NCBI RefSeq assembly: GCF_010500815.1
Contig: NZ_JAAAMG010000005.1
Location: 1-64,000 of the forward strand
DNA: 64,000 nucleotides
Source: Jiella pacifica
GTDB taxonomy: Bacteria > Pseudomonadota > Alphaproteobacteria > Rhizobiales > Rhizobiaceae
Reading direction: 5' to 3'
The notes beneath the pieces were generated by a model. It did no database searches. It was not told the origin of the DNA and saw only the letters and a program-made list of their open reading frames with translations. Shown piece by piece: positions 1 to 64,000 of the stretch. Within the stretch, counting starts at the first letter, position 1, and every line of letters begins with the position of its first letter. A program made the position numbers and the translations under genes.

Positions 1-95
1 GGGAAGGGGCCATGCCAGGGTGCGGTCTGTCTTCTGGACGACCAGGATTCTCCCGGCCTCCTTCCCGCTTCCCACCATACATCAATTCGAACACA

Positions 96-132
96 CAGGA
101 TTCTCGGGACGGGGCCCGAGAATGACGAGGCG
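96..132. repeat. Dispersed palindromic intergenic repeat, copy A
   Basis: The core at 100-123 is a palindrome (ATTCTCGGG ... CCCGAGAAT around a short GC centre), preceded by CAGG and followed by GACGAGGCG. The same unit occurs at 6764-6787, 6862-6885, 36169-36192 and 36284-36307. It lies in the 235 bases downstream of pyrC, where no gene is evident. About 35 bases of sequence to its right also resemble the right flank of the copy at 6862-6885, so the repeat unit is longer than the palindrome. Confidence 0.8.
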
Positions 133-235
133 TTGGGGCTGGCGCTCCCCAGTTCTCGAAATTCCCCTCGCAAACCGCCGTTTTTGAGCGCATTTCGACA
201 TTCGCCAACGCAGCGCCACGCCTTGCGTTCGCCCG

Positions 236-1285
236 TCAGTCCGAGACCACCGACCACTCCAGCGGCCGATCGGGGCGGAACACGACGACGCTGCCGTCCT
301 CTCCGGCATCGACCGAGCGGAAGATCGCCGGATCCGGCGCTTCGCGCCGCAGCCTGATCCGGTCCTCGTTGACGGGCAGCCGGTAGAAAGCCGGGCCGTT
401 GCGGGAGACGAAACCCTCCAGCTTGTCGAGCGCGCCTTCCTCGTCGAAGACCTGGGCGACATAGGGGATCGCGACCGGTGCGTTGAAGATGCCAGCGCAG
501 CCGCAGGCGCATTCCTTCAGCGACACGAGATGCGGCGCCGAATCCGTGCCGAGGAAGAACTTCGGGCTGCCCGAGGTCGCGGCCTTGCGCAGCGCCTGGC
601 GGTGGTTTTCGCGCTTGGCGATCGGCAGGCAATAGAGATGCGGCCGGATGCCGCCCTTGAAGATGTCGGTGCGGTTGATGATCAGATGCTGCGGCGTGAT
701 CGTCGCGGCGAGATTCTCGTCCCCCTCGCCGACGAAGGATGCGCCCTCCTCAGTCGTGATGTGCTCCATGACGATGCGGAGCGCCGGGAAGTCCTTGCGC
801 AGCGGGGCGAGCACCCGCTCGATGAACACCGCCTCGCGGTCGAAGATGTCGATCGCGGGATCGGTCACCTCGCCATGGACGAGCAGCGGCACCCCGGCCT
901 TCTGCATCGCTTCCAGAACCTCGTGAACGCGGGAGAAATCCTTCACGCCGGCGTCGGAATTGGTCGTTGCGCCGGCCGGGTAGAGCTTTACTGCGGTGAG
1001 TTCGCCGCTGGCGGCGCCCTCGGTGATCGCCGCCGGGTCGGTGGTCTCGGTGAGATAGAGCGTCATCAGCGGGCGGAAGCGCGTATCGCCCGGCAGCGCC
1101 GCCTGGACGCGGGAGCGATAGGCCCGCAGGTCCTCGAGCGTGCGAACCGGCGGCACGAGGTTCGGCATGACGATGGCGCGGCCGTAGAGGGCGGCGCTGA
1201 CGGGGGCCACGGCCTTCAGCATCGCGCCGTCGCGAAGATGCAGATGCCAGTCGTCCGGGCGGATGATATCGATCTCGGTGGTAAT
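236..1285 (-). CDS. pyrC: Dihydroorotase (homodimeric PyrC type), probable ATT start
   Basis: PyrC catalyses the reversible cyclisation of carbamoyl-aspartate to dihydroorotate in cytosolic pyrimidine synthesis. With the start proposed here it has 349 residues, against 348 in E. coli PyrC, and every metal/catalytic residue falls two positions below the E. coli numbering: His14 and His16 (HLH), carboxylated Lys100 (VKLYPAG), His137 (LVHGE), His175 (MEHIT) and Asp248 (GTDSAPH). The frame has no ATG, GTG or TTG near the conserved N-terminus (RPDDWHLHLRDG). An ATT at 1283-1285 sits 8 bases after an AGGA (1294-1297 on this strand). The only conventional starts lie 61-72 codons upstream in Arg/Ala-rich, non-conserved sequence. 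The enzyme call is firm; the start is inferred. Confidence 0.92.
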   Translation of the reverse strand: MTTEIDIIRPDDWHLHLRDGAMLKAVAPVSAALYGRAIVMPNLVPPVRTLEDLRAYRSRVQAALPGDTRFRPLMTLYLTETTDPAAITEGAASGELTAVKLYPAGATTNSDAGVKDFSRVHEVLEAMQKAGVPLLVHGEVTDPAIDIFDREAVFIERVLAPLRKDFPALRIVMEHITTEEGASFVGEGDENLAATITPQHLIINRTDIFKGGIRPHLYCLPIAKRENHRQALRKAATSGSPKFFLGTDSAPHLVSLKECACGCAGIFNAPVAIPYVAQVFDEEGALDKLEGFVSRNGPAFYRLPVNEDRIRLRREAPDPAIFRSVDAGEDGSVVVFRPDRPLEWSVVSD

Positions 1286-1527
1286 CGGTCTGGTCCTTCG
1301 GCGTGTGGCGGGGCGGCAGGTGCGGGCTTGCGGCGTTCGCCCCGCGCCCTTGAGTACGGCCTCACCTTGCGGGCGTTTTCCGGTTTGAAACAGAGCCTCG
1401 GCGCGATGTCCAGTGGCGCGGCAGTCTGTCTTCCGCCGGGTTCGAGCACTCCGGCGCGCCCCCGCCACCTGCCGCGCTGCAGCAAAATGCGGCACGCACA
1501 AAAATGTGGCCGGGACCGTTGCGGCGG

Positions 1528-1549
1528 ATTATTTTACGTGTAAACTAAT
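1528..1549. promoter_or_regulatory. Inverted-repeat operator upstream of the transporter operon (site 1 of 3)
   Basis: ATTATTTTA, then CGTG, then TAAACTAAT: a near-perfect inverted repeat with a 4-base spacer, about 107 bases before the binding-protein start. Related sites lie at 8967-8988 and 19100-19121. TTGCGG (1519-1524) followed 16 bases later by TAAACT is a weak promoter candidate overlapping the site. The best candidate binder is the MarR-family regulator encoded at 9770-10318. The rest of the 370-base pyrC-importer gap (1286-1655) holds no gene I can support. Confidence 0.6.
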
Positions 1550-1655
1550 TTTCGACAGGGAGACGGGCGTCTCCGCGCGTCGAGACCGAGTAACGCCAGG
1601 CCGGGCTGGAGCAATGATTCCGTCCACCGAAGCACTTCGCATGGGAGATGCAGGA

Positions 1656-2837
1656 ATGACAACTATCCGCACCGTCGCCATCGGCCTTCTCGCCGCGACA
1701 GCCCTTGCCGGCTCGGCCTTCGCGCAGGAAAACTCCGGCGAAAAGCTCAAAGTCGGCCTGATGCTGACGCTGTCCGGCCCCGCGGCGGTGCTCGGCGAAC
1801 AGGCTCGCGACGGCTTCCTGCTGGCGGTCGAGGACATGGGCGGCAAGCTGGGCGGGCTCGACACCGAGGTAACGACGGTCGACGACGAGCTGAAGCCCGA
1901 CGTCGCCGCCAACAAGGCGCGCGAACTGGTCGAGCGGGACGATGCCGACTTCGTCGTCGGTCCGATCTTCTCCAACATCATGCAGGCGATCGCCAAGCCC
2001 GTCACCGACGGCGGCGCCTTCCTGATCTCCCCCAATGCCGGCACCTCGAACTTCGCCGGCGCCGAGTGCAACGAGAACCTCTTCGTCTCCTCCTACCAGA
2101 ACGACCAGGTGCACGAGGTTCTCGGCAAATATGCTCAGGACGAGGGGTATGGCCGGGTCTTCCTGATGGCGCCGAACTATCAGGCCGGCAAGGACGCGCT
2201 CGCCGGCTTCAAGCACTCCTACAAGGGCGAGGTCGTCGGCGAGCTCTACACCCCGCTCGGCCAGCTCGACTTTTCCGGCGAACTCGCCCAGATCGCCGCG
2301 ATGCAGCCGGACGCGGTCTACACCTTCATGCCGGGCGGCATGGGCGTGAACCTCGTCAAGCAGTATCGCCAGGCCGGTCTCGAGACGATCCCGTTCCTCT
2401 CCGCCTTCACCGTCGACGAGACGACGCTGCCGGCCCAAAAGGACGCGGCCGTCGGCTTCTTCGGCGGGGCCAACTGGGCGCCGGACATGGACAACGAGAA
2501 GTCCAAGGCCTTCGTCGCCGCCTATGAGAAGAAATACGGCAGCGTTCCGGGCACCTACGCCATGCAGGCCTATGACGCGGCCCAGATGATCGACGCGGCG
2601 ATCAAGGCCGCCGGCGGCGATCTTTCCGCCAAGGACGCGTTGCGTGACGGCCTTCAGGCCGCCGAGTTCACCTCGCTGCGCGGCGACTTCAAGATCGGCC
2701 CGAACCACTATCCGATCCAGGACTTCTACCTCGTCAAGGTCGCCAAGCGCGACGACGGGAAGTATCAGACTGAGATCGAGAAGAAGATCTTCGACGATTA
2801 TGCGGACAATTATGCCAAGGACTGCAAGATGAACTGA
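1656..2837 (+). CDS. ABC transporter periplasmic binding protein, LivK/aromatic-acid type
   Basis: A 393-residue Peripla_BP_6 (type I fold) protein with an N-terminal Sec signal peptide (about residues 1-23, cleavage after SAFA-Q) and a mature region starting KLKVGLMLTLSGPAAVLGEQARDG. It should capture a small ligand in the periplasm and deliver it to the permeases encoded next. ATG at 1656 is chosen because GGAG lies 8 bases upstream and the signal peptide begins there; the open frame extends further up without signal-like sequence. Classical ligands of this family are branched-chain amino acids, but in catabolic clusters they are often aromatic acids. The neighbouring anthranilate-type genes and shared operator make an aromatic ligand the best inference. 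Confidence 0.85.
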   Translation: MTTIRTVAIGLLAATALAGSAFAQENSGEKLKVGLMLTLSGPAAVLGEQARDGFLLAVEDMGGKLGGLDTEVTTVDDELKPDVAANKARELVERDDADFVVGPIFSNIMQAIAKPVTDGGAFLISPNAGTSNFAGAECNENLFVSSYQNDQVHEVLGKYAQDEGYGRVFLMAPNYQAGKDALAGFKHSYKGEVVGELYTPLGQLDFSGELAQIAAMQPDAVYTFMPGGMGVNLVKQYRQAGLETIPFLSAFTVDETTLPAQKDAAVGFFGGANWAPDMDNEKSKAFVAAYEKKYGSVPGTYAMQAYDAAQMIDAAIKAAGGDLSAKDALRDGLQAAEFTSLRGDFKIGPNHYPIQDFYLVKVAKRDDGKYQTEIEKKIFDDYADNYAKDCKMN

Positions 2838-2893
2838 GGGGTCGGGGCTTGAAGGGCGACGCCGACAAGCGAGACAACGCGCTGCATCAGTAG

Positions 2894-3060
2894 CCCCTCA
2901 TCCTGAGGTGCGACCTGAGCGCAGCGATGGGAGCCTCGAAGGGCGAGGGGCGCTCGGCTCGGCCTCGCTCCGTTCCGGTCTTGAACGGGAATCGCCTCAA
3001 ACGGCAGCGCCCGCCCCTCGCCCTTCGAGGCTCGCTTTGCTCGCACCTCAGGATGAGGGG
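2894..3060. repeat. Long inverted repeat inside the transporter operon
   Basis: The left arm (2894-2912 and 2931-2952) is mirrored by the right arm (3012-3033 and 3042-3060). Matching blocks are CCCCTCATCCTGAGGTGCG with CGCACCTCAGGATGAGGGG, and GAGCCTCGAAGGGCGAGG with its complement. The transcript could fold into a long hairpin with a roughly 60-base loop. Sequences beginning CCCCTCATCCTGAGG are a known dispersed repeat of rhizobial genomes. The element fills most of the 325-base gap between the binding-protein and permease genes, and I see no gene in it. Confidence 0.85.
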
Positions 3061-3162
3061 CGTCTGGCGTTTCGAGCGCGCTCTCGTCTGTCACGCCCAC
3101 CGCAGTTTGACGGTTGCTCGGGACACTCTGACGATCCAGAGCATGAGAACGACACAGGATCC

Positions 3163-4089
3163 ATGTTCAACCTCTTCCTCCTCCAGGCGCTGAATGGCGT
3201 CCAGTTCGGGATCCTCTTGTTCCTCGTCGCGGCGGGGCTGACGCTGATCTTCGGCATCATGGACATGATCAACCTTGCCCACGGCGTCCTCTACATGGTG
3301 GGAGCCTATTTCGCCGCGACCTTCACGGCGCTCACCGGCGATTTCCTTCTCGGCCTCGCCATCGCGTTGCCGGCCGCCCTCCTCTTCGGCCTGTTCCTGG
3401 AAGTGCTGATATTCCGGCATCTCTACGAGCGCGATCACCTCGACCAGGTGCTGGCGACCTTCGGCCTGATCCTGATCCTCAACGAGGGCGTCAAGATCGT
3501 CTGGGGCGCCGCGCCGATGAGCGTGCCGATCCCGGAAATCCTGTCCGGCGCCATCCCGCTGATCGGGCCGCTGCAATATCCGTTCTACCGCGTCGTCATC
3601 ATCGCCGCCGGGCTTCTCACCGCCGTCGGCCTGTGGCTCCTCGTCAACCACACGCGGATCGGCATGCTGCTCAGAGCCGGGGCGGTCAACGCGCCGATGG
3701 TCTCGGCGCTCGGCGTCGACATCCGCCGGCTGTTCATGCTGGTCTTCGGCTTCGGCGCGATGCTCGCCGGCTTTGCCGGGGCGATGGTCGCGCCGATCCT
3801 GTCGGTCGAGCCGGGGATGGGCGACGGCGTCCTCATCCTCACCTTCGTCGTCATCGTCATCGGCGGCGTCGGCTCGGTGCGCGGCGCTTTCGTCGCGGCG
3901 ATCCTGGTCGGCCTCGTCGACACGCTGGGCCGCACCTTCGGCCCGATCGTGCTGAGGGCCGTCATGGACCCGTCGGCCGCCTCGCAGACCGGCCGGACGC
4001 TGGCGCCGATGCTGATCTACATTCTGATGGCGGCCGTCCTGTTCTTCCGCCCGTCGGGACTTTTCCCGGCGAAGGGCTCGGCGGCATGA
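3163..4089 (+). CDS. ABC transporter inner-membrane permease, LivH type
   Basis: A 308-residue polytopic membrane protein of the BPD_transp_2 family, with about eight hydrophobic segments. It starts MFNLFLLQALNGVQFG, and GLTLIFGIMDMINLAHG is the family's conserved first-helix motif. The cytoplasmic loop ALGVDIRRLF probably corresponds to the ATPase-contact region. It pairs with the LivM-type permease to form the channel of the importer. The ATG at 3163 opens directly into the first hydrophobic segment; longer in-frame starts would add repeat-derived sequence. Its stop overlaps the next start (ATGA at 4086-4089). Confidence 0.9.
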   Translation: MFNLFLLQALNGVQFGILLFLVAAGLTLIFGIMDMINLAHGVLYMVGAYFAATFTALTGDFLLGLAIALPAALLFGLFLEVLIFRHLYERDHLDQVLATFGLILILNEGVKIVWGAAPMSVPIPEILSGAIPLIGPLQYPFYRVVIIAAGLLTAVGLWLLVNHTRIGMLLRAGAVNAPMVSALGVDIRRLFMLVFGFGAMLAGFAGAMVAPILSVEPGMGDGVLILTFVVIVIGGVGSVRGAFVAAILVGLVDTLGRTFGPIVLRAVMDPSAASQTGRTLAPMLIYILMAAVLFFRPSGLFPAKGSAA

Positions 4090-5108
4090 GCGCGGGAACC
4101 TCCAACGTCGCGGTTCCCGGCGCGGTGCCGGACGTCGCGCCGCGGCGGGGCGGCATGCTGGCCGGACGCGGATCGGCGCTGGCCGCGGCGCTGATCTTCG
4201 CCGCCCTCGCCGTGCTGCCACCGATCGCCCTTGCCATCGGCGATCCGTTCCTCGTCGTCACGGCGACGCGCATCCTCGTCTTCGCCATCGCCGCCTTGTC
4301 CCTCGACCTCGTCCTCGGCTACGGCGCCATGGTCTCCTTCGGCCATGCCGCCTTCGTCGGCCTCGGCGCCTATGCGGTGGCGATCCTGGCGTCCCACGGC
4401 ATCGACGACATCCTCGTCCAGGCCCTGGCGGCGATCGGCGTCTCCGCGCTCTTTGCCCTCGTCACCGGGGCGATCTCGCTCCGAACCAAGGGCGTCTACT
4501 TCATCATGATCACGCTCGCCTTCGGCCAGATGGCCTATTTCTTCATGGTCTCGCTGTCCGCCTATGGCGGCGACGACGGCCTGACGCTGTCTGCTCGCTC
4601 GACGCTGTTCGGCCTGCCGGTGCTCTCCAGCGACGTCTCGCTGTTCTATGTGAGCCTCGCCGTCCTCGCGAGCGCCTTCCTCGGCCTGCGCGCCCTCACT
4701 CTGTCGCGCTTCGGCCGCGTCCTGCGGGGCACCCGGGAAAACCCGATCCGCATGCAGGCGATCGGCTTCCAGCCATTCGCCTTCCAGCTGACCGCCTACG
4801 TCATCGCCGGCGCCCTCGCCGGCCTCGCCGGCGTCCTTCTCGCCAACCAGGCCGAGTTCGTCTCGCCGGCCTATATGAGCTGGCAGCGCTCGGGCGAGCT
4901 CATCGTCATGGTCGTCCTCGGCGGCATGGGCACCCTTGTCGGGCCGATCGGCGGCGCCATCGCCTTCCTCCTTTTGGAGGACTGGCTGGCGCATTTCTCC
5001 GAACACTGGAAGCTCGGCCTCGGCGTCCTTCTCGTCCTCCTCGTCCTGTTCACCCGCGGCGGCATCGCCGGCGGCGTCGAGCGGCTGTTCGGGAGGGCCC
5101 GGCCGTGA
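4086..5108 (+). CDS. ABC transporter inner-membrane permease, LivM type
   Basis: A 340-residue permease and second channel subunit. A roughly 30-residue cytoplasmic, Ala/Gly/Arg-rich N-terminus is followed by a first membrane segment (AALIFAALAVLPPIAL) and the family motif LDLVLGYGAMVSFGHAAFVG. The loop RENPIRMQAIGFQ probably contacts the ATPases, and FVSPAYMSWQRSGELIVMV is typical of LivM. The ATG at 4086 overlaps the livH-type stop, and its own stop overlaps the GTG of the next gene, so the four proteins are translationally coupled. Confidence 0.9.
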   Translation: MSAGTSNVAVPGAVPDVAPRRGGMLAGRGSALAAALIFAALAVLPPIALAIGDPFLVVTATRILVFAIAALSLDLVLGYGAMVSFGHAAFVGLGAYAVAILASHGIDDILVQALAAIGVSALFALVTGAISLRTKGVYFIMITLAFGQMAYFFMVSLSAYGGDDGLTLSARSTLFGLPVLSSDVSLFYVSLAVLASAFLGLRALTLSRFGRVLRGTRENPIRMQAIGFQPFAFQLTAYVIAGALAGLAGVLLANQAEFVSPAYMSWQRSGELIVMVVLGGMGTLVGPIGGAIAFLLLEDWLAHFSEHWKLGLGVLLVLLVLFTRGGIAGGVERLFGRARP

Positions 5109-5860
5109 GCGAACCGCTGCTTGCCGTCACCGACCTGCGCAAATCCTTCGGCGCCCTCGCCGTCACCGACGGGGTCAGCTTCGACGTTCACGGCAACGAG
5201 CTCCACGCCATCATCGGGCCCAACGGCGCCGGCAAGACGACGCTGATCCACCAGCTCTCCGGCAATCTCGCCAGCGATTCCGGCACCGTTCGCTTCGCCG
5301 GCGAGGACATCACCAAGCATTCGATGGTCGACCGCGTGCGGCGCGGCCTCGCCCGCTCCTTCCAGATCACCTCGATCCTCGACGGCTTCACCGTCCTTGA
5401 GAACGCGGCGATGGCAGTGCAGGCTCGATCCGGCTCGAGCTTCCGCTTCCTGCGGCCCGCCTCGAAGGAGAGCCCTCTCAACGACGAGGCGAGGGCTGCA
5501 CTGGCGCGGGTCAAGCTCGACGACCGGGCGCACCGCCGTGCCGGCAGCCTCTCCCACGGCGAAAAGCGCCAGCTGGAGATCGCCATCGCGCTGGCGACGG
5601 GGGCCAAGCTCCTCCTCCTCGACGAACCGCTAGCCGGCACCGGCCACGAGGAATCCGCCGTCCTGGTCGCGCTGATGCAGGAACTGAAGCTGACCCACAC
5701 CATCGTTCTCATCGAGCACGACATGGACGCCGTCTTCGCGCTGGCCGATAGGGTCAGCGTCCTCGTCTACGGCCGGCTGATCGCCACCGGCACGCCCGAG
5801 GAGGTTCGCGCCCATCCGGAAGTGCGCGCCGCCTATCTCGGCGAAGAGGAGGCCGCCTGA
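5105..5860 (+). CDS. ABC transporter ATP-binding protein, LivG type
   Basis: A 251-residue cytosolic ATPase of the importer. It has Walker A GPNGAGKTT (residues 38-46), a signature LSHGE (149-153) and Walker B LLLLDEP (169-175). The signature has His where most ABC proteins have Gly, a common LivG variant. The GTG start at 5105 overlaps the preceding stop by four bases (GTGA). It should form a heterodimer with the LivF-type ATPase and drive import through the two permeases. Confidence 0.92.
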   Translation: MSEPLLAVTDLRKSFGALAVTDGVSFDVHGNELHAIIGPNGAGKTTLIHQLSGNLASDSGTVRFAGEDITKHSMVDRVRRGLARSFQITSILDGFTVLENAAMAVQARSGSSFRFLRPASKESPLNDEARAALARVKLDDRAHRRAGSLSHGEKRQLEIAIALATGAKLLLLDEPLAGTGHEESAVLVALMQELKLTHTIVLIEHDMDAVFALADRVSVLVYGRLIATGTPEEVRAHPEVRAAYLGEEEAA

Positions 5861-5876
5861 TGCAGGAAGTCGCCTC

Positions 5877-6590
5877 ATGCTGAAAGTCGAGGGCCTCGAA
5901 AGCGCCTATGGCGACAGCCGCATCCTCTTCGGCATCGACCTCTTCGTCGGCGCCGGCGAGGTCGTCACCCTGCTCGGCCGCAACGGCATGGGCAAGACGA
6001 CGACGGTGAAATCGATCTTCGGCCTGCTCAAGCCTCGCGGCGGGCGCGTGTCGATCGACGGCGAGGACGTCACCGGCAAGCCGCCCCACGTCGTCGCCAA
6101 GCGCGGGCTCGGGCTGGTGCCGGAAGGACGGCAGATCTTTCCGACCCTGTCGGTGGAGGAGAACCTCGTCGCCACCCACCGCAGCAGCCGGGGCAGCGAC
6201 CGAACGAGCGCCCCGAAATGGACCCTCGAAAGCGTCTACGCCCTGTTTCCCCGGCTGAAGGAGCGCCGCCGCAACATGGGCAACCAGCTGTCGGGCGGCG
6301 AACAGCAGATGCTCGCCATCGGCCGGGCGCTGATGACCAATCCGCGCCTCGTCGTCCTCGACGAAGCGACGGAAGGCCTCGCCCCGCTGATCCGCGAGGA
6401 GATCTGGGCCTGCCTCACCGAGATCCGCAACGCCGGCGAGGCGATCCTCGTCATCGACAAGAACGTCGACGCGCTGGCCCGCTTCGCCGACCGCCACGTG
6501 GTGATCGAAAAGGGCCGCGTCGCCTGGTCAGGCACGACGGCGGAGCTGCGGGCGACCCCGGCGGTGAAGGAGCGGTTTCTGCATGTGTGA
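5877..6590 (+). CDS. ABC transporter ATP-binding protein, LivF type
   Basis: A 237-residue second ATPase of the importer: Walker A GRNGMGKTT (34-42), signature LSGGE (138-142), Walker B VVLDEA (159-164), and the LivF-typical sequence DEATEGLAPLIREEI. The usual switch His after Walker B is Asn/Lys-like here (VIDKN), as in many LivF proteins. It is the last gene of the five-gene transporter operon; 556 bases without a gene follow, holding the paired repeat at 6760-6888. Confidence 0.92.
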   Translation: MLKVEGLESAYGDSRILFGIDLFVGAGEVVTLLGRNGMGKTTTVKSIFGLLKPRGGRVSIDGEDVTGKPPHVVAKRGLGLVPEGRQIFPTLSVEENLVATHRSSRGSDRTSAPKWTLESVYALFPRLKERRRNMGNQLSGGEQQMLAIGRALMTNPRLVVLDEATEGLAPLIREEIWACLTEIRNAGEAILVIDKNVDALARFADRHVVIEKGRVAWSGTTAELRATPAVKERFLHV

Positions 6591-6759
6591 GGTGCAGCGA
6601 TCCGGCTCCATGAGCGCCTCGACGAGCGGGCGGACGGATCGAAGTGCCGTCGTTCTCGGACATGTCGCCACAAGATTTACACCTCTCAGAGGGGCTTCGT
6701 TGGTAAGCCGGTGCCAAGCGGCGTCACCGTGGACGGATGGCGGCGAAACTCCGCAGCTT

Positions 6760-6888
6760 CGTCATTCTCGGGCCCCGTCCCGAGAATCCAGGGGTAGCTG
6801 CCGCAACGTCTGCCGCTTGCGCCTCCTGCAGCTGAAGCCAAAGGCGCCCGACGATTCCTGGATTCTCGGGACGGGGCCCGAGAATGAC
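6760..6888. repeat. Dispersed palindromic repeat, copies B and C as an inverted pair
   Basis: Two copies of the palindrome seen at 100-123, in opposite orientation (cores 6764-6787 and 6862-6885). The flanks are also mirrored: CGTC before and CCAGG after the first copy, CCTGG before and GACG after the second. The roughly 65 bases between them are not obviously repeated. This BIME-like arrangement sits in the 6591-7146 gap between the importer and the cupin gene; no coding sequence is supported there. Confidence 0.85.
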
Positions 6889-7146
6889 GAGCCGTTGAGG
6901 GTGGCGCCTCCAGTTTCTGCACCGTGGCATTTCGACCTTCCTTCGCGAGATACCGTCTTGGAAGAGCTTTTTGTGTCCCGTGAATTCCATGAGGACAAGC
7001 CGGGCAATGGCGCCGCGGCTAAGGCAAGGCTCAGCATCCACCATTCGCAACCCCTAGCTGATGCAGCGCATCCAAGACGGGTCACCGCCCTTGCCGGCGG
7101 CAAGCGCGGCGCATTCAAGAAGCACTCAACTCAAGGAGCCCCATCC

Positions 7147-7605
7147 ATGCCAGTCATGACCATCGGCGTATCCAAGGCCAACGAGGGGATGGACGGCATC
7201 AGCTGGAACATCCTCGGCCAGACCTACGTGCCGAAGCAGCATTCGGAGGCGTCGTTCTCCTGGCATGCGACGTTCCATGTCGGCACCTTCGTGCCGCCGC
7301 ACATCCATCCGACCCAGGACGAGTTCGTCTACATTCTGGAGGGCCGGCTCGACGTCCTGCTCGACGGAAAGGAAGGCTTTGCCGAGCCGGGCGATCTCGT
7401 GCGCCTGCCGAAGGGCATTCCCCATGGTCTCTTCAACAAGACGGACGCGAACGTGAAGTGCCTGTTCTGGGTCTCGCCGGCCCAGCGGCTCTACGATCTC
7501 TTCTGGGCCCTGCACAATCTCGGCCCGAAGGCCGATCCGGCCGACATTGTCGCTGTCTCCGCCCGCCACGAGGTGGACTTCCTGCCTCCGCCCGACGCGG
7601 CTTGA
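7147..7605 (+). CDS. Single-domain cupin protein
   Basis: A 152-residue protein with one small beta-barrel cupin domain. Both consensus motifs are intact: motif 1 has His52, His54 and Glu59 (PHIHPTQDEF...LEG), and motif 2 has PKGIPHGLFN with His93. These four side chains normally bind one metal ion. The start at 7147 has AAGGAG upstream. The substrate cannot be read from sequence. It lies 55 bases before a PhzS-like flavin monooxygenase and probably shares its transcript, so a role as an oxygenase, isomerase or accessory protein acting on that enzyme's substrate is plausible but unproven. Confidence 0.8.
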   Translation: MPVMTIGVSKANEGMDGISWNILGQTYVPKQHSEASFSWHATFHVGTFVPPHIHPTQDEFVYILEGRLDVLLDGKEGFAEPGDLVRLPKGIPHGLFNKTDANVKCLFWVSPAQRLYDLFWALHNLGPKADPADIVAVSARHEVDFLPPPDAA

Positions 7606-7660
7606 GGAGGGGCGGACCGGCGTCGTGTCTTGCGAGTGAAGGGGTGAAGGAGACAATGCC

Positions 7661-8926
7661 ATGAAGGTCATCATCGTCGGCGCCGGGATCGGCGGGCTCA
7701 CCACGGCCCTGATGCTGCACAAGCGCGGCATCGAGGCAGAGGTCTACGAGCAGTCGGCCGCCGTGCGCGAGATCGGCGTCGGCATCAACACCTTGCCCCA
7801 CGCAATCCGCGAACTCGCCGAGATCGGCCTGCTGCCAGCGCTCGACGCGACCGGCATCCGCACCCGCGAGCTCTACTACTACAACCGCCAGGGCCAGGAG
7901 GTGTGGCGCGAGCTGCGCGGCATCGACGCCGGCCATCCGGTGCCGCAGTTCTCGATCCATCGCGGCCGGCTGCAGAAGCTGATCCACGATGCTGTCATCG
8001 ACCGTCTCGGCCCCCAGTCGGTGAAGACCGGCCTCGCCTTGGCCGGCTGCATCCAGGACGAGGGCGGGGTGACCGCCCATTTCACCGACGCCGTCAGGGG
8101 CGCTGCCGGCACAACGGTGCGCGGCGACGTTTTGATCTGCGCCGACGGCATCCATTCGGCGGCTCGGCGGCTGTTCTATCCCGACGAGGGCGCGCCCTCC
8201 TGGAACGGCGTCCTGATGTGGCGCGGCGCTACCGAGTGGACGCCGTGGCGGGACGGCCGGACCATGGCGATCGGCGGCGGCATGGGGGCGAAATTCGTGC
8301 TCTATCCCATCGCCGAGGCCGAGGGCGGCAAGCAGTTGATGAACTGGGTCGTCAACATCAAGATGGCCGACGCGGCGAAGTCGCCGCCGCCGAAGGAGAG
8401 CTGGTCGCGCCTCGCCCAGCGGTCATTGGTTCTGCCCTATGCGAAACGCTTCGCGATCCCGGACTTCGACGTCGAGGCCCTGGTGGAGGCGACCCCGCAG
8501 GTGTTCGAATATCCCATGTGCGACCGCGATCCCCTGCCCCGTTGGACCTTCGGCCGGGTGACGCTCCTCGGCGACGCGGCCCATCCGATGTATCCGGTCG
8601 GCTCCAATGGCGCTTCGCAGGCGATCCTCGATGCCCGCTGCCTCGCCGACAATCTGGCGCGGTCCGAACACCCCCGCCAGGCGCTCTTTGCTTATGAGCG
8701 CGAGCGTCTGCCGGTGACGGCCGAGGTCGTCCGGATGAACCGCAGGGGCGGCCCAGAAAGGGTCATCGACGAGGTCGAGAAGCGCGCGCCGGCCGGTTTC
8801 ACCCATGTCGAGGACGTCATCCCGCGCGCCGAGCTGAAGGCCATCGTCGGCGGCTATGCCGGCAAGGCCGGCTTTGCCACCGAGGCGGACCGGCAGGTGA
8901 CAGAGCGCCGGGCGGCAAACGGCTGA
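7661..8926 (+). CDS. FAD-dependent aromatic monooxygenase, PhzS-like
   Basis: A 421-residue group A flavoprotein hydroxylase. The N-terminal Rossmann motif is GAGIGG (residues 7-12), and the second FAD-binding block GDAAHPMYPVGSNGASQ lies near residue 304. Long stretches resemble Pseudomonas PhzS (5-methylphenazine-1-carboxylate monooxygenase), including GVGIN, FSIHRG.LQ, ADGIHS and the CDRDPLPRW region. PhzS uses NADH and O2 for oxidative decarboxylation/hydroxylation of an aromatic acid. No phenazine genes are here, and the setting is anthranilate-type CoA catabolism, so a hydroxylated (hetero)aromatic acid is a more likely substrate. It is probably in an operon with the cupin. Confidence 0.8.
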   Translation: MKVIIVGAGIGGLTTALMLHKRGIEAEVYEQSAAVREIGVGINTLPHAIRELAEIGLLPALDATGIRTRELYYYNRQGQEVWRELRGIDAGHPVPQFSIHRGRLQKLIHDAVIDRLGPQSVKTGLALAGCIQDEGGVTAHFTDAVRGAAGTTVRGDVLICADGIHSAARRLFYPDEGAPSWNGVLMWRGATEWTPWRDGRTMAIGGGMGAKFVLYPIAEAEGGKQLMNWVVNIKMADAAKSPPPKESWSRLAQRSLVLPYAKRFAIPDFDVEALVEATPQVFEYPMCDRDPLPRWTFGRVTLLGDAAHPMYPVGSNGASQAILDARCLADNLARSEHPRQALFAYERERLPVTAEVVRMNRRGGPERVIDEVEKRAPAGFTHVEDVIPRAELKAIVGGYAGKAGFATEADRQVTERRAANG

Positions 8927-8966
8927 TTTCGTTCGACAGCGACATCCGGTTGCCGGCCTATGCCGA

Positions 8967-8988
8967 ATTAGTTTAAGGTTAAAGGAAA
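8967..8988. promoter_or_regulatory. Inverted-repeat operator upstream of the SDR/MarR operon (site 2 of 3)
   Basis: A perfect left half ATTAGTTTA, spacer AGGT, and degenerate right half TAAAGGAAA; it ends 20 bases before the GTG of the SDR gene. TTGCCG at 8950-8955 is placed like a -35 element for a -10 within the site. Because the second gene of the operon is a MarR regulator, negative autoregulation is the simplest reading. Confidence 0.6.
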
Positions 8989-9008
8989 TCGCGCAGGACA
9001 TCCGCCCC

Positions 9009-9773
9009 GTGGCCAAGACCGATCACCCCCGTCACGTCCTCGTCACCGGCTCCTCGCGGGGCATCGGCCGGGCGATCGCCGGCGCCTTCGTCGCGGCCGG
9101 CGACCGGGTGACGGCGCATGCCCGCACGGCGGGAAGCGCCGACGCGGCAATGGCCGAACTCGGCGCTCACGGCGCCATCGCCGCGGACGTCACCGATGCG
9201 CTGGCGCTGCAACGGGCGATCGCGGCGGCAGTGGAGGCCGGCGGCCCGATCGACGTCCTCGTCAACAATGCCGGCGGCGCCTCGACGGCCCCCTTGTCGC
9301 GCCTCGACGTCGATCAGCTTCGCCAGATGATGGCGCTCAACCTCGAGCCGGTTTTGACCGCCATCAAGGCCGTGGTCCCGGCGATGAAGGAGAGCGGCGG
9401 CGGGCGGATCGTTACCGTCGCCTCGACGGCAGGGCTCAAGGGCTACACCTATGTCGGCGCCTATTCCGCCGCCAAGCATGCGGTCGTCGGCCTCACGCGG
9501 GCCTTGGCGCAGGAACTCGCCGGCTCCGGCATCACCGTCAACGCCGTCTGCCCCGGCTATACCGACACGGCGCTGATCGGCGACAGCCTCGACAAGCTGG
9601 AAGCCAGGACCGGCCGGTCGCGCGAAGAGCTTCTGAAGAACTTCACCAAGGTCAATCCGCTGGGCCGGCTGATCGCGCCGGAAGAGGTCGCAGATTGCGT
9701 GCTGTGGCTCGCCGGACGGAATGCTGGCGCGGTAACGGGCCAGGCGATTGCGGTCGCGGGAGGCGAGATGTGA
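9009..9773 (+). CDS. Short-chain dehydrogenase, probable 3-hydroxyacyl-CoA dehydrogenase
   Basis: A 254-residue classical SDR. The cofactor motif TGSSRGIG is at 13-20, NNAG at 86-89, and the catalytic Tyr152-Lys156 lie in YSAAK. In this operon the likely reaction is NAD-dependent oxidation of the hydroxyacyl-CoA formed by the neighbouring enoyl-CoA hydratase, during ring-derived beta-oxidation; SDR sequence alone does not fix the substrate. The GTG at 9009 is the only start that keeps the nucleotide-binding strand. Its stop overlaps the MarR start. Confidence 0.8.
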   Translation: MAKTDHPRHVLVTGSSRGIGRAIAGAFVAAGDRVTAHARTAGSADAAMAELGAHGAIAADVTDALALQRAIAAAVEAGGPIDVLVNNAGGASTAPLSRLDVDQLRQMMALNLEPVLTAIKAVVPAMKESGGGRIVTVASTAGLKGYTYVGAYSAAKHAVVGLTRALAQELAGSGITVNAVCPGYTDTALIGDSLDKLEARTGRSREELLKNFTKVNPLGRLIAPEEVADCVLWLAGRNAGAVTGQAIAVAGGEM

Positions 9774-10318
9774 GCTCCACCCGCCTGCGCGAACATGTCG
9801 ACGCCGAATCCAAGCTCGACGAGGACACCGTGAATCACCGGGTTGAGCTGCGGCTGTGGCTGCGGCTTCTCACCTGCGCCAATCTCATCGAGGCCGAGAT
9901 CCGCAAGCGGCTGCGGGAGAATTTCGACACCACCCTGCCCCGCTTCGACCTGATGGCGCAGCTCGAACGCGCGCCGGACGGCATCCTCCTCGGCGAACTC
10001 TCCCGCCGCATGATGGTCTCGAACGGCAATGTCACCGGCCTCGTCGAGCGGCTGGTCCAGGAAGGGCTGATCGAGCGGCAGGTTTCCGAACGGGACCGCA
10101 GAGCCGCCCTCGTTCGCCTCACCGAGCGCGGCGCGGCCGTCTTCGCCAAGATGGCCAGAGCCCACAGCGACTGGGTGGCCGAGCTTCTCGCCGGCCTCTC
10201 CGCTCAAGACCAGAAGGCGCTGTGGTCGCGGCTCGGCGACCTCAAGCTCTCCGTGCGTGTCGCCACCGAGGGCGACGGCGACGCCATGGCACAGCCCGAT
10301 CCGGAGGAAGACCGATGA
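9770..10318 (+). CDS. MarR-family transcriptional regulator
   Basis: A 182-residue winged-helix regulator. Helices around residues 15-50 should form the dimer interface. The HTH is near 65-95 ([24 protein letters not shown]), and the wing carries the family's D-R-R motif ([12 protein letters not shown]). The GTG at 9770 overlaps the SDR stop (GTGA), and its own stop overlaps the next ATG, so the regulator is made together with the enzymes. MarR proteins of aromatic operons are usually repressors released by the CoA-thioester intermediate. The three ATTAGTTTA-type inverted repeats in this window are the likely binding sites. Confidence 0.88.
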
Positions 10319-11148
10319 GACGCCAGAACGCCATCGCCGCGCCGCTGACCGACTTTTCGCCGGAGCACTTCCAGCTGTCGATCGACGGCGGCATCGCCAC
10401 GGTCACGCTGAACCGGCCGGAGAGAAAAAACCCGCTCACCTTCGAGAGCTATGCCGAGCTGCGCGACACGTTCCACGCGCTGCGCTTCGACGATACGGTC
10501 AAGGCGGTCGTGATCACCGGCGCGGGCGGCAACTTCTCCTCCGGCGGCGACGTCTTCGATATCATCGAGCCGCTGACCAAGATGGAAGCCGCCGAGCTTC
10601 ACGCCTTCACGACGATGACCGGTGACCTCGTCAAGGAGATGCGCGCCTGCCCGCAGCCGATCGTCGCCGCGGTGGAAGGCGTCTGCGCCGGCGCCGGCGC
10701 GATCATGGCCATGGCCTCCGACATGCGGGTGGGCGCTACGGGAGCCAAGGTCGCGTTCCTGTTCAACCGCGTCGGCCTTGCCGGCTGCGACATGGGCGCC
10801 TGCGCCATCCTGCCCCGGCTGATCGGCCAGGGACGCGCCTCGGAGCTGCTCTACACCGGCCGCTTCATGAGCGCCGAGGAGGGCGAGCGCTGGGGCTTCT
10901 TCAACCGCCTGACGGAGAAGGACGGGGCGCTCGCCGGCGCGATGGAGATGGCGAAGGCACTGACCGAGGGGCCGACCTACGCCAATTCCGTCACCAAGAA
11001 GATGCTGCAGATGGAATGGGCGATGGGCGTCGAGGAGGCGATCGACGCCGAGGCGATTGCCCAGGCGCTGTGCATGAAGACTGGCGACTTTCGCCGGGCC
11101 TTCGAGGCTTTCGCGGCCAAGCAGAAGCCGGTCTTCGAGGGGAACTGA
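10315..11148 (+). CDS. Enoyl-CoA hydratase/isomerase family protein
   Basis: A 277-residue crotonase-fold enzyme with two oxyanion-hole segments, GNFSSGGDV (about residue 75) and [19 protein letters not shown] (about 122). The usual catalytic Glu after the second segment is not obvious: the equivalent region reads [12 protein letters not shown]. Ring-opening or hydrolase chemistry is therefore possible as well as simple hydration. It is coupled to the MarR gene by an ATGA overlap and precedes an acyl-CoA dehydrogenase gene, consistent with processing of a non-aromatic cyclic CoA ester. Confidence 0.8.
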
Positions 11149-11152
11149 GGCC

Positions 11153-12301
11153 GTGGCGGACAAGAGCTTCCTCGACTGGCCGTTCTTCGAAGAGCGTCAC
11201 CGCGCGCTGGCGGAAGAGGCCGACGGATGGGCTGCCGCCAACGTCCCCTCGCTGGTCGACCACCACGACGTCGATGGCAGCTGCCGGCGCCTCGTCGCCG
11301 CCATGGGCTCGGCGGGGTTCCTCGCCCACGCGGCGCCCGAGGACGGACGTTTCGATGTCCGCAGCCTCTGCATCCTGCGCGAGACCTTGGCCCGCCATGA
11401 CGGGCTCGCCGACTTCGCCTTCGCCATGCAGGGGCTCGGCACCGGCGCTTTGACGCTGTCGGGCAGCGAGGCGTTGAAAGAGCGGGTCATGCCCGGTGTT
11501 CGCTCGGGCAAGACCATCGCGGCCTTTGCCCTGACCGAGCCCGAGGCCGGCTCCGACGTCGCCGAGATCGCGCTCGCAGCCACCCCCGCCGGCAACGACA
11601 TGGTCCGGCTCGACGGGGAGAAGACCTGGATCTCCAATGGCGGCATCGCCGGCCACTACGTCGTCTTCGCCCGCACCGGCGAGGCGCCCGGCGCCCGCGG
11701 CCTTTCGGCCTTTTCGGTGCCGGCCGACACGTCCGGCCTCATCGTCGCCGAGCGGCTGGAGACGATCGCCCCGCATCCCCTCGCCCGGCTGACATTCGAG
11801 GACTGCCGCATTCCGGCTACGAACCGCATCGGCGAGGCCGGCGCCGGTTTCAAGATCGCCATGGCGACCCTCGACGTCTTCCGCTCGACGGTCGGCGCCG
11901 CGGCGCTCGGCTTTGCCCGCCGGGCGCTGGACGTCACATTGGAGCGCGCCCAAACGCGAAAACTCTTCGACGCGCCACTGGCCGACATGCAGCTGACCCA
12001 GACCGCGCTGGCCGAAATGGCGACGGCGATCGATACCTCCGCCCTCCTCGTCTATCGCGCCGCGTGGACCCGAGACGCCGGCGCGCCGCGCATCACCCGC
12101 GAGGCGGCGATGGCCAAGATGGTCGCCACCGAAAGCGCGCAAGAGGTCATCGACCGCGCCGTGCAGCTGCACGGCGGCGAAGGCGTGCGCTCCGGCTCGG
12201 TGCCGGAGACGCTCTACCGCGAGATCCGGGCGCTGCGGATCTACGAGGGTGCCACGGAAGTGCAGAAGCTGATCATCGCCCGCCAACTCCTGTCGTCCTG
12301 A
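11153..12301 (+). CDS. Acyl-CoA dehydrogenase
   Basis: A 382-residue flavoenzyme of the four-domain ACAD family. [13 protein letters not shown] is the flavin-contact strand, WISNGGIA the next block, and the C-terminal [16 protein letters not shown] carries the catalytic Glu region (about residue 364). It should introduce a 2,3-double bond into a CoA ester, passing electrons to ETF. GTG at 11153 follows the hydratase stop by four bases. In this operon it most likely acts on a ring-derived acyl-CoA. Confidence 0.85.
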
Positions 12302-12312
12302 GGAGATCCGCC

Positions 12313-13959
12313 ATGTCCGCTACATGCCATGTCGACCGCTTCGTCCTCGACAATCTGCCGCCGGCGGATCTGATGCCCGACTTCGTCAATCTCGACCGGC
12401 TCGGCTATCCGGAGATGCTGAACGCGACGGTCGAGCTGGTCGACCGGCATGTCAGCGAGGGCCGCGGCGACCGGCCTGCCCTGCTCGCGCCCGGCGGTGT
12501 ACGCTGGACCTATGGCGATCTCGCCCGGACGATCGACCGCATGGCGAATGTCCTGACGCAGAAGCTCGGCCTCGTGCCCGGCGCCCGCGTCCTTTTGCGC
12601 TCGGCGAACAACCCGACCAAGGTCGCGCTCTACATGGCGATCATCAAGGCCGGCGGGATCGTCGTCGCCACCATGCCGCTGCTGCGTTCCCGCGAACTCG
12701 TGCAGATCCTCGACAAGGCGAAGATCGGTCTCGTCCTGTCCGATGCGGCGCTCGGCGAGGAGATGGAGAAGGCCACGGATCTTGCCGCCGAGCGGCCGCG
12801 CGTCGTCACATGGTCGGGCACGGCGGGCGGCGAACTCGGCGCCCTCCTGGAGGGTGCCTCCGACCGGTTCGAAGCCGCACCGACGCGGGCCGACGATCCC
12901 TGCCTCCTCGGCTTCACCTCGGGCACCACCGGGCTTCCGAAGGCGACGATCCACTATCAACGCGACCTCCTCGTCATCTGCGACTGCTACGCCAAGGAGA
13001 TCCTCCAGGCGAACGAAGACGACGTCTTCATCGGCTCGCCGCCGCTCGCCTTCACCTTCGGGCTCGGCGGCCTCGTGCTCTTCCCGTTCCGGGTCGGCGC
13101 CTCGGCGGTGCTGCTCGAAAAGGCCGGGCCGGCGGATCTCGCCAAGGCGATCGGCGAATACAAGGCGACGATCTCCTTCACCGCGCCGACGGCCTATCGC
13201 GCCATCCTGTCGAAACTCGACGAATACGACCTCTCGTCCTTGCGCAAATGCGTCTCGGCCGGCGAGACCCTGCCGAAGCCGACCTTCGACGCCTGGCACG
13301 AGGCGACCGGCATCAAGCTGATGGACGGCATCGGCGCGACCGAGATGCTGCACATCTTCATCGCCGCGCGGGAGGACGAGATCCGCCCCGGCGCGACGGG
13401 AAAGCCGGTGCCGGGCTACGAGGCGAAGATCGTCGACTTCGAGGGCAACGAGATGCCGCGCGGCACGTCGGGGCGGCTCGCCGTGCGCGGCCCGATCGGC
13501 TGCCGCTATCTCGCCGACGAGCGCCAGCGGGTCTATGTCGAGAAGGGCTGGAACGTCACCGGCGACACCTATGTCGAGGACGAGGACGGCTATTTCTGGT
13601 TCCAGGCGCGCAACGACGACATGATCGTCTCGGCCGGCTACAACATCGCCGGACCGGAGGTCGAGGCGGCGCTGCTCTCCCATCCCGCCGTGATGGAGAC
13701 GGGAGTGGTGGGAGCGCCCGATCCCGAGCGCGGCCATGTCGTGCGCGCCTATGTGGTGCTGGCCGAAGGCTACGAGGACACGCCGGCCCTTGCCAAGGAC
13801 CTGCAGGACCATGTGAAGCGCGAGCTCGCGCCATACAAATATCCGCGCCAGATCGTCTTCGTCGACGGGCTGCCGAAGACCCAATCCGGCAAGATGCAGC
13901 GCTTCGCCCTGCGCCGTCAGGCGGAGGAAGAGGCGCAAAGACAGGGAGAAAACGCGTGA
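12313..13959 (+). CDS. 2-aminobenzoate-CoA ligase (benzoate-CoA ligase family)
   Basis: A 548-residue ANL-superfamily AMP-forming ligase. The P-loop FTSGTTGLPKA is near 200-211, the adenylate motif region DGIGATE near 338, and the C-terminal catalytic Lys in TQSGKMQR near 525. The N-terminus (HVDRFVLDNLPP, YPEMLNATVELVD) and segments such as LRSANNPTK and AGGIVVATMPLLR resemble my recollection of the Azoarcus evansii anthranilate-CoA ligase. It should activate 2-aminobenzoate with ATP and CoA in the cytosol. AGGAG precedes the ATG by seven bases. A salicylate- or benzoate-CoA ligase is the main alternative. Confidence 0.82.
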   Translation: MSATCHVDRFVLDNLPPADLMPDFVNLDRLGYPEMLNATVELVDRHVSEGRGDRPALLAPGGVRWTYGDLARTIDRMANVLTQKLGLVPGARVLLRSANNPTKVALYMAIIKAGGIVVATMPLLRSRELVQILDKAKIGLVLSDAALGEEMEKATDLAAERPRVVTWSGTAGGELGALLEGASDRFEAAPTRADDPCLLGFTSGTTGLPKATIHYQRDLLVICDCYAKEILQANEDDVFIGSPPLAFTFGLGGLVLFPFRVGASAVLLEKAGPADLAKAIGEYKATISFTAPTAYRAILSKLDEYDLSSLRKCVSAGETLPKPTFDAWHEATGIKLMDGIGATEMLHIFIAAREDEIRPGATGKPVPGYEAKIVDFEGNEMPRGTSGRLAVRGPIGCRYLADERQRVYVEKGWNVTGDTYVEDEDGYFWFQARNDDMIVSAGYNIAGPEVEAALLSHPAVMETGVVGAPDPERGHVVRAYVVLAEGYEDTPALAKDLQDHVKRELAPYKYPRQIVFVDGLPKTQSGKMQRFALRRQAEEEAQRQGENA

Positions 13960-14411
13960 ATCTCACCCGGCCGGTCGCCGGCGAGACGGAGACGTCCGCC
14001 GCAGGGATGGACGACGAGGGGCTGACGGTGCTGCAGCCGGAAGGCTGGAAGAAGCCGAAGGGCTATGCCAACGGCATGATGGGCCGCGGCCGTCTGGTGC
14101 TCACCGGCGGGCTGATCGGCTGGGACGACAACGAGGTGTTCGCCGACGGTTTCATTCCGCAGGTCGAGCAGACGCTGAAGAACGTCGTCGCCGTCGTCGC
14201 CGCGGCTGGCGGCCGGCCGGAGCACATCGCCCGCCTCACCTGGTACGTGAAGAGCATTGCGACCTATCGGGCCTCCCTCGCCGAACTCGGGCCGGTCTAT
14301 CGCCGGGTGCTCGGCCGGCACTATCCGGCAATGGCGCTGGTCGAGGTTTCCGATCTCGTCGAAGAACAGGCTCTCGTCGAGATCGAGGCGACGGCGATCC
14401 TGCCGGATTGA
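13956..14411 (+). CDS. RidA/YjgF-family enamine/imine deaminase
   Basis: A 151-residue protein with the RidA fold: LQPEGWKKPKGYANG, LVLTGGLIGWD, the RLTWYVKS strand and the C-terminal VEIEATAIL strand. RidA proteins hydrolyse reactive enamines/imines to ketones plus ammonia. The GTG at 13956 overlaps the ligase stop, with GGGAG upstream. The monooxygenase/reductase at 16678-19074 is expected to yield a 2-amino-oxo-cyclohexenecarboxyl-CoA, itself an enamine, so a pathway-specific deaminase role is attractive. That role is inferred from position and chemistry. Confidence 0.85.
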   Translation: MNLTRPVAGETETSAAGMDDEGLTVLQPEGWKKPKGYANGMMGRGRLVLTGGLIGWDDNEVFADGFIPQVEQTLKNVVAVVAAAGGRPEHIARLTWYVKSIATYRASLAELGPVYRRVLGRHYPAMALVEVSDLVEEQALVEIEATAILPD

Positions 14412-14516
14412 TGGCGACGGGCCGGGATGCTTGCGCCTCCGGCCCGCCCAACGCATCAAGTCTCTCCCGGCAGTTCCCCGCGAACGGTCGGCCCCCATCG
14501 AAGGAAGCTGCGCCCC

Positions 14517-15371
14517 ATGGCCTATGACGCAATCTGGACGGGCGGCGAACCGATCGCCGACTACGACGCCGCCTATGACAATGGCGGCTCAATCACCGAC
14601 GCCGCGAGCTACCTGCCGCGCTGGCAGGCGAAGGCTCAAGCGTTTCGCGAGGCTTTGACGGCGGCGGGCCGCGCCGAACTCGGCGTCTCCTATGGCGACA
14701 AGCCGCGTCAGCATTACGACCTCTTCCGGCCGGAAGCCGAGCCGAAGGGCTTGGTCGTCTTCGTCCATGGCGGCTACTGGAAGGCCCGCGACATCGCCGA
14801 CTGGTCCCATCTCGCCGGCGGCGCCCTGGCGACAGGCTTTGCCGTCGCCATGCCGGAATATACGCTCTGCCCCGAAGCGACGATCCCCGAGATCACCCGC
14901 GAGATCGGCCACTTCCTCGATCAGGTGGCAGTGAGGATCCCCGGCCCGATCCGGCTCTCCGGCCATTCCGCCGGCGGCCATCTCGTTACCCGCATGCTCT
15001 GCCAGGGTGCACCGATCGCGGCCGAGACCGCCGCGCGGATCGACCGCACGGCCTCGATCAGCGGCTGCCACGATCTGCGCCCGATCATGCTGACCGGCAT
15101 GAACGCCGTCCTCGGTCTCGACGCGCGGACGGCGCGGGCGGAGAGCCCGGCGCTTCTGGAGCCGAGGGCGGGCGTCGACCTTCTCTGCCTCGCCGGCGGG
15201 GCGGAACTGCCGGAATTCCGCCGCCAGAACGCCCTCCTTGCAAACGCCTGGCACGGCTTCGGCGGCAGGACCCGTGCCGTCGAGCGGCCGGGCCGGCATC
15301 ACTTCGACATCGTCGACGACCTGATCGACCCAGCGAGCGAGCTCGTCGCATATCTCGCTGGCACAGCCTGA
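14517..15371 (+). CDS. Alpha/beta hydrolase, kynurenine formamidase-like
   Basis: A 284-residue alpha/beta-hydrolase. It has the oxyanion HGGYW motif (about 84-88), nucleophile elbow GHSAGG (Ser near 150) and a C-terminal His in RPGRHHFDIVDDL. This combination is characteristic of the AFMID-type arylformamidases that convert N-formylkynurenine to kynurenine, and not of the metal-dependent bacterial KynB. Anthranilate is made from kynurenine, which would tie this last operon gene to the pathway; hydrolysis of a CoA ester or ring-opened product is the alternative. AAGGAAG lies upstream of the ATG. Confidence 0.75.
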   Translation: MAYDAIWTGGEPIADYDAAYDNGGSITDAASYLPRWQAKAQAFREALTAAGRAELGVSYGDKPRQHYDLFRPEAEPKGLVVFVHGGYWKARDIADWSHLAGGALATGFAVAMPEYTLCPEATIPEITREIGHFLDQVAVRIPGPIRLSGHSAGGHLVTRMLCQGAPIAAETAARIDRTASISGCHDLRPIMLTGMNAVLGLDARTARAESPALLEPRAGVDLLCLAGGAELPEFRRQNALLANAWHGFGGRTRAVERPGRHHFDIVDDLIDPASELVAYLAGTA

Positions 15372-15562
15372 CTTCGGGAAAAGCCCCACGCGCAGGCAGA
15401 CCCCGGAAATGCCCGGAGCCTTTGCGCATCGGCCATCCTTTTCAAGGCGTTCTCCGCCACGGCCCTACGTCGCGGACCCAAGGGCCGCGAGCCACATTGC
15501 GGCGTGACTCGCTTGACCGGCTGCATCACGCGGCATGCCGCGCCACCTGTGTCACGCGGCGA

Positions 15563-16471
15563 TCACTGGCAGGAACAGAGCGCTTCGGACGCTTGGTCAT
15601 TCCAGGCACCGCCGACATAGGAATAGCTTCGGTTGCTTCGGAAGTGGGGCTCGCCCGAATTGATGTGCTTCCACAAGGTGATGGTGCAGCCGCCGCCGAC
15701 CTGGAAGGAGGAGACCTTATCGTTCCATGAGGGCTTGTAGAGGATGCTCTCGCATCCGGCCGAATGGCCGTTGGTGGTGCAGCCGACGCTTTCGCCATTC
15801 ACCATCCGGATACGGTCGAAGTCGCCGAAACGAAGGCTCGCTCCGCCATAGTCCCGGTGCTCGTAGATGGTACAGCCCGCACGGGCCTTCGGGATCGTCA
15901 CGGCCCCGCCTTGCGCGGTCCAGCGGATCGACCCGCCCTCGAAGTCCGAACGGCGATATTGTCCATCCTGATATTCATCGCTGATCGGGTAGCCCAGCGC
16001 ACCGCGCTCCCAGCCCATCGACGCCCATTTCTGGCGGATCGCTCCATAGACGGCGTGGGCGCCGGTCTGCGGCGTCCAGTAGATCGAGGATTCCGGTCTG
16101 CCGGGAAGATTGATCTGCCGGAAGTGATTGAAGCGCCCCCGACGGTCGGGCGTCACCGTTTCGTCGGTGATCGGGTATCCGTAGCCGACCCGGCCAAGCG
16201 ACGTCCACTTGTCCTCAATCGCACCCCAGACCGCAAAAGCGCCGATCGTCGGGTGCCAGTAGATCGCACCGTTGCGGAAATTGTTGAACCGTCCACCTCC
16301 AGGCGCATCCGCCTCATCGCTCATCGGCGCGCCGAGCGGCCCCGCTTCGCGCCCGAGGGCGGCATATTTTGCCCCTATGGCACCGTAGACGGCAAAGGCG
16401 AAGACACTTGAAGCGCATGCGAACAGGATCGCCACTCCGAGAAGGGCGACTTTTGTGTTGAAAATGCCCAT
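15563..16471 (-). CDS. Secreted LGFP-repeat protein with beta/gamma-crystallin-like C-terminus
   Basis: 302 residues. A signal peptide (about 1-26) is followed by three LGFP-type repeats (28-75, 79-132, 139-185), each reading A-V-x-G-A-I-x-x-K-x-x-x-x-G followed by G-x-P-x-(S/T)-D-E. The C-terminal region (200-302) has two Greek-key-like halves ending in WNDKVSS and WNDQAS, close to the Ca-binding N/D-N/D-x-x-S/T-S motif of beta/gamma-crystallins, and six cysteines. LGFP repeats are usually found on actinobacterial cell-wall proteins. A cell-surface or extracellular binding role is likely; the ligand is unknown. ATG at 16471 is preferred (GGAG eight bases upstream) over a GTG two codons earlier. 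Confidence 0.8.
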   Translation of the reverse strand: MGIFNTKVALLGVAILFACASSVFAFAVYGAIGAKYAALGREAGPLGAPMSDEADAPGGGRFNNFRNGAIYWHPTIGAFAVWGAIEDKWTSLGRVGYGYPITDETVTPDRRGRFNHFRQINLPGRPESSIYWTPQTGAHAVYGAIRQKWASMGWERGALGYPISDEYQDGQYRRSDFEGGSIRWTAQGGAVTIPKARAGCTIYEHRDYGGASLRFGDFDRIRMVNGESVGCTTNGHSAGCESILYKPSWNDKVSSFQVGGGCTITLWKHINSGEPHFRSNRSYSYVGGAWNDQASEALCSCQ

Positions 16472-16677
16472 CGTCACAGCTCCGCTTGCAACGACGTTAC
16501 TTTACGATAGGCTGCAAGCACATATCAGTTCATCAAGTAAAATTGATCCATGACGGCCAATCTCATTTTTCGAACGGATGTCAACACAATGCAGCCAGTA
16601 AAAATTCGTGGCTTCTTGTCGTTCATTCTCGATCGTCGCTCGGTCAGGCATCGATGGCGCATCGGCTTTCTGGCGGA

Positions 16678-19074
16678 CTACGGCCGCGGCCTCGACGGGC
16701 CGACGGCCAAACCCCGCTCCGTCTCAATTTCCGCCAAGGCATGCGGCCGCGGCCGCGCCTTGCGCCGCGTCTCGATTTCCTGCTCGCGCTTTTTCGACAG
16801 CTCGCGGTGCGCCTGGTCCCGGCCGGCGAGATACTGTTTCGGCCAATGCTGGTTGCGCGTGTCGTACCAGGCGGCGGCCTCCTTGGTGAAGTAAGGATTC
16901 CACATGTGCGGGCGGCCGAGGGCCACCAAGTCGGCCCGGCGGGTGTGGAGGATGGTGTTGACCTGAGCCGCCTCGGTGATCGCGCCGACAGCCATGACCG
17001 CCATCTTCGGGACGTTGCGGATCGCCTCGGCGAACTTCACCTGGAACATCCGGCCGTAGAGGGGCTTCTGCTCGGCAACCGTCTGGCCGGCCGAGACGTC
17101 GATCAGGTCGCAGCCCGCCTCGGCGAAAGCCTGCGAAATCGCGAAGGTGTCCTCCTCGTCGATGCCGCCCTCGGCCCAGTCGCTCGCCGAAATGCGCACC
17201 GACATGGGCTTGTGAGCCGGCCAGGCCTCGCGCGTCGCCGAAAAGACTTCGAGCGGATAGCGCAGCCGGTTTTCGATGGAGCCGCCATACTCGTCCTCGC
17301 GCCGATTGGTCAGCGGCGACAGGAACGAGGCGAGGAGGTAGCCATGGGCGCAGTGGAGTTCGACCATGTCGAAACCGGCGCGCTCCGCCCGCTCCGTCGC
17401 CTGGACGAAGTCGGTCTTGATCCGGTCCATGTCGGACCGGTCCATCGCCTTCGGGGCGGCGCTGACGCCATCCATGTATGGGAGGGCCGAGGCCGAAAAG
17501 AGCGGCCAGTTCTTCGCCTTGTCCTCAAGCGGCATGTCCATCTTCTGCCAGCCGAGCTGGGTCGAGCCCTTGCGGCCGGCATGGCCGAGCTGCATCACCA
17601 TCTTCGTCTTCGAATGGGCGTGGACGAAGTCGTTGATGCGCTTGAACTGCGCCTCCTGCGCGTCGGTCCACAGGCCCGGACAGCCCGGCGTGATGCGCGC
17701 ATCGGCCGACGGGCAAGTCATCTCGACGAACACCATGCCGGCGCCGCCGAGGGCATGCGAGGTGTAATGGACGAAGTGCCAGTCGGTGAGGTTGCCGTCC
17801 TCGTCGGCGGAATATTGCGCCATCGGGGACATGACGACGCGGTTCTCGACGACCATGTCGCGCAGCTTGAACTTCGTGAACATCGGCGTCGGCCGGCTTT
17901 TGCGGTAGTCCTCGCCAGTCTGCCGATAGAGCTGCTCGTAGAAGGCGGTGTCGACCTTTTCGACGAAGCCCGGATCGCGGACGACCAGATTGTCGTAGGT
18001 GATCGATTTCGCCCGGCACATCACCACCATGGCGAACTGCTCCGCGCTCATGTCCCAGGATCGGTTCATGTGCTCGAACCAGGCAAGCGAGACGTCGGCA
18101 TTGTGCTGGATGATCTGGCAGGGCGTGCGGCGCTCGGCCTCATAGGCCTCAAAAGCTTTGAGGGTGCTGGTTTCGGCATGCTCGACTACCGCGTCGGACA
18201 GCGAGATGGCGCATTCCATGGCAAGCTTGGTGCCCGAGCCGATGGAGTAATGGGCCGAGGCCTTGGCGTCGCCGAGGAGGACGATGTTCTCGTGCCACCA
18301 CCTGTCGCAGAAGATCCGCGGAAACTGCCGCCAGTTCGACCGGTTGAGAAGCAGCGGATGGCCCTGCAGCTCTTCGGCATAGAGGCTTTCGAGCACCGCC
18401 TTCGAGCCTTCCTCGTCCATCTGGTCGAAGCCGTGGCCGCGCCAGCAGGCGTCGTCCATCTCGAAGATCCAGGTCGAGCGGCCCTTCTCGTACTGATAGG
18501 TGTGGGCGCAGATGATGCCGTGCCGGGTCTCGCGGAAGAAGTAGTTGAACTCGTCCATCGGCCGGGTCGAGCCCATCCAGCAGAAGCGGTTCGACTGGAC
18601 CGCCACCTCCGGCATGAAACTCTCGCGAAAATGCTCGCGGATGCGCGAATTCACCCCGTCCGCCGCGACCACGACGTCGGAATCGGCAAAGCGGGTGGCG
18701 ATCTCCTCCGGCGGGATCGAGACGCCGAAATGCATCTCGACGCCCTCCTCCCGGCAGCGCCCCTGCAGGATGGCGAGGAGCTTCATGCGCGAGATGCCGG
18801 CAAAGCCGTTGCCGGCGCAGCGTATCTCGGCTCCGTGCTTGTGGACCGCGACATCGTCCCAATAAGCGAAGTCGTCGCGGATGCGGTCGAAGGACTTCGG
18901 ATCGCGCGACAGGAACTCGTGCAGCGTCTCGTCGGAGAAGACGACGCCAAAGCCGAAGGTATCGTCCGCGCGGTTCTGCTCGTAGACGGAAACGTCCCAC
19001 TCTGGCCGACGCTTTTTGGTCAGGAGCGCGAAATAGAGCCCGCCGGGGCCGCCGCCGATCACCGTGATGCGCAT
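16678..19074 (-). CDS. Bifunctional 2-aminobenzoyl-CoA (or salicylyl-CoA) monooxygenase/reductase
   Basis: A 798-residue fusion. Residues 1 to about 385 form a flavin monooxygenase (GGGPGGLY at 7-14, GFGVVFSDET, LLGDAKASAHYSIGSG). Residues from about 392 onward form an old-yellow-enzyme-type FMN domain (PMAQYSADEDGN, QLGHAGRKGS near 493, HCAHGYLLASFLSPLTNRR). Proteins of this architecture hydroxylate and then reduce 2-aminobenzoyl-CoA, or hydroxylate salicylyl-CoA, with O2 and NAD(P)H. The adjacent anthranilate-type ligase favours the first. ATG at 19074 has AAGGAG six bases upstream. It is transcribed away from the ligase operon but carries the same operator 26 bases upstream. Confidence 0.88.
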   Translation of the reverse strand: MRITVIGGGPGGLYFALLTKKRRPEWDVSVYEQNRADDTFGFGVVFSDETLHEFLSRDPKSFDRIRDDFAYWDDVAVHKHGAEIRCAGNGFAGISRMKLLAILQGRCREEGVEMHFGVSIPPEEIATRFADSDVVVAADGVNSRIREHFRESFMPEVAVQSNRFCWMGSTRPMDEFNYFFRETRHGIICAHTYQYEKGRSTWIFEMDDACWRGHGFDQMDEEGSKAVLESLYAEELQGHPLLLNRSNWRQFPRIFCDRWWHENIVLLGDAKASAHYSIGSGTKLAMECAISLSDAVVEHAETSTLKAFEAYEAERRTPCQIIQHNADVSLAWFEHMNRSWDMSAEQFAMVVMCRAKSITYDNLVVRDPGFVEKVDTAFYEQLYRQTGEDYRKSRPTPMFTKFKLRDMVVENRVVMSPMAQYSADEDGNLTDWHFVHYTSHALGGAGMVFVEMTCPSADARITPGCPGLWTDAQEAQFKRINDFVHAHSKTKMVMQLGHAGRKGSTQLGWQKMDMPLEDKAKNWPLFSASALPYMDGVSAAPKAMDRSDMDRIKTDFVQATERAERAGFDMVELHCAHGYLLASFLSPLTNRREDEYGGSIENRLRYPLEVFSATREAWPAHKPMSVRISASDWAEGGIDEEDTFAISQAFAEAGCDLIDVSAGQTVAEQKPLYGRMFQVKFAEAIRNVPKMAVMAVGAITEAAQVNTILHTRRADLVALGRPHMWNPYFTKEAAAWYDTRNQHWPKQYLAGRDQAHRELSKKREQEIETRRKARPRPHALAEIETERGLAVGPSRPRP

Positions 19075-19099
19075 CGCCTGCTCCTTTCGACCCATCAGG

Positions 19100-19121
19100 A
19101 TTAGTTTAGGCTTAAAGCATA
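19100..19121. promoter_or_regulatory. Inverted-repeat operator upstream of the monooxygenase/reductase (site 3 of 3)
   Basis: A perfect half ATTAGTTTA, spacer GGCT, and degenerate half TAAAGCATA, 26 bases upstream of the minus-strand start at 19074. The first 18 bases match site 2 except at two or three positions. The position suits repression by promoter occlusion and links this unlinked transcription unit to the MarR operon. Confidence 0.6.
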
Positions 19122-19289
19122 TCTCGATCAATCCTCTCCTTGCTCCCCTTTTCGTTGAATCACCGAGGACTACAGCCCTCAATCCATTGCGTCAGGCAAG
19201 TTGCCGGCCGATCGGAACCGATCTGCATCACCAGCGGTTCACATATGCGTGAGCCGACCGCATACCGGCCGAGCCTGAAGGAAAGACCC

Positions 19290-19439
19290 ATGTTGTGGAC
19301 GATCGCCGTCATCCTTGTCATCCTCTGGCTGCTGGGCGCCTTCGCGTTCCACGTGGCCGGCGGTCTGATCCATCTCCTGCTGGTGATCGCCGTCATCGTC
19401 GTCATCTATCAGGTGGTCACTGGTCGCCGCCGGCTCTGA
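19290..19439 (+). CDS. Small lmo0937-family membrane protein
   Basis: A 49-residue protein made of two hydrophobic segments (WTIAVILVILWLLGAFAFH and LIHLLLVIAVIVVIYQV) joined by an AGG turn, ending in a basic tail (TGRRRL). Sequence and length match the widespread lmo0937 family of unknown function, often linked to stress conditions. AAGGAAAG precedes the ATG. No neighbour suggests a partner. The 238 bases after it, to the end of the convergent monooxygenase gene at 19678, show no further gene. Confidence 0.8.
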   Translation: MLWTIAVILVILWLLGAFAFHVAGGLIHLLLVIAVIVVIYQVVTGRRRL

Positions 19440-19677
19440 AGGCGTATCTCTCGCTTCCAGCCCAGATCGCGTAGCTGCAGAAAGCGCCTTGCGCGCCGGC
19501 ACAATCTGCACGGGCGCCCGTCAACGCGTCGTAACCTCCCGCGCCTGTCCCCAAATCCACCGCGTGACGCAGACGCCGGTGGCCGACCAGACCGTCGAGG
19601 CTTTTTCGTCCCCACGTCGATAAGGCGGAAGACGTTTTGAGCGACTGCCCGACTCCGGCAGTTGCCGAGCGAAGGGC

Positions 19678-20907
19678 CTACCCGACTTCGCGCCAATCCG
19701 GCTCGGCGATCCCCGCGCCCGAAAAGGGATCGACCAGCGTGCCGCAGACGATCCTGCCCAGGAGCTTCGGCAGCGGCGGAACGCCGGCGAGGACCGGGAC
19801 GAGGCGGTCACGCAGGAGCGGCAGGGCCCGCGAATCCGACTGGTAGACCGGAGTGAACAGCGCCGAAAGCATCTGGAAAACCCTGAGATGGAAGTGCCTG
19901 CGGGCGGCGTAGCCGGCCAGCGCCGTCGTGAGGTCGACCGCCCCCCTCAGGGCGGCCGCCAGGGCGGCTGCGTCGAGCAGCGCCATGTTGGCGCCCTGGC
20001 CGAGCTGTGGGCTCGCCGAATGCGCCGCGTCGCCGATCAGGACGAGCCGTTCGCCGACCGGGGATGCCACCGTGTGGTGGCCATAACGGGCGAGCGTGAA
20101 CGCCTCGAAGCCGCCCGCCCGGGCAAAAAGCGGCGCCGCCTCGGGAAAGGATGCCGCAATGCGCTCGTGAAAGACCGGATAACCTGCAGCCTGATGTGCC
20201 GGGTAATCCCCGGGCTTGAGGCTGAAAAACAGCGCCGCCTTGTCTTCGCCGTCGCCGAAGGGCCGGCCGAGCGGCAGGACGCCGATCATCACGCTGGCGC
20301 GGCGATAGCGCTGGACGAGCACGTCGCCGGCCGTCTCGCCGGAAAAGGCGACGCTCGTCCAGATCGCACCATAGGGCAGCGGGCACGGCTCGCTCGCACC
20401 CGCGATCGCGGCGCGAAGACGGGAACGGGCGCCACTCGCGTCGACGACGAGATCGAAGCCGGCGCTGCGGACGCCCTTCGACGAAACGAGACGGATGGCG
20501 CGGTCGCCGGGTTCTGTCCGATCGCAGTCGAACCCCCTCTCCACCGCGACGCCTTCGGCCTTCACCGCATCGAACAGGATGTCGAACAAGGCGTGCCGGT
20601 GGATCGCCAGCCCGAAGCGGCCGGCCCCGCCGCCGCCATAGGCGATGTCGAGCACACGCCGCAGGCTCTCGGTGTCCCGGCCCTCCAGCCGCCTGATGAT
20701 CTTGCCGCGCGCCACCGCCGGTTCGACGAGGCCGAGCGCGGCCATGACCGACAGGCCGGTCGGCTGCAGCATCAGCCCCGAGCCGACCGGCTGTGGTTCG
20801 GCGAAACGCTCGAAGACGGTGACGCGGTGCCCTTGGCGACAGAGCAGCAGTGCCGCGGCGAGGCCGGCCGGCCCTGCGCCGGCGACGGCGATCTCCAGCG
20901 GCTTCAT
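19678..20907 (-). CDS. FAD-dependent monooxygenase (UbiH/PHBH-type)
   Basis: A 409-residue group A flavoprotein monooxygenase: GAGPAGLA near 10-17, the ADP-binding Glu in VFERF, and GDAAHSASPQLGQGANMALLDA near 291. The C-terminal section (PKLLGRIVCGTL) is less conserved, and the substrate is not evident. The start is chosen at MKPLEIAVAGAGPAG, where the Rossmann fold begins; upstream codons belong to the pdxJ 3' end. It lies 31 bases after pdxJ on the same strand, so the two are probably cotranscribed. A link to vitamin B6 chemistry is only positional. Confidence 0.8.
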   Translation of the reverse strand: MKPLEIAVAGAGPAGLAAALLLCRQGHRVTVFERFAEPQPVGSGLMLQPTGLSVMAALGLVEPAVARGKIIRRLEGRDTESLRRVLDIAYGGGGAGRFGLAIHRHALFDILFDAVKAEGVAVERGFDCDRTEPGDRAIRLVSSKGVRSAGFDLVVDASGARSRLRAAIAGASEPCPLPYGAIWTSVAFSGETAGDVLVQRYRRASVMIGVLPLGRPFGDGEDKAALFFSLKPGDYPAHQAAGYPVFHERIAASFPEAAPLFARAGGFEAFTLARYGHHTVASPVGERLVLIGDAAHSASPQLGQGANMALLDAAALAAALRGAVDLTTALAGYAARRHFHLRVFQMLSALFTPVYQSDSRALPLLRDRLVPVLAGVPPLPKLLGRIVCGTLVDPFSGAGIAEPDWREVG

Positions 20908-20938
20908 CAGCGGCGGCGGAGTACGACGAGCGCCATCT

Positions 20939-21685
20939 TCACACCGCCTGGCCGCAGGCCCGCCGGTAGCGCCGCACCGTCTCGGCCATGCCGAATTCCA
21001 GCGCATCGGCGGTGAGGCCGTGGCCGATCGACACCTCGGCGAGATCCGGGATGCGGGCGAGGAGCGGCGGCAGGTTGGCAAGCGTCAGATCGTGGCCGGC
21101 ATTGACGCCGAGGCCGAGGCCGAGCGCCGCGTCGGCAGTCTGCCCCAGCCTGTCAATTTCCGCCCGGGCGGCCGCCGCGTCGGCATGGGTTGCGCCGTAG
21201 GGGCCGGTATAGAGCTCGATCCGGTCGCAGCCGGTCGCGGCCGCAGCCGGGATCTGCGCCGGGTCGGCGTCCGCAAACAGCGAGACCCGTGCGCCCTCGC
21301 CCCGAAGCCGCGCCACGATCGGCTCGAGAAAGCCACCCGCGGCCGCAAAATCCCAGCCGTGATCGGATGTCGGCTGCGACGGATCGTCCGGCACAAGCGT
21401 CACCTGCTCCGGCCGCGCCGCCGAGACGAGGTCGAGGAACTCCTTCGACGGATAGCCCTCGATGTTGAACTCGGCCTCGGGAAACTCTTCGTCGATGAGG
21501 GCACGAATCTCCGGCAAATCCGAGAAGCGGATATGCCGCTGGTCGGGCCGCGGATGGACGGTCAGGCCATGGGCGCCTGCCGCAAGTGCGATGCGCCCCA
21601 GGCCGATGACGCTCGGCCAGGGCAGATCCCGGCGATTGCGCAGCATGGCGACGGCATTGAGGTTCACCGAAAGTTCGACCGTCAT
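20939..21685 (-). CDS. pdxJ: Pyridoxine 5'-phosphate synthase
   Basis: A 248-residue TIM-barrel enzyme that condenses 1-deoxyxylulose 5-phosphate with 3-amino-2-oxopropyl phosphate to pyridoxine 5'-phosphate in the cytosol. Recognisable family blocks are [13 protein letters not shown] (N-terminal strand), [16 protein letters not shown], the Glu-containing [24 protein letters not shown] and [11 protein letters not shown]. Length matches E. coli PdxJ (243). The start at 21685 gives the usual N-terminus [11 protein letters not shown]. Confidence 0.93.
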
Positions 21686-22005
21686 GTTTCCCATCCTTCC
21701 CCGTCTTGCCGGCAAGGCCACGGCCGGCGGAACGCTCCATCGCGCCATCGCGGCGCCGGCGCAAGGCCGCGCCTCCATCGTGGCCGCAGTGATCGAGACT
21801 GGAGCCCGGGTCCAGCCCCCTGCCGCGGGTGCGGGCCGGGAGCCGACGAATGTCGACAAAGTCCAATCGCACGAACATCTTGCGGGGCTGCGATCCGGCA
21901 AGAGGCCGTGCAAAAAAACTTGCTTTGACGCCCCGTGCGGTTGACTTCCGGGCCCGTCCGCCTTCCTCTCTGGCCTCGCACGAAATTCCCCGGGAGGAAG
22001 ATTGC
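21686..22005. other. Divergent intergenic region, pdxJ / four-repeat protein
   Basis: 320 bases between two divergent genes. No conserved open frame, repeat copy or riboswitch-like structure was recognised. The pyrimidine-poor stretch GTGCAAAAAAACTTGC (21908-21923) and TTGACT (about 21942) are the only promoter-like sequences, and I cannot assign a -10 with confidence. Confidence 0.4.
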
Positions 22006-24003
22006 ATGGGCGGTTCGAAATTCATTCCGATCGTCGTGGCCCTCATCGTCGGCCTGTTCATCGGCTGGCTGCTTGGGCCCGATGTCGACGACGTCCGCGA
22101 CGACGTCGACGAGCAGATCGCCTCCCTGAAGGGGCCGATCGACCAGACGAGAACCGGCGTCCAGACGGTTTCCGATACGCTCAGCGCCAAGCTCGACGAG
22201 ACCAACAAGGCCGTCACCGACGCCGTGGCGGGCCTGCAGGGCCAGATGGACCAGCTCGGCCAGACCATCCAGACCAAGACCGACGAGATCGCCACGGCCG
22301 TCCAGCCGCAGGCCGATCAGGCGGCGGACGCGACCAGCCAGGGTCTTGCCGATCTCAAATCCGAAATCGCCAAGCTGCAGGAGAGCGTCGCCGGCCTTTC
22401 ACAGGGCGGTGGCGCCGCCGGCGGCCAGGGCGGCGACATGGCGCAGCTCGTCCAGTCCGTCGGCGCGACAGGCGCGATCCTCGTACCCGGCCAATCGGCG
22501 ATCTTCGGCTCCAGCCGCCTGACGCTTTCGGAAGTCTCCGAGGGTTCGGCGAAGCTGGCCGCGGGCGGCGGCGAGGCGCAGGACGTCCAGGCCGGTTCGT
22601 CGGTCGATGTCGGCGAGGGATGCTCGGTGACGCTGTCCGGCGTCGCCTCCGGCGCGGCGTTCCTGTCGGCGAAGGGCTGTGAAGGCGGCTCCGGCCAGGC
22701 TGCCTCCGGCAGTTCCGAGGGCGACCAGCAGCAGGCGGCAGCCCAGGGCGGCCAACAGAGCGGCCAGGGTTCGGGCCAGGGCGCAGCCGCAGCGGCCGCC
22801 ACTTCCGAAACCAGCGGCCAGGCGGCCCAGGAAGGCCAGCAGGCCGAACAGGAAAACTCGGACCAGCAGAGTCAGGGCAGCGAGCAGCAGGCTGCGGCTT
22901 CTTCCGGACAGGGCGCCGGCGGCGGACAGGTAGGCAGCTCGGGTGGTCCGGTTCCGGTCGGCGGTGTCGCCACTTTCGGCGAGACCAAGATTTTCGTGTC
23001 GGGCGTCAATGACGACGGGGCGATGCTGATGGTGGTCGGCGGCCAGCGCGAGCAGGTCGCGACGGGCTCCAGCCTCGATGCCGGCAATGGCTGCACCATC
23101 ACGCTGGAAAGCACCGAGAACAACGCCGCGACCTTGTCGGCCAGCGGCTGCGAAGGCGGCCAAGGCGATGGGCAGCAGACCGGCCAGAGCGGCCAAACCG
23201 GCGACCAGAGCGCCCAGCAGAACCAGGGCGGCCAGCAGGCTCAGGGCAATGAGGCTCAGGGCAACAAGCAGCAGGCTTCGGCTTCGGCCGGCGAGGGGTC
23301 CGGGTCGGAGGGCAGCCAGCAGGCCGCCGCCGATGGCGGATCGTCCTCGCAGGCTGGCCAGCAGTCCGGTTCCGGCGACAGCTTCGGCCCCGGCCAGACC
23401 GCGGTGTTCGGCGAGAACCGGATCTTCGTTTCGGGAGTGCAGGACAATGCCGCGACGCTCTTCGTCGTCGGTGGTGCCGGCCGCAAGAGCGTCGACGTCG
23501 GCCAGAGCGCCGACATCGGCAATGGTTGCTCGATCACCCTCGATGCCGTGAACGAAGGCAAGGCGACGCTTTCGGCGAATGGCTGCGAAGGCGGCCAGTC
23601 CGGACAGTCCGGACAGAGCCAGCAGACGGATCAGTCGCCGCAACCGCAGCAGAGTGGTGAAGCGGCCGGGGAAGCTGGCAGTGAGGCTGAGCCGGCGCAG
23701 TCCGCCGCTGCGCCGGAGCCGGCCGCGCCGACTGCGGACGACGCCACCTCGCAAGCGCCGGCCGCGCGAACCGAGACGGCGTCTCTTGGTTCGGACGCGA
23801 CCGGCACGGGCCAGACCAAGGCCTTCGGTGATCATAAGGTCTTCGTCTCCGCCGTATCCGACCAGGGCGCGACCCTCTACATCGTCGGCACGGGTCGACA
23901 GGTCGTGGCGACCGGTCAGTCGGTCGATCTCGGCGGCGGCTGCTCGGTGACCGTCGACCAGGTCGGCGGCGGCGCGGCGGTCCTGTCCGGCTCCGGCTGC
24001 TGA
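22006..24003 (+). CDS. Membrane-anchored protein with four two-cysteine repeat domains
   Basis: 665 residues, family not recognised. One N-terminal membrane segment (about 6-22, [19 protein letters not shown]) is followed by a coiled-coil-like region (25-130, heptad-rich, Gln/Asp/Thr-rich). Four domains of about 65 residues then occur at roughly 158-225, 315-382, 461-527 and 601-665. Each reads G-Q-x-A-x-F-G, (R/K)-x-x-V-S-x-V, G-x-S-x-D-x-G-x-G-C-x-(I/V)-T and ends A-x-L-S-x-x-G-C; two Cys about 22-25 apart could pair. Between them are low-complexity linkers rich in Gln, Ser, Gly and Ala. GGAGGAAG precedes the ATG. With this topology the repeats should be periplasmic. The function is unknown; a cell-envelope role is a guess. 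Confidence 0.85.
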
Positions 24004-24137
24004 CGCGACAACCAGCTTTTGAATGCAGATCGGGGCGCCGGGCTTTTGGGCGGCACCCCGATTGGATTTGCTGAGGATCGTGCCCGCCACTCGGACATGC
24101 TCGAGGTCGGCCACGTGAAGCGGGCAGACGGCAGGGC

Positions 24138-24350
24138 CAGATTCTGGACCTCCTGCGCGACCTCCACAAGGAGTTCCGCACGGCGCTGCCCGTGATTGCC
24201 CGCGACATGGGCGTCGTCGCTGAGATGGCCGACCGCGCCATCGTCATGCGCCATGGCCGAATGCTAGAACGGGGATCGGTGGCGGCGATCTTCGCCGCAC
24301 CGAAGAACGCCTATATGCGGGGGCTTCTTGCCACCGTGCAGCGCATCTGC
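24138..24350 (+). pseudogene. Remnant of a DppD/OppD-type oligopeptide ABC ATPase (C-terminal part)
   Basis: One frame reads QILDLLRDLHKEF, then ARDMGVVAEMADRAIVMRHGRMLERGSV and IFAAPKNAYMRGLLATV. This is the C-terminal third of an oligopeptide-transporter ATPase, in which QxILxLLxxLxxE and THDMGVVAEMADRV are conserved. The catalytic segment has decayed (expected LITHDMG reads VIARDMG), Walker A, signature and Walker B are absent, and no start is present. It is not expected to be functional. Confidence 0.7.
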
Positions 24351-24481
24351 GGCAGTGAGGCCGGATGGAGACATGCCCACTTCCGAGCGGCAGCGAGATT
24401 CCCGTCGTTTCTGCATCGCCCCTCCCTGCCCTTCGCCCGAAGCCGATCATTGCCGACGGAAGCCGCTCGGCCCTCCATTGC

Positions 24482-24600
24482 CCTGGGTGCAGGCGCGGGT
24501 GCTGCGGCTGTTGCGGAAACTGCAGGCGGAGTTCGGCATCACCCATCTGCTCATCACCCCCGACATCGCGGTGGTGGAGTCGGACGGGATGGCCGTGGCG
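24482..24600 (+). pseudogene. Remnant of a DppF/OppF-type oligopeptide ABC ATPase
   Basis: A short frame reading VQARVLRLLRKLQAEFGITHLLITPDIAVVESDGMAV, which aligns with the post-Walker-B region of DppF proteins (VQAQVLNLL..LQ...G.TYLFISHDLAVV). The conserved SHD is degraded to TPD, and the protein runs into unrelated sequence. Together with the preceding fragment it marks a deleted dpp/opp operon. The rest of 24004-24649 shows nothing else recognisable. Confidence 0.6.
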
Positions 24601-24649
24601 GGACCGGCGGATCCCCCGTCTGAACGGGGACCCGCCGCCGCACTGATCC

Positions 24650-26929
<2,280 letters not shown>

Positions 26930-26946
26930 GTTCTGGCGTATCTTCC

Positions 26947-27945
26947 CTAGTTTCGCTGGCCAATCATGCGCGCCATTTCAAGCATTCTGCACGAAAAGCC
27001 CCATTCGTTGTCGTACCAACCGAACACCCTCAGAAGCCCGCCCGCAAGTGAGGTTTCAGGTCCGGCAATGATGATCGATTCCGGCCGCGCCCGCAGATCG
27101 GACGAGACCAGCGGCTTTTCCGTCCAGCCGAAGACCGGCGAGGTCTCGGCCTTTTCCCGCAATATGGCGTTCACCGCCGCGACGCTCACCCGGCGCTCGG
27201 TTGCAACCGTCAGATCGATGGCCGAGACACTGGCGGTCGGAACGCGGATCGCCCGCGCCTCGATGCGCCCGGCCAGTTCGGGCAGGACTTCGCCGATCAG
27301 CCGGCCGGCGCTGGTCGTCGTCGGCACCATGGAGAGCGCGGCCGCACGGCTGCGGGCCGCATCGCCCCGGGGCTTGTCGACCGTCGGCTGGCTGCCGGTG
27401 TAGCAGTGGACGGTGGTCATCTGGCCTGAGACGACACCGAAAGCCTCGTCCAGCACCTTCAGGAGCGGCGCGAGGGCATTGGTGGTGCAGGAAGCGTTGG
27501 AGACGACGCGCTCGGATCCCAGACGCTCGTCATTGGCGCCGATCACGAGAGTGACGTCGGCGGCCTTCGAGGGGCCGGAGATAAGGACAGCCCCGGCACC
27601 TGCCCGAAGGCCGCGCTCGATCGCCTCGCGAGCGTCGTTGTGGCCGGTGCATTCGAGGACGACGTCGACGCCCGAAAGGTCGAGCGCCGAGATGTCGCGC
27701 ACGGAATGGAACGGGATTTTCTGGTCATCGACGATCAGCATTCCGGGCCGCGTCTCGACGCGGCCTGAAAACGGCCCGAAGACCGAATCGTATTCGAACA
27801 GATAGGCGCAGGATTCGAGCAGCTCGATGTCGTTGATGAGAACCAGCCGCAGGTCACCGTTGGCGGCCTTGGCAAGAATCCTCAGGATCGTCCGGCCGAT
27901 CCGGCCGAAGCCGTTGAGCGCCAGGGTGGTGGGTCGCAGGGTCAT
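26947..27945 (-). CDS. Glyceraldehyde-3-phosphate dehydrogenase family protein (paralogue)
   Basis: A 332-residue NAD-linked phosphorylating GAPDH-type enzyme: NGFGRIGR (11-18), catalytic Cys153 in SNASCTTN, His180 in TTVH, and the C-terminal WYDNEWGFSCRM. The position after ASCTTN is Ala157, where most GAPDHs have Cys. The S-loop reads TGSQPTVDKPRGDAARSRAAALSMVPTTT, diverged from the standard YTNDQ...PHKDLRRARA. It is not beside pgk, but in an apparent operon with maeB. It may be a gluconeogenic or erythrose-4-phosphate-type paralogue; sequence does not settle this. The ATG is at 27945, the natural N-terminus of the Rossmann fold. Confidence 0.85.
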   Translation of the reverse strand: MTLRPTTLALNGFGRIGRTILRILAKAANGDLRLVLINDIELLESCAYLFEYDSVFGPFSGRVETRPGMLIVDDQKIPFHSVRDISALDLSGVDVVLECTGHNDAREAIERGLRAGAGAVLISGPSKAADVTLVIGANDERLGSERVVSNASCTTNALAPLLKVLDEAFGVVSGQMTTVHCYTGSQPTVDKPRGDAARSRAAALSMVPTTTSAGRLIGEVLPELAGRIEARAIRVPTASVSAIDLTVATERRVSVAAVNAILREKAETSPVFGWTEKPLVSSDLRARPESIIIAGPETSLAGGLLRVFGWYDNEWGFSCRMLEMARMIGQRN

Positions 27946-28382
27946 CGTCGCTTCGATGGAAGGAGGCCGCAAAATCCGGCCATTGGGGTCGGGCAACGAC
28001 CTAGACCGTTTCACCGCCCGATGTGAAGCCTCGCAAGCGTCCCCGCGACATGTTCGGCCCTGTTCGCCGGCCCGATCGCGCGCCCACCCGAGCCTTGCGT
28101 TCAGAGCGGCCGCCGGCACCGCGCGCCGTTGCGGCTCCGACGCAGCCACGCTCCCTCGAACCCGCTTCCTCGCTCTGCGCCAACGAAACGATCTGGAGGC
28201 CGCTCGCCAGTTTCATGCCAAGCCGTTGCTGCCAAACGTTTTTTGCAATGCAGTGATGGATTTTGCAGCACGGCAAAACTTTCGTCATCGATGTCGCTTT
28301 TGAAGCGTTCCACTTCGCTTTTGAGTTAGTCAAAAAACCGTCACTCTGCGCATTGTCGGCGAAGGTCAGCGGGGTTCGAGAC
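27946..28382. promoter_or_regulatory. Divergent control region between gap-maeB and the sarcosine oxidase operon
   Basis: 437 bases with no supported gene. The half near soxB is AT-richer and holds two perfect inverted repeats: TTTTGC-agcacg-GCAAAA (28261-28278) and TTTTGA-gttag-TCAAAA (28319-28335), about 57 bases centre to centre. A further TTTTTTGCA lies at about 28241-28249. These look like regulator sites for soxB; no known binding protein can be named from the sequence. Confidence 0.5.
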
Positions 28383-29636
28383 ATGCGCCGTTTTTCACTG
28401 AAAAGCCTCCTTCAGGAAGCCGCTTCCGGCCATCAGGGCTGGGAGCGCCAGTGGCGCGCACCGGAGCCGAAGAAGGAGTACGACGTCGTCATCGTCGGCG
28501 GCGGCGGCCATGGGCTGGCGACGGCCTACTACCTCGCCTCAGTCCACGGCGTGACCAATGTCGCAGTGCTCGAAAGAGGCTGGATCGGCGGCGGCAACAC
28601 GGGCCGCAACACCACCATCGTGCGCTCCAACTATCTCTTCGACGAATCGGCCGGTCTCTACGAACATGCGATGAAGCTCTGGGAAGGCCTCTCCCAGGAG
28701 CTGAACTACAACGTCATGTTCTCCCAGCGCGGCGTCCTCATGCTCGCGCACAACCATCACGACGTCGTCTCCTTCAAGCGCCACGTCTATGCCAACCGCC
28801 TGAACGGCATCGACAACGAGTGGCTGTCGCCGGAGGAGTGCAAGGCCTACTGCCCGCCGCTGTCGATTTCGCCGGACCTGCGCTATCCCGTCCTCGGCGG
28901 CGCGCTGCAGCGGCGCGGCGGCACGGCGCGGCATGACGCCGTCGCCTGGGGCTATGCACGCGGCGCCGACGCCCGCGGCGTCGACATCATCCAGAACTGC
29001 GAGGTCCTCGGCCTGAAGCGCCATCCGGACGGCTCGGTCGCCGGCGTCGAGACCAGCCGCGGCACGATCGGGGCGAAGCGCGTCGGCGTCGTCGCGGCGG
29101 GGCATACGGGCGTCGTCATGGGTCGCTTCGGTCTCCGGATGCCGGTCGAGAGCGTGCCGCTGCAGGCGCTGGTGTCGGAGCCGGTCAAGCCGGTCTTCCC
29201 CTGCGTCGTCATGTCGAACGCCGTCCACGCCTACATCTCCCAGTCCGACAAGGGCGAATTGGTCATCGGCGCAGGCACCGACCAGTACGTTTCCTACTCG
29301 CAGCAGGGCGGCATCCAGATCATCAACCACACGCTGGATGCGATCTGCGAGCTGTTCCCGCAGTTCGGCCGCATGCGCATGCTGCGCTCCTGGGGCGGCA
29401 TCGTCGACGTCACGCCCGACCGCTCGCCGATCCTCGGCAAGACGCCGATCGAAGGGCTCTTCGTCAATTGCGGCTGGGGCACCGGCGGCTTCAAGGCGAC
29501 GCCCGGCTCCGGCCACGTCTTCGCCCATACGCTGGCGACCGGCGAGCCCCACAAGATCAACGCGCCGTTCAGCCTCGACCGGTTCAAGACCGGCCGGCTG
29601 ATCGACGAGGCAGCGGCCGCGGCCGTCGCGCACTAA
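28383..29636 (+). CDS. soxB: Heterotetrameric sarcosine oxidase, beta subunit
   Basis: A 417-residue flavoprotein subunit that carries the sarcosine-oxidising site: N-methylglycine plus O2 and tetrahydrofolate yields glycine, methylene-THF and H2O2. The FAD Rossmann motif [16 protein letters not shown] is near 34-49. The His in [17 protein letters not shown] (about residue 184) corresponds to the site of covalent FMN attachment in characterised enzymes. [16 protein letters not shown] and [16 protein letters not shown] are family hallmarks. It is the first gene of soxBDAG; the order and spacing are typical of rhizobia. Confidence 0.95.
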
Positions 29637-29668
29637 CATTCTTTTCGGACTCCTCGGAGTGCATGACG

Positions 29669-29977
29669 ATGCTCCTGATCGACTGCCCCTATTGCGGTAA
29701 ACGCCCTGAAGTGGAGTTCCACTGTGGCGGCGAAGCGCACATTGCGAGGCCCGAGACGCCGACGGCGGTCGGAGACGCCGACTGGGGTTCGTTCCTCTAC
29801 TATCGAACCAATCCCAAGGGCGTTCAGGCCGAGCGCTGGCTGCATGGCCATGGCTGCGGCCGCTGGTTCAACGCGCTGCGCGACACGGTGAGCGACGCCT
29901 TCGTGGCGACCTACGAAATGGGCAAGCCACGGCCGGACCGTGACGCCGCCACCGCTTCAACCCCCTCGAACGCCTGA
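29669..29977 (+). CDS. soxD: Sarcosine oxidase, delta subunit
   Basis: A 102-residue small subunit. The zinc ligands of the family are visible: CPYC near the N-terminus and the His/Cys cluster WLHGHGCGRWF. The body RPETPTAVGDADWGSFLYYRTNPKG is typical. The second in-frame ATG (29669) is preferred because GGAG lies nine bases upstream and family members begin MLLIxCPYC; an ATG two codons earlier is too close to it. Confidence 0.9.
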   Translation: MLLIDCPYCGKRPEVEFHCGGEAHIARPETPTAVGDADWGSFLYYRTNPKGVQAERWLHGHGCGRWFNALRDTVSDAFVATYEMGKPRPDRDAATASTPSNA

Positions 29978-29988
29978 ACGGGGCCATC

Positions 29989-32973
29989 ATGAGCCAGCCC
30001 TTTCGCCGCCCCTCCGGCGGCCGCATCGACCGCAGCCGCCCGCTCGCCGTCACCTTCAACGGCAAGCGGCTGGAGGGCTTTGCCGGCGACACCGTCGCCT
30101 CGATGCTGATCGCCTCGGGCCAGCATCTCGCCGGCCGTTCGTTCAAGTATCACCGGCCGCGCGGCATTCTCTCCCACGGTTCCGACGAGCCGAGCGCCCT
30201 CCTCTCGGTCGACTGGCGGGCCGATCGCGGCCCCGGCTACCGTGATCCGAATAACCGTGCCTCGGTGGTCGAGGCGCGCGACGGGCTGGTGGTGAACACT
30301 CAGAACCACTGGCCGTCGCTGGAAACCGACATCGGCGCGGTCAACGACCTGCTGTCGCCGGTCTTCGTCGCCGGCTTCTACTACAAGACCTTCATGTGGC
30401 CGCGGAAATTCTGGGACCGGGTCTACGAGCCGGTGATCCGCAAGGCCGCCGGCCTCGGCGAAGCGCCGGACGTGAAGGACGCCGACCGCTATTCCAACCG
30501 CCACGCCCATTGCGACGTTCTCGTCGTCGGCGCCGGCCCGGCCGGCCTAGCCGCCGCGCTCGCCGCCTCGGCCGATGGGACCAAGCGCGTCATCCTCGCC
30601 GACGAAGGCTCGGAGCCCGGCGGCGCGCTGCTCAACGACACGACCGCTACGATCGACGGCAGGCCGGCCAAGGAGTGGGTGGCGGGTGCCGTGGCGACGC
30701 TGGATGCGCGCGAAAACGTCGTCATCCTGCCGCGCACGACGGCCTTCGGCTATTACAATCACAACCACGTCTGCATGGTCGAGCGCATCTCCGATCACCG
30801 GGCCGATGCGCCGGAGGGCCTTGCCCGCGAGCGCCTGTGGCAGGTGCGGGCAGGCGAAGTGGTGCTCGCCACCGGCAGCCACGAGCGGCCGCTGGTGTTC
30901 GAGAACAACGACCGGCCGGGTATCATGCTGGCCGAGAGCGTCCGGGCTTATCTCAACCGCTGGGCCGTCCTGCCCGGCAACGAACTGGTCGTCGTAACCT
31001 CGTCGGCCTCGGCCTACCGGACCGCCCTCGACGCCAAGGCGGCGGGCATGCGGGTGTCGATCGTCGACATCCGCCTCGAAGCCGATTGCGGCCCGGAGTT
31101 CGCCGCAGCAAAAGACGCCGGCATCACGGTTCGCAGCGGCCACACGGTCATCCGCGCCCTCGGCAAGAAGCGCGTCACCGGCCTCGTCGTCTCGCCCATC
31201 GGCCGGGACGGGACGATCGGCGAGAAGACGACGCTCGCCTGCGACTGCGTCGCCATGTCCGGCGGCTGGACGCCGTCGGTCCATCTCTTCTCCCAGTCGC
31301 GCGGCAAGCTGCGCTTCGACGTCGAACTCGACGCCTTCGTGCCGGGCACCTCGGCCCAGGCCGAGCGCTCGGCCGGCGCCTGCCGCGGCGTCTACGACCT
31401 CACCGAAGTCATCGCCGATGGCGCGAAGGCTGGCGGCGGGGAGCTTGCGCCGGAAGCGACGGCTTCCTTCACCGGTTTCCAGCCCGTCCGCGTCCTGCCG
31501 ACCGACGCCGATGCCTCCAAGGTCAAGGCCTTCGTCGACTTCCAGAACGACGTCACCGCCAAGGACATCAGACTCGCGGTGCGCGAGGGCTTCGAGTCGA
31601 TCGAGCACGTCAAGCGCTACACCACGACGGGCATGGCCACGGACCAGGGCAAGACGTCGAACATGAATGCGCTCGGCCTCGTCGCCGGCATTCTCGACCG
31701 GCCGCTGCCCGCCGTCGGCACCACGACCTTCCGGCCGCCCTATACGCCGGTCTCCTTCGGCGCGCTGATCGGCCCGGCGCGGGACGAGCTCTTCGACCCC
31801 GTCCGCAAGACGCCGATCGACCCGTGGGCCGAGGCAAACGGCGCGGTGTTCGAGCCGGTCGCCCTGTGGCGGCGGGCGAAGTACTTCCCGAGGGTCGGCG
31901 AGGACATGCACGCCGCCGTCGCCCGCGAGACCCGGGCGGTGCGCACCCATGTCGGCATCTTCGACGCCTCGACGCTGGGCAAGATCGAGGTGATCGGCCC
32001 GGATGCGGCGGAGTTCATGAACCGCATCTATACCAATGCCTGGACCAAGCTGAAGACCGGCGGCTGCCGCTACGGGCTGATGCTGCGCGAGGACGGCTTC
32101 GTCTATGACGACGGCGTCGTCGCCCGCCTCGCCGAGGATCGCTTCCACGTGACGACCACCACCGGCGGCGCGCCGCGGGTGATGCGCCACATGGAGGACT
32201 ACCTCCAGACCGAGTGGCCGGATCTCGACGTGTTCCTGACGTCGATCACCGAACAGTGGGCGGTGATCGCCCTGCAGGGTCCGAACGCCCGCAAGGTGCT
32301 GGATCCCTTCGTCACCGACATCGACCTCACGGAGGCCGCCTTTCCGCACATGACGGTGAAGACCGGCTATGTCTGCGGCGTCCCCTGCCGGCTGTTCCGC
32401 GTCTCCTTCACCGGCGAGCTCGGCTTCGAGGTGAACGTGCCGGCCGACTATGGCGAGGCGGTCTGGAAGACGCTTTACGAGGAAGGCCAGAAGCACGGGA
32501 TCACGCCCTACGGCACAGAGGCGATGCACGTGCTTCGCGCCGAGGTCGGCTACGTGGTCGTCGGGCAGGAGACCGACGGCACCGTGACGCCGGACGATCT
32601 CGGCCTCTCCGGCCTCGTTTCCAAGGTCAAGCCCGACTTCGTCGGCAAGCGCTCGCTGACCCGGCCGGACATGATCGCGGCGGGCCGCCGCCAGCTCGTG
32701 GGGCTCCTGACGAAGACCCCTGACGAGGTGCTCGACGAGGGCGCGCAGGTGGTCGACGATCCCGCCCAGCCGATCCCGATGAAGATGATCGGCCACGTCA
32801 CCTCCAGCTACGCGTCTTCCAATTGCGGCCGGTCGATCGCCATGGCGATGATCGATGCGGGGCGCGAGAGGATCGGCGAGACGGTCTTCGTGACGACGCC
32901 GGCCGGTTTCACCGAGGCGGTGATCTCGAACGCGGTATTCTACGACGTGAAGGGAGAAACCGCCGATGCTTGA
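29989..32973 (+). CDS. soxA: Sarcosine oxidase, alpha subunit
   Basis: A 994-residue subunit. The N-terminal part begins with a beta-grasp region (TFNGKRLEGFAGDTVASMLIA). A dinucleotide-binding domain around residue 182 (VVGAGPAGLAAALAAS) holds NAD. The C-terminal part, from about 610, is an aminomethyltransferase (GcvT-like) domain that binds tetrahydrofolate and captures the formaldehyde unit. Length and order match known SoxA proteins. The ATG at 29989 follows soxD by 11 bases. Confidence 0.95.
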   Translation: MSQPFRRPSGGRIDRSRPLAVTFNGKRLEGFAGDTVASMLIASGQHLAGRSFKYHRPRGILSHGSDEPSALLSVDWRADRGPGYRDPNNRASVVEARDGLVVNTQNHWPSLETDIGAVNDLLSPVFVAGFYYKTFMWPRKFWDRVYEPVIRKAAGLGEAPDVKDADRYSNRHAHCDVLVVGAGPAGLAAALAASADGTKRVILADEGSEPGGALLNDTTATIDGRPAKEWVAGAVATLDARENVVILPRTTAFGYYNHNHVCMVERISDHRADAPEGLARERLWQVRAGEVVLATGSHERPLVFENNDRPGIMLAESVRAYLNRWAVLPGNELVVVTSSASAYRTALDAKAAGMRVSIVDIRLEADCGPEFAAAKDAGITVRSGHTVIRALGKKRVTGLVVSPIGRDGTIGEKTTLACDCVAMSGGWTPSVHLFSQSRGKLRFDVELDAFVPGTSAQAERSAGACRGVYDLTEVIADGAKAGGGELAPEATASFTGFQPVRVLPTDADASKVKAFVDFQNDVTAKDIRLAVREGFESIEHVKRYTTTGMATDQGKTSNMNALGLVAGILDRPLPAVGTTTFRPPYTPVSFGALIGPARDELFDPVRKTPIDPWAEANGAVFEPVALWRRAKYFPRVGEDMHAAVARETRAVRTHVGIFDASTLGKIEVIGPDAAEFMNRIYTNAWTKLKTGGCRYGLMLREDGFVYDDGVVARLAEDRFHVTTTTGGAPRVMRHMEDYLQTEWPDLDVFLTSITEQWAVIALQGPNARKVLDPFVTDIDLTEAAFPHMTVKTGYVCGVPCRLFRVSFTGELGFEVNVPADYGEAVWKTLYEEGQKHGITPYGTEAMHVLRAEVGYVVVGQETDGTVTPDDLGLSGLVSKVKPDFVGKRSLTRPDMIAAGRRQLVGLLTKTPDEVLDEGAQVVDDPAQPIPMKMIGHVTSSYASSNCGRSIAMAMIDAGRERIGETVFVTTPAGFTEAVISNAVFYDVKGETADA

Positions 32974-33532
32974 GCGCAATCTCGCCCGCCGGGCACCGAC
33001 GGTTTCGCCGCTCGTCTCCGAGGCCAGCGTCACGGTCAGGCCGCTCGATCCGCAAGGCCGCCTCGCCTTTCGCATCAAGCCGGCGGCGCTCGCCGGGCGC
33101 GGCACCATCGACGGCTTCGACCTGACAGGCGCCATCAACTCGCGGACGTCGCCCGAGGCGGATTCCGGGATGCGGACCGCCCTTCGCCTCGGCCCGGACG
33201 AATGGATGCTGATCACGGCTGCCGACGAGGTGGACGAGCGGTGCGAGGCGATTTCGGCCGCGCTGACCGGCGTGCCCCACTCCCTGGTCGACGTCTCCCA
33301 CCGGGACGTCGGCTTTTCGGTCGAGGGTCCGGGCGCCGACGTCGTGGTCAACGCGGGCTGCCCGATCGACCTTGCCGCGAAGGCCTTCCCGGCCGGCTCG
33401 GCCACCCGCACCATCCTCGGCAAGGCCGAGATCGTGCTGGCAAGGCTCGCCGCCGATCGCTTCACGGTGACGACCTGGCGAACCTTCGCGCCATACGTCC
33501 AGGGATTCCTGGTCGAAGCGACCCGGTCATGA
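32966..33532 (+). CDS. soxG: Sarcosine oxidase, gamma subunit
   Basis: A 188-residue subunit with a GcvT-like fold (LGPDEWMLIT, VDVSHRDVGFSVEGPGA, FRVTTWRTF-like C-terminus). It packs against SoxA near the folate site. The ATG lies inside the last codons of soxA (8-base overlap), so translation is coupled. The 182 bases that follow separate sox from gbc and contain the hairpin at 33641-33700. Confidence 0.9.
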   Translation: MLERNLARRAPTVSPLVSEASVTVRPLDPQGRLAFRIKPAALAGRGTIDGFDLTGAINSRTSPEADSGMRTALRLGPDEWMLITAADEVDERCEAISAALTGVPHSLVDVSHRDVGFSVEGPGADVVVNAGCPIDLAAKAFPAGSATRTILGKAEIVLARLAADRFTVTTWRTFAPYVQGFLVEATRS

Positions 33533-33640
33533 TCGGGAACGCCGATTTTCCGATCGGAACATGCCGATCCGCGACATCGAGCGGGACGACCTGCCCCGCC
33601 CCGAAGACTTCTGAAGCCTGAAAAGACGCCGACCCGATGC

Positions 33641-33700
33641 GGGCCGGAAAAGGAATCGATCGATCAACAGGGGCGCGGCCGGCGCCCGCTCTTCCGGCCC
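33641..33700 (+). promoter_or_regulatory. Nested hairpin in the gbcA leader
   Basis: The outer arms GGGCCGGAA (33641-33649) and TTCCGGCCC (33692-33700) are perfectly complementary. Inside the loop a second stem forms between GGGCGC (33671-33676) and GCGCCC (33682-33687). The structure ends 14 bases before the gbcA ATG, and only a weak AGGGTG lies between. No T-run follows, so it is not a standard terminator. It may influence translation of gbcA or mark processing between sox and gbc; it matches no riboswitch I recognise. Confidence 0.45.
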
Positions 33701-33714
33701 CCATAGGGTGCATC

Positions 33715-34980
33715 ATGATGATGAACGACCTCGTCGCCCGCCTGACCCACCGCAAGAAGGGGTACACGCTCGAAGCGCCCTTCTATACGGACAAGGACAT
33801 CTTCGACGCCGACATGGAGATGATCTTCGGCCGGCACTGGATCTTCGTCGGCGTCGAGCCCGACGTGCCGGAGCCCGGCGACGTGATGGTCGTCGACATC
33901 GGCAAGAACTCGATCGCCATCCTGCGCGACGACGACGGCGAGGTCCGGGCTTTCCACAATGTCTGCCGGCATCGCGGCGCCCGCCTCGTCCACGAGGAGA
34001 AGTCGACGGTCGGCAACCTCGTCTGCCGCTATCATTCCTGGGTCTACGACACGACCGGCCAGCTCATCCATGCCGAGCACATGGGCGAGAGCTTCGACAA
34101 GTCCTGCCACGGGCTGAAACCGGTGCACATCCGCTCGCTGGAAGGCCTCCTCTTCGTCTGCCTCGCCGAAAACCCGCCGAAGGACTTCGACGAGTTGGAG
34201 CGGGTGATGGCGCCCTATCTTAGGCCCCACAATCTGCGCGAGACCAAGGTCGCCTACCAGCACGACCTGATCGAGCCGGGCAACTGGAAGCTGACGATGG
34301 AAAACAACCGCGAGTGCTATCACTGCGGGGCGAATCATCCCGAGCTGACCGTGCCGCTGTTCGCCTATGGCTTCGGCTTCGCGCCGGAAGAGCTGGACGA
34401 GACCGAGCGTGAGCATGCCGCGCAATATGCCTCAATGCTCAACGACAACCACCGCGACTGGGAGGCCGCCGGCCTGCCGTCCCGCGAGGTCGACCGGCTG
34501 GACGACATGGTCACCGGCTTCCGCACCGAGCGCCTGCCGCTGTCGGGCGCCGGCGAGAGCCACACGATCGACACCAAGCGCGCCTGCAACAAGCTGATGG
34601 GCAACCTGTCGAGCGCCAAGCTCGGCGGCCTGCATTTCTGGACCCAGCCGAACTCGTGGCACCATTTCATGGGCGACCACGCGGTGGTCTTCTCGGTGCT
34701 GCCGCTCGACGCCGAGCGCTCGCTGCTCAGGACCAAATGGCTGGTCCACAAGGACGCCGTCGAGGGCGTCGACTACGATCTCGACAATCTCATCGGCGTC
34801 TGGATGGCCACCAACCAGCAGGATTCCGACCTCGTCGGCTACTGCCAGAGCGGCGTCTCGATGGAGGGCTACGAGCCCGGCCCCTATTCGCCGCACACCG
34901 AGATGCTCGTCGAGAAATTCATCAACTGGTATGTCGGCCGGATGCTGTCGCATCTCAGCCAGACCCGCGCCGTCGCCTGA
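33715..34980 (+). CDS. gbcA: Glycine betaine monooxygenase, Rieske oxygenase component
   Basis: A 421-residue Rieske non-haem iron oxygenase alpha subunit. Rieske cluster ligands: Cys84-x-His86 (CRHRG) and Cys104-x2-His107 (CRYH). The mononuclear iron site includes His203 and His208 in ECYHCGANHPE. It should demethylate glycine betaine to dimethylglycine with O2, using electrons from GbcB. Related enzymes act on stachydrine or carnitine, but adjacent gbcB, dgcAB and sox genes favour glycine betaine. Three ATGs in a row (33715, 33718, 33721) could start it; the first is used. Confidence 0.88.
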   Translation: MMMNDLVARLTHRKKGYTLEAPFYTDKDIFDADMEMIFGRHWIFVGVEPDVPEPGDVMVVDIGKNSIAILRDDDGEVRAFHNVCRHRGARLVHEEKSTVGNLVCRYHSWVYDTTGQLIHAEHMGESFDKSCHGLKPVHIRSLEGLLFVCLAENPPKDFDELERVMAPYLRPHNLRETKVAYQHDLIEPGNWKLTMENNRECYHCGANHPELTVPLFAYGFGFAPEELDETEREHAAQYASMLNDNHRDWEAAGLPSREVDRLDDMVTGFRTERLPLSGAGESHTIDTKRACNKLMGNLSSAKLGGLHFWTQPNSWHHFMGDHAVVFSVLPLDAERSLLRTKWLVHKDAVEGVDYDLDNLIGVWMATNQQDSDLVGYCQSGVSMEGYEPGPYSPHTEMLVEKFINWYVGRMLSHLSQTRAVA

Positions 34981-34994
34981 AGGGGCTCGCCGCC

Positions 34995-36110
34995 ATGGAT
35001 GCTCCCGTCCCGAAAGCCGCCGCCTCGGCCCCGGTTCCCACCGGCTACTTCCGCTGGGAGCCGGAGGAGGACGACGTCCTGATCTGCCGCGCGGTGCGCG
35101 AGGAGACCCACGACGTCAAGACCTTCGTCTTCGCGCCGCGGCACCGGCGGCAATTCGAATTCGTCTCGGGCCAGTTCCTGACCTTCGAATTCGAGATCGG
35201 CGGCGAGATCATCCACCGCTGCTACACGATCTCCTCGCCGCCGACCCGGCCGGACACCGTGGCGATCACCGTGAAGCGCGTGCCCGGCGGGCCGGTGTCG
35301 AACTGGCTGCACGACGAGTTCCAGCCGGGCATGATGCTGAAGGCGACCGTGCCGATGGGCGTCTTTTCCTGGTCGGGCATGCAGGCGACGAAGTATCTCT
35401 TCATCTCTGGCGGCTCCGGCATCACGCCGATGATGTCGATGACCAGGGCCTCCTTCGATCTCGCGCTGATCTCCGACATCGCCTTCGTCCATGCGGCCCG
35501 CTCGCCGGCCGACATCGTCTTTCGCGACGAGCTCGACTTCATGGCGAAGCGCAACCGCTCGATCCGCCCGACCTTCATCGTCGAGGACGATGCGCCGCGG
35601 GAGACCTGGAGCGGCTATCGCGGCCGCATCGACGGGGCGAAGCTGGCGATGATCTGCCCGGATTTCCGCGACCGCACCGTCTTCGTCTGCGGCCCGGCGC
35701 CCTTCATGCGGGCGGTGAAGACCACCCTGAAGGAAGCCGGCTTCGACATGAGCCGCTACCATCAGGAGAGCTTCAACTTCGACGACTTCACCGAGGCCGC
35801 CCAGGACGAGATCACCGAGGCGACGGAGGAAATCGATTCCGGCGTTCGGGTGTTCCAGCTGGAGTTCGCCAAGACCGGGCGCACCATCGAATGCCCGGAG
35901 GGGATGACGGTGCTGGAGGCGGCCCGCCGCGCCGGCATGCGCCTGCCCTCCTCCTGCTCCAAGGGGCTCTGCGGGACGTGCAAGTCGAAGCTCACCTCGG
36001 GTTCGGTCGAGATGAAGCACGGCGGCGGCATTCGGCAAAGGGAGATCGACGCCGGCATGGCGCTGCTCTGCTGCTCGCGGCCGAAGACGGATCTGGTGAT
36101 CGAGCGGTGA
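34995..36110 (+). CDS. gbcB: Glycine betaine monooxygenase, reductase component
   Basis: A 371-residue ferredoxin-NAD(P)H reductase. The FAD domain (about 30-130; RCYTISSPP, and the VKRVPGGPVSNWLHD loop) is followed by an NAD domain (ISGGSGITPMMSM, VCGPAPFM) and a C-terminal plant-type 2Fe-2S domain with Cys321, Cys326, Cys329 and Cys359 (CSKGLCGTC ... LLCC). It passes electrons from NADH to GbcA and starts 14 bases after gbcA. The gap to dgcA (36111-36450) holds repeat copies D and E and no gene. Confidence 0.9.
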   Translation: MDAPVPKAAASAPVPTGYFRWEPEEDDVLICRAVREETHDVKTFVFAPRHRRQFEFVSGQFLTFEFEIGGEIIHRCYTISSPPTRPDTVAITVKRVPGGPVSNWLHDEFQPGMMLKATVPMGVFSWSGMQATKYLFISGGSGITPMMSMTRASFDLALISDIAFVHAARSPADIVFRDELDFMAKRNRSIRPTFIVEDDAPRETWSGYRGRIDGAKLAMICPDFRDRTVFVCGPAPFMRAVKTTLKEAGFDMSRYHQESFNFDDFTEAAQDEITEATEEIDSGVRVFQLEFAKTGRTIECPEGMTVLEAARRAGMRLPSSCSKGLCGTCKSKLTSGSVEMKHGGGIRQREIDAGMALLCCSRPKTDLVIER

Positions 36111-36168
36111 TCTGGTGGGCGCCATGGTGATCGGAGGGCTGGCAGGTCGGCGCTCGACGTTCCTCTGG

Positions 36169-36307
36169 ATCCTCGGGACGAAGCCCGAGGATGACGATCG
36201 GGATGGGGGGATCGGCGCCTCCTCCTGCAGCATCGAGACTGCCACGGACGTGTCAGGGCGGGTGACACCACCAACGCGTCGTCATTCTCGGGCCCCGTCC
36301 CGACAAT
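36169..36307. repeat. Dispersed palindromic repeat, copies D and E as an inverted pair
   Basis: Copy D (36169-36192) is a compensated variant, ATCCTCGGG ... CCCGAGGAT, with both arms changed together so the palindrome is kept. Copy E (36284-36307) has one mismatch (CGACAAT). They face each other as copies B and C do, with about 90 bases between. They separate gbcB from dgcA within a co-oriented gene series. Confidence 0.8.
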
Positions 36308-36450
36308 CCAGGGGCGGACGGGCACCATCGGTCGGTGCTTGACCTTCTCGGCAACGGCGCGTGGACGCACGAAGAAGCCGCACCAGCAGAAACCCGGCTA
36401 CCGCAACGCCTTCGAACCGCAAGCACCATAACGCAGGAGGGCCCACACCC

Positions 36451-38505
36451 ATGATCGCCAATGCCGAAGCTCTCCTGAAGCCCCTGACCATCAAGGGCCT
36501 GACCATCCGCAACCGGGTGATGTCGACGAGCCATGCACCGTCCTACGGCAAGGATGGCAAGCCGCAGCAGCGCTATCAGCTTTATCATGAGGAAAAGGCC
36601 AAGGGCGGCATCGGGCTGACGATGTTCGGCGGGTCGTCCTCGGTGTCGATCGACAGCCCGGCGGCGCCCTGGAACCAGATCTCCGTGGCGGACGATTCGG
36701 TCGTGCCGTTCTTCCGGGAGTTCTCCGAGCGCATCCACCGGCACGGCGCCAAGCTGATGATCCAGCTGACCCATATGGGCCGTCGGACCAAATGGGACAC
36801 CGAGCACTGGCTGCCGGTGAAGTCGGCCTCCGTCACTCGCGAGCCGGCGTCGCGGGCGATCTCGAAGGCCCTCGAGCAGGAGGAGATCGACCGCATCGTC
36901 GCCGATTTCGCCGCCGCCGCGCGGCGCTGCAAGGAGGGCGGGCTGGACGGCTGCGAGATCTCGGCCGCCCACGGGCATCTGGTCGACCAGTTCTGGTCGC
37001 CGAACTCCAACCACCGCACCGACAAATACGGCGGCTCGCCCGAAAACCGCATGCGCTTCGGCATCGAGGTGCTGTCGGCGATGCGCGAGGCGGTGGGCGA
37101 CGACTACGTCATCGGCATGCGCATGTCCGGCGACGAGATGCTGAAGGGCGGGCTCTCCCACGAGGACTGTGTCGCCATCGCGGCAGAATACGCCTCGCGC
37201 GGCCTCGTCGACTTCCTCAACGTCGTCGGCGGCCAGGCGCGCGACCACATCGCCCATGCGGTCTGCCTGCCCAACATGTCGTTCCCCGTCGCGCCGTTCC
37301 TGCCGCTCCCCTCGGCGATCAAGCGCGAGGTGGACGTGCCGATCTTCCACGCCCAGCGGGTCACCGACCTCGCCACCGGGGCCCGGGCCGTCGCCGAGGG
37401 CCATGTCGACATGATCGCCATGACGCGGGCCCACATTGCCGACCCGCATCTCGTCAAGAAGCTCACCGAGGGCCGCGCCGACGACATCCGGCAATGTGTC
37501 GGCGCCGGCTACTGCATCGACCGGATCTATGTCGGCGGCGACGCGCTCTGCATCCAGAACGCCGCCACCGGGCGCGAGGCGACGATGCCCCACGTCATCG
37601 AGCGGGCGGAGCGGCAGAAGACCGCCGTGGTCGTCGGCGGCGGCGTCGGCGGGCTGGAGGCAGCAAGGGTGCTGGCCGAGCGCGGCCACGCCGTGACCCT
37701 GTTCGAGAAATCAGACCGGCTCGGCGGCCAGGTAAACGTCGCCTCGAAGGCGACGTGGCGCGAGGCGTTGTCGGGCATTCCCCGCTGGCTGGTCGGCCAG
37801 GTGACGAAGCTCGGGGTCGACATTCGCCTCAATACCGAAGCGACCGAAGCCGAGATCGCGGCGCTTTTCCCCGACATCGTCATCGTCGCCACCGGCGGCC
37901 TGCCGCAGAAGGGTGAGGCCAGGGGCTTCGAGCACGCCGTCACAACCTGGGACGTGCTGGAGGGCCGCTCGCAGCCCTCGGGCACGGTGCTCCTCTATGA
38001 CGAGATCGGCGGCCACAACGCCGCCTCCACCGCCGAGGTGCTGGCGAAGATGGGCTGTCTCGTCGAACTCGTCACCCACGACCGGATGATCGGCGAGGAG
38101 ATCGGCCCGACCAACCAGCCGGTGCATCTGCGCGAACTCTACAAGCTCGGCGTCCTGATGACGCCGAATTCCGAGCTGATCGAGATCTATCCCGAAGGCA
38201 ACCGGCTGATCGCCGCGATCCGCAACACCATGACCGATGCGGAGGAAGAGCGGGTGGTGGATGCGGTCGTCGTCGACTACGGCACGCTGCCGGTGGACGG
38301 GTTGCACTTCGCCCTGAAGGACAAGGCCAAGAACAAGGGGCTGACCGACGACCACGCGATCGTCGCGGGCAGCCCGCAGCCCTGCGAGATCAACGGCGCT
38401 GGATCCGAGCCGGGCTACACCCTCTACCGCATCGGCGACGCCGTCGCCGGCCGCAACATCCACGCCGCGATCTACGACGCGCTGCGCCTGTGCAAGGATC
38501 TCTGA
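36451..38505 (+). CDS. dgcA: Dimethylglycine demethylase subunit DgcA
   Basis: A 684-residue protein of the trimethylamine/histamine dehydrogenase family. An N-terminal FMN barrel (about 10-340; MIQLTHMGRR, SAAHGHLVDQFWSPNSNHRTD) is followed by a dinucleotide-binding half (VVGGGVGGLEAARVLAERG near 395-415 and a C-terminal FAD/ADP region). It should convert dimethylglycine to sarcosine with DgcB and ETF as electron acceptors. The cluster region reads CVGAGYC ... ALC (Cys350, 356, 368), one Cys fewer than the usual C-x2-C-x2/3-C pattern. AGGAGG lies before the ATG. Confidence 0.88.
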   Translation: MIANAEALLKPLTIKGLTIRNRVMSTSHAPSYGKDGKPQQRYQLYHEEKAKGGIGLTMFGGSSSVSIDSPAAPWNQISVADDSVVPFFREFSERIHRHGAKLMIQLTHMGRRTKWDTEHWLPVKSASVTREPASRAISKALEQEEIDRIVADFAAAARRCKEGGLDGCEISAAHGHLVDQFWSPNSNHRTDKYGGSPENRMRFGIEVLSAMREAVGDDYVIGMRMSGDEMLKGGLSHEDCVAIAAEYASRGLVDFLNVVGGQARDHIAHAVCLPNMSFPVAPFLPLPSAIKREVDVPIFHAQRVTDLATGARAVAEGHVDMIAMTRAHIADPHLVKKLTEGRADDIRQCVGAGYCIDRIYVGGDALCIQNAATGREATMPHVIERAERQKTAVVVGGGVGGLEAARVLAERGHAVTLFEKSDRLGGQVNVASKATWREALSGIPRWLVGQVTKLGVDIRLNTEATEAEIAALFPDIVIVATGGLPQKGEARGFEHAVTTWDVLEGRSQPSGTVLLYDEIGGHNAASTAEVLAKMGCLVELVTHDRMIGEEIGPTNQPVHLRELYKLGVLMTPNSELIEIYPEGNRLIAAIRNTMTDAEEERVVDAVVVDYGTLPVDGLHFALKDKAKNKGLTDDHAIVAGSPQPCEINGAGSEPGYTLYRIGDAVAGRNIHAAIYDALRLCKDL

Positions 38506-38575
38506 GGGTGCGCGCGCGAGGCATGGCGCAGCTGGCAAAGGCAGCGGGGCAGGCGCCCCATCCGGTAGTCTCCCC

Positions 38576-40525
38576 ATGACCGCCGCCGCCTTCCTCCCCT
38601 GGCTGATTGTGGCCATGATCATCGTCGCCGCCATCCAGATCGGTCGGCGCGTCATGCTCTGGCGCCAGGGGCGACCCGCCGCGGTCGACTGGATTGCCGG
38701 GCTGAAGGCGCTGCCGCGGCGCTATCTCGTCGATGTCCACCATGTCGTCGACCGCGACAGGTCGGCCTCCCGCATGCATGTGCCGACCGCTGGTGGGCTG
38801 GTTCTGGCATCGGGTCTTCTCGTCCTCGGCCTCATACCCGCCCTGGCAGCCTCGCACCTCTACTGGGCGCTCGTCGCCCTCTCCTTCATGGTCATGACCG
38901 CCGGAGTCGTCCTCGAAACGCAGCGGCGCTATCCGCGGGCGCTGCCGCGACTGTCGCTCGGACGGTGGCAGCGGCTGCCCGTTTATCTCGGCGTTTTCGC
39001 CGTCTGCGGCCTCCTCACGACGGTTCTCGCAGCACTCGGCAATCCGCTGCCGGTGCTGTCGCTTCTGCTGTTCTTTCCGACCGCGGCAGCCGGTCTTGCC
39101 CTAGCGGCCACAACGGCGACCGGCCCGATGCGCCATGCCCTGGCCGGCGCGACCCATCTCGTCGCCCATCCGCGGCCGCAGCGCTTCGACCCTGAGGCTG
39201 CGAAGGGTGAAGCGACCGGGCTTCGCCCCCTCGACCTCGACGCGGAAAAGCTCGGCACCGAAACGCCGGCCGATTTCGCCTGGAACCGCCTCCTCGCCTT
39301 CGACGCCTGCGTCCAATGCGGGCGCTGCGAGGCCGCCTGCCCGGCCTTTGCCGCCGGCCAGCCGCTGAGCCCGAAGCATCTGATCGCCGATCTCGCGGCG
39401 GCGTCAGGCGGCGGCCATGCCCGGGCCTATGCCGGCCAGCCCTATCCGAACGAGCGGGCGACCGGCGGCGCGGCCGGGGCGCACACGGCGATCGTTTCGC
39501 CGGAGGGACTCGTCCACCCGGATACTTTGTGGTCCTGCACCACCTGCCGGGCCTGCGTCGAGGAATGCCCGATGATGATCGAGCATGTGGATGCGATCGT
39601 CGACCTCCGGCGCTTCCAGACGCTGGAACGCGGCGCCGTCCCGATGAAGGCCGAGGAGCCCCTCGCCCATTATCGCGGCTGCGACGAGCCGAACGGGCGG
39701 CCGCTGTTCGAGCGGACGGATTTCGCCGCCGGCCTGTCGCTGCCCCGGATCGTCGAAAAGGGCGAGGCGGAGGTGCTGCTCTGGCTGGGTCAGGCCGCCT
39801 ACGACCTGCGCGGCCAGCGGACGCTGAAGGCGCTGATCCAGACATTGAACGCCGCCGGCGTCGACTTCGCCGTGCTCGGCGGCCAGGAGCGCGACTGCGG
39901 CGATCTCGCCCGCCGGCTCGGCGACGAGGCGACGTTCCAGCGGCTGGCGCGGGCGAATGTCGAAACCCTGTCGCGCTACCGCTTCGGCCGTATCCTCACC
40001 GCCGACCCGCACGCGCTGCACGTCATCCGCAACGAATATCCGGCTTTCGGCGGCGCCTACAAGGTCGTCCACCACACGGCCTTCCTTGCCGAACTTGTGG
40101 AAAGCGGGAGGCTCGCTCCGGCCTCGCTCGCCGGGCGTACGATCACCTATCACGACCCCTGCTATCTCGGCCGCTACAATGGCGAGGTCGAAGCGCCGCG
40201 GGCGCTGCTCGACGCCCTCGGCCTGGAGCGCCGCGAGATGGCGCGATCCGGCAAGCGCTCGATGTGCTGCGGCGGCGGCGGTGGCGCGCCCTCGGCCGAC
40301 GTTCCCGGCGACACCCGCATTCCCGACATCCGCATGGGCCAGGTGAAGGAGACCGGGGCGAAGACGGTGGCCGTCGCCTGCCCGCAATGCACGGCGATGC
40401 TGGAAGGCGTCACCGGCGAACGGCCGGAGGTGAAGGACGTCGCGGAGCTTCTGTGGGAAGCGATCGAGGCCGGGCGAAGGAAGCCCGCAGGCGCAGCGGC
40501 GGCACGGGAGCTTGAACCCGCATGA
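38576..40525 (+). CDS. dgcB: Dimethylglycine demethylase iron-sulfur membrane subunit DgcB
   Basis: 649 residues. About five N-terminal membrane segments (MTAAAFLPWLIVAMIIVAAI, then 75-200) are followed by two 4Fe-4S motifs, CVQCGRCEAACP (about 245) and CTTCRACVEECP (about 321). Two cysteine-rich CCG-type blocks follow (HDPCYLGR; RSMCCGGGGGAP). This is the heterodisulfide-reductase-D-like fold that delivers electrons to or from membrane quinone. It follows dgcA by 70 bases and overlaps the next start. Confidence 0.88.
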   Translation: MTAAAFLPWLIVAMIIVAAIQIGRRVMLWRQGRPAAVDWIAGLKALPRRYLVDVHHVVDRDRSASRMHVPTAGGLVLASGLLVLGLIPALAASHLYWALVALSFMVMTAGVVLETQRRYPRALPRLSLGRWQRLPVYLGVFAVCGLLTTVLAALGNPLPVLSLLLFFPTAAAGLALAATTATGPMRHALAGATHLVAHPRPQRFDPEAAKGEATGLRPLDLDAEKLGTETPADFAWNRLLAFDACVQCGRCEAACPAFAAGQPLSPKHLIADLAAASGGGHARAYAGQPYPNERATGGAAGAHTAIVSPEGLVHPDTLWSCTTCRACVEECPMMIEHVDAIVDLRRFQTLERGAVPMKAEEPLAHYRGCDEPNGRPLFERTDFAAGLSLPRIVEKGEAEVLLWLGQAAYDLRGQRTLKALIQTLNAAGVDFAVLGGQERDCGDLARRLGDEATFQRLARANVETLSRYRFGRILTADPHALHVIRNEYPAFGGAYKVVHHTAFLAELVESGRLAPASLAGRTITYHDPCYLGRYNGEVEAPRALLDALGLERREMARSGKRSMCCGGGGGAPSADVPGDTRIPDIRMGQVKETGAKTVAVACPQCTAMLEGVTGERPEVKDVAELLWEAIEAGRRKPAGAAAARELEPA

Positions 40526-41754
40526 GCCGGCCGCGCAGGGATCCACGCGCCGAGCGCGATAATCGAACGGTCGAGAGCCGCGGCCGAACGCGCCTAGACT
40601 TCGGCCGCCGCGAAACGCTCCCCGTTTCCGGCCGCATGCGGCGGGACCCCTGGCGGGAATGGGCGGCGAGCCTCGCGGGCGAGACCGATGGCGAGCGCAA
40701 GCGCTACGACCGCTCGCAGCGACAGATGAACCGCGCAGAGGCCGTGCGCTTCGCTCGGGCCCGCGAGACGCTGGATGCCACCGACATCAGCCCCGGCCAG
40801 CCGGCCTTGCGTGTGATCGACGAGCCGGCCTTCCTGGTCTTCGCGGTCGTCGAGACGGCGGGCGGGCGTCTGTCGCGCTTCGACCGGCAGGTGCTTGGCG
40901 CGGCAAGGCTGCTGGCGGACGCCGGCGACGGCGGCGGAGCGGTCGTCGCGGTCGCGCCGGAAAGCGTCGAGGGGCTCGGCGAGGCGGGCGCGGACCGCCT
41001 TCTCCACCTCCCGCGCGCGGCGACGCAGAGGGGGCGGACCGCGGCGCTGAAGGCTGCGGTCGACAGGCTCGCGCCGCGCCACGTCCTCCTCGCCGAAGAG
41101 GGAGACGGGGCCGATTGCGCCCGCCGACTTTCGGTGGCGCTGGGCGAGCCGCTGTTTGCCAATGTCGAGCACCTGACGGCACGCCAGGCCGTGCGCGCGA
41201 TCCGCAATAGAGGCGCGGAGATCGGCCTTGCCCCGCCCCGGTTGATGACCCTCGGCGAGGACCGCGCCAAACCCTATGAAGCCGTGCCTTGCGAGGCGCG
41301 GGAGATCGAAGGCGGGCCGGCAACGGCGCCCGCCGACCCCGCGATCCTTTCGGTCGAGATCGTTCCCGGCGACCCGGCCAAGCTCTCCCTGAGCGAGACC
41401 GACTTCGTCGTCTCGGCCGGCAACGGCGTCAGCGACTTTGCTGCCTTCCGCGATCTCGCCGCAGCGATGAAGGGGACGCCCGGTGCGAGCCGCGTCGTCT
41501 GCGACGCGGGGCTGATGCCGCGGACGGCACAGGTCGGAGCATCGGGCACGGTGCTCGCCGCCGACTGCTATCTCGCCCTCGGCATTTCGGGCGCCCCGCA
41601 GCATCTGCAGGGCATCGCCGGCTGCGAACACGTCATCGCCGTCAACACCGACCTGCACGCCGCGATGATCGAGCGGGCGGGGCTCGCCATCGTCCAGGAC
41701 GCGCAGCTGGTCATGCCGGCCTTGCTGAAGCTGTTGCAGGAGCGCGAGACATGA
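40522..41754 (+). CDS. etfA: Electron transfer flavoprotein alpha subunit (DgcAB-associated)
   Basis: 410 residues. The C-terminal FAD domain is clear: GVSDFAAFRDLA, VCDAGLMPRTAQVGASG, ALGISGAPQHLQGI, VIAVNTD and IVQDAQLVMPALL, matching the ETF-alpha signature. A roughly 100-residue, Arg-rich, non-conserved extension precedes the ETF domain (begins about residue 103, AFLVFAVVE); similar extensions occur in the ETF next to dgcAB in pseudomonads. The ATG overlaps the dgcB stop (ATGA). It should form a heterodimer with the next gene's product and relay electrons from dimethylglycine oxidation. Confidence 0.88.
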   Translation: MSRPRRDPRAERDNRTVESRGRTRLDFGRRETLPVSGRMRRDPWREWAASLAGETDGERKRYDRSQRQMNRAEAVRFARARETLDATDISPGQPALRVIDEPAFLVFAVVETAGGRLSRFDRQVLGAARLLADAGDGGGAVVAVAPESVEGLGEAGADRLLHLPRAATQRGRTAALKAAVDRLAPRHVLLAEEGDGADCARRLSVALGEPLFANVEHLTARQAVRAIRNRGAEIGLAPPRLMTLGEDRAKPYEAVPCEAREIEGGPATAPADPAILSVEIVPGDPAKLSLSETDFVVSAGNGVSDFAAFRDLAAAMKGTPGASRVVCDAGLMPRTAQVGASGTVLAADCYLALGISGAPQHLQGIAGCEHVIAVNTDLHAAMIERAGLAIVQDAQLVMPALLKLLQERET

Positions 41755-42497
41755 AGACGGTCGTGCTCCTGTCCGATGCGAGAAACCCCGTCTCCGGACG
41801 GGCGCAGCTGTCGCGGCTGGAAGCCCAGGCGATCGGCCTCGCGGCCGAACTCGACGAAAGCCCGCAGGGACTTCATGTCGGACCGGGCGAAGAGGGCGTT
41901 TCGGCAGGTCTCGGCCATGGGCTTTGCGGCCTCGACGTCATCGAGGCGCCGGAGGGCGAAGACCCGCTGCCGGCGCTCGCCGCCTTCCTCGCGACATCCC
42001 TCAAGAGCGACGAGCCGCCCGCGCTGGTCCTTTGCGGCCGGCGCGGCGAAGGCGGGCTCGACACGGGTCTCGTGCCCTATCTCTTGGCCGAAGCGCTGGG
42101 CCTGCCGATCCTCGCCGACGCCGTGGCGCTCCGGCCGGGCGAGGCGTCGGACACGCTGGTGGTCGATCAGGCGATGGCGAAGGGCGCGCGGCGCCGGGTG
42201 ACGATCCGCCTGCCGGCGATCGTCACCGTCCACCCGCTGGCGCCGCCGCCGCTGCCCTTCGCCTTCGGCCGGATGCGGCGGGGCGAGATCCGGCGCCATG
42301 CGGCCGACGTCTCCGAGGTGCCGGTCGATGTCGACGCGGGGGAGCGCCCACACCGGGCCCGGCCGAAGCTGATGCGCACGGCCGGCACCGCCAGCGGCGG
42401 GGCGAACCTCCATGTCGGCCCGGATCCCGAGGAGGCCGCACGGCTGATCCTCGCCTATCTGGAGGACAACGGCATCCGGCGGTATGGGCAGGGGTAG
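41751..42497 (+). CDS. etfB: Electron transfer flavoprotein beta subunit (DgcAB-associated)
   Basis: A 248-residue ETF-beta-type protein: LCGRRGEGGLDTGLVPYLLAEALGLP corresponds to the AMP-binding/adenine region, and RVTIRLPAIVTVHP to the conserved strand. It is shorter and more diverged than housekeeping EtfB. The ATG overlaps the etfA stop. It ends the betaine operon; the following 385 bases (42498-42882) contain the repeat at 42629-42805 and no gene. Confidence 0.85.
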   Translation: MKTVVLLSDARNPVSGRAQLSRLEAQAIGLAAELDESPQGLHVGPGEEGVSAGLGHGLCGLDVIEAPEGEDPLPALAAFLATSLKSDEPPALVLCGRRGEGGLDTGLVPYLLAEALGLPILADAVALRPGEASDTLVVDQAMAKGARRRVTIRLPAIVTVHPLAPPPLPFAFGRMRRGEIRRHAADVSEVPVDVDAGERPHRARPKLMRTAGTASGGANLHVGPDPEEAARLILAYLEDNGIRRYGQG

Positions 42498-42628
42498 CGC
42501 CCGGTATTGGCGGGCGGTCACCGGTGAGGTTTGCGGCGGCTGGCCCCCCTCTGTCCTGCCGCGTCATCTTTGACGTTTTTGCCGGGGTCTCGGCGCGGGT
42601 TGTGGGCGGCAAGGTTTGCCGCGGCTCG

Positions 42629-42805
42629 CCCCCTCTGTCCTACCGGACATCTCCCCCACAAGGGGGAGATCAGGCGCGTCATCGTCGCGCTCGCACCTTC
42701 GGCATTTGCGCCAGATTTGCCGTTTGAAGGCTTGCGGAGCGCAGATGCGAGATCGCTCTCCCCCTCGAGGGGGAGATGGCTGGCAAGCCAGAAGGGGGTG
42801 CCCGG
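42629..42805. repeat. Rhizobial intergenic mosaic-type repeat, two facing halves
   Basis: The first half (about 42629-42675) contains CCCCCTCTGTCCTACCGGAC followed by the hairpin ATCTCCCCCACAAGGGGGAGAT. The second half (about 42757-42805) contains CTCCCCCTCGAGGGGGAGAT then GGCTGGCAAGCCAG and AGGGGGT. The order is mirrored, so the whole folds as a long compound hairpin. It lies between convergent etfB and dadA, where it may end both transcripts. A related copy is at 47211-47268. Confidence 0.8.
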
Positions 42806-42882
42806 GCGCCGACCTAGCCGGGAAGCGCCCGTGCCGGCAACAACGCAACCGCGTTAGGCCGAGGCGACCTGACGCAGGCGCC

Positions 42883-44172
42883 TCAAACCCCGTGCGTCGC
42901 CAGGCCCCCTTGCGCTTCGGACGCCGCCCGGCGCGGCTGGCGGGCCTTCGCGGCCGCCACTTCGCCGGCGATCATCTCGGCGGTGATCGCCGACAGCGTC
43001 CAGCCGAGATGGCCGTGGCCGGTATTGTAGAAGACGTTGGCATGCCGGCCGCGCCCGACCTTCGGCATCATGTTCGGCATCATCGGGCGAAGACCGGCCC
43101 AGGGAATGACCGAAGAGGTCGAAACGTCGGGGAAGCGCTTGCGGCACCATTCGGTGAGCGGGCGGATGCGCGCGTCCTTGATGTCGCGGTTCTCGCCGGC
43201 GAACTCGGCCGTACCGGCGATCCGCAGCCGGTCGGGACCCAGTCTTGCCGTGACGATCTTGGCGTGGTCGTCGAGGAGGCTGACCATCGGCGCGCCGGCC
43301 CGGCTCTCCTCGTCGGCGAGATTGACGGTGATCGAATAGCCCTTCACCGGATAGACGTTGACCCGGTCGCCGAGATCGCGGGCGAACTTCCGGCTGGCGA
43401 CGCCGGCGCAGACGACGATGGCGTCGAAGCGCTCCGGGCTCGACGCTTCCCGCGAGCCCACCGGGCGCGAAAACACCTCGACGCCGTTCTCGCCATGGGA
43501 GGCGAGCCGCGTCACGTCGGCGGAGAACTTCAGCCGGGCGCCGTGGCGCCGGCAGGCGTCGGCGAGGTTGCGGGTGTATTTGTGGATGTCGCCGGTAAAG
43601 TCGGATTCGGTGAAGAAGCCGCCGACGAAGTTGCCGCGGATGGTCGGCTCGATGGCGGCGATCTCTTCCGGGCCGACGGCGACGCGCTTCAGGCCGCCCT
43701 TCTCCAAGAGCCCGTTCACCCTGGCGGCGTGGGCGAATTCGCTCTTTTCCTCATAGACGTGGAGAATGCCGCGCTTTTCGACGTCGAAGGTGAAGCCCTC
43801 GCGCTCGGCCATGCCGAGAAGATGCTCGCGCGCCTGGATGGCGAGCTTCGTCGTCGCGATGGTGTTCTGTTCGTAGTTGCGCGCCGCCAGGACGAATTCG
43901 GCCATCCAGGAGAGCTTGTGCCAGGAGGGCTTGGGATCGACGAGAAGCGGCGCGTCCTTGGTGAGCATCCACTTGATGCCCTTGAGGAAGGTCGACGGCT
44001 GGTTCCACACTTCGGCGTTGGAGGCCGAAAGCTGGCCACCATTGGCGAAGGAGGTCTCCATCGCGGCATAGGGCTGGCGGTCGAAGACCGTGACGTCGAA
44101 GCCGCGAGCGAGAAGCTTGTAGGCGGTGGTGATGCCGGTGATGCCGGCGCCGATGACGGCGATGGAGGTCAT
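42883..44172 (-). CDS. DadA-like D-amino-acid / glycine dehydrogenase flavoprotein
   Basis: A 429-residue FAD-dependent amino-acid dehydrogenase of the DadA family: VIGAGITGITTAYKL near 6-20, SFANGGQLSASNAEVWNQP near 60, and a C-terminal YNTGHGHLGWTLS. It oxidises D-amino acids (or glycine) to keto acids, feeding electrons to the respiratory chain. The start at 44172 follows AAAGG by six bases. A tandem glycine riboswitch precedes it, so its expression should answer to glycine; glycine itself or a D-amino acid that accompanies it is the likely substrate. The call dadA in the strict D-alanine sense is not proven. Confidence 0.85.
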   Translation of the reverse strand: MTSIAVIGAGITGITTAYKLLARGFDVTVFDRQPYAAMETSFANGGQLSASNAEVWNQPSTFLKGIKWMLTKDAPLLVDPKPSWHKLSWMAEFVLAARNYEQNTIATTKLAIQAREHLLGMAEREGFTFDVEKRGILHVYEEKSEFAHAARVNGLLEKGGLKRVAVGPEEIAAIEPTIRGNFVGGFFTESDFTGDIHKYTRNLADACRRHGARLKFSADVTRLASHGENGVEVFSRPVGSREASSPERFDAIVVCAGVASRKFARDLGDRVNVYPVKGYSITVNLADEESRAGAPMVSLLDDHAKIVTARLGPDRLRIAGTAEFAGENRDIKDARIRPLTEWCRKRFPDVSTSSVIPWAGLRPMMPNMMPKVGRGRHANVFYNTGHGHLGWTLSAITAEMIAGEVAAAKARQPRRAASEAQGGLATHGV

Positions 44173-44183
44173 GACGAGCCTTT

Positions 44184-44202
44184 CTCCCGCGTTGTCGCGG
44201 AG
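44184..44202 (-). promoter_or_regulatory. Shine-Dalgarno-occluding hairpin (riboswitch expression platform)
   Basis: On the minus strand CTCCGCG-ACAA-CGCGGGAG forms a stem whose 3' arm includes the GGGAG directly before AAAGG and the dadA-like start at 44172. It follows the second glycine aptamer by about 16 bases and has no T-run. Control of translation, not termination, is therefore the likely mode. Confidence 0.55.
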
Positions 44203-44218
44203 ATCCGTGCTTGCCCCT

Positions 44219-44402
44219 CCCGTCATGAGCCTGAGAGCTTCACCTTGCCCGGACGAACTCCGGCAAGGCTTTCTCCTTCGGCGGACGACCCGATGCGGGC
44301 CGCCACTCTTCGGACTTTACTGGACGAAACGGTCCCTTTTGCCTGAGAGTTTCCGGGGCGGTTGCTCCTTCGGCGCCGGCTTCGAAAGCCGGTCTCTCCC
44401 GT
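44219..44402 (-). ncRNA. Tandem glycine riboswitch (two aptamers)
   Basis: Aptamer 1 (44402 down to 44331) begins GGGAGAGACC, has GCCGAAGGAGCAACC in its middle and ends AAACTCTCAGGCAAAAGGGACC. Aptamer 2 (about 44313 down to 44219) begins CCGAAGAGTGGCGG, continues CGCCGAAGGAGAAAGCC and ends GTGAAGCTCTCAGGCTCATGACGGG. The pairs GAGAG/CTCTC and the repeated GCCGAAGGAG and CTCTCAGGC blocks are the hallmarks of the glycine riboswitch class. It lies 46 bases upstream of the DadA-like gene. The 283 bases beyond it, up to the divergent chemoreceptor, show no gene. Confidence 0.93.
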
Positions 44403-44685
44403 ATTCGTCGATGCCGGGACTGTAACCCCGGAGACCTTGCGGGACAATGACGACGGAGCCTCGAATTTTTGCATGGCTGCCATGCAGAACAAGGCCCGCT
44501 GCCGGGATGGCACCCACATCCGCCTCGCCACGGTGGCAAGCGTCAGTCCATGTCCCCGGCGTAAAGCTCGTCCTGGACCGCAACGCCGGCCCTCGGAAAA
44601 GCCTGTGGGAGCGACGCTGCGGGAAACCAGGCCGCCATCGGCAAACCGACATTTTCCGCGACGGGCGAGAAGAGAACAGACCAGA

Positions 44686-47127
44686 GTGGGCATCAAGGCC
44701 AAGATCATCGTCGCATTCTTGCCGGTCGCGATCCTCGCGATCGCGCTGGGTCTTGCCGCCGAGTTCGTGATGGTCGACGCCCCCCGCCCGGTCGCCGTGG
44801 CTCCAGCCATCTCCCCGGAACCCGTCGAGCGTCCCGCCGCGCCCGACGGACCGGCGCCGATAAGCGTCTTCGCCGACCGTGCGGCCGCAGATCTCGAACG
44901 CCTGCGTCTCGCCGCCGTCGACTATGTCGAGGACGGCGCCAAGGACAGCTACGACCGCTACCAGACGGCGGCGGGCGCGCTTGCCGAACTCGATCCCGCG
45001 GACCGGGCGCTGGTCGATGCGAGTGGCGCGCGCGGCGCGGCGTGGAAGCGGCTCGAAACCAACCTCGCCTCGTGGCGCTCGGCCATCGATACCTATTACG
45101 GCCTGCGGCAGGGCGAGACCAACGCGACGGCGGCCGTCGCCGAGGCCGGGCCGCTCGCCGTCGCGGCGATGTCCGACGTGATCAAGCTCGCCTGGCGGGC
45201 CTTCGACATCGAGGCGCTCTATCACGCGACGGCGACCTTCGAATCGCTGAACGCCAGCCTGGTCTCGGCCGAGCGCTTCCTGCGCACCAACGAGCGCGCC
45301 GCCTTCGACGTCGCCCAGTCGAAGCTGAACGAGGCGGCCGGCCGCCATGCGGCGATGACCAAGCTGATGACAGACCCGGCGCAGCTCGAACGGGCCCGCG
45401 AGTCACTCTCGCTGATGAAGGACTATGGTGAAAAGCTCGCCGCCACCAAGGACCTCGCGGCGAAGATGCGCAGCCTGCGCTCCGGCCTGCTCGTCAGCGC
45501 GCCGCGGCAGGTGGCCGAAAGTGTTTCGGCGCTTCGCTCCGCCGCCACCTCGCCCACGACGATCAGGAACGTGACGCCGGTCGTCACGGAGAGCGCCGCC
45601 ACCGCGGCGGCAGGCGTCGACACAGACGATGGCAAGGCCGAGAGCAAAGTGCATGATTCCTTGCCGGGCTCCCTCCTGCCATCGCATGGCCGAATGGCGC
45701 TCGCCGGCGGCCTCCTGATCGCGCTCGTCGCCCTTGTCAGCGGCCTCGTCGCGGCCCGCAGGACGGCCGCGCCGCTCGCCCGCCTCGCCGCTGCTCTCAA
45801 GGAGAGAGGCGATGACGAGGCGGCCGAACCGCTCGTCGAGGCCGGGGTAAAGGGCGAGATCGGCGACATTGCCCGGGCGGTGGTCGCGATCGAGGCGCGA
45901 AGCCGCGACCACGACGCGGCGGCGGCGGCCTCGGCCGACATCCTCCGGAGCGAGGAAAGCGAGAAGATCGAGCACGCGACCGCCGCGCTCGCGGCCGAAC
46001 GCGCCAGGATCGACGCCGATCTCGACCTCGTCGCCTCCGGCCTCGACCGCCTCGCCGACGGCGAACTGACGACGCGGATCGCCGAAAGCCTGCAGACCGT
46101 TCCCCATGTCGGCAAACGGTTCGACCGGCTGGCGGTCAATCTCGAGCAGACCTTCTCCTCGCTGCACATCGCCAATGCCTCGCTCTCGACCGGGCTGTCG
46201 GAAATCTTCGAGGCGACCGACGATCTCGCCCGGCGCACCGAGCAGCAGGCGGCCAATCTCGAACAGACCGTCGCGTCGCTCGGCGACGTCTCCAACGCCG
46301 TCGCCGAGACCGCCGAAGGGGCCCGACAGGCGGAGCGGGCCGCGGCGACCGCCCGGGATACCGCCGGCGAAGGCGGCTCCATCGTCGGCAAGGCGATCGG
46401 CGCGATGTCGGCGATCGACCAGTCGTCCCAGAAGATCGTCAAGATCATCGGCGTCATCGACGAGATCGCCTTCCAGACCAATCTTCTCGCGCTGAATGCC
46501 GGCGTCGAGGCGGCGCGGGCCGGCGAGGCCGGCCGCGGCTTTGCCGTCGTCGCCCAGGAAGTGCGAGGCCTCGCCCAGCGCTCGGCCGATGCGGCCAAGG
46601 AGATCAAGGGGCTGATCAACGCCTCGAACGGCCAGGTAAAGGAAGGCGTGTCGCTGGTCACCGCGTCCGGCAAGTCATTGGAAGCCATCGTCGCAAAGGT
46701 CGCCGAGGTCAGCAGCCTCGTCGCCGAGATCTCCAAGCGCGCCCAGGATCAGGCTGCGAACCTGAAGGAGGTTTCCAGCGCCGCCGACCAGATGGACAAG
46801 GCCACCCAGCAAAACGCCGCCATGGTCGAGGAGACCACCGCCGCCGCCCAGCAGTTGAAGGCCGAGAACGAGACGCTGGCGGTGCTCATCCGCAATTTCG
46901 TCGGGACGAAGGGCGGCGGATCCCGCAAGGCCGAGCGGCCCGCGCATTCGCGCCAGCCCTCGAGGCCCGCATCCTTCATCGAGGCGTCGGCGGACGGCAC
47001 GGACGACGACACCGTCCTCTGGAACGCCCCGCCACCCCGCCGCCCCGCTCCCCGCTCCGGCGGCGCCGCAGTGGTGGCGGCCCAGCCCAGGGCGACGCAG
47101 GACGTGGATGGCTGGGAGGAGTTCTGA
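44686..47127 (+). CDS. Methyl-accepting chemotaxis protein
   Basis: 813 residues with the GTG at 44686; the frame is open further upstream, so the start is inferred from the first membrane segment ([18 protein letters not shown]). A periplasmic helical ligand region (about 30-335) is followed by a second membrane segment ([20 protein letters not shown], about 337-357), a HAMP-like linker and a signalling domain. Its conserved hairpin [20 protein letters not shown] lies near 592. The last five residues, GWEEF, resemble the xWxxF tether for CheR. The ligand is unknown; a neighbourhood of betaine and amino-acid genes hints at such compounds. Confidence 0.88.
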
Positions 47128-47210
47128 GCGCGGTCGAGGTTGCGCTGGACGCTGACCGGCTGCCGTCGTTTCCACGCTCGTCCGACGATTGCCTATTCGA
47201 CGCGGCTGCC

Positions 47211-47268
47211 GATCTCCCTCCTTGTGGGGGAGATGCCCGGCAGGGCAGAGGGGGGTTCCCTTGGCGCC
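47211..47268. repeat. Rhizobial intergenic mosaic-type repeat, single half
   Basis: GATCTCCCTCCTTGTGGGGG then AGATGCCCGGCAGGGCAGAG and GGGGGTTCCC; the same building blocks as 42629-42805 in the other orientation. It lies in the 195-base convergent gap between the chemoreceptor and betC genes and may serve as a bidirectional terminator. Confidence 0.75.
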
Positions 47269-47322
47269 GCCACGGCAGAACTCCAGACCGAAGCCAATAG
47301 CAAGACCCGACTGGAATTGCCC

Positions 47323-48837
47323 TCACTCCCCCCGCGGAAACCGTGCGTTCTCCTCGACGACGTTGAGGTCCATGTGGTTGCGCATGTAGCGCTCCGAGGC
47401 CTTCTGCAGGGGCTGGTGGTCCCAGGGGTAGTAGGCGCCGTTGCGCAGCGCCTCGTAGACCACCCAGCGGCGGGCCTGGCTCTCGCGCACCTCGGCGTCG
47501 AAGCGGGCCATGTCCCATTGCGCCCGCAGCTTCTCCTCGAAGGCCATCAGCGTCCCGGCATGAGCCGGATCGCCGGCAAGGTTCGTCAGTTCCTGCGGGT
47601 CGGCCGCGAGGTCGAAAAGCTGCGGCGCGTCGATTTCGCAATGGTTGAACTTCCACCGCCCTTCGCGGATCGACACCAGCGGCGCGTAGGAGCCCTCGGC
47701 GGCATATTCCATGAAGACCGGTTCAGGGCGCTTTTCCCCGTTCACCATCGGCACCAGCGAGTGACCGTCGGTCCAGGGCATAATGCCGCCCATCTCGATG
47801 CCGGCGAGGTCGCAAAGGGTCGGGGTCAGATCGATGGTCGAGACCGGCTCCTCGACGCGCTTGGGGTCGAGGCCGGGCGCGGCGATCATCAGGGGCACGC
47901 GGGCCGAGCCCTCGTAGAAGCACATCTTGAACCACATGCCCCGCTCGCCGAGCATGTCGCCATGGTCGGAGACGAAGACGACGATGGTGTTCTCGTCCAT
48001 GCGCGTGCGCTTCAGGACGTCGAGCAGTGACCCGATCTTCTCGTCGATATAGGAGAGATTGGCAAAGTAGCCGCGCCGCGCCCGGCGGACGTCTTCCGCC
48101 GTGATCTCGGACTTCGCGGCATCGTTGGCGGCGTAGAGGCGCCTGGAGTGAGCGTCCTGCGCATCGAGCGGGATCGGCGCGACCTCCGGTTCGAGATGGG
48201 CGCTGCCCTCGTAGAGATCCCAGAATTTCTTGCGCGCGACATAAGGGTCGTGCGGATGGGTGAAGGAGACGGTCAGCGCCCATGGCCGATCGTCGTGGCC
48301 GCGCGACAGGTCGAACAGCTTCTGCTCGGCGAAGAAGGCGACCTCGTCGTCATATTCCATCTGGTTGGTGATCTCGGCGACGCCGGCGCCGGTGACCGAT
48401 CCGAGATTGTGATACCACCAGTCGATCCGCTCGCCGGGCTTGCGATAATCCGGCGTCCAGCCGAAGTCGGCCGGGTAGACGTCCGTCGTCAGCCGCTGCT
48501 CGAAGCCGTGCAGCTGGTCCGGCCCGACGAAGTGCATCTTGCCGGACAGGCAGGTGTGATAGCCGGCGCGGCGCAGATGGTGGGCATAGGTCGGGATCGC
48601 CGACTGGAACTCCGCCGCATTGTCATACACACGGGTACGCGACGGCAGCTGGCCGGACATGAAGGAGGCCCGCGCCGGGGCGCAGAGCGGGCTCGCGGTA
48701 TAGCTGTTCTGGAACCTGGTCGAGCGCGCCGCCAGGGCTTTGAGATGGGGCATGTGAAGGAAATCGGCCGGCCCGTCGGGAAACAGCGTTCCATTGGCCT
48801 GGTCGACCATGATGATGAGGAAGTTCGGGCGGCTCAT
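47323..48837 (-). CDS. betC: Choline-sulfatase
   Basis: A 504-residue type I sulfatase that hydrolyses choline-O-sulfate to choline and sulfate. Cys52 in LCAPARAS is the residue converted to formylglycine, which therefore requires a maturase encoded elsewhere. Metal-site blocks are IIMVDQ (start of the chain), SDHGDMLGE and KMHF. The C-terminal YPWDHQPLQKASERYMRNH is characteristic of BetC and not of other sulfatases. The start at 48837 follows GGAAAG by nine bases. The choline-to-betaine genes betA, betB and betI are not in the window; the downstream betaine-demethylation genes are. Confidence 0.92.
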   Translation of the reverse strand: MSRPNFLIIMVDQANGTLFPDGPADFLHMPHLKALAARSTRFQNSYTASPLCAPARASFMSGQLPSRTRVYDNAAEFQSAIPTYAHHLRRAGYHTCLSGKMHFVGPDQLHGFEQRLTTDVYPADFGWTPDYRKPGERIDWWYHNLGSVTGAGVAEITNQMEYDDEVAFFAEQKLFDLSRGHDDRPWALTVSFTHPHDPYVARKKFWDLYEGSAHLEPEVAPIPLDAQDAHSRRLYAANDAAKSEITAEDVRRARRGYFANLSYIDEKIGSLLDVLKRTRMDENTIVVFVSDHGDMLGERGMWFKMCFYEGSARVPLMIAAPGLDPKRVEEPVSTIDLTPTLCDLAGIEMGGIMPWTDGHSLVPMVNGEKRPEPVFMEYAAEGSYAPLVSIREGRWKFNHCEIDAPQLFDLAADPQELTNLAGDPAHAGTLMAFEEKLRAQWDMARFDAEVRESQARRWVVYEALRNGAYYPWDHQPLQKASERYMRNHMDLNVVEENARFPRGE

Positions 48838-49159
48838 GAGGGCGATCTTTCCGGCAAGGCGTTGGAGAGGCATCTCGTGACGGCCCCTGCGGCATAACGC
48901 GCCAGGACCGCCGCCCGCAATGGGGTGGGATTTTGCCTTCGCCGGGAGATCCCGGCTCTTGGGACGGGCACAGCCCGAGCGCCCAAGGCGCGGGAGGTCG
49001 CCGCCGATCTTGAGATCGCATCGCCGGAGCGCCCAGGGCAGCCCGATCGGGGCCTGCAGGAAGAGGCCGCATCTGCGGGAGAGATCGGCCCCATCGCCGA
49101 TTCTGATTGGATTTCAGCGATGTCAGCAGCTACAGCGCCCTCGGAAGGATGCGGGGATC
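48838..49159. other. Divergent intergenic region, betC / MATE exporter
   Basis: 322 bases. No supported gene, repeat copy or recognisable riboswitch. A few short GC-rich dyads are present, but none is followed by a T-run, and I see no convincing promoter. Confidence 0.4.
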
Positions 49160-50578
49160 ATGCTGCAGGACAATCAGATCGCGCCGGATGAGACTGCCGA
49201 CGCAGCGTCGCCGGTCGGAGCTGGTCAGAGCTGGCTCGGCCATGCCGGCGCGACGGTGTCGCTCGCCCTGCCGCTGATCGGGGTGCAGCTCGCCCAGGTG
49301 ACGATGAACGTCACCGACACGGTGATGGTCGGCTGGCTCGGCGCCACGGAACTCGCCGCAGCGGTGCTGGCGACCCAGGCCTTCTTCCTGGTCTTCATCT
49401 TCGGCGCGGGCTTCGCCCATGCCGCAATCCCGCTCGCCGCCGGCGCCGAGGGCCGGGGCGACGCGCGCGGCGTGCGCCGCTCCATCCGCATGAGCGTCTG
49501 GGTGCTGGTTCTCTACGGGGCGATCGTCATGGTTCCGCTGGCGCTGATCGAGCCGATCCTCCTCGCCCTCGATCAGGAGCCGGAGACCGCGCGGCTTGCC
49601 GGCGACTACATGGTCATCGGCCAGTGGTCGATGTTCCCGGCGCTGATCATCCTCAGCCTCAGGGCCTATCTGACGGTGGTGAACCGGGCCTATCTGATGC
49701 TGTCGGTAATCGTCGCCGGGGCGCTGGCCAATGCCGGTTTCAACTGGATCTTCATCTTCGGAAATCTCGGCGCGCCGGCGTTGGGCATCGTCGGCGCGGC
49801 GATGGCGACGCTCCTGTCGAACATACTGATGGCCGGCCTCCTCGTCGGCTACAGCGTGTTCGCGCCGGGGCTGAAGCGCTACGAACTCTATGCGCGGGCT
49901 TGGCGGCCGGACTGGCCGGCCTTCTTCGAGGTGGTTCGCCTCGGGCTGCCGATCTCGGCGACGATCATCGCCGAGGTCGGCTTGTTCGCCACCTCCTCGA
50001 TCATGATGGGCTGGCTCGGCACGGTGCCGCTTGCCGCCCACGGCATCGCGCTGCAGATCGCCTCGATCTCCTTCATGATTCCGCTGGGGCTCGCCAATGC
50101 CGCTTCGGTGCGCGTCGGCATCGCCCATGGTCGGCAGGACAGGATCGCGCTCGCCCGGGCGGGCGACACGGCCATCCTCATCGGCGGGGCGATCGCGCTC
50201 TGCGCCGCCGTGTTGTTCTGGCTGTGGCCGGAGGGGCTGGTCGGCTTCTATCTCGACGAAGGCAACGCCAATTCGGCGGAGGTGCTCGCCACCGCCGTGC
50301 CGCTGCTCTTCGTCGCCGCGGTCTTCCAGATCGCCGACGCGCTGCAGGCGGTCGGCGCCGGCGTCCTCAGAGGCATGAAGGACACCCGCGTGCCGATGGT
50401 GATGGCACTGATCAGCTACTGGCTGGTCGGCATGCCGATCGCCTATGTCTTCGCCTTCCCGCTCGGACTTGGCGGCCCCGGCATCTGGTGGGGCCTCGCC
50501 TCGGGGCTGGCTGCGGCGGCGGCGATGATGAACTGGCGCTATGTCCGGCGGGAGAAGTATGGGCTGGTGAGCGGCTGA
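49160..50578 (+). CDS. MATE-family efflux transporter
   Basis: A 472-residue inner-membrane protein with about twelve hydrophobic segments in two homologous halves; LPLIGVQLAQVTMNVTDTVMVGWLG and LGLPISATIIAEVGLFATSSIMMGWLG are the equivalent first helices of each half. It belongs to the NorM-like branch that exports cationic compounds in exchange for Na+ or H+. The ATG at 49160 leaves a short 25-residue cytoplasmic N-terminus. It is convergent with the ClpP gene; the substrate is unknown. Confidence 0.9.
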   Translation: MLQDNQIAPDETADAASPVGAGQSWLGHAGATVSLALPLIGVQLAQVTMNVTDTVMVGWLGATELAAAVLATQAFFLVFIFGAGFAHAAIPLAAGAEGRGDARGVRRSIRMSVWVLVLYGAIVMVPLALIEPILLALDQEPETARLAGDYMVIGQWSMFPALIILSLRAYLTVVNRAYLMLSVIVAGALANAGFNWIFIFGNLGAPALGIVGAAMATLLSNILMAGLLVGYSVFAPGLKRYELYARAWRPDWPAFFEVVRLGLPISATIIAEVGLFATSSIMMGWLGTVPLAAHGIALQIASISFMIPLGLANAASVRVGIAHGRQDRIALARAGDTAILIGGAIALCAAVLFWLWPEGLVGFYLDEGNANSAEVLATAVPLLFVAAVFQIADALQAVGAGVLRGMKDTRVPMVMALISYWLVGMPIAYVFAFPLGLGGPGIWWGLASGLAAAAAMMNWRYVRREKYGLVSG

Positions 50579-50597
50579 GCGGGCGGGGCGCCGGTGC

Positions 50598-51206
50598 TCA
50601 TCGCTGGCCGATGTCACGTTCGGTCAGGATCTTGTCGATCAGCCCCCACTCCAGCGCCTCTTCGGCGCTCATGAAGCGGTCGCGGTCGAGGGTCTTTTCG
50701 ACCTCCTCGATCGTTCGCCCGCAATGCTCGGCATAGAGCCGGATCATCCGGCGCTTCACCTTCAGCATCTCCTCGGCCTGGATGGCGATGTCGGAAGCCT
50801 GCCCCTGGAAGCCGCCGAGCGGCTGGTGGACGTGGAGGCTGGCATTCGGCAGGGCGGCGCGCTCGCCTGGCTGGCCAGCCATCAGCAGGAACGAGCCCAT
50901 GGAGCGGGCGGTGCCCATGCAGAGCGTATGCACCGGCGAGGAGATGTAGCGCATGGTGTCGTACATCGCGAGACCCGCGGTGACGACGCCGCCCGGCGAG
51001 TTGATGTAGAGATGGATCGGGCGCTTAGGGTTCTCCGCTTCGAGGAAGAGAAGCTGGGCGCAGACGAGACCGGACAAAGTGTCGTTCACCTCGCCGTTCA
51101 GGAAGATGATCCGCTCGCGCAAAAGCCGCGAATAGATGTCGAAGGAGCGCTCGCCCCGGCTCGATTGCTCGACCACCATGGGGACGAGTTGCATCGTGTC
51201 GCGCAT
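50598..51206 (-). CDS. clpP: ATP-dependent Clp protease proteolytic subunit, ClpP paralogue
   Basis: A 202-residue serine protease subunit. Ser102, His127 and Asp176 have the same spacing as the E. coli catalytic triad. The active-site segment reads [11 protein letters not shown] and the next LHVHQPLGG, whereas housekeeping ClpP proteins have GQAASMGAFLL and MIHQPLGG; this suggests a second ClpP and not the main one, and no clpX follows. The ATG at 51206 has GGAGGT five bases upstream. It should assemble as a tetradecamer working with ClpA/X-type unfoldases. Confidence 0.88.
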
Positions 51207-51252
51207 CGGCGACCTCCGTTCTCTTCGGGTTTCTTGAGGGTGTCGCGCTCTA

Positions 51253-51600
51253 TCAGGCCGCGCGTATGAGGGGCGGCCGGTTGGCGTTGGCGGCTCTGAG
51301 CATCATGTTTGGCGCAGGCGTAAGGCCATGGACGATCCGCAGCCGCGTACGGCCTTCGCCAACGGCCCGGATCTGGAACGTCACCAGGCTCTCGCCAGCC
51401 GCGTCCTCGCGCATCCGGTAGCGCAGCTCCTCGCCCGGCACGCTGGCGACGGGTTCCGGATCGGCGAGATCTTCGCCCGGCAGCCATCTTTCCCGGAACG
51501 CGTCGATCGAGAGCGCCCGCCAGACCTTTTCCGGCGGCGCATCGAGATCCACCTCGAAGACGAGCTCGGCTGGCTGGTCCTGATCGTCTTCCAGGGTCAT
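51253..51600 (-). CDS. SRPBCC (AHSA1-like) domain protein
   Basis: A 115-residue protein with the START/AHSA1-like fold: [18 protein letters not shown] at the start, FRERWLP, and [11 protein letters not shown] in the last strands. The domain is shorter than the usual 140 residues and ends in a basic tail. Such proteins bind hydrophobic ligands and are often encoded beside ArsR regulators, as here (its ATG overlaps the ArsR stop by four bases). The ligand is unknown. Confidence 0.75.
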
Positions 51601-51911
51601 TGGTCCATGTCCTTCAACAGGTCCCGGAGGGCCTCGATGCGGGCCGGCCAGTAGGCCCGGTAGCGGGAGAGCCAGCCGGCGATGCGGGCGAGACCGTCCG
51701 GGTCGACCTCGTAGTTCACATAGCGCCCCTGCCGCCGTTCGCGGACCAGACTGGCGTTGCGCAAGACGGCGAGATGCTGGGACATCGCCGGCTGGGAGAT
51801 CGCCATTCCCTCGCGCAACGCGCTGGCGTTCAGCGCGCCGGCGGCGAGCTTTTCGAAGATCGCGCGGCGGGTGGGATCGCCCAGGGCCCTGAAGATGTCG
51901 TCGTCGCTCAT
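51597..51911 (-). CDS. ArsR/SmtB-family transcriptional regulator
   Basis: A 104-residue winged-helix repressor: DIFRALGDPTRRAIFEKL, recognition helix SQPAMSQHLAVLRNASLV, wing RRQGRYVNYEV. No Cys/His metal site is visible, so it is of the SdpR-like group and not a metal sensor. ATG at 51911 is preferred to a TTG two codons earlier. No clear ribosome-binding site precedes it. It is cotranscribed with the SRPBCC gene. Confidence 0.85.
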   Translation of the reverse strand: MSDDDIFRALGDPTRRAIFEKLAAGALNASALREGMAISQPAMSQHLAVLRNASLVRERRQGRYVNYEVDPDGLARIAGWLSRYRAYWPARIEALRDLLKDMDQ

Positions 51912-51920
51912 GTGCAATAC

Positions 51921-51936
51921 ATAAGCGAAGACTTAT
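51921..51936. promoter_or_regulatory. Inverted-repeat operator of the ArsR-type regulator
   Basis: ATAAG-cgaaga-CTTAT, a perfect five-base inverted repeat with a six-base spacer, 10 bases upstream of the ArsR start. The position and AT-rich halves fit autorepression. It lies in the 59-base gap between this gene and the end of sitD. Confidence 0.55.
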
Positions 51937-51970
51937 TTGATTCGCAAGCTGTATCTACGCGGCGTGGAGT

Positions 51971-52831
51971 TCATTTTCCACCGGCGAGGGCCGGCTCGGG
52001 CGCTGCCTCGCGGGAGGCCCGCCGCGTTCGGGCCATGCGCCGGGCGAGAGCGAGGCAGAAGAGCGCCGTCAGGACGAGGACGATGGTCGGCGCGGGGGCG
52101 CTGTCGAGGAAGAAGGCGAGATAAGTCCCGAGCAGCATCGACAGGAGACAGGCGACGACCGCGACGATCAGCATCCAGCCGAAGCTGCGCGCGATCAGGA
52201 AGGCGATCGCGCCGGGGGTGACGAGGAGCGCCACGGCGAGGATGAGGCCGACGGATGTGAGCGTCGCGACGACGGTGAGGGAGAGCGCGGCAAGGAGGCC
52301 GTAGTGGAGGATGCCGGTGCTGAGGCCGGACGCCCTCGCCTGCGCCGGATCGAAGGCGTGGAGGAGAAGGTCCTTCCATTTCAGGAGGAGGGCCAGCGTA
52401 ACCGCGAGGGCGATGGCGCCGGCGGTCAGAAGGTCGTCGAGCCCGATCGCCAGCATGTTGCCGAAGAGGACGTGGTCGAGATGCTCGTTGGTGGGGAAGG
52501 ACGTGTAGAGGATGATGCCGATTCCGAACATGCCGGAGAAGACAACGCCCATCACCGTGTCCTGCTTCACCCGGCTGTTGTCGGAGAGATAGCCGGTCAG
52601 CAGCGCGCAGCCCATGCCGGCGGCGAAGGCCCCGACGATCAGCGGGATGCCGAGGATCCAGGACAGGACGACGCCGGGCAGGATGGCATGGCTGACGGCG
52701 TCGCCCATCAGCGCCCAGCCCTTGAGGACGAGGAAGCAGGACAAGAGCGCCGTCGGCACGGCGACGATCATGCAGATCAGGAAGGCATTCTGCATGAAGG
52801 CGAACTGGAAGGGCAGAAGCAACGTCTCCAT
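51971..52831 (-). CDS. sitD: Manganese/iron ABC transporter permease SitD
   Basis: A 286-residue polytopic ABC-3 permease with about eight membrane segments; FLVLKGWALMGDAVSHAILPGV is the conserved first loop and VGLILAVALLVTPGAIAFLI the family's last core. It forms the channel with SitC. It starts four bases after sitC and is the last gene of sitABCD. Confidence 0.88.
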   Translation of the reverse strand: METLLLPFQFAFMQNAFLICMIVAVPTALLSCFLVLKGWALMGDAVSHAILPGVVLSWILGIPLIVGAFAAGMGCALLTGYLSDNSRVKQDTVMGVVFSGMFGIGIILYTSFPTNEHLDHVLFGNMLAIGLDDLLTAGAIALAVTLALLLKWKDLLLHAFDPAQARASGLSTGILHYGLLAALSLTVVATLTSVGLILAVALLVTPGAIAFLIARSFGWMLIVAVVACLLSMLLGTYLAFFLDSAPAPTIVLVLTALFCLALARRMARTRRASREAAPEPALAGGK

Positions 52832-52835
52832 GGGT

Positions 52836-53744
52836 TCAGCTCCGTGCCTCGGCCGGGCCGGGCGAGACGGTCTCTTCCTCCATGTCGGGCACCTGGCCCG
52901 TGAGCGCTGCCCGTGCCTTGCGCTTCGCGGCGAGGAGCCCGTGCTTGGGCGCAAGGACGAAGGTGATGAGGAAGATCGCGGTCTGCAGCGTGACGATCAC
53001 CCCGCCGGTGGCGCCATCGAGGAAATAGCTGGCATAGGCGCCGATGAAGCTGGTGGCGGCGCCGATCGCGACGGAGAGTGCGATCAGCCGGGGAAAGCGG
53101 TCGCAGAGGAGATAGGCCGTGGCGCCCGGCGTCACCACCATGGCGATGACGAGGAAGGCGCCGACGGTCTGCATGGCCGCGACGATGGCGGCGGACAGGA
53201 TGCAGAAGAACACCGCCTTCAGGAGGTCCGGGCGGAGCCCGATCGAGCGGGCGTGTGTCTCGTCGAAGAAGGTGACCATCAGGTCCTTCCACTTCGCGAG
53301 GAGGATCGCCAGCGAGACGAAGCCGATGATCGCCAACTGCAGCGTATCTTCCGGCGTGATCGTCAGGATGTTGCCCATGACGATGGTCTGGACGCTGACC
53401 GTCATCGGATTGATCGAGACCATGAACAGCCCGAGGCCGAAGAAGGAGGTGAAGATGATGCCGATGACGACGTCGACTTTCAGCCCGGATCGCTCGGACA
53501 AAAACAGCATCGCCCCCGCCGCAAGGCCGCCGGAGATGAAGGCGCCGAGGGCGAAGGGCAGGCCCAGCATGTAGGCCCCCGCAACGCCCGGCACGACGGA
53601 GTGGGACAAGGCGTCGCCGATCAGCGACCAGCCCTTCAGCATCAGATAGGCCGACAGGAAGGCGCAGACGGCGCCGGTGAGCGCCGAGACCCACATGGCG
53701 TTGGTCATGTAGGAATAGGCGAAGGGCTCGAGCATCGCGCCCAT
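52836..53744 (-). CDS. sitC: Manganese/iron ABC transporter permease SitC
   Basis: A 302-residue ABC-3 permease, same architecture as SitD (LMLKGWSLIGDALSHSVVPGVA; VGAFLVIAMVVTPGATAYLL), with a longer acidic cytoplasmic C-terminus. ATG at 53744 has GGAGG seven bases upstream and shares bases with the sitB stop; a GTG one codon earlier is also possible. Confidence 0.88.
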   Translation of the reverse strand: MGAMLEPFAYSYMTNAMWVSALTGAVCAFLSAYLMLKGWSLIGDALSHSVVPGVAGAYMLGLPFALGAFISGGLAAGAMLFLSERSGLKVDVVIGIIFTSFFGLGLFMVSINPMTVSVQTIVMGNILTITPEDTLQLAIIGFVSLAILLAKWKDLMVTFFDETHARSIGLRPDLLKAVFFCILSAAIVAAMQTVGAFLVIAMVVTPGATAYLLCDRFPRLIALSVAIGAATSFIGAYASYFLDGATGGVIVTLQTAIFLITFVLAPKHGLLAAKRKARAALTGQVPDMEEETVSPGPAEARS

Positions 53745-54628
53745 CACTGCCCCTCCGCCGCCGGACTGCTGCGCTGGATCGTCTCGCCGTAGTGGACGAA
53801 GGGACGCTCGTCGTCGGTGATGATGCTGACTTCCCGGGGATCGTCGTCGTCGTGCAGCAGGGTGCCACCGAGGGTGAAGTGCCGCAGGACGCCGCCGAAG
53901 GCGCGTTCGAGATTGCCGCGGGTGAACACCGTCTCGGTCGGGCCGTAGGCGAGCACCGTGCCCTTGACCAGGATCGTGCGGTCGCAGAATTCCGGCACCG
54001 AGCCGAGATTGTGGGTGGAGACCAGCATCACCCGCCCCTCCGCGCGCAACTCGCGCAGCAGCTGGACGATCTGCTCCTCGGTCTTCACGTCGACGCCGGT
54101 GAAGGGTTCGTCGAGGAGGATCACCCGTCCGTCCTGGGCAAGCGCTCGCGCGAGGAAGACGCGCTTGCGCTGGCCGCCGGAGAGTTCGCCGATCTGGCGA
54201 TGGCGGAAGGCCCCCATGCCGACCCGTTCGAGCGCCTGGTCGACCGCCGCGTGATCGGCCTTCGCGGGCCGGCGCAGGAAGCCCATGTGGCCGTAGCGGC
54301 CCATCATCACCACGTCCTCGACGAGGACCGGAAAGTTCCAGTCGACCTCCTCCGACTGGGGAACGTAAGCGACGAGGTTGGCGCGCAGCGCCTCCTTCAC
54401 GGTCATGCCGAGCAGCCGGATGTCGCCGGAGCCGAGGGGAATGAACCCCATGATCGCCTTGAACAGGGTGGACTTGCCGGCGCCGTTGACGCCGACGAGG
54501 GCCGTCACCGTGCCGCGCGGAATGGCGAAGCTCGCCTCGCGCAGGGCCGTGTGGCCGTTGCGATAGGTGACGGTGAGGCGCTCCGCGACGATGCCGTCCA
54601 TCTGCTCCGGCACGTTCTCTTCGGTCAT
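53744..54628 (-). CDS. sitB: Manganese/iron ABC transporter ATP-binding protein SitB
   Basis: A 294-residue ATPase: Walker [10 protein letters not shown] (46-54), Q-loop VPQSEEVDW, signature LSGGQ and Walker [13 protein letters not shown]. The C-terminal extension (about 250-294) is Asp/His-containing ([11 protein letters not shown]), as in other Sit/Mnt ATPases. The sitA stop overlaps its start by four bases. Confidence 0.92.
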
Positions 54629-55527
54629 TTGCCCGTCAGCCCCTCGACGACGGTCTCCGACGTCACCCGCAACAGGTCGAGATAGGTCGGCACCGGGCCG
54701 CCCTCCTCCGAGAGCGAATCGACATATAGGACGCCCCCATATTGGGCCCCGGTCTCGCGCGCCACCTGCTGGGCGGGAGCCTGGTTGACGGTGGATTCGC
54801 AGAACACCGCCGGGACATCGTTTTCGCGCACGCCGTCGATGACCTTGCGGACCTGCTGCGGCGTGCCGGTCTGGTCGGCGTTGATCGGCCAGAGATAGAG
54901 CTCCTTGAGGCCGAAATCTTTCGCCAGATAGCTGAACGCGCCCTCGCAGGTGACCAGCCAGCGCCGCGCCTCGGGAATGGCGGCGATCCGGTCGCGCAGC
55001 GGCTCGATCGTTGCGCGGATCTGTTGTTTGTAGGCTTCGGCGTTCGCCTTGTAGGTCTCGGCGTCGTCCGGATCATGCTCGACCAGCGCGTCGCGGATGT
55101 TGTCGACATAGACCATGGCGTTGCCCAGCCCCATCCAGGCATGGGGATTGGCGAGGCCCTCATAGCTCCCTTCGGCGATCGCGATCGGCTCGATCCCGTC
55201 CGTCAGGGTCGCCGAGGGCACGTCGCCGAAGTTGGCGAAGAACTGCTCGAACCAGCGTTCCAGATTGAGACCGTTCCACAGGATCAGGTCGGCATCCTGT
55301 GCCGAGACGATGTCGCCGGGCGTCGGCTCGTAGCCGTGGATCTCGGCGCCGGGCTTGGTGACGGAGACGACCTCCGCGGCATCCCCGGCGACGTTACGCG
55401 CCATGTCGGCGATGACCGTGAAGGTGGTGACCACCTTGAAGGGCTCGTCGGCAGCCTTTGCGCCAGTGGCCGGCCAGAGCAGCATCGTCGCCAGGGCAGC
55501 GCATGGGAGAGATCGTCCAGCGGTCAT
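54625..55527 (-). CDS. sitA: Manganese/iron ABC transporter binding protein SitA
   Basis: A 300-residue cluster A-I metal-binding lipoprotein-like or periplasmic protein with a signal peptide (about 1-28, cleavage after GAKA-A; no lipobox Cys). Ligand residues of the family are visible: His in [13 protein letters not shown], His in NPHAWMG, Glu in FCESTVN and Asp in [12 protein letters not shown]. It captures Mn2+ (possibly Fe2+) in the periplasm. ATG at 55527 has GAGG upstream and begins the signal peptide; the frame is open further up. A Mur-type box and promoter precede it. Confidence 0.92.
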
Positions 55528-55558
55528 GCAGCGTCCTCGAACAATTGCAGATGCAGTG

Positions 55559-55586
55559 ATCATATGCAGTTGCAAATCATTTGCAA
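55559..55586 (-). promoter_or_regulatory. sitA promoter overlapped by a Mur-type manganese box
   Basis: TTGCAAAT-C-ATTTGCAA (55570-55586) is a perfect 17-base palindrome matching the TGCAAAT-type manganese-responsive sequences bound by Mur in rhizobia. On the minus strand TTGCAA (55586-55581) could be a -35 and TATGAT (55564-55559) a -10, 16 bases apart. Mur bound to the box would block this promoter when manganese is plentiful. Confidence 0.75.
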
Positions 55587-55667
55587 TATAATTCGGTGTA
55601 CTCGCCCGCATCGTGATCGCGAAGGCACCCGCGAACATACGGTACCGCCGCCCATGCTGCACTGCAT

Positions 55668-55703
55668 ACAAAAACGGCGCGGCCCTTCTGTGGACCGCGC
55701 CGC
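55668..55703 (-). terminator. Rho-independent terminator of clpB
   Basis: On the minus strand CGGCGCGG (55702-55695) pairs with CCGCGCCG (55682-55675), with a 12-base loop, and is followed by TTTTT (55674-55670). It starts about 30 bases after the clpB stop. Confidence 0.85.
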
Positions 55704-55732
55704 TCGTTTCTTTCAGCCGTTGGAAACGCCGC

Positions 55733-58354
<2,622 letters not shown>

Positions 58355-58589
58355 GGCTCTCTCCTTGCCGCGCCGCGCCCTTTCAAGAGGCACGCGACGC
58401 AAAGATTGGAGTCCGGCTCCCGCTTCCGGCGAGCCGCCCGTCAGAGATATGGGAGCCTCGGACGCGCGGCGGTAGATGCCCCGGGAACGATTGTTGCAAA
58501 AATGTTACGCCTGGCGGAGCCGTCCGGGATCTTGCTCAGGCTGCGGGATCGCGAGAGCGGGCAACCGGGTCCCGAGCGGAGATATTGGG

Positions 58590-59243
58590 TCAGGGCTCCG
58601 GCAACGCCAGGCCTTCGCGCTCGAACACCGCCGCGGTGGCGGGACGAGCGACGACGCGCCGGCTCAGCGCGGTCCAGACCGGAAACTCCGCCGCCATGTC
58701 GTAGCCGAGAACCGAACCCGTGCCCCAGTTCCAGAAGACCAGGAGATAGGCATCGGCCACCGAATAGGCCTCGCCTGCCGCCCAGTCGCTGCCCCTGCCG
58801 GCGAGCTTGGCCTCGACCATGCCATAGACGTCGCGCGTCGCCCGCCGGCCGGTCTCGATGACGTCGTTCCTGCCCGCCTCCGTCGAGGCGTAGCGCTCGG
58901 CGCGGCGGATGTGGGCGTAGGTCGGGTGAACGCCCGAGGCGAGAAAGGCCAGCCACTCGGCACAGCGTGCCTCGCCGCGCGGATCGGCGGGCCAGAGCTT
59001 CTTGTCCGGGTGGGTCACCGCGACGTAGCGCAGGATCGCCGGGTTTTCCGTCACGACGAAGTCGCCGTCGGCGAGCGCCGGCACGCGGCCCTTCGGATTG
59101 ATCTTCAGATATTCCGGCGAACGCTGCTCGCCGCCGGCCGTATCGATCCGCACGGCCTCGAAATCGGCGCCCGCCTCTTCAAGGGCGATGTGGGATGCGA
59201 GCGAACAGGCGCCCGGCGCGTAGAAGAGTTTCATGCGTGCCAT
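58590..59243 (-). CDS. Glutathione S-transferase family protein
   Basis: 217 residues. The thioredoxin-like N-domain starts MKLFYAPGACSLASHIALEEAG (Cys/Ser of the beta-class type), with NPKGRVPAL and the glutathione-contact VVTENPAILRY; the all-helical C-domain carries GEAYSVADAYLLVFWNWG. It probably conjugates or binds glutathione in the cytosol; the natural substrate is unknown. GGAG lies nine bases before the ATG at 59243. It sits between fabF and clpB with a terminator on its upstream side, so it is likely expressed alone. Confidence 0.85.
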   Translation of the reverse strand: MARMKLFYAPGACSLASHIALEEAGADFEAVRIDTAGGEQRSPEYLKINPKGRVPALADGDFVVTENPAILRYVAVTHPDKKLWPADPRGEARCAEWLAFLASGVHPTYAHIRRAERYASTEAGRNDVIETGRRATRDVYGMVEAKLAGRGSDWAAGEAYSVADAYLLVFWNWGTGSVLGYDMAAEFPVWTALSRRVVARPATAAVFEREGLALPEP

Positions 59244-59301
59244 CGGCGATATCTCCTCCAGAATAAAGCAGGCGACCCCGTTTTTCGGATGCCTTGGAAC
59301 G

Positions 59302-59335
59302 AAAAAGGGCGGACGATCGCCATGACCACCCGCCC
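59302..59335 (-). terminator. Rho-independent terminator after fabF
   Basis: On the minus strand GGGCGG (59335-59330) pairs with CCGCCC (59312-59307) across a 17-base loop that can pair further, then TTTTT (59306-59302). It lies about 28 bases after the fabF stop and before the GST gene. Confidence 0.7.
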
Positions 59336-59362
59336 CGATCGGACTCTGCTGTCGGTGTCGTT

Positions 59363-60628
59363 CTACTCGGCGAAGCGCCGCAGCACCAGCGAGGCGTTGG
59401 TGCCGCCGAAGCCGAAGGAGTTCGACAGGACGGTGTCGATCTGCTTCTCCTTCTTCTGGTGGGGCACGAGGTCGATCTTCGTCTCGACGGACGGATTGTC
59501 GAGATTGAGCGTCGGCGGCGCGACGTTGTCGCGGATCGCCAGCACCGAGAAGATCGCCTCGACGGAACCGGCGGCCCCGAGCAGATGGCCGATGGCCGAC
59601 TTGGTCGAGGACATGGTGATCTGCGACGCCGATTCGCCGACCAGCCGCTCGAAGGCACGCAGCTCGATCTCGTCGCCCATGGGCGTCGACGTTCCGTGGG
59701 CGTTGACGTAGTCGAGATCGGCGGCGGTGATGCCGGCCCGCTTCAGGGCAGCGGACATGCAGCGGAAGGCGCCGTCGCCGTCTTCGGCCGGAGCGGTGAT
59801 GTGATAGGCGTCGCCCGACATGCCGTAGCCGATCACCTCGGCATAGATGCGCGCGCCCCTCGCCTTGGCGTGTTCGAGCTCTTCGAGCACGACGATGCCG
59901 GCGCCCTCGCCCATGACGAAGCCGTCGCGGTCACGGTCATAGGGCCTGGAGCCGCGCTGAGGGTCGTCGTTGAAATGGGTCGACAGCGCCCGACAAGCGG
60001 CAAAGCCGGCGAGCGAGAGACGCCCGACTGGTGATTCGGCACCGCCCGCGACCATCACGTCGGCATCGCCGAGGGCGATCAGCCGGCTGGCGTCGCCGAT
60101 GGCATGCGCGCCGGTCGAGCAGGCGGTGACGACCGAATGGTTCGGCCCCTTGAGGCCGTTGCGGATCGATACGTGTCCGGAGGCGAGATTGATCAGGCTG
60201 CCGGGAATGAAGAAGGGCGAAACCCGGCGGGGCCCCTTCTCCGCGAGGATAAGCGCGGTCTTCTCGATGCCCTGCAGGCCGCCAATGCCCGACCCGATCA
60301 GGACGCCCGTCGTGATCTGGTCCTCGTAAGACTCCGGATGCCAGTTGGCATCGTCCAGCGCCTCGGCAGCCGCGGCAACGGCATAGACGATGAAATCGTC
60401 GACCTTTCGCTGCTCTTTCGGCTCCATCCACTGATCGGGATTGAAGGTGCCGTCATGGCCGTCACCACGGGGAATCTGGCAGGCGATCTGGCACGGCAGA
60501 TCGGAGACCTCGAAGGTTTCGATCCTCGCCGCGCCGCTATCCCCGGCCAGAAGCCGCTTCCAGGTGACCGATGCGCCAGCGCCAAGGGGTGTGACCATCC
60601 CGACGCCGGTGATGACTACTCGTCTCAT
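59363..60628 (-). CDS. fabF: Beta-ketoacyl-ACP synthase II
   Basis: A 421-residue condensing enzyme: catalytic Cys in TACSTGAHAIGD (about 169), with His in NAHGTSTPMGD (about 308) and His in KSAIGHLLGAAG (about 345). It elongates acyl-ACP with malonyl-ACP in cytosolic fatty-acid synthesis. The length equals that of rhizobial FabF. The ATG at 60628 begins MRRVVITGVGMVTPLG. It is followed by the terminator at 59302-59335 and lies 204 bases after acpP. Confidence 0.95.
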   Translation of the reverse strand: MRRVVITGVGMVTPLGAGASVTWKRLLAGDSGAARIETFEVSDLPCQIACQIPRGDGHDGTFNPDQWMEPKEQRKVDDFIVYAVAAAAEALDDANWHPESYEDQITTGVLIGSGIGGLQGIEKTALILAEKGPRRVSPFFIPGSLINLASGHVSIRNGLKGPNHSVVTACSTGAHAIGDASRLIALGDADVMVAGGAESPVGRLSLAGFAACRALSTHFNDDPQRGSRPYDRDRDGFVMGEGAGIVVLEELEHAKARGARIYAEVIGYGMSGDAYHITAPAEDGDGAFRCMSAALKRAGITAADLDYVNAHGTSTPMGDEIELRAFERLVGESASQITMSSTKSAIGHLLGAAGSVEAIFSVLAIRDNVAPPTLNLDNPSVETKIDLVPHQKKEKQIDTVLSNSFGFGGTNASLVLRRFAE

Positions 60629-60832
60629 ATCCGCTCTTTTGCCAGAAAGACGGACCGACTTTCGTGGAGCCGATCCGACAATCGATCCCCGGTCCTCGTT
60701 GCCGGGGAGCCGGACGGCGAATCCGAAAAGCTCCACCAGAACCGATGAAACGCGAGCGTTTCACTCATTCCGGCAACCGCCAGGTGCCCGCAGGCGACAG
60801 GGCGAGAAGCTCGGAACGGGATCCTCGACCGA

Positions 60833-61069
60833 TCAGGCCTGGTTCTTCTCGATGAACTTGACGGCGTCGCCGACGGTGAGAATCGTTTCGGCCGCATCGT
60901 CGGGAATCTCGACGCCGAACTCTTCTTCGAACGCCATGACGAGCTCGACCGTGTCGAGGCTGTCCGCCCCGAGATCGTCGATGAAGCTGGCGTTCTCGGT
61001 GACCTTTTCCTGCTCGACGCCCAGATGTTCGACGACGATCTTCTTCACTCGCTCGGCGGTATCGCTCAT
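60833..61069 (-). CDS. acpP: Acyl carrier protein
   Basis: A 78-residue acidic carrier protein; Ser37 in [13 protein letters not shown] receives 4'-phosphopantetheine. The start at 61069 ([10 protein letters not shown]) gives the usual rhizobial length, with AGAGGA six bases upstream; an ATG two codons earlier directly abuts that sequence. It sits between fabG and fabF as in most proteobacteria. Confidence 0.96.
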
Positions 61070-61321
61070 TGTCATTCCTCTGCTGTGATGACGTTTGCCG
61101 TTCGTTAGACGCGAGACGGCCTTTTATCAAGCGGCGCGTCCCGATTTGCCGGCCGCGCCATGAAGTTCACCCCGAAAAAACGATGGGGCGGCTCGTTAAC
61201 ACCTTCTTACCGTCGCGCCAATGGTCCGGTGGTATCTGGCTGACGCATCGAGAAACACAAGCCGAACGTCGCATTTCGGCCCATGGCGGCGACGAGCGGA
61301 TTGCCTGAGATCCCTCATCCG

Positions 61322-62059
61322 TCAGATCATCGCCATTCCGCCGTTGACGTGGATGGTCTGCCCCGTGACGTAGCCGGCCTCCTCGGACGCGAGAAAAACG
61401 GCCGCGCTGGCAATGTCGGCAGCGCTCCCCATGCGCTTTGCGGGAATCCTCTCGAGGATGGTCTCCCGTTGCTTGTCGTTCAGCTTGTCCGTCATGGCGC
61501 TGGAAATGAAGCCAGGGGCGATACAGTTCACCGTCACGCCCCGGGTGGCGATTTCCTGGGCGAGCGACTTGGAAAAGCCAACCATCCCCGCCTTGGCCGC
61601 GCAGTAATTGGCCTGGCCAGGATTTCCGGTCACGCCGACGACCGAAGTGATATTGATGATCCGCCCGAAACGCTTGCGCATCATCGGATGAGTGAGCTCG
61701 CGGGTCAGCCGGAACGCCGCGGTGAGGTCGATCTCGAGGACGTTGTCCCAGTCGGCATCCGACATCCGCACGAACAAGCCGTCCTTGGTAATGCCGGCAT
61801 TGTTGACCAGGATGTCGACGCCGCCGAGCGCCTCGATGGCGGATTCGGCCAGCTTCGTCTGCCCGTCGCGGTCGGCGAGATTGGCCGGCAGCGCCACGCA
61901 GCGATCGCCCAGCGCGGAAGCGAGTTCCTCCAGCTTCTCCTGCCGTGTGCCGTGCAGCCCCACCGTCGCGCCTTGGGCATGCAGCGCCCGGGCGATGGCT
62001 TCGCCGATCCCGCCGGTTGCACCGGTGATCAGGGCCTTGCGGCCGGTCAAGTCGAACAT
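61322..62059 (-). CDS. fabG: 3-oxoacyl-ACP reductase
   Basis: A 245-residue SDR: TGATGGIG (12-19), NNAG, catalytic YCAAK (about 149-153), and C-terminal GQTIHVNGGMAMI. It reduces beta-ketoacyl-ACP with NADPH. It follows fabD by 57 bases and precedes acpP by 252 bases; that gap shows no gene and no clear terminator. Confidence 0.95.
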   Translation of the reverse strand: MFDLTGRKALITGATGGIGEAIARALHAQGATVGLHGTRQEKLEELASALGDRCVALPANLADRDGQTKLAESAIEALGGVDILVNNAGITKDGLFVRMSDADWDNVLEIDLTAAFRLTRELTHPMMRKRFGRIINITSVVGVTGNPGQANYCAAKAGMVGFSKSLAQEIATRGVTVNCIAPGFISSAMTDKLNDKQRETILERIPAKRMGSAADIASAAVFLASEEAGYVTGQTIHVNGGMAMI

Positions 62060-62116
62060 GGTCGTTTCCTCGGATCGTTTCTTGGGGCGACCGCCCTTGC
62101 GCGCCGAAGGGCCGCT

Positions 62117-63061
62117 TCAGGCGGTCCGGCGGCTGTCGATGAAGGCTTTGACAGCCTCCGGGGTTCCGATCGCCTGAGCCGAGAGCCGCTTGTCGATTCG
62201 CTTGGCGAGACCGCTCAGGACCTTGCCGCTGCCGATTTCGACGATGTCAGTGATGCCGGCGCCGGCGAGATACTCCATGCTCTCGCGCCACCTAACCTCG
62301 CCGGTAACCTGCCGCACGAGCTGATCGCGGATCGCCTCGGGATCGCTGGTCGGAGCCGCGGTGACGTTGGCGACGAGCGCCACGACCGGCACGGCGATCG
62401 CGACGCTCTTCAGCGCTTCGGCCATCTTTTCGGCGGCCGGTGCCATCAGGCTGCAATGGAACGGCGCGGAGACCGTCAACGGGATCGCCCGCTTCGCCCC
62501 GAGTTCCGGCGCGAGGGCCACCGCCCTGGCGACGGCCGCGGCCGCACCGGAGATGACGATCTGGCCACCGCCATTGTCGTTTGCCGGCGAAAGAACTTCG
62601 CCCTCCGCCGCCCGGACGCAGAGATCGGCGACACTCGCCGCATCCAGGCCGAGGATCGCCGCCATCGCGCCCTCGCCCGGCGGCACCGCCGCCTGCATCG
62701 CCTGGCCGCGGAGGCGCAGCAGCCGCGCCGCAGCCCCGATCTCGAAGGCGCCGGCGGCGGCCAGCGCCGAATATTCGCCGAGCGAATGGCCGGCGACGTA
62801 ATTGGCAGCCGCGACGTCGAAACCTTCCGCCTGAAGAGCCCGCACGGCGGCGAGCGAGACGGCCATCAGGGCGGGCTGGGCGTTCTGCGTCAGCGTCAGG
62901 ATGTCCTCGGGTCCTTCGAAGATCAACGCCGAGAGCTTTTCGCCGAGCGCCTCGTCGACTTCCTCGAAGACGGCCCGGCTCTCGGCATAGGCCTCGCTCA
63001 GCGACCGGCCCATGCCGACGGTCTGGCTACCTTGCCCGGGAAAGACCAGCGCCAGGGTCAT
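62117..63061 (-). CDS. fabD: Malonyl-CoA:ACP transacylase
   Basis: A 314-residue enzyme: FPGQGSQ near the N-terminus, catalytic Ser93 in AGHSLGEYSAL, His in SAPFHCSLM (about 203), and the C-terminal EIGSGKVLSGL. It transfers malonyl groups from CoA to AcpP. The ATG at 63061 is fixed by the conserved MTLALVFPGQGSQ start. It is first in the fabD-fabG-acpP-fabF series. Confidence 0.95.
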   Translation of the reverse strand: MTLALVFPGQGSQTVGMGRSLSEAYAESRAVFEEVDEALGEKLSALIFEGPEDILTLTQNAQPALMAVSLAAVRALQAEGFDVAAANYVAGHSLGEYSALAAAGAFEIGAAARLLRLRGQAMQAAVPPGEGAMAAILGLDAASVADLCVRAAEGEVLSPANDNGGGQIVISGAAAAVARAVALAPELGAKRAIPLTVSAPFHCSLMAPAAEKMAEALKSVAIAVPVVALVANVTAAPTSDPEAIRDQLVRQVTGEVRWRESMEYLAGAGITDIVEIGSGKVLSGLAKRIDKRLSAQAIGTPEAVKAFIDSRRTA

Positions 63062-63201
63062 CGTTTTCACTCCGTAATGCCATCCCAACTGCGAAGTGGC
63101 GTGGGCAATGAGGGCTGTCGGCCAAGCTGTCAAGCTTGCGCTGCACAAAGTCGCGGCGCCGACGCCCCTCTCACCAAGCGGCCTGCGGGGGCGATGACGG
63201 C

Positions 63202-64000
63202 CTATTCCTTCACCGCGCCTGTCATCGACGAAACGTAGTAGTCGACGAAGAACGAGTAGAGGATCACCACCGGCAGAGAGCCGAGCAGCGCGCCCGACAT
63301 CAGCGCTCCCCATTCGTAGATGTCGCCGCGGACCAGTTCCGTCAGGACGCCGACCGGCACCGTCTTGTTCTCCGAGGAGGAGATGAAGGTCAGCGCATAG
63401 ATGAACTCGTTCCAGGACAGGGTGAAGGCGAAGATGCCGGCCGAGATCAGGCCGGGCACGGCGAGCGGCAGCACCACCTTGGTCAGGATCTGCCAGCGCG
63501 TCGCCCCGTCGACCAGCGCCGACTCCTCCAGTTCGAACGGGATCGTCCGGAAGTATCCCATCAACAGCCAGGTGCAGAAGGGAATGAGGAAGGTCGGATA
63601 GGTGAGGATCAGCGCCAGGCGCGAATCGAAGATGCCGACCTGGAAGACGATGAAGGCGAGCGGAATGAACAGGATCGACGGCGGCACGAGATAGGCGAGG
63701 AAGATCATCAACCCAGTCGTGCGCGCCCCGGTGAAGCGGATCCGCTCGATTGCATAGGCGGCGAAGACCGAAGCGAAGAGCGAGATCACCGTCGAGGCGA
63801 CGGCGACCAGCATCGTGTTCCACAGCCACCCCGGATAGGACGTTTCGAACAAGAGATACTTGATGTGTTCGAGAGTCGGCTCGACCACCCAGAACGGTGA
63901 GTATTCGGCGTAGTTTGTCAGCTGGTTGTCCGGCTTCACCGCCGTGATCGCCATCCAGTAGAACGGGAACAGCAGCACGAAGACGAAGCAGGCGAGCGGC
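63202..64000 (-). CDS. Carbohydrate ABC transporter permease, MalG type (5' end outside window)
   Basis: At least 265 residues of a binding-protein-dependent permease. Segment FVFVLLFPFYWM, cut by the window edge, is the first membrane helix. The sequence EESALVDGATRWQILTKVVLPLAVPGL is the EAA loop that contacts the ATPase, with the family's usual GA-x(8)-LP pattern. The C-terminal DYYVSSMTGAVKE closes the protein. It should form a channel with a MalF-type partner outside the window; the sugar is unknown. It is transcribed toward fabD with a 140-base gap. Confidence 0.88.
   Translation of the reverse strand, partial: PLACFVFVLLFPFYWMAITAVKPDNQLTNYAEYSPFWVVEPTLEHIKYLLFETSYPGWLWNTMLVAVASTVISLFASVFAAYAIERIRFTGARTTGLMIFLAYLVPPSILFIPLAFIVFQVGIFDSRLALILTYPTFLIPFCTWLLMGYFRTIPFELEESALVDGATRWQILTKVVLPLAVPGLISAGIFAFTLSWNEFIYALTFISSSENKTVPVGVLTELVRGDIYEWGALMSGALLGSLPVVILYSFFVDYYVSSMTGAVKE

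Follow-up and report, generated by a model that had tools for sequence, protein, structure and literature searches.

A conserved 22-bp palindrome as the putative operator of a proposed MarR-controlled anthranilate regulon

Do three copies of an inverted repeat in a stretch of 64,000 nucleotides (the window) join three transcription units into one regulon, and which protein would bind them? An earlier note on this DNA had placed the repeats upstream of an importer, a ligase operon and a monooxygenase/reductase gene; O1, O2 and O3 do precede those units (Table 1). The monooxygenase/reductase (ABM) is a 798-aa protein that combines PF01494 with PF00724, i.e., an FAD monooxygenase and an old-yellow-enzyme-type reductase. 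The 2-aminobenzoyl-CoA pathway of Azoarcus/Aromatoleum evansii employs a CoA ligase, a two-domain monooxygenase/reductase and beta-oxidation-type enzymes, and the enzyme set predicted here would be of the same composition. By homology, with the scores of both ABM and the ligase slightly short of the NCBIfam cut-offs, the three gene groups very probably serve anthranilate uptake and breakdown. This assignment is helped by one relative in which a site directly precedes a kynureninase-like gene.

Table 1. Features of the locus, by position in the window (operator scores from a matrix built on distant relatives)
Feature	Positions	Strand	Evidence
Putative promoter of importer operon	1519-1546	+	TTGCGG (1519-1524), 16-nt spacer, TAAACT (1541-1546) in right half-site of O1; weak match
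Operator O1 (putative)	1528-1549	.	ATTATTTTACGTGTAAACTAAT; upstream of importer operon; 31.8 bits
SBP, branched-chain-amino-acid-type ABC importer	1656-2837	+	PF13458
Importer permeases and ATPases	3163-6590	+	LivH-like 3163-4089, LivM-like 4086-5108, LivG-like 5105-5860, LivF-like 5877-6590; named by resemblance, from ORFs
Cupin protein	7147-7605	+	PF07883
FMO, FAD-dependent monooxygenase	7661-8926	+	NF005720, 578 bits (cut-off 400)
Operator O2 (putative)	8967-8988	.	ATTAGTTTAAGGTTAAAGGAAA; FMO-SDR gap; 28.2 bits
SDR, short-chain dehydrogenase, first gene of middle operon	9009-9773	+	PF00106
MarR-family regulator	9770-10318	+	PF12802, 47.7 bits (cut-off 27); PF01047, 45.3 bits (24.6); above gathering
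ECH, enoyl-CoA hydratase-like	10315-11148	+	NF006107, 464.6 bits (cut-off 330); start codon from sequence
ACDH, acyl-CoA dehydrogenase	11153-12301	+	PF00441
Benzoate/2-aminobenzoate-CoA ligase-like	12313-13959	+	TIGR02262, 366.7 bits, below cut-off 375.25
RidA-like enamine/imine hydrolase	13968-14411 (start uncertain)	+	PF01042
Alpha/beta hydrolase	14517-15371	+	NF058665, 338.3 bits (cut-off 320; model label: hormone-sensitive lipase)
ABM, two-domain monooxygenase/reductase	16678-19074	-	NF006101, 1035.7 bits, below cut-off 1078; PF00724, PF01494
Operator O3 (putative)	19100-19121	.	ATTAGTTTAGGCTTAAAGCATA; 26 nt upstream of ABM start codon; 30.9 bits
Putative ABM promoter	19103-19131	-	TTGATC (19131-19126), 17-nt spacer, TAAACT (19108-19103) in O3

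The putative operator has two-fold symmetry and a conserved GC centre. O1 is an almost perfect palindrome; O2 and O3 have one good arm each, the other being degenerate in its outer part (2 and 3 mismatches, respectively). In the window, ATTAGTTTA with at most one mismatch has 4 matches, all within O1, O2 or O3 (shuffle mean 0.30), and TTTA-N4-TAAA has 3 (shuffles 0.01). The earlier observation that the half-site occurs at three places was confirmed and proved stronger than claimed. Specifically, in the whole genome (5,774,732 bases or 5.77 Mb, 74 contigs, 97% complete) ATTAGTTTA-N4-TAAA has 3 exact matches, which are O1, O2 and O3. With up to two mismatches the genome contains 6 matches, namely these three, a single one-mismatch match that is the opposite arm of O1, and 2 two-mismatch matches away from the three sites; a control pattern has 3 matches per strand at this tolerance. 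The palindrome ATTANTTTAN4TAAANTAAT with up to three mismatches has 3 matches in the genome, again O1, O2 and O3 (control, 0). A 22-bp matrix trained only on distant relatives (74 sites from the upstream regions of ABMs with no more than 60% identity) recovers exactly O1, O2 and O3 at 28-32 bits, the next non-overlapping position in the window scoring 4. The best position in 6 Mb of simulated sequence scores 22.4 bits, and none reaches the three operators. No unrelated match of comparable strength was found in the genome.

Most relatives that have these genes have retained the sites too. The two computational checks suggested in the earlier note, the genome-wide search and the comparison with relatives, both favour its interpretation. 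Among 161 ABM promoters of relatives (excluding upstream regions whose final 60 bases are identical, ABM hits that begin beyond residue 3 and stretches shorter than 100 bases), 118 contain the pattern with four mismatches or fewer and 43 do not; the reversed pattern is present in 4 of the 161. Eight genomes belong to the window's own family but have a more distant ABM (46-48%); their best matches carry 2 to 6 mismatches. The importer and FMO/ligase genes of J. sonneratiae lie on contigs apart from the ABM/MarR contig, and each keeps a site.

Within the loci of relatives, the sites are restricted to genes that lead a unit, with the exceptions given below. A site was called at 18 bits or more within 330 nt upstream of a gene, and the per-gene counts cover gene instances of at least 40% identity that lie more than 340 bases from a locus end. 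A site lies upstream of 148/170 ABM genes (130/151 when unit-leading) and of 50/55 SDR, 38/45 importer SBP, 22/35 marR and 10/15 ligase genes that lead a unit, in loci that were chosen around ABM, with a matrix trained on ABM sites, and among relatives that are not independent, some loci repeating one genome. By the same threshold and distance, no site was found upstream of ACDH (0/108), ECH (0/121), FMO (0/38), the LivF/G/H/M importer subunits (0/236) or RidA (0/106). The exceptions are internal genes with a site, namely MarR (1/104), ligase (7/77) and SDR (28/73), and 58 of the 387 sites lack a pathway gene at a distance of up to 330 nt. The FMO-SDR gap arrangement of the window is also present among the internal-SDR sites. 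In loci outside matrix training, 26/31 SBP leaders, 18/21 SDR leaders and 0/50 ACDH genes have a site, and 17/85 leader ABMs lack one at 18 bits.

Ordinary AT-rich promoter elements, or chance, are a rival explanation of the matches. The sites do coincide in part with likely −10 regions, and loose matches abound in AT-rich genomes; a loose palindrome (3 mismatches) has 38 matches in total in 10 named relatives versus 18 for the control. A plain palindrome count across 297 genomes of the order, with matches in 133, is uninformative alone because AT-rich genomes match by chance. Splitting the 297 genomes by ABM presence made this count informative. The palindrome exceeds its reversed control in the 99 genomes with ABM (132 vs 37), but not in the 198 genomes without it (381 vs 451). 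The two-fold symmetry, the conserved GC centre, the uniqueness in the genome, the reversed-matrix control and the absence of sites before in-operon genes also speak against such an origin. The earlier note had judged chance unlikely; shuffle, reversed-pattern, simulated-genome and in-operon controls agree in ruling out chance or AT-rich noise, which we regard as exceedingly improbable. Recurring ahead of these genes in many related bacteria, the palindrome very probably serves as docking site for a shared on/off regulator.

The middle operon was said to encode a MarR regulator, and it does so by two Pfam families (Table 1). The start of marR was corrected to the GTG at 9770, which overlaps the SDR stop. 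A MarR fold is predicted, with a model pLDDT of 86.9 and MarR proteins as fold matches, a result that bears on the family and not on the ligand. PADLOC matches to this protein are weak CARF/HTH matches. Dimers of MarR-family proteins bind inverted repeats of about 16-24 bp. The 22-bp palindrome co-occurs with the marR gene in the window and in relatives, and in both it stands at the unit of marR itself (O2 before SDR-MarR) as well as at pathway units (O1 and O3).

A MarR relative is present in 96 of 99 genomes with ABM and in 3 of 198 without. In the three ABM-containing genomes without MarR, ABM lies at a contig end (two genomes) or on a 5.6-kb contig. MarR is single-copy in each of the four relatives searched for it, and a site lies about 0.8 kb upstream of it or at the mirror position. 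For the MarR alignment, one in three of the 118 hits was sampled (40); after removal of three with an internal stop, it consists of 37 sequences plus the MarR of the window.

Alternatively, the sites may be operators of the regulon bound by a regulator encoded elsewhere, the local MarR having another role; in some ABM loci, e.g., Roseibium L162 and L163, a more distant MarR (29-34% identical) lies beside a good site. We consider this unlikely, given the near-constant company of MarR and ABM and the rarity of MarR without ABM. MarR shifts position within the cluster (SDR-MarR-ECH, LivG-MarR-LivF, or alone) yet remains in it. Of the three genomes with MarR but without ABM, the stretch was examined in two; one carries a site ahead of both marR and SBP, and the other carries none. 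The pairing of the sites with the local MarR, put forward in the earlier note, is supported by this co-occurrence and by the sites before unit-leading marR genes.

Promoter boxes were read from the window sequence and related promoters. In the putative importer and ABM promoters, the right half-site takes the position of a −10 box, and in related ABM and SBP promoters a TTG is conserved 16-17 nt before the right half-site. The SDR sites in relatives have no conserved TTG ahead, and a sigma-70 consensus scan detected no promoter on the sense strand at O1, O2 or O3, the O3 promoter being below threshold. The −10-like position of the right half-site suggests repression.

We are confident, though short of certain, that the three operators belong to one local anthranilate regulon that is repressed by MarR and released by a pathway metabolite. 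The regulon would cover the uptake of anthranilate (2-aminobenzoate) and its CoA-dependent aerobic breakdown. A MarR dimer would bind the palindrome, with ATTATTTTAAGCTTAAAATAAT as its consensus, would occupy the −10/spacer region of the predicted importer, SDR-MarR-ECH-ACDH-ligase and ABM promoters, and would repress all three units, its own operon included. Release would most likely be brought about by 2-aminobenzoyl-CoA from the regulon's own ligase.

The ligand may instead be free anthranilate, another aryl-CoA (e.g., salicylyl-CoA) or a later intermediate, a possibility that deserves serious though minor weight. The NCBIfam model nearest to ABM is named salicylyl-CoA 5-hydroxylase/oxidoreductase, and IadR (MarR_73) is described as binding indole-3-acetate itself, not a CoA ester (PMC9613470). 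By analogy only, the precedents for CoA esters point the other way: CouR of Rhodococcus jostii is reported to bind p-coumaroyl-CoA, not p-coumarate (PMC4737184), and a review describes CoA-thioester induction as an emerging common property of MarR proteins for lignin derivatives (PMC5487221). By this analogy the MarR here may be CoA-thioester-responsive, like regulators of the CouR/FerC/BadR type, with 2-aminobenzoyl-CoA as its probable ligand.

The regulon is apparently undescribed, widely conserved and of a well-known kind, namely MarR control of aromatic-acid catabolism. A search of open-access full text found no account of the regulation of this widespread anthranilate route, and the available portions of two MarR reviews (PMC10458429 and PMC5487221) do not mention anthranilate or aminobenzoate. 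The finding supplies a putative regulator, site and target set for the route. A broader proposal, for which we see the chances as evenly balanced, is that an unnamed MarR and its conserved 22-bp operator govern 2-aminobenzoyl-CoA metabolism across much of Alphaproteobacteria, and that the operator was recruited in some species to peripheral feeder genes (kynureninase-like, indolepyruvate-oxidoreductase-like, and a ligase-thiolase-cyclase cluster), letting a single sensor of the shared CoA intermediate gather several tryptophan- and indole-derived routes. The conserved site could serve as a marker for genes feeding 2-aminobenzoyl-CoA from tryptophan, kynurenine or indole-3-acetate, and MarR would be a candidate sensor part.

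The closest solved sequence to the window's MarR is PDB 3boq, a MarR of Silicibacter pomeroyi (96.5 bits; 130.6 bits with the family profile), which is also its third-ranked fold match at 34-35% identity. The record titles of 3boq assign no function; the regulon offers a possible one for this structural family. Variovorax MarR structures are also among the fold matches. IadR, the MarR regulator of auxin degradation in Variovorax, governs the conversion of indole-3-acetate to anthranilate (PMC9613470), whereas the genes here would serve anthranilate uptake and breakdown. Among the closest known systems is CouR of R. jostii and Rhodopseudomonas palustris, a MarR-family repressor of p-coumarate catabolism that is encoded with a CoA-ligase pathway and has inverted repeats at several promoters, its own included (PMC4737184, PMC10458429). 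The pathway is different, and so is the operator: in RHA1 the CouR box, cATTGA-N5-TCAATg, covers the −35 box (PMC4737184), whereas the putative operator here, TTTA-N4-TAAA flanked by outer ATTA/TAAT, apparently covers the −10 box.

The window sequence, read at each of the three sites, contains the inverted repeats at the positions that the earlier note had assigned them. The core TTTA-N4-TAAA matches three times in the window (0.01 expected from shuffles), and exact matches to ATTAGTTTA-N4-TAAA number three in the whole genome (5,774,732 bases), all inside the window. The full 22-bp palindrome with up to three mismatches retrieves the same three genome matches (control, 0), and the earlier remark that the repeat was noticed nowhere else holds for the genome assembly (74 contigs, 97% complete).

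Operator sites and associated features in the window
Feature	Position	Strand	Description	Held-out matrix (bits)
Site 1	1528-1549		Upstream of ABC importer: substrate-binding protein (SBP), then Liv-type subunits, cupin, FAD monooxygenase (FMO)	31.8
Promoter-like match	1528-1555	minus	Consensus scan; over site 1, facing divergent dihydroorotase-like ORF	
SBP gene	1656-2837		Importer substrate-binding protein	
Site 2	8967-8988		Gap between FMO and operon SDR-MarR-ECH-ACDH-ligase-RidA-hydrolase	28.2
marR start	9770		GTG, overlaps stop of short-chain dehydrogenase (SDR) gene	
Site 3	19100-19121	minus (ABM)	Upstream of ABM, 798 residues, FAD monooxygenase plus old-yellow-enzyme-type domain	30.9
Long ORF	21829-24003		G/Q/S-rich repeated segments amid similar blocks	

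The two-domain make-up of ABM, whose closest named relatives are from Jiella (93%), is that of 2-aminobenzoyl-CoA monooxygenase/reductase. ABM scores 1035.7 against its nearest NCBIfam model, NF006101 (salicylyl-CoA 5-hydroxylase/oxidoreductase; cut-off 1078), and the ligase 366.7 against the benzoate-CoA ligase family model (cut-off 375.25). Because both scores lie under the cut-offs, anthranilate/2-aminobenzoyl-CoA is the probable pathway substrate, short of proof.

A matrix was trained on 74 sites whose ABMs share no more than 60% identity with the ABM of the window (consensus ATTATTTTAAGCTTAAAATAAT). Compared with the scores of the three sites, the next non-overlapping window position reaches 4.0 bits, the reversed matrix does not exceed 4.9, and the best position in 6 Mb of simulated sequence scores 22.4. 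At a threshold of 14 bits, the matrix picks out 387 sites in 200 related loci (3.47 Mb), where its reversed form picks out 25 positions; for 329 of the 387, a pathway gene begins no more than 330 nt downstream. The loci were picked around ABM or MarR, and some repeat one genome; the telling figure is therefore which genes carry a site. ABM does so in 148 of 170 cases. SDR has an upstream site in 50/55 cases as first gene of a unit and 28/73 as internal gene; the corresponding counts are 38/45 and 5/16 for SBP, 22/35 and 1/104 for MarR, 10/15 and 7/77 for the ligase, 3/11 and 0/36 for the cupin, and 6/6 and 0/7 for the hydrolase. In the same loci, no upstream site was found for the acyl-CoA dehydrogenase (ACDH, 0/108), enoyl-CoA hydratase-like protein (ECH, 0/121), FMO (0/38), RidA (0/106) or LivF, LivG, LivH and LivM together (0/236). 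This pattern is kept in 126 loci outside training, also after removal of identical sequences. A looser check, counting palindromes with up to two mismatches in whole genomes, agrees: there is an excess over control in genomes with ABM (132 vs 37) and none in those without (381 vs 451).

Upstream of ABM, the palindrome matches with at most four mismatches in 118 of 161 distinct regions (reversed pattern, 4/161). By identity to the ABM of the window, matches are found in 16/16 promoters above 80%, 18/30 at 70-80%, 7/16 at 60-70%, 38/48 at 53-60% and 39/51 below 53%. Promoters without a match include those of most Methylobacterium ABMs, with a degenerate palindrome (5-6 mismatches), and of gammaproteobacterial ABMs, which carry another palindrome. 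In Cellvibrionaceae-type gammaproteobacteria (L175, L176, L178) this is TATATATTACRTGTAATATATA, adjoining a MarR 39-40% identical; regulator and operator possibly changed together there.

Among 297 genomes of the order, ABM (E up to 1e-100) and MarR (E up to 1e-15) are each present in 99, with both in 96, ABM only in 3, MarR only in 3 and neither in 195 (the Fisher test ignores relatedness of the genomes). In the three genomes with ABM only, the gene is at a contig end (G069, G176) or on a 5.6 kb contig (G246).

All three sites are kept in J. avicenniae, J. pelagia and Aureimonas glaciei. In J. pelagia (L284, L196), SBP and marR are each represented by two matches that overlap or adjoin, possibly reflecting frameshifts. 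In A. coralicida and A. manganoxydans, sites occur upstream of SDR and within the SBP-ABM gap. J. sonneratiae has its importer and FMO/ligase genes on contigs, possibly adjoining each other, separate from the ABM/MarR contig; there, importer and ligase have one site each. A single MarR homologue, with a strong site nearby in the place expected for SDR, occurs in each of J. mangrovi, J. sonneratiae, Aurantimonas sp. 22II-16-19i and Pararhizobium mangrovi.

The operator also precedes other genes. In L296 (G247), a 31.5-bit site (3269-3290) ends 6 nt before the first ATG of a kynureninase-like gene (PF22580 above cut-off; TIGR01814, 236.6 vs 246.4), which is followed by a luciferase-type monooxygenase gene; the site possibly links tryptophan breakdown to the anthranilate regulon. 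In Chelatococcus asaccharovorans (L286:3839-3860), a site is flanked by an indolepyruvate-oxidoreductase-like gene (TIGR03336, 269.4 vs 650.9) and an ABC substrate-binding protein gene. In Jiella mangrovi, a Fulvimarina MAG and Aurantimonas sp. (L140, L142, L194), ABM belongs to another cluster, which contains acyl-CoA ligases and extra operator-like sites; in L140 thiolase-like, SDR, cyclase, thioesterase and FadB-like genes also adjoin ABM. The predicted functions of these extra targets would fit routes into anthranilate or its CoA ester. Auxin degradation leads to anthranilate or 2-aminobenzoyl-CoA, according to PMC9613470.

Position relative to promoter elements suggests the mode of regulation. 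At 127 non-redundant ABM sites, the positions 10 and 9 nt 5' of the palindrome most often hold T (52%, 62%), and 30 SBP sites have TTG 9-7 nt 5' of it (73, 73, 63%); no such TTG/T box precedes the palindrome in 33 SDR sites. Taken together with the TAAA(A/C)T of the right half-site, this implies a −35/−10 spacing of 16-17, giving putative promoters TTGCGG-16-TAAACT (importer) and TTGATC-17-TAAACT (ABM) in the window. A consensus scan at the three window sites found no sense-strand promoter, which counts against this reading. On the promoter reading, a protein bound to the palindrome would mask the −10 box together with most of the spacer, and this points to repression.

In the open-access full texts and MarR review passages searched, no regulator of this pathway was found. 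As far as this search extends, neither the regulator nor its operator or range appears to have been described; its kind, a MarR protein with inverted repeats controlling aromatic catabolism, is well known. In an alignment of 37 MarR relatives and the window's own (A2), G75, N76 and T78, in the predicted recognition helix, are invariant or nearly so across the family. The nearest solved relative of the window's MarR is PDB 3boq, a Silicibacter pomeroyi MarR structure whose title names no function. By analogy with CouR, as described in PMC4737184, the likeliest ligand would be a CoA ester.
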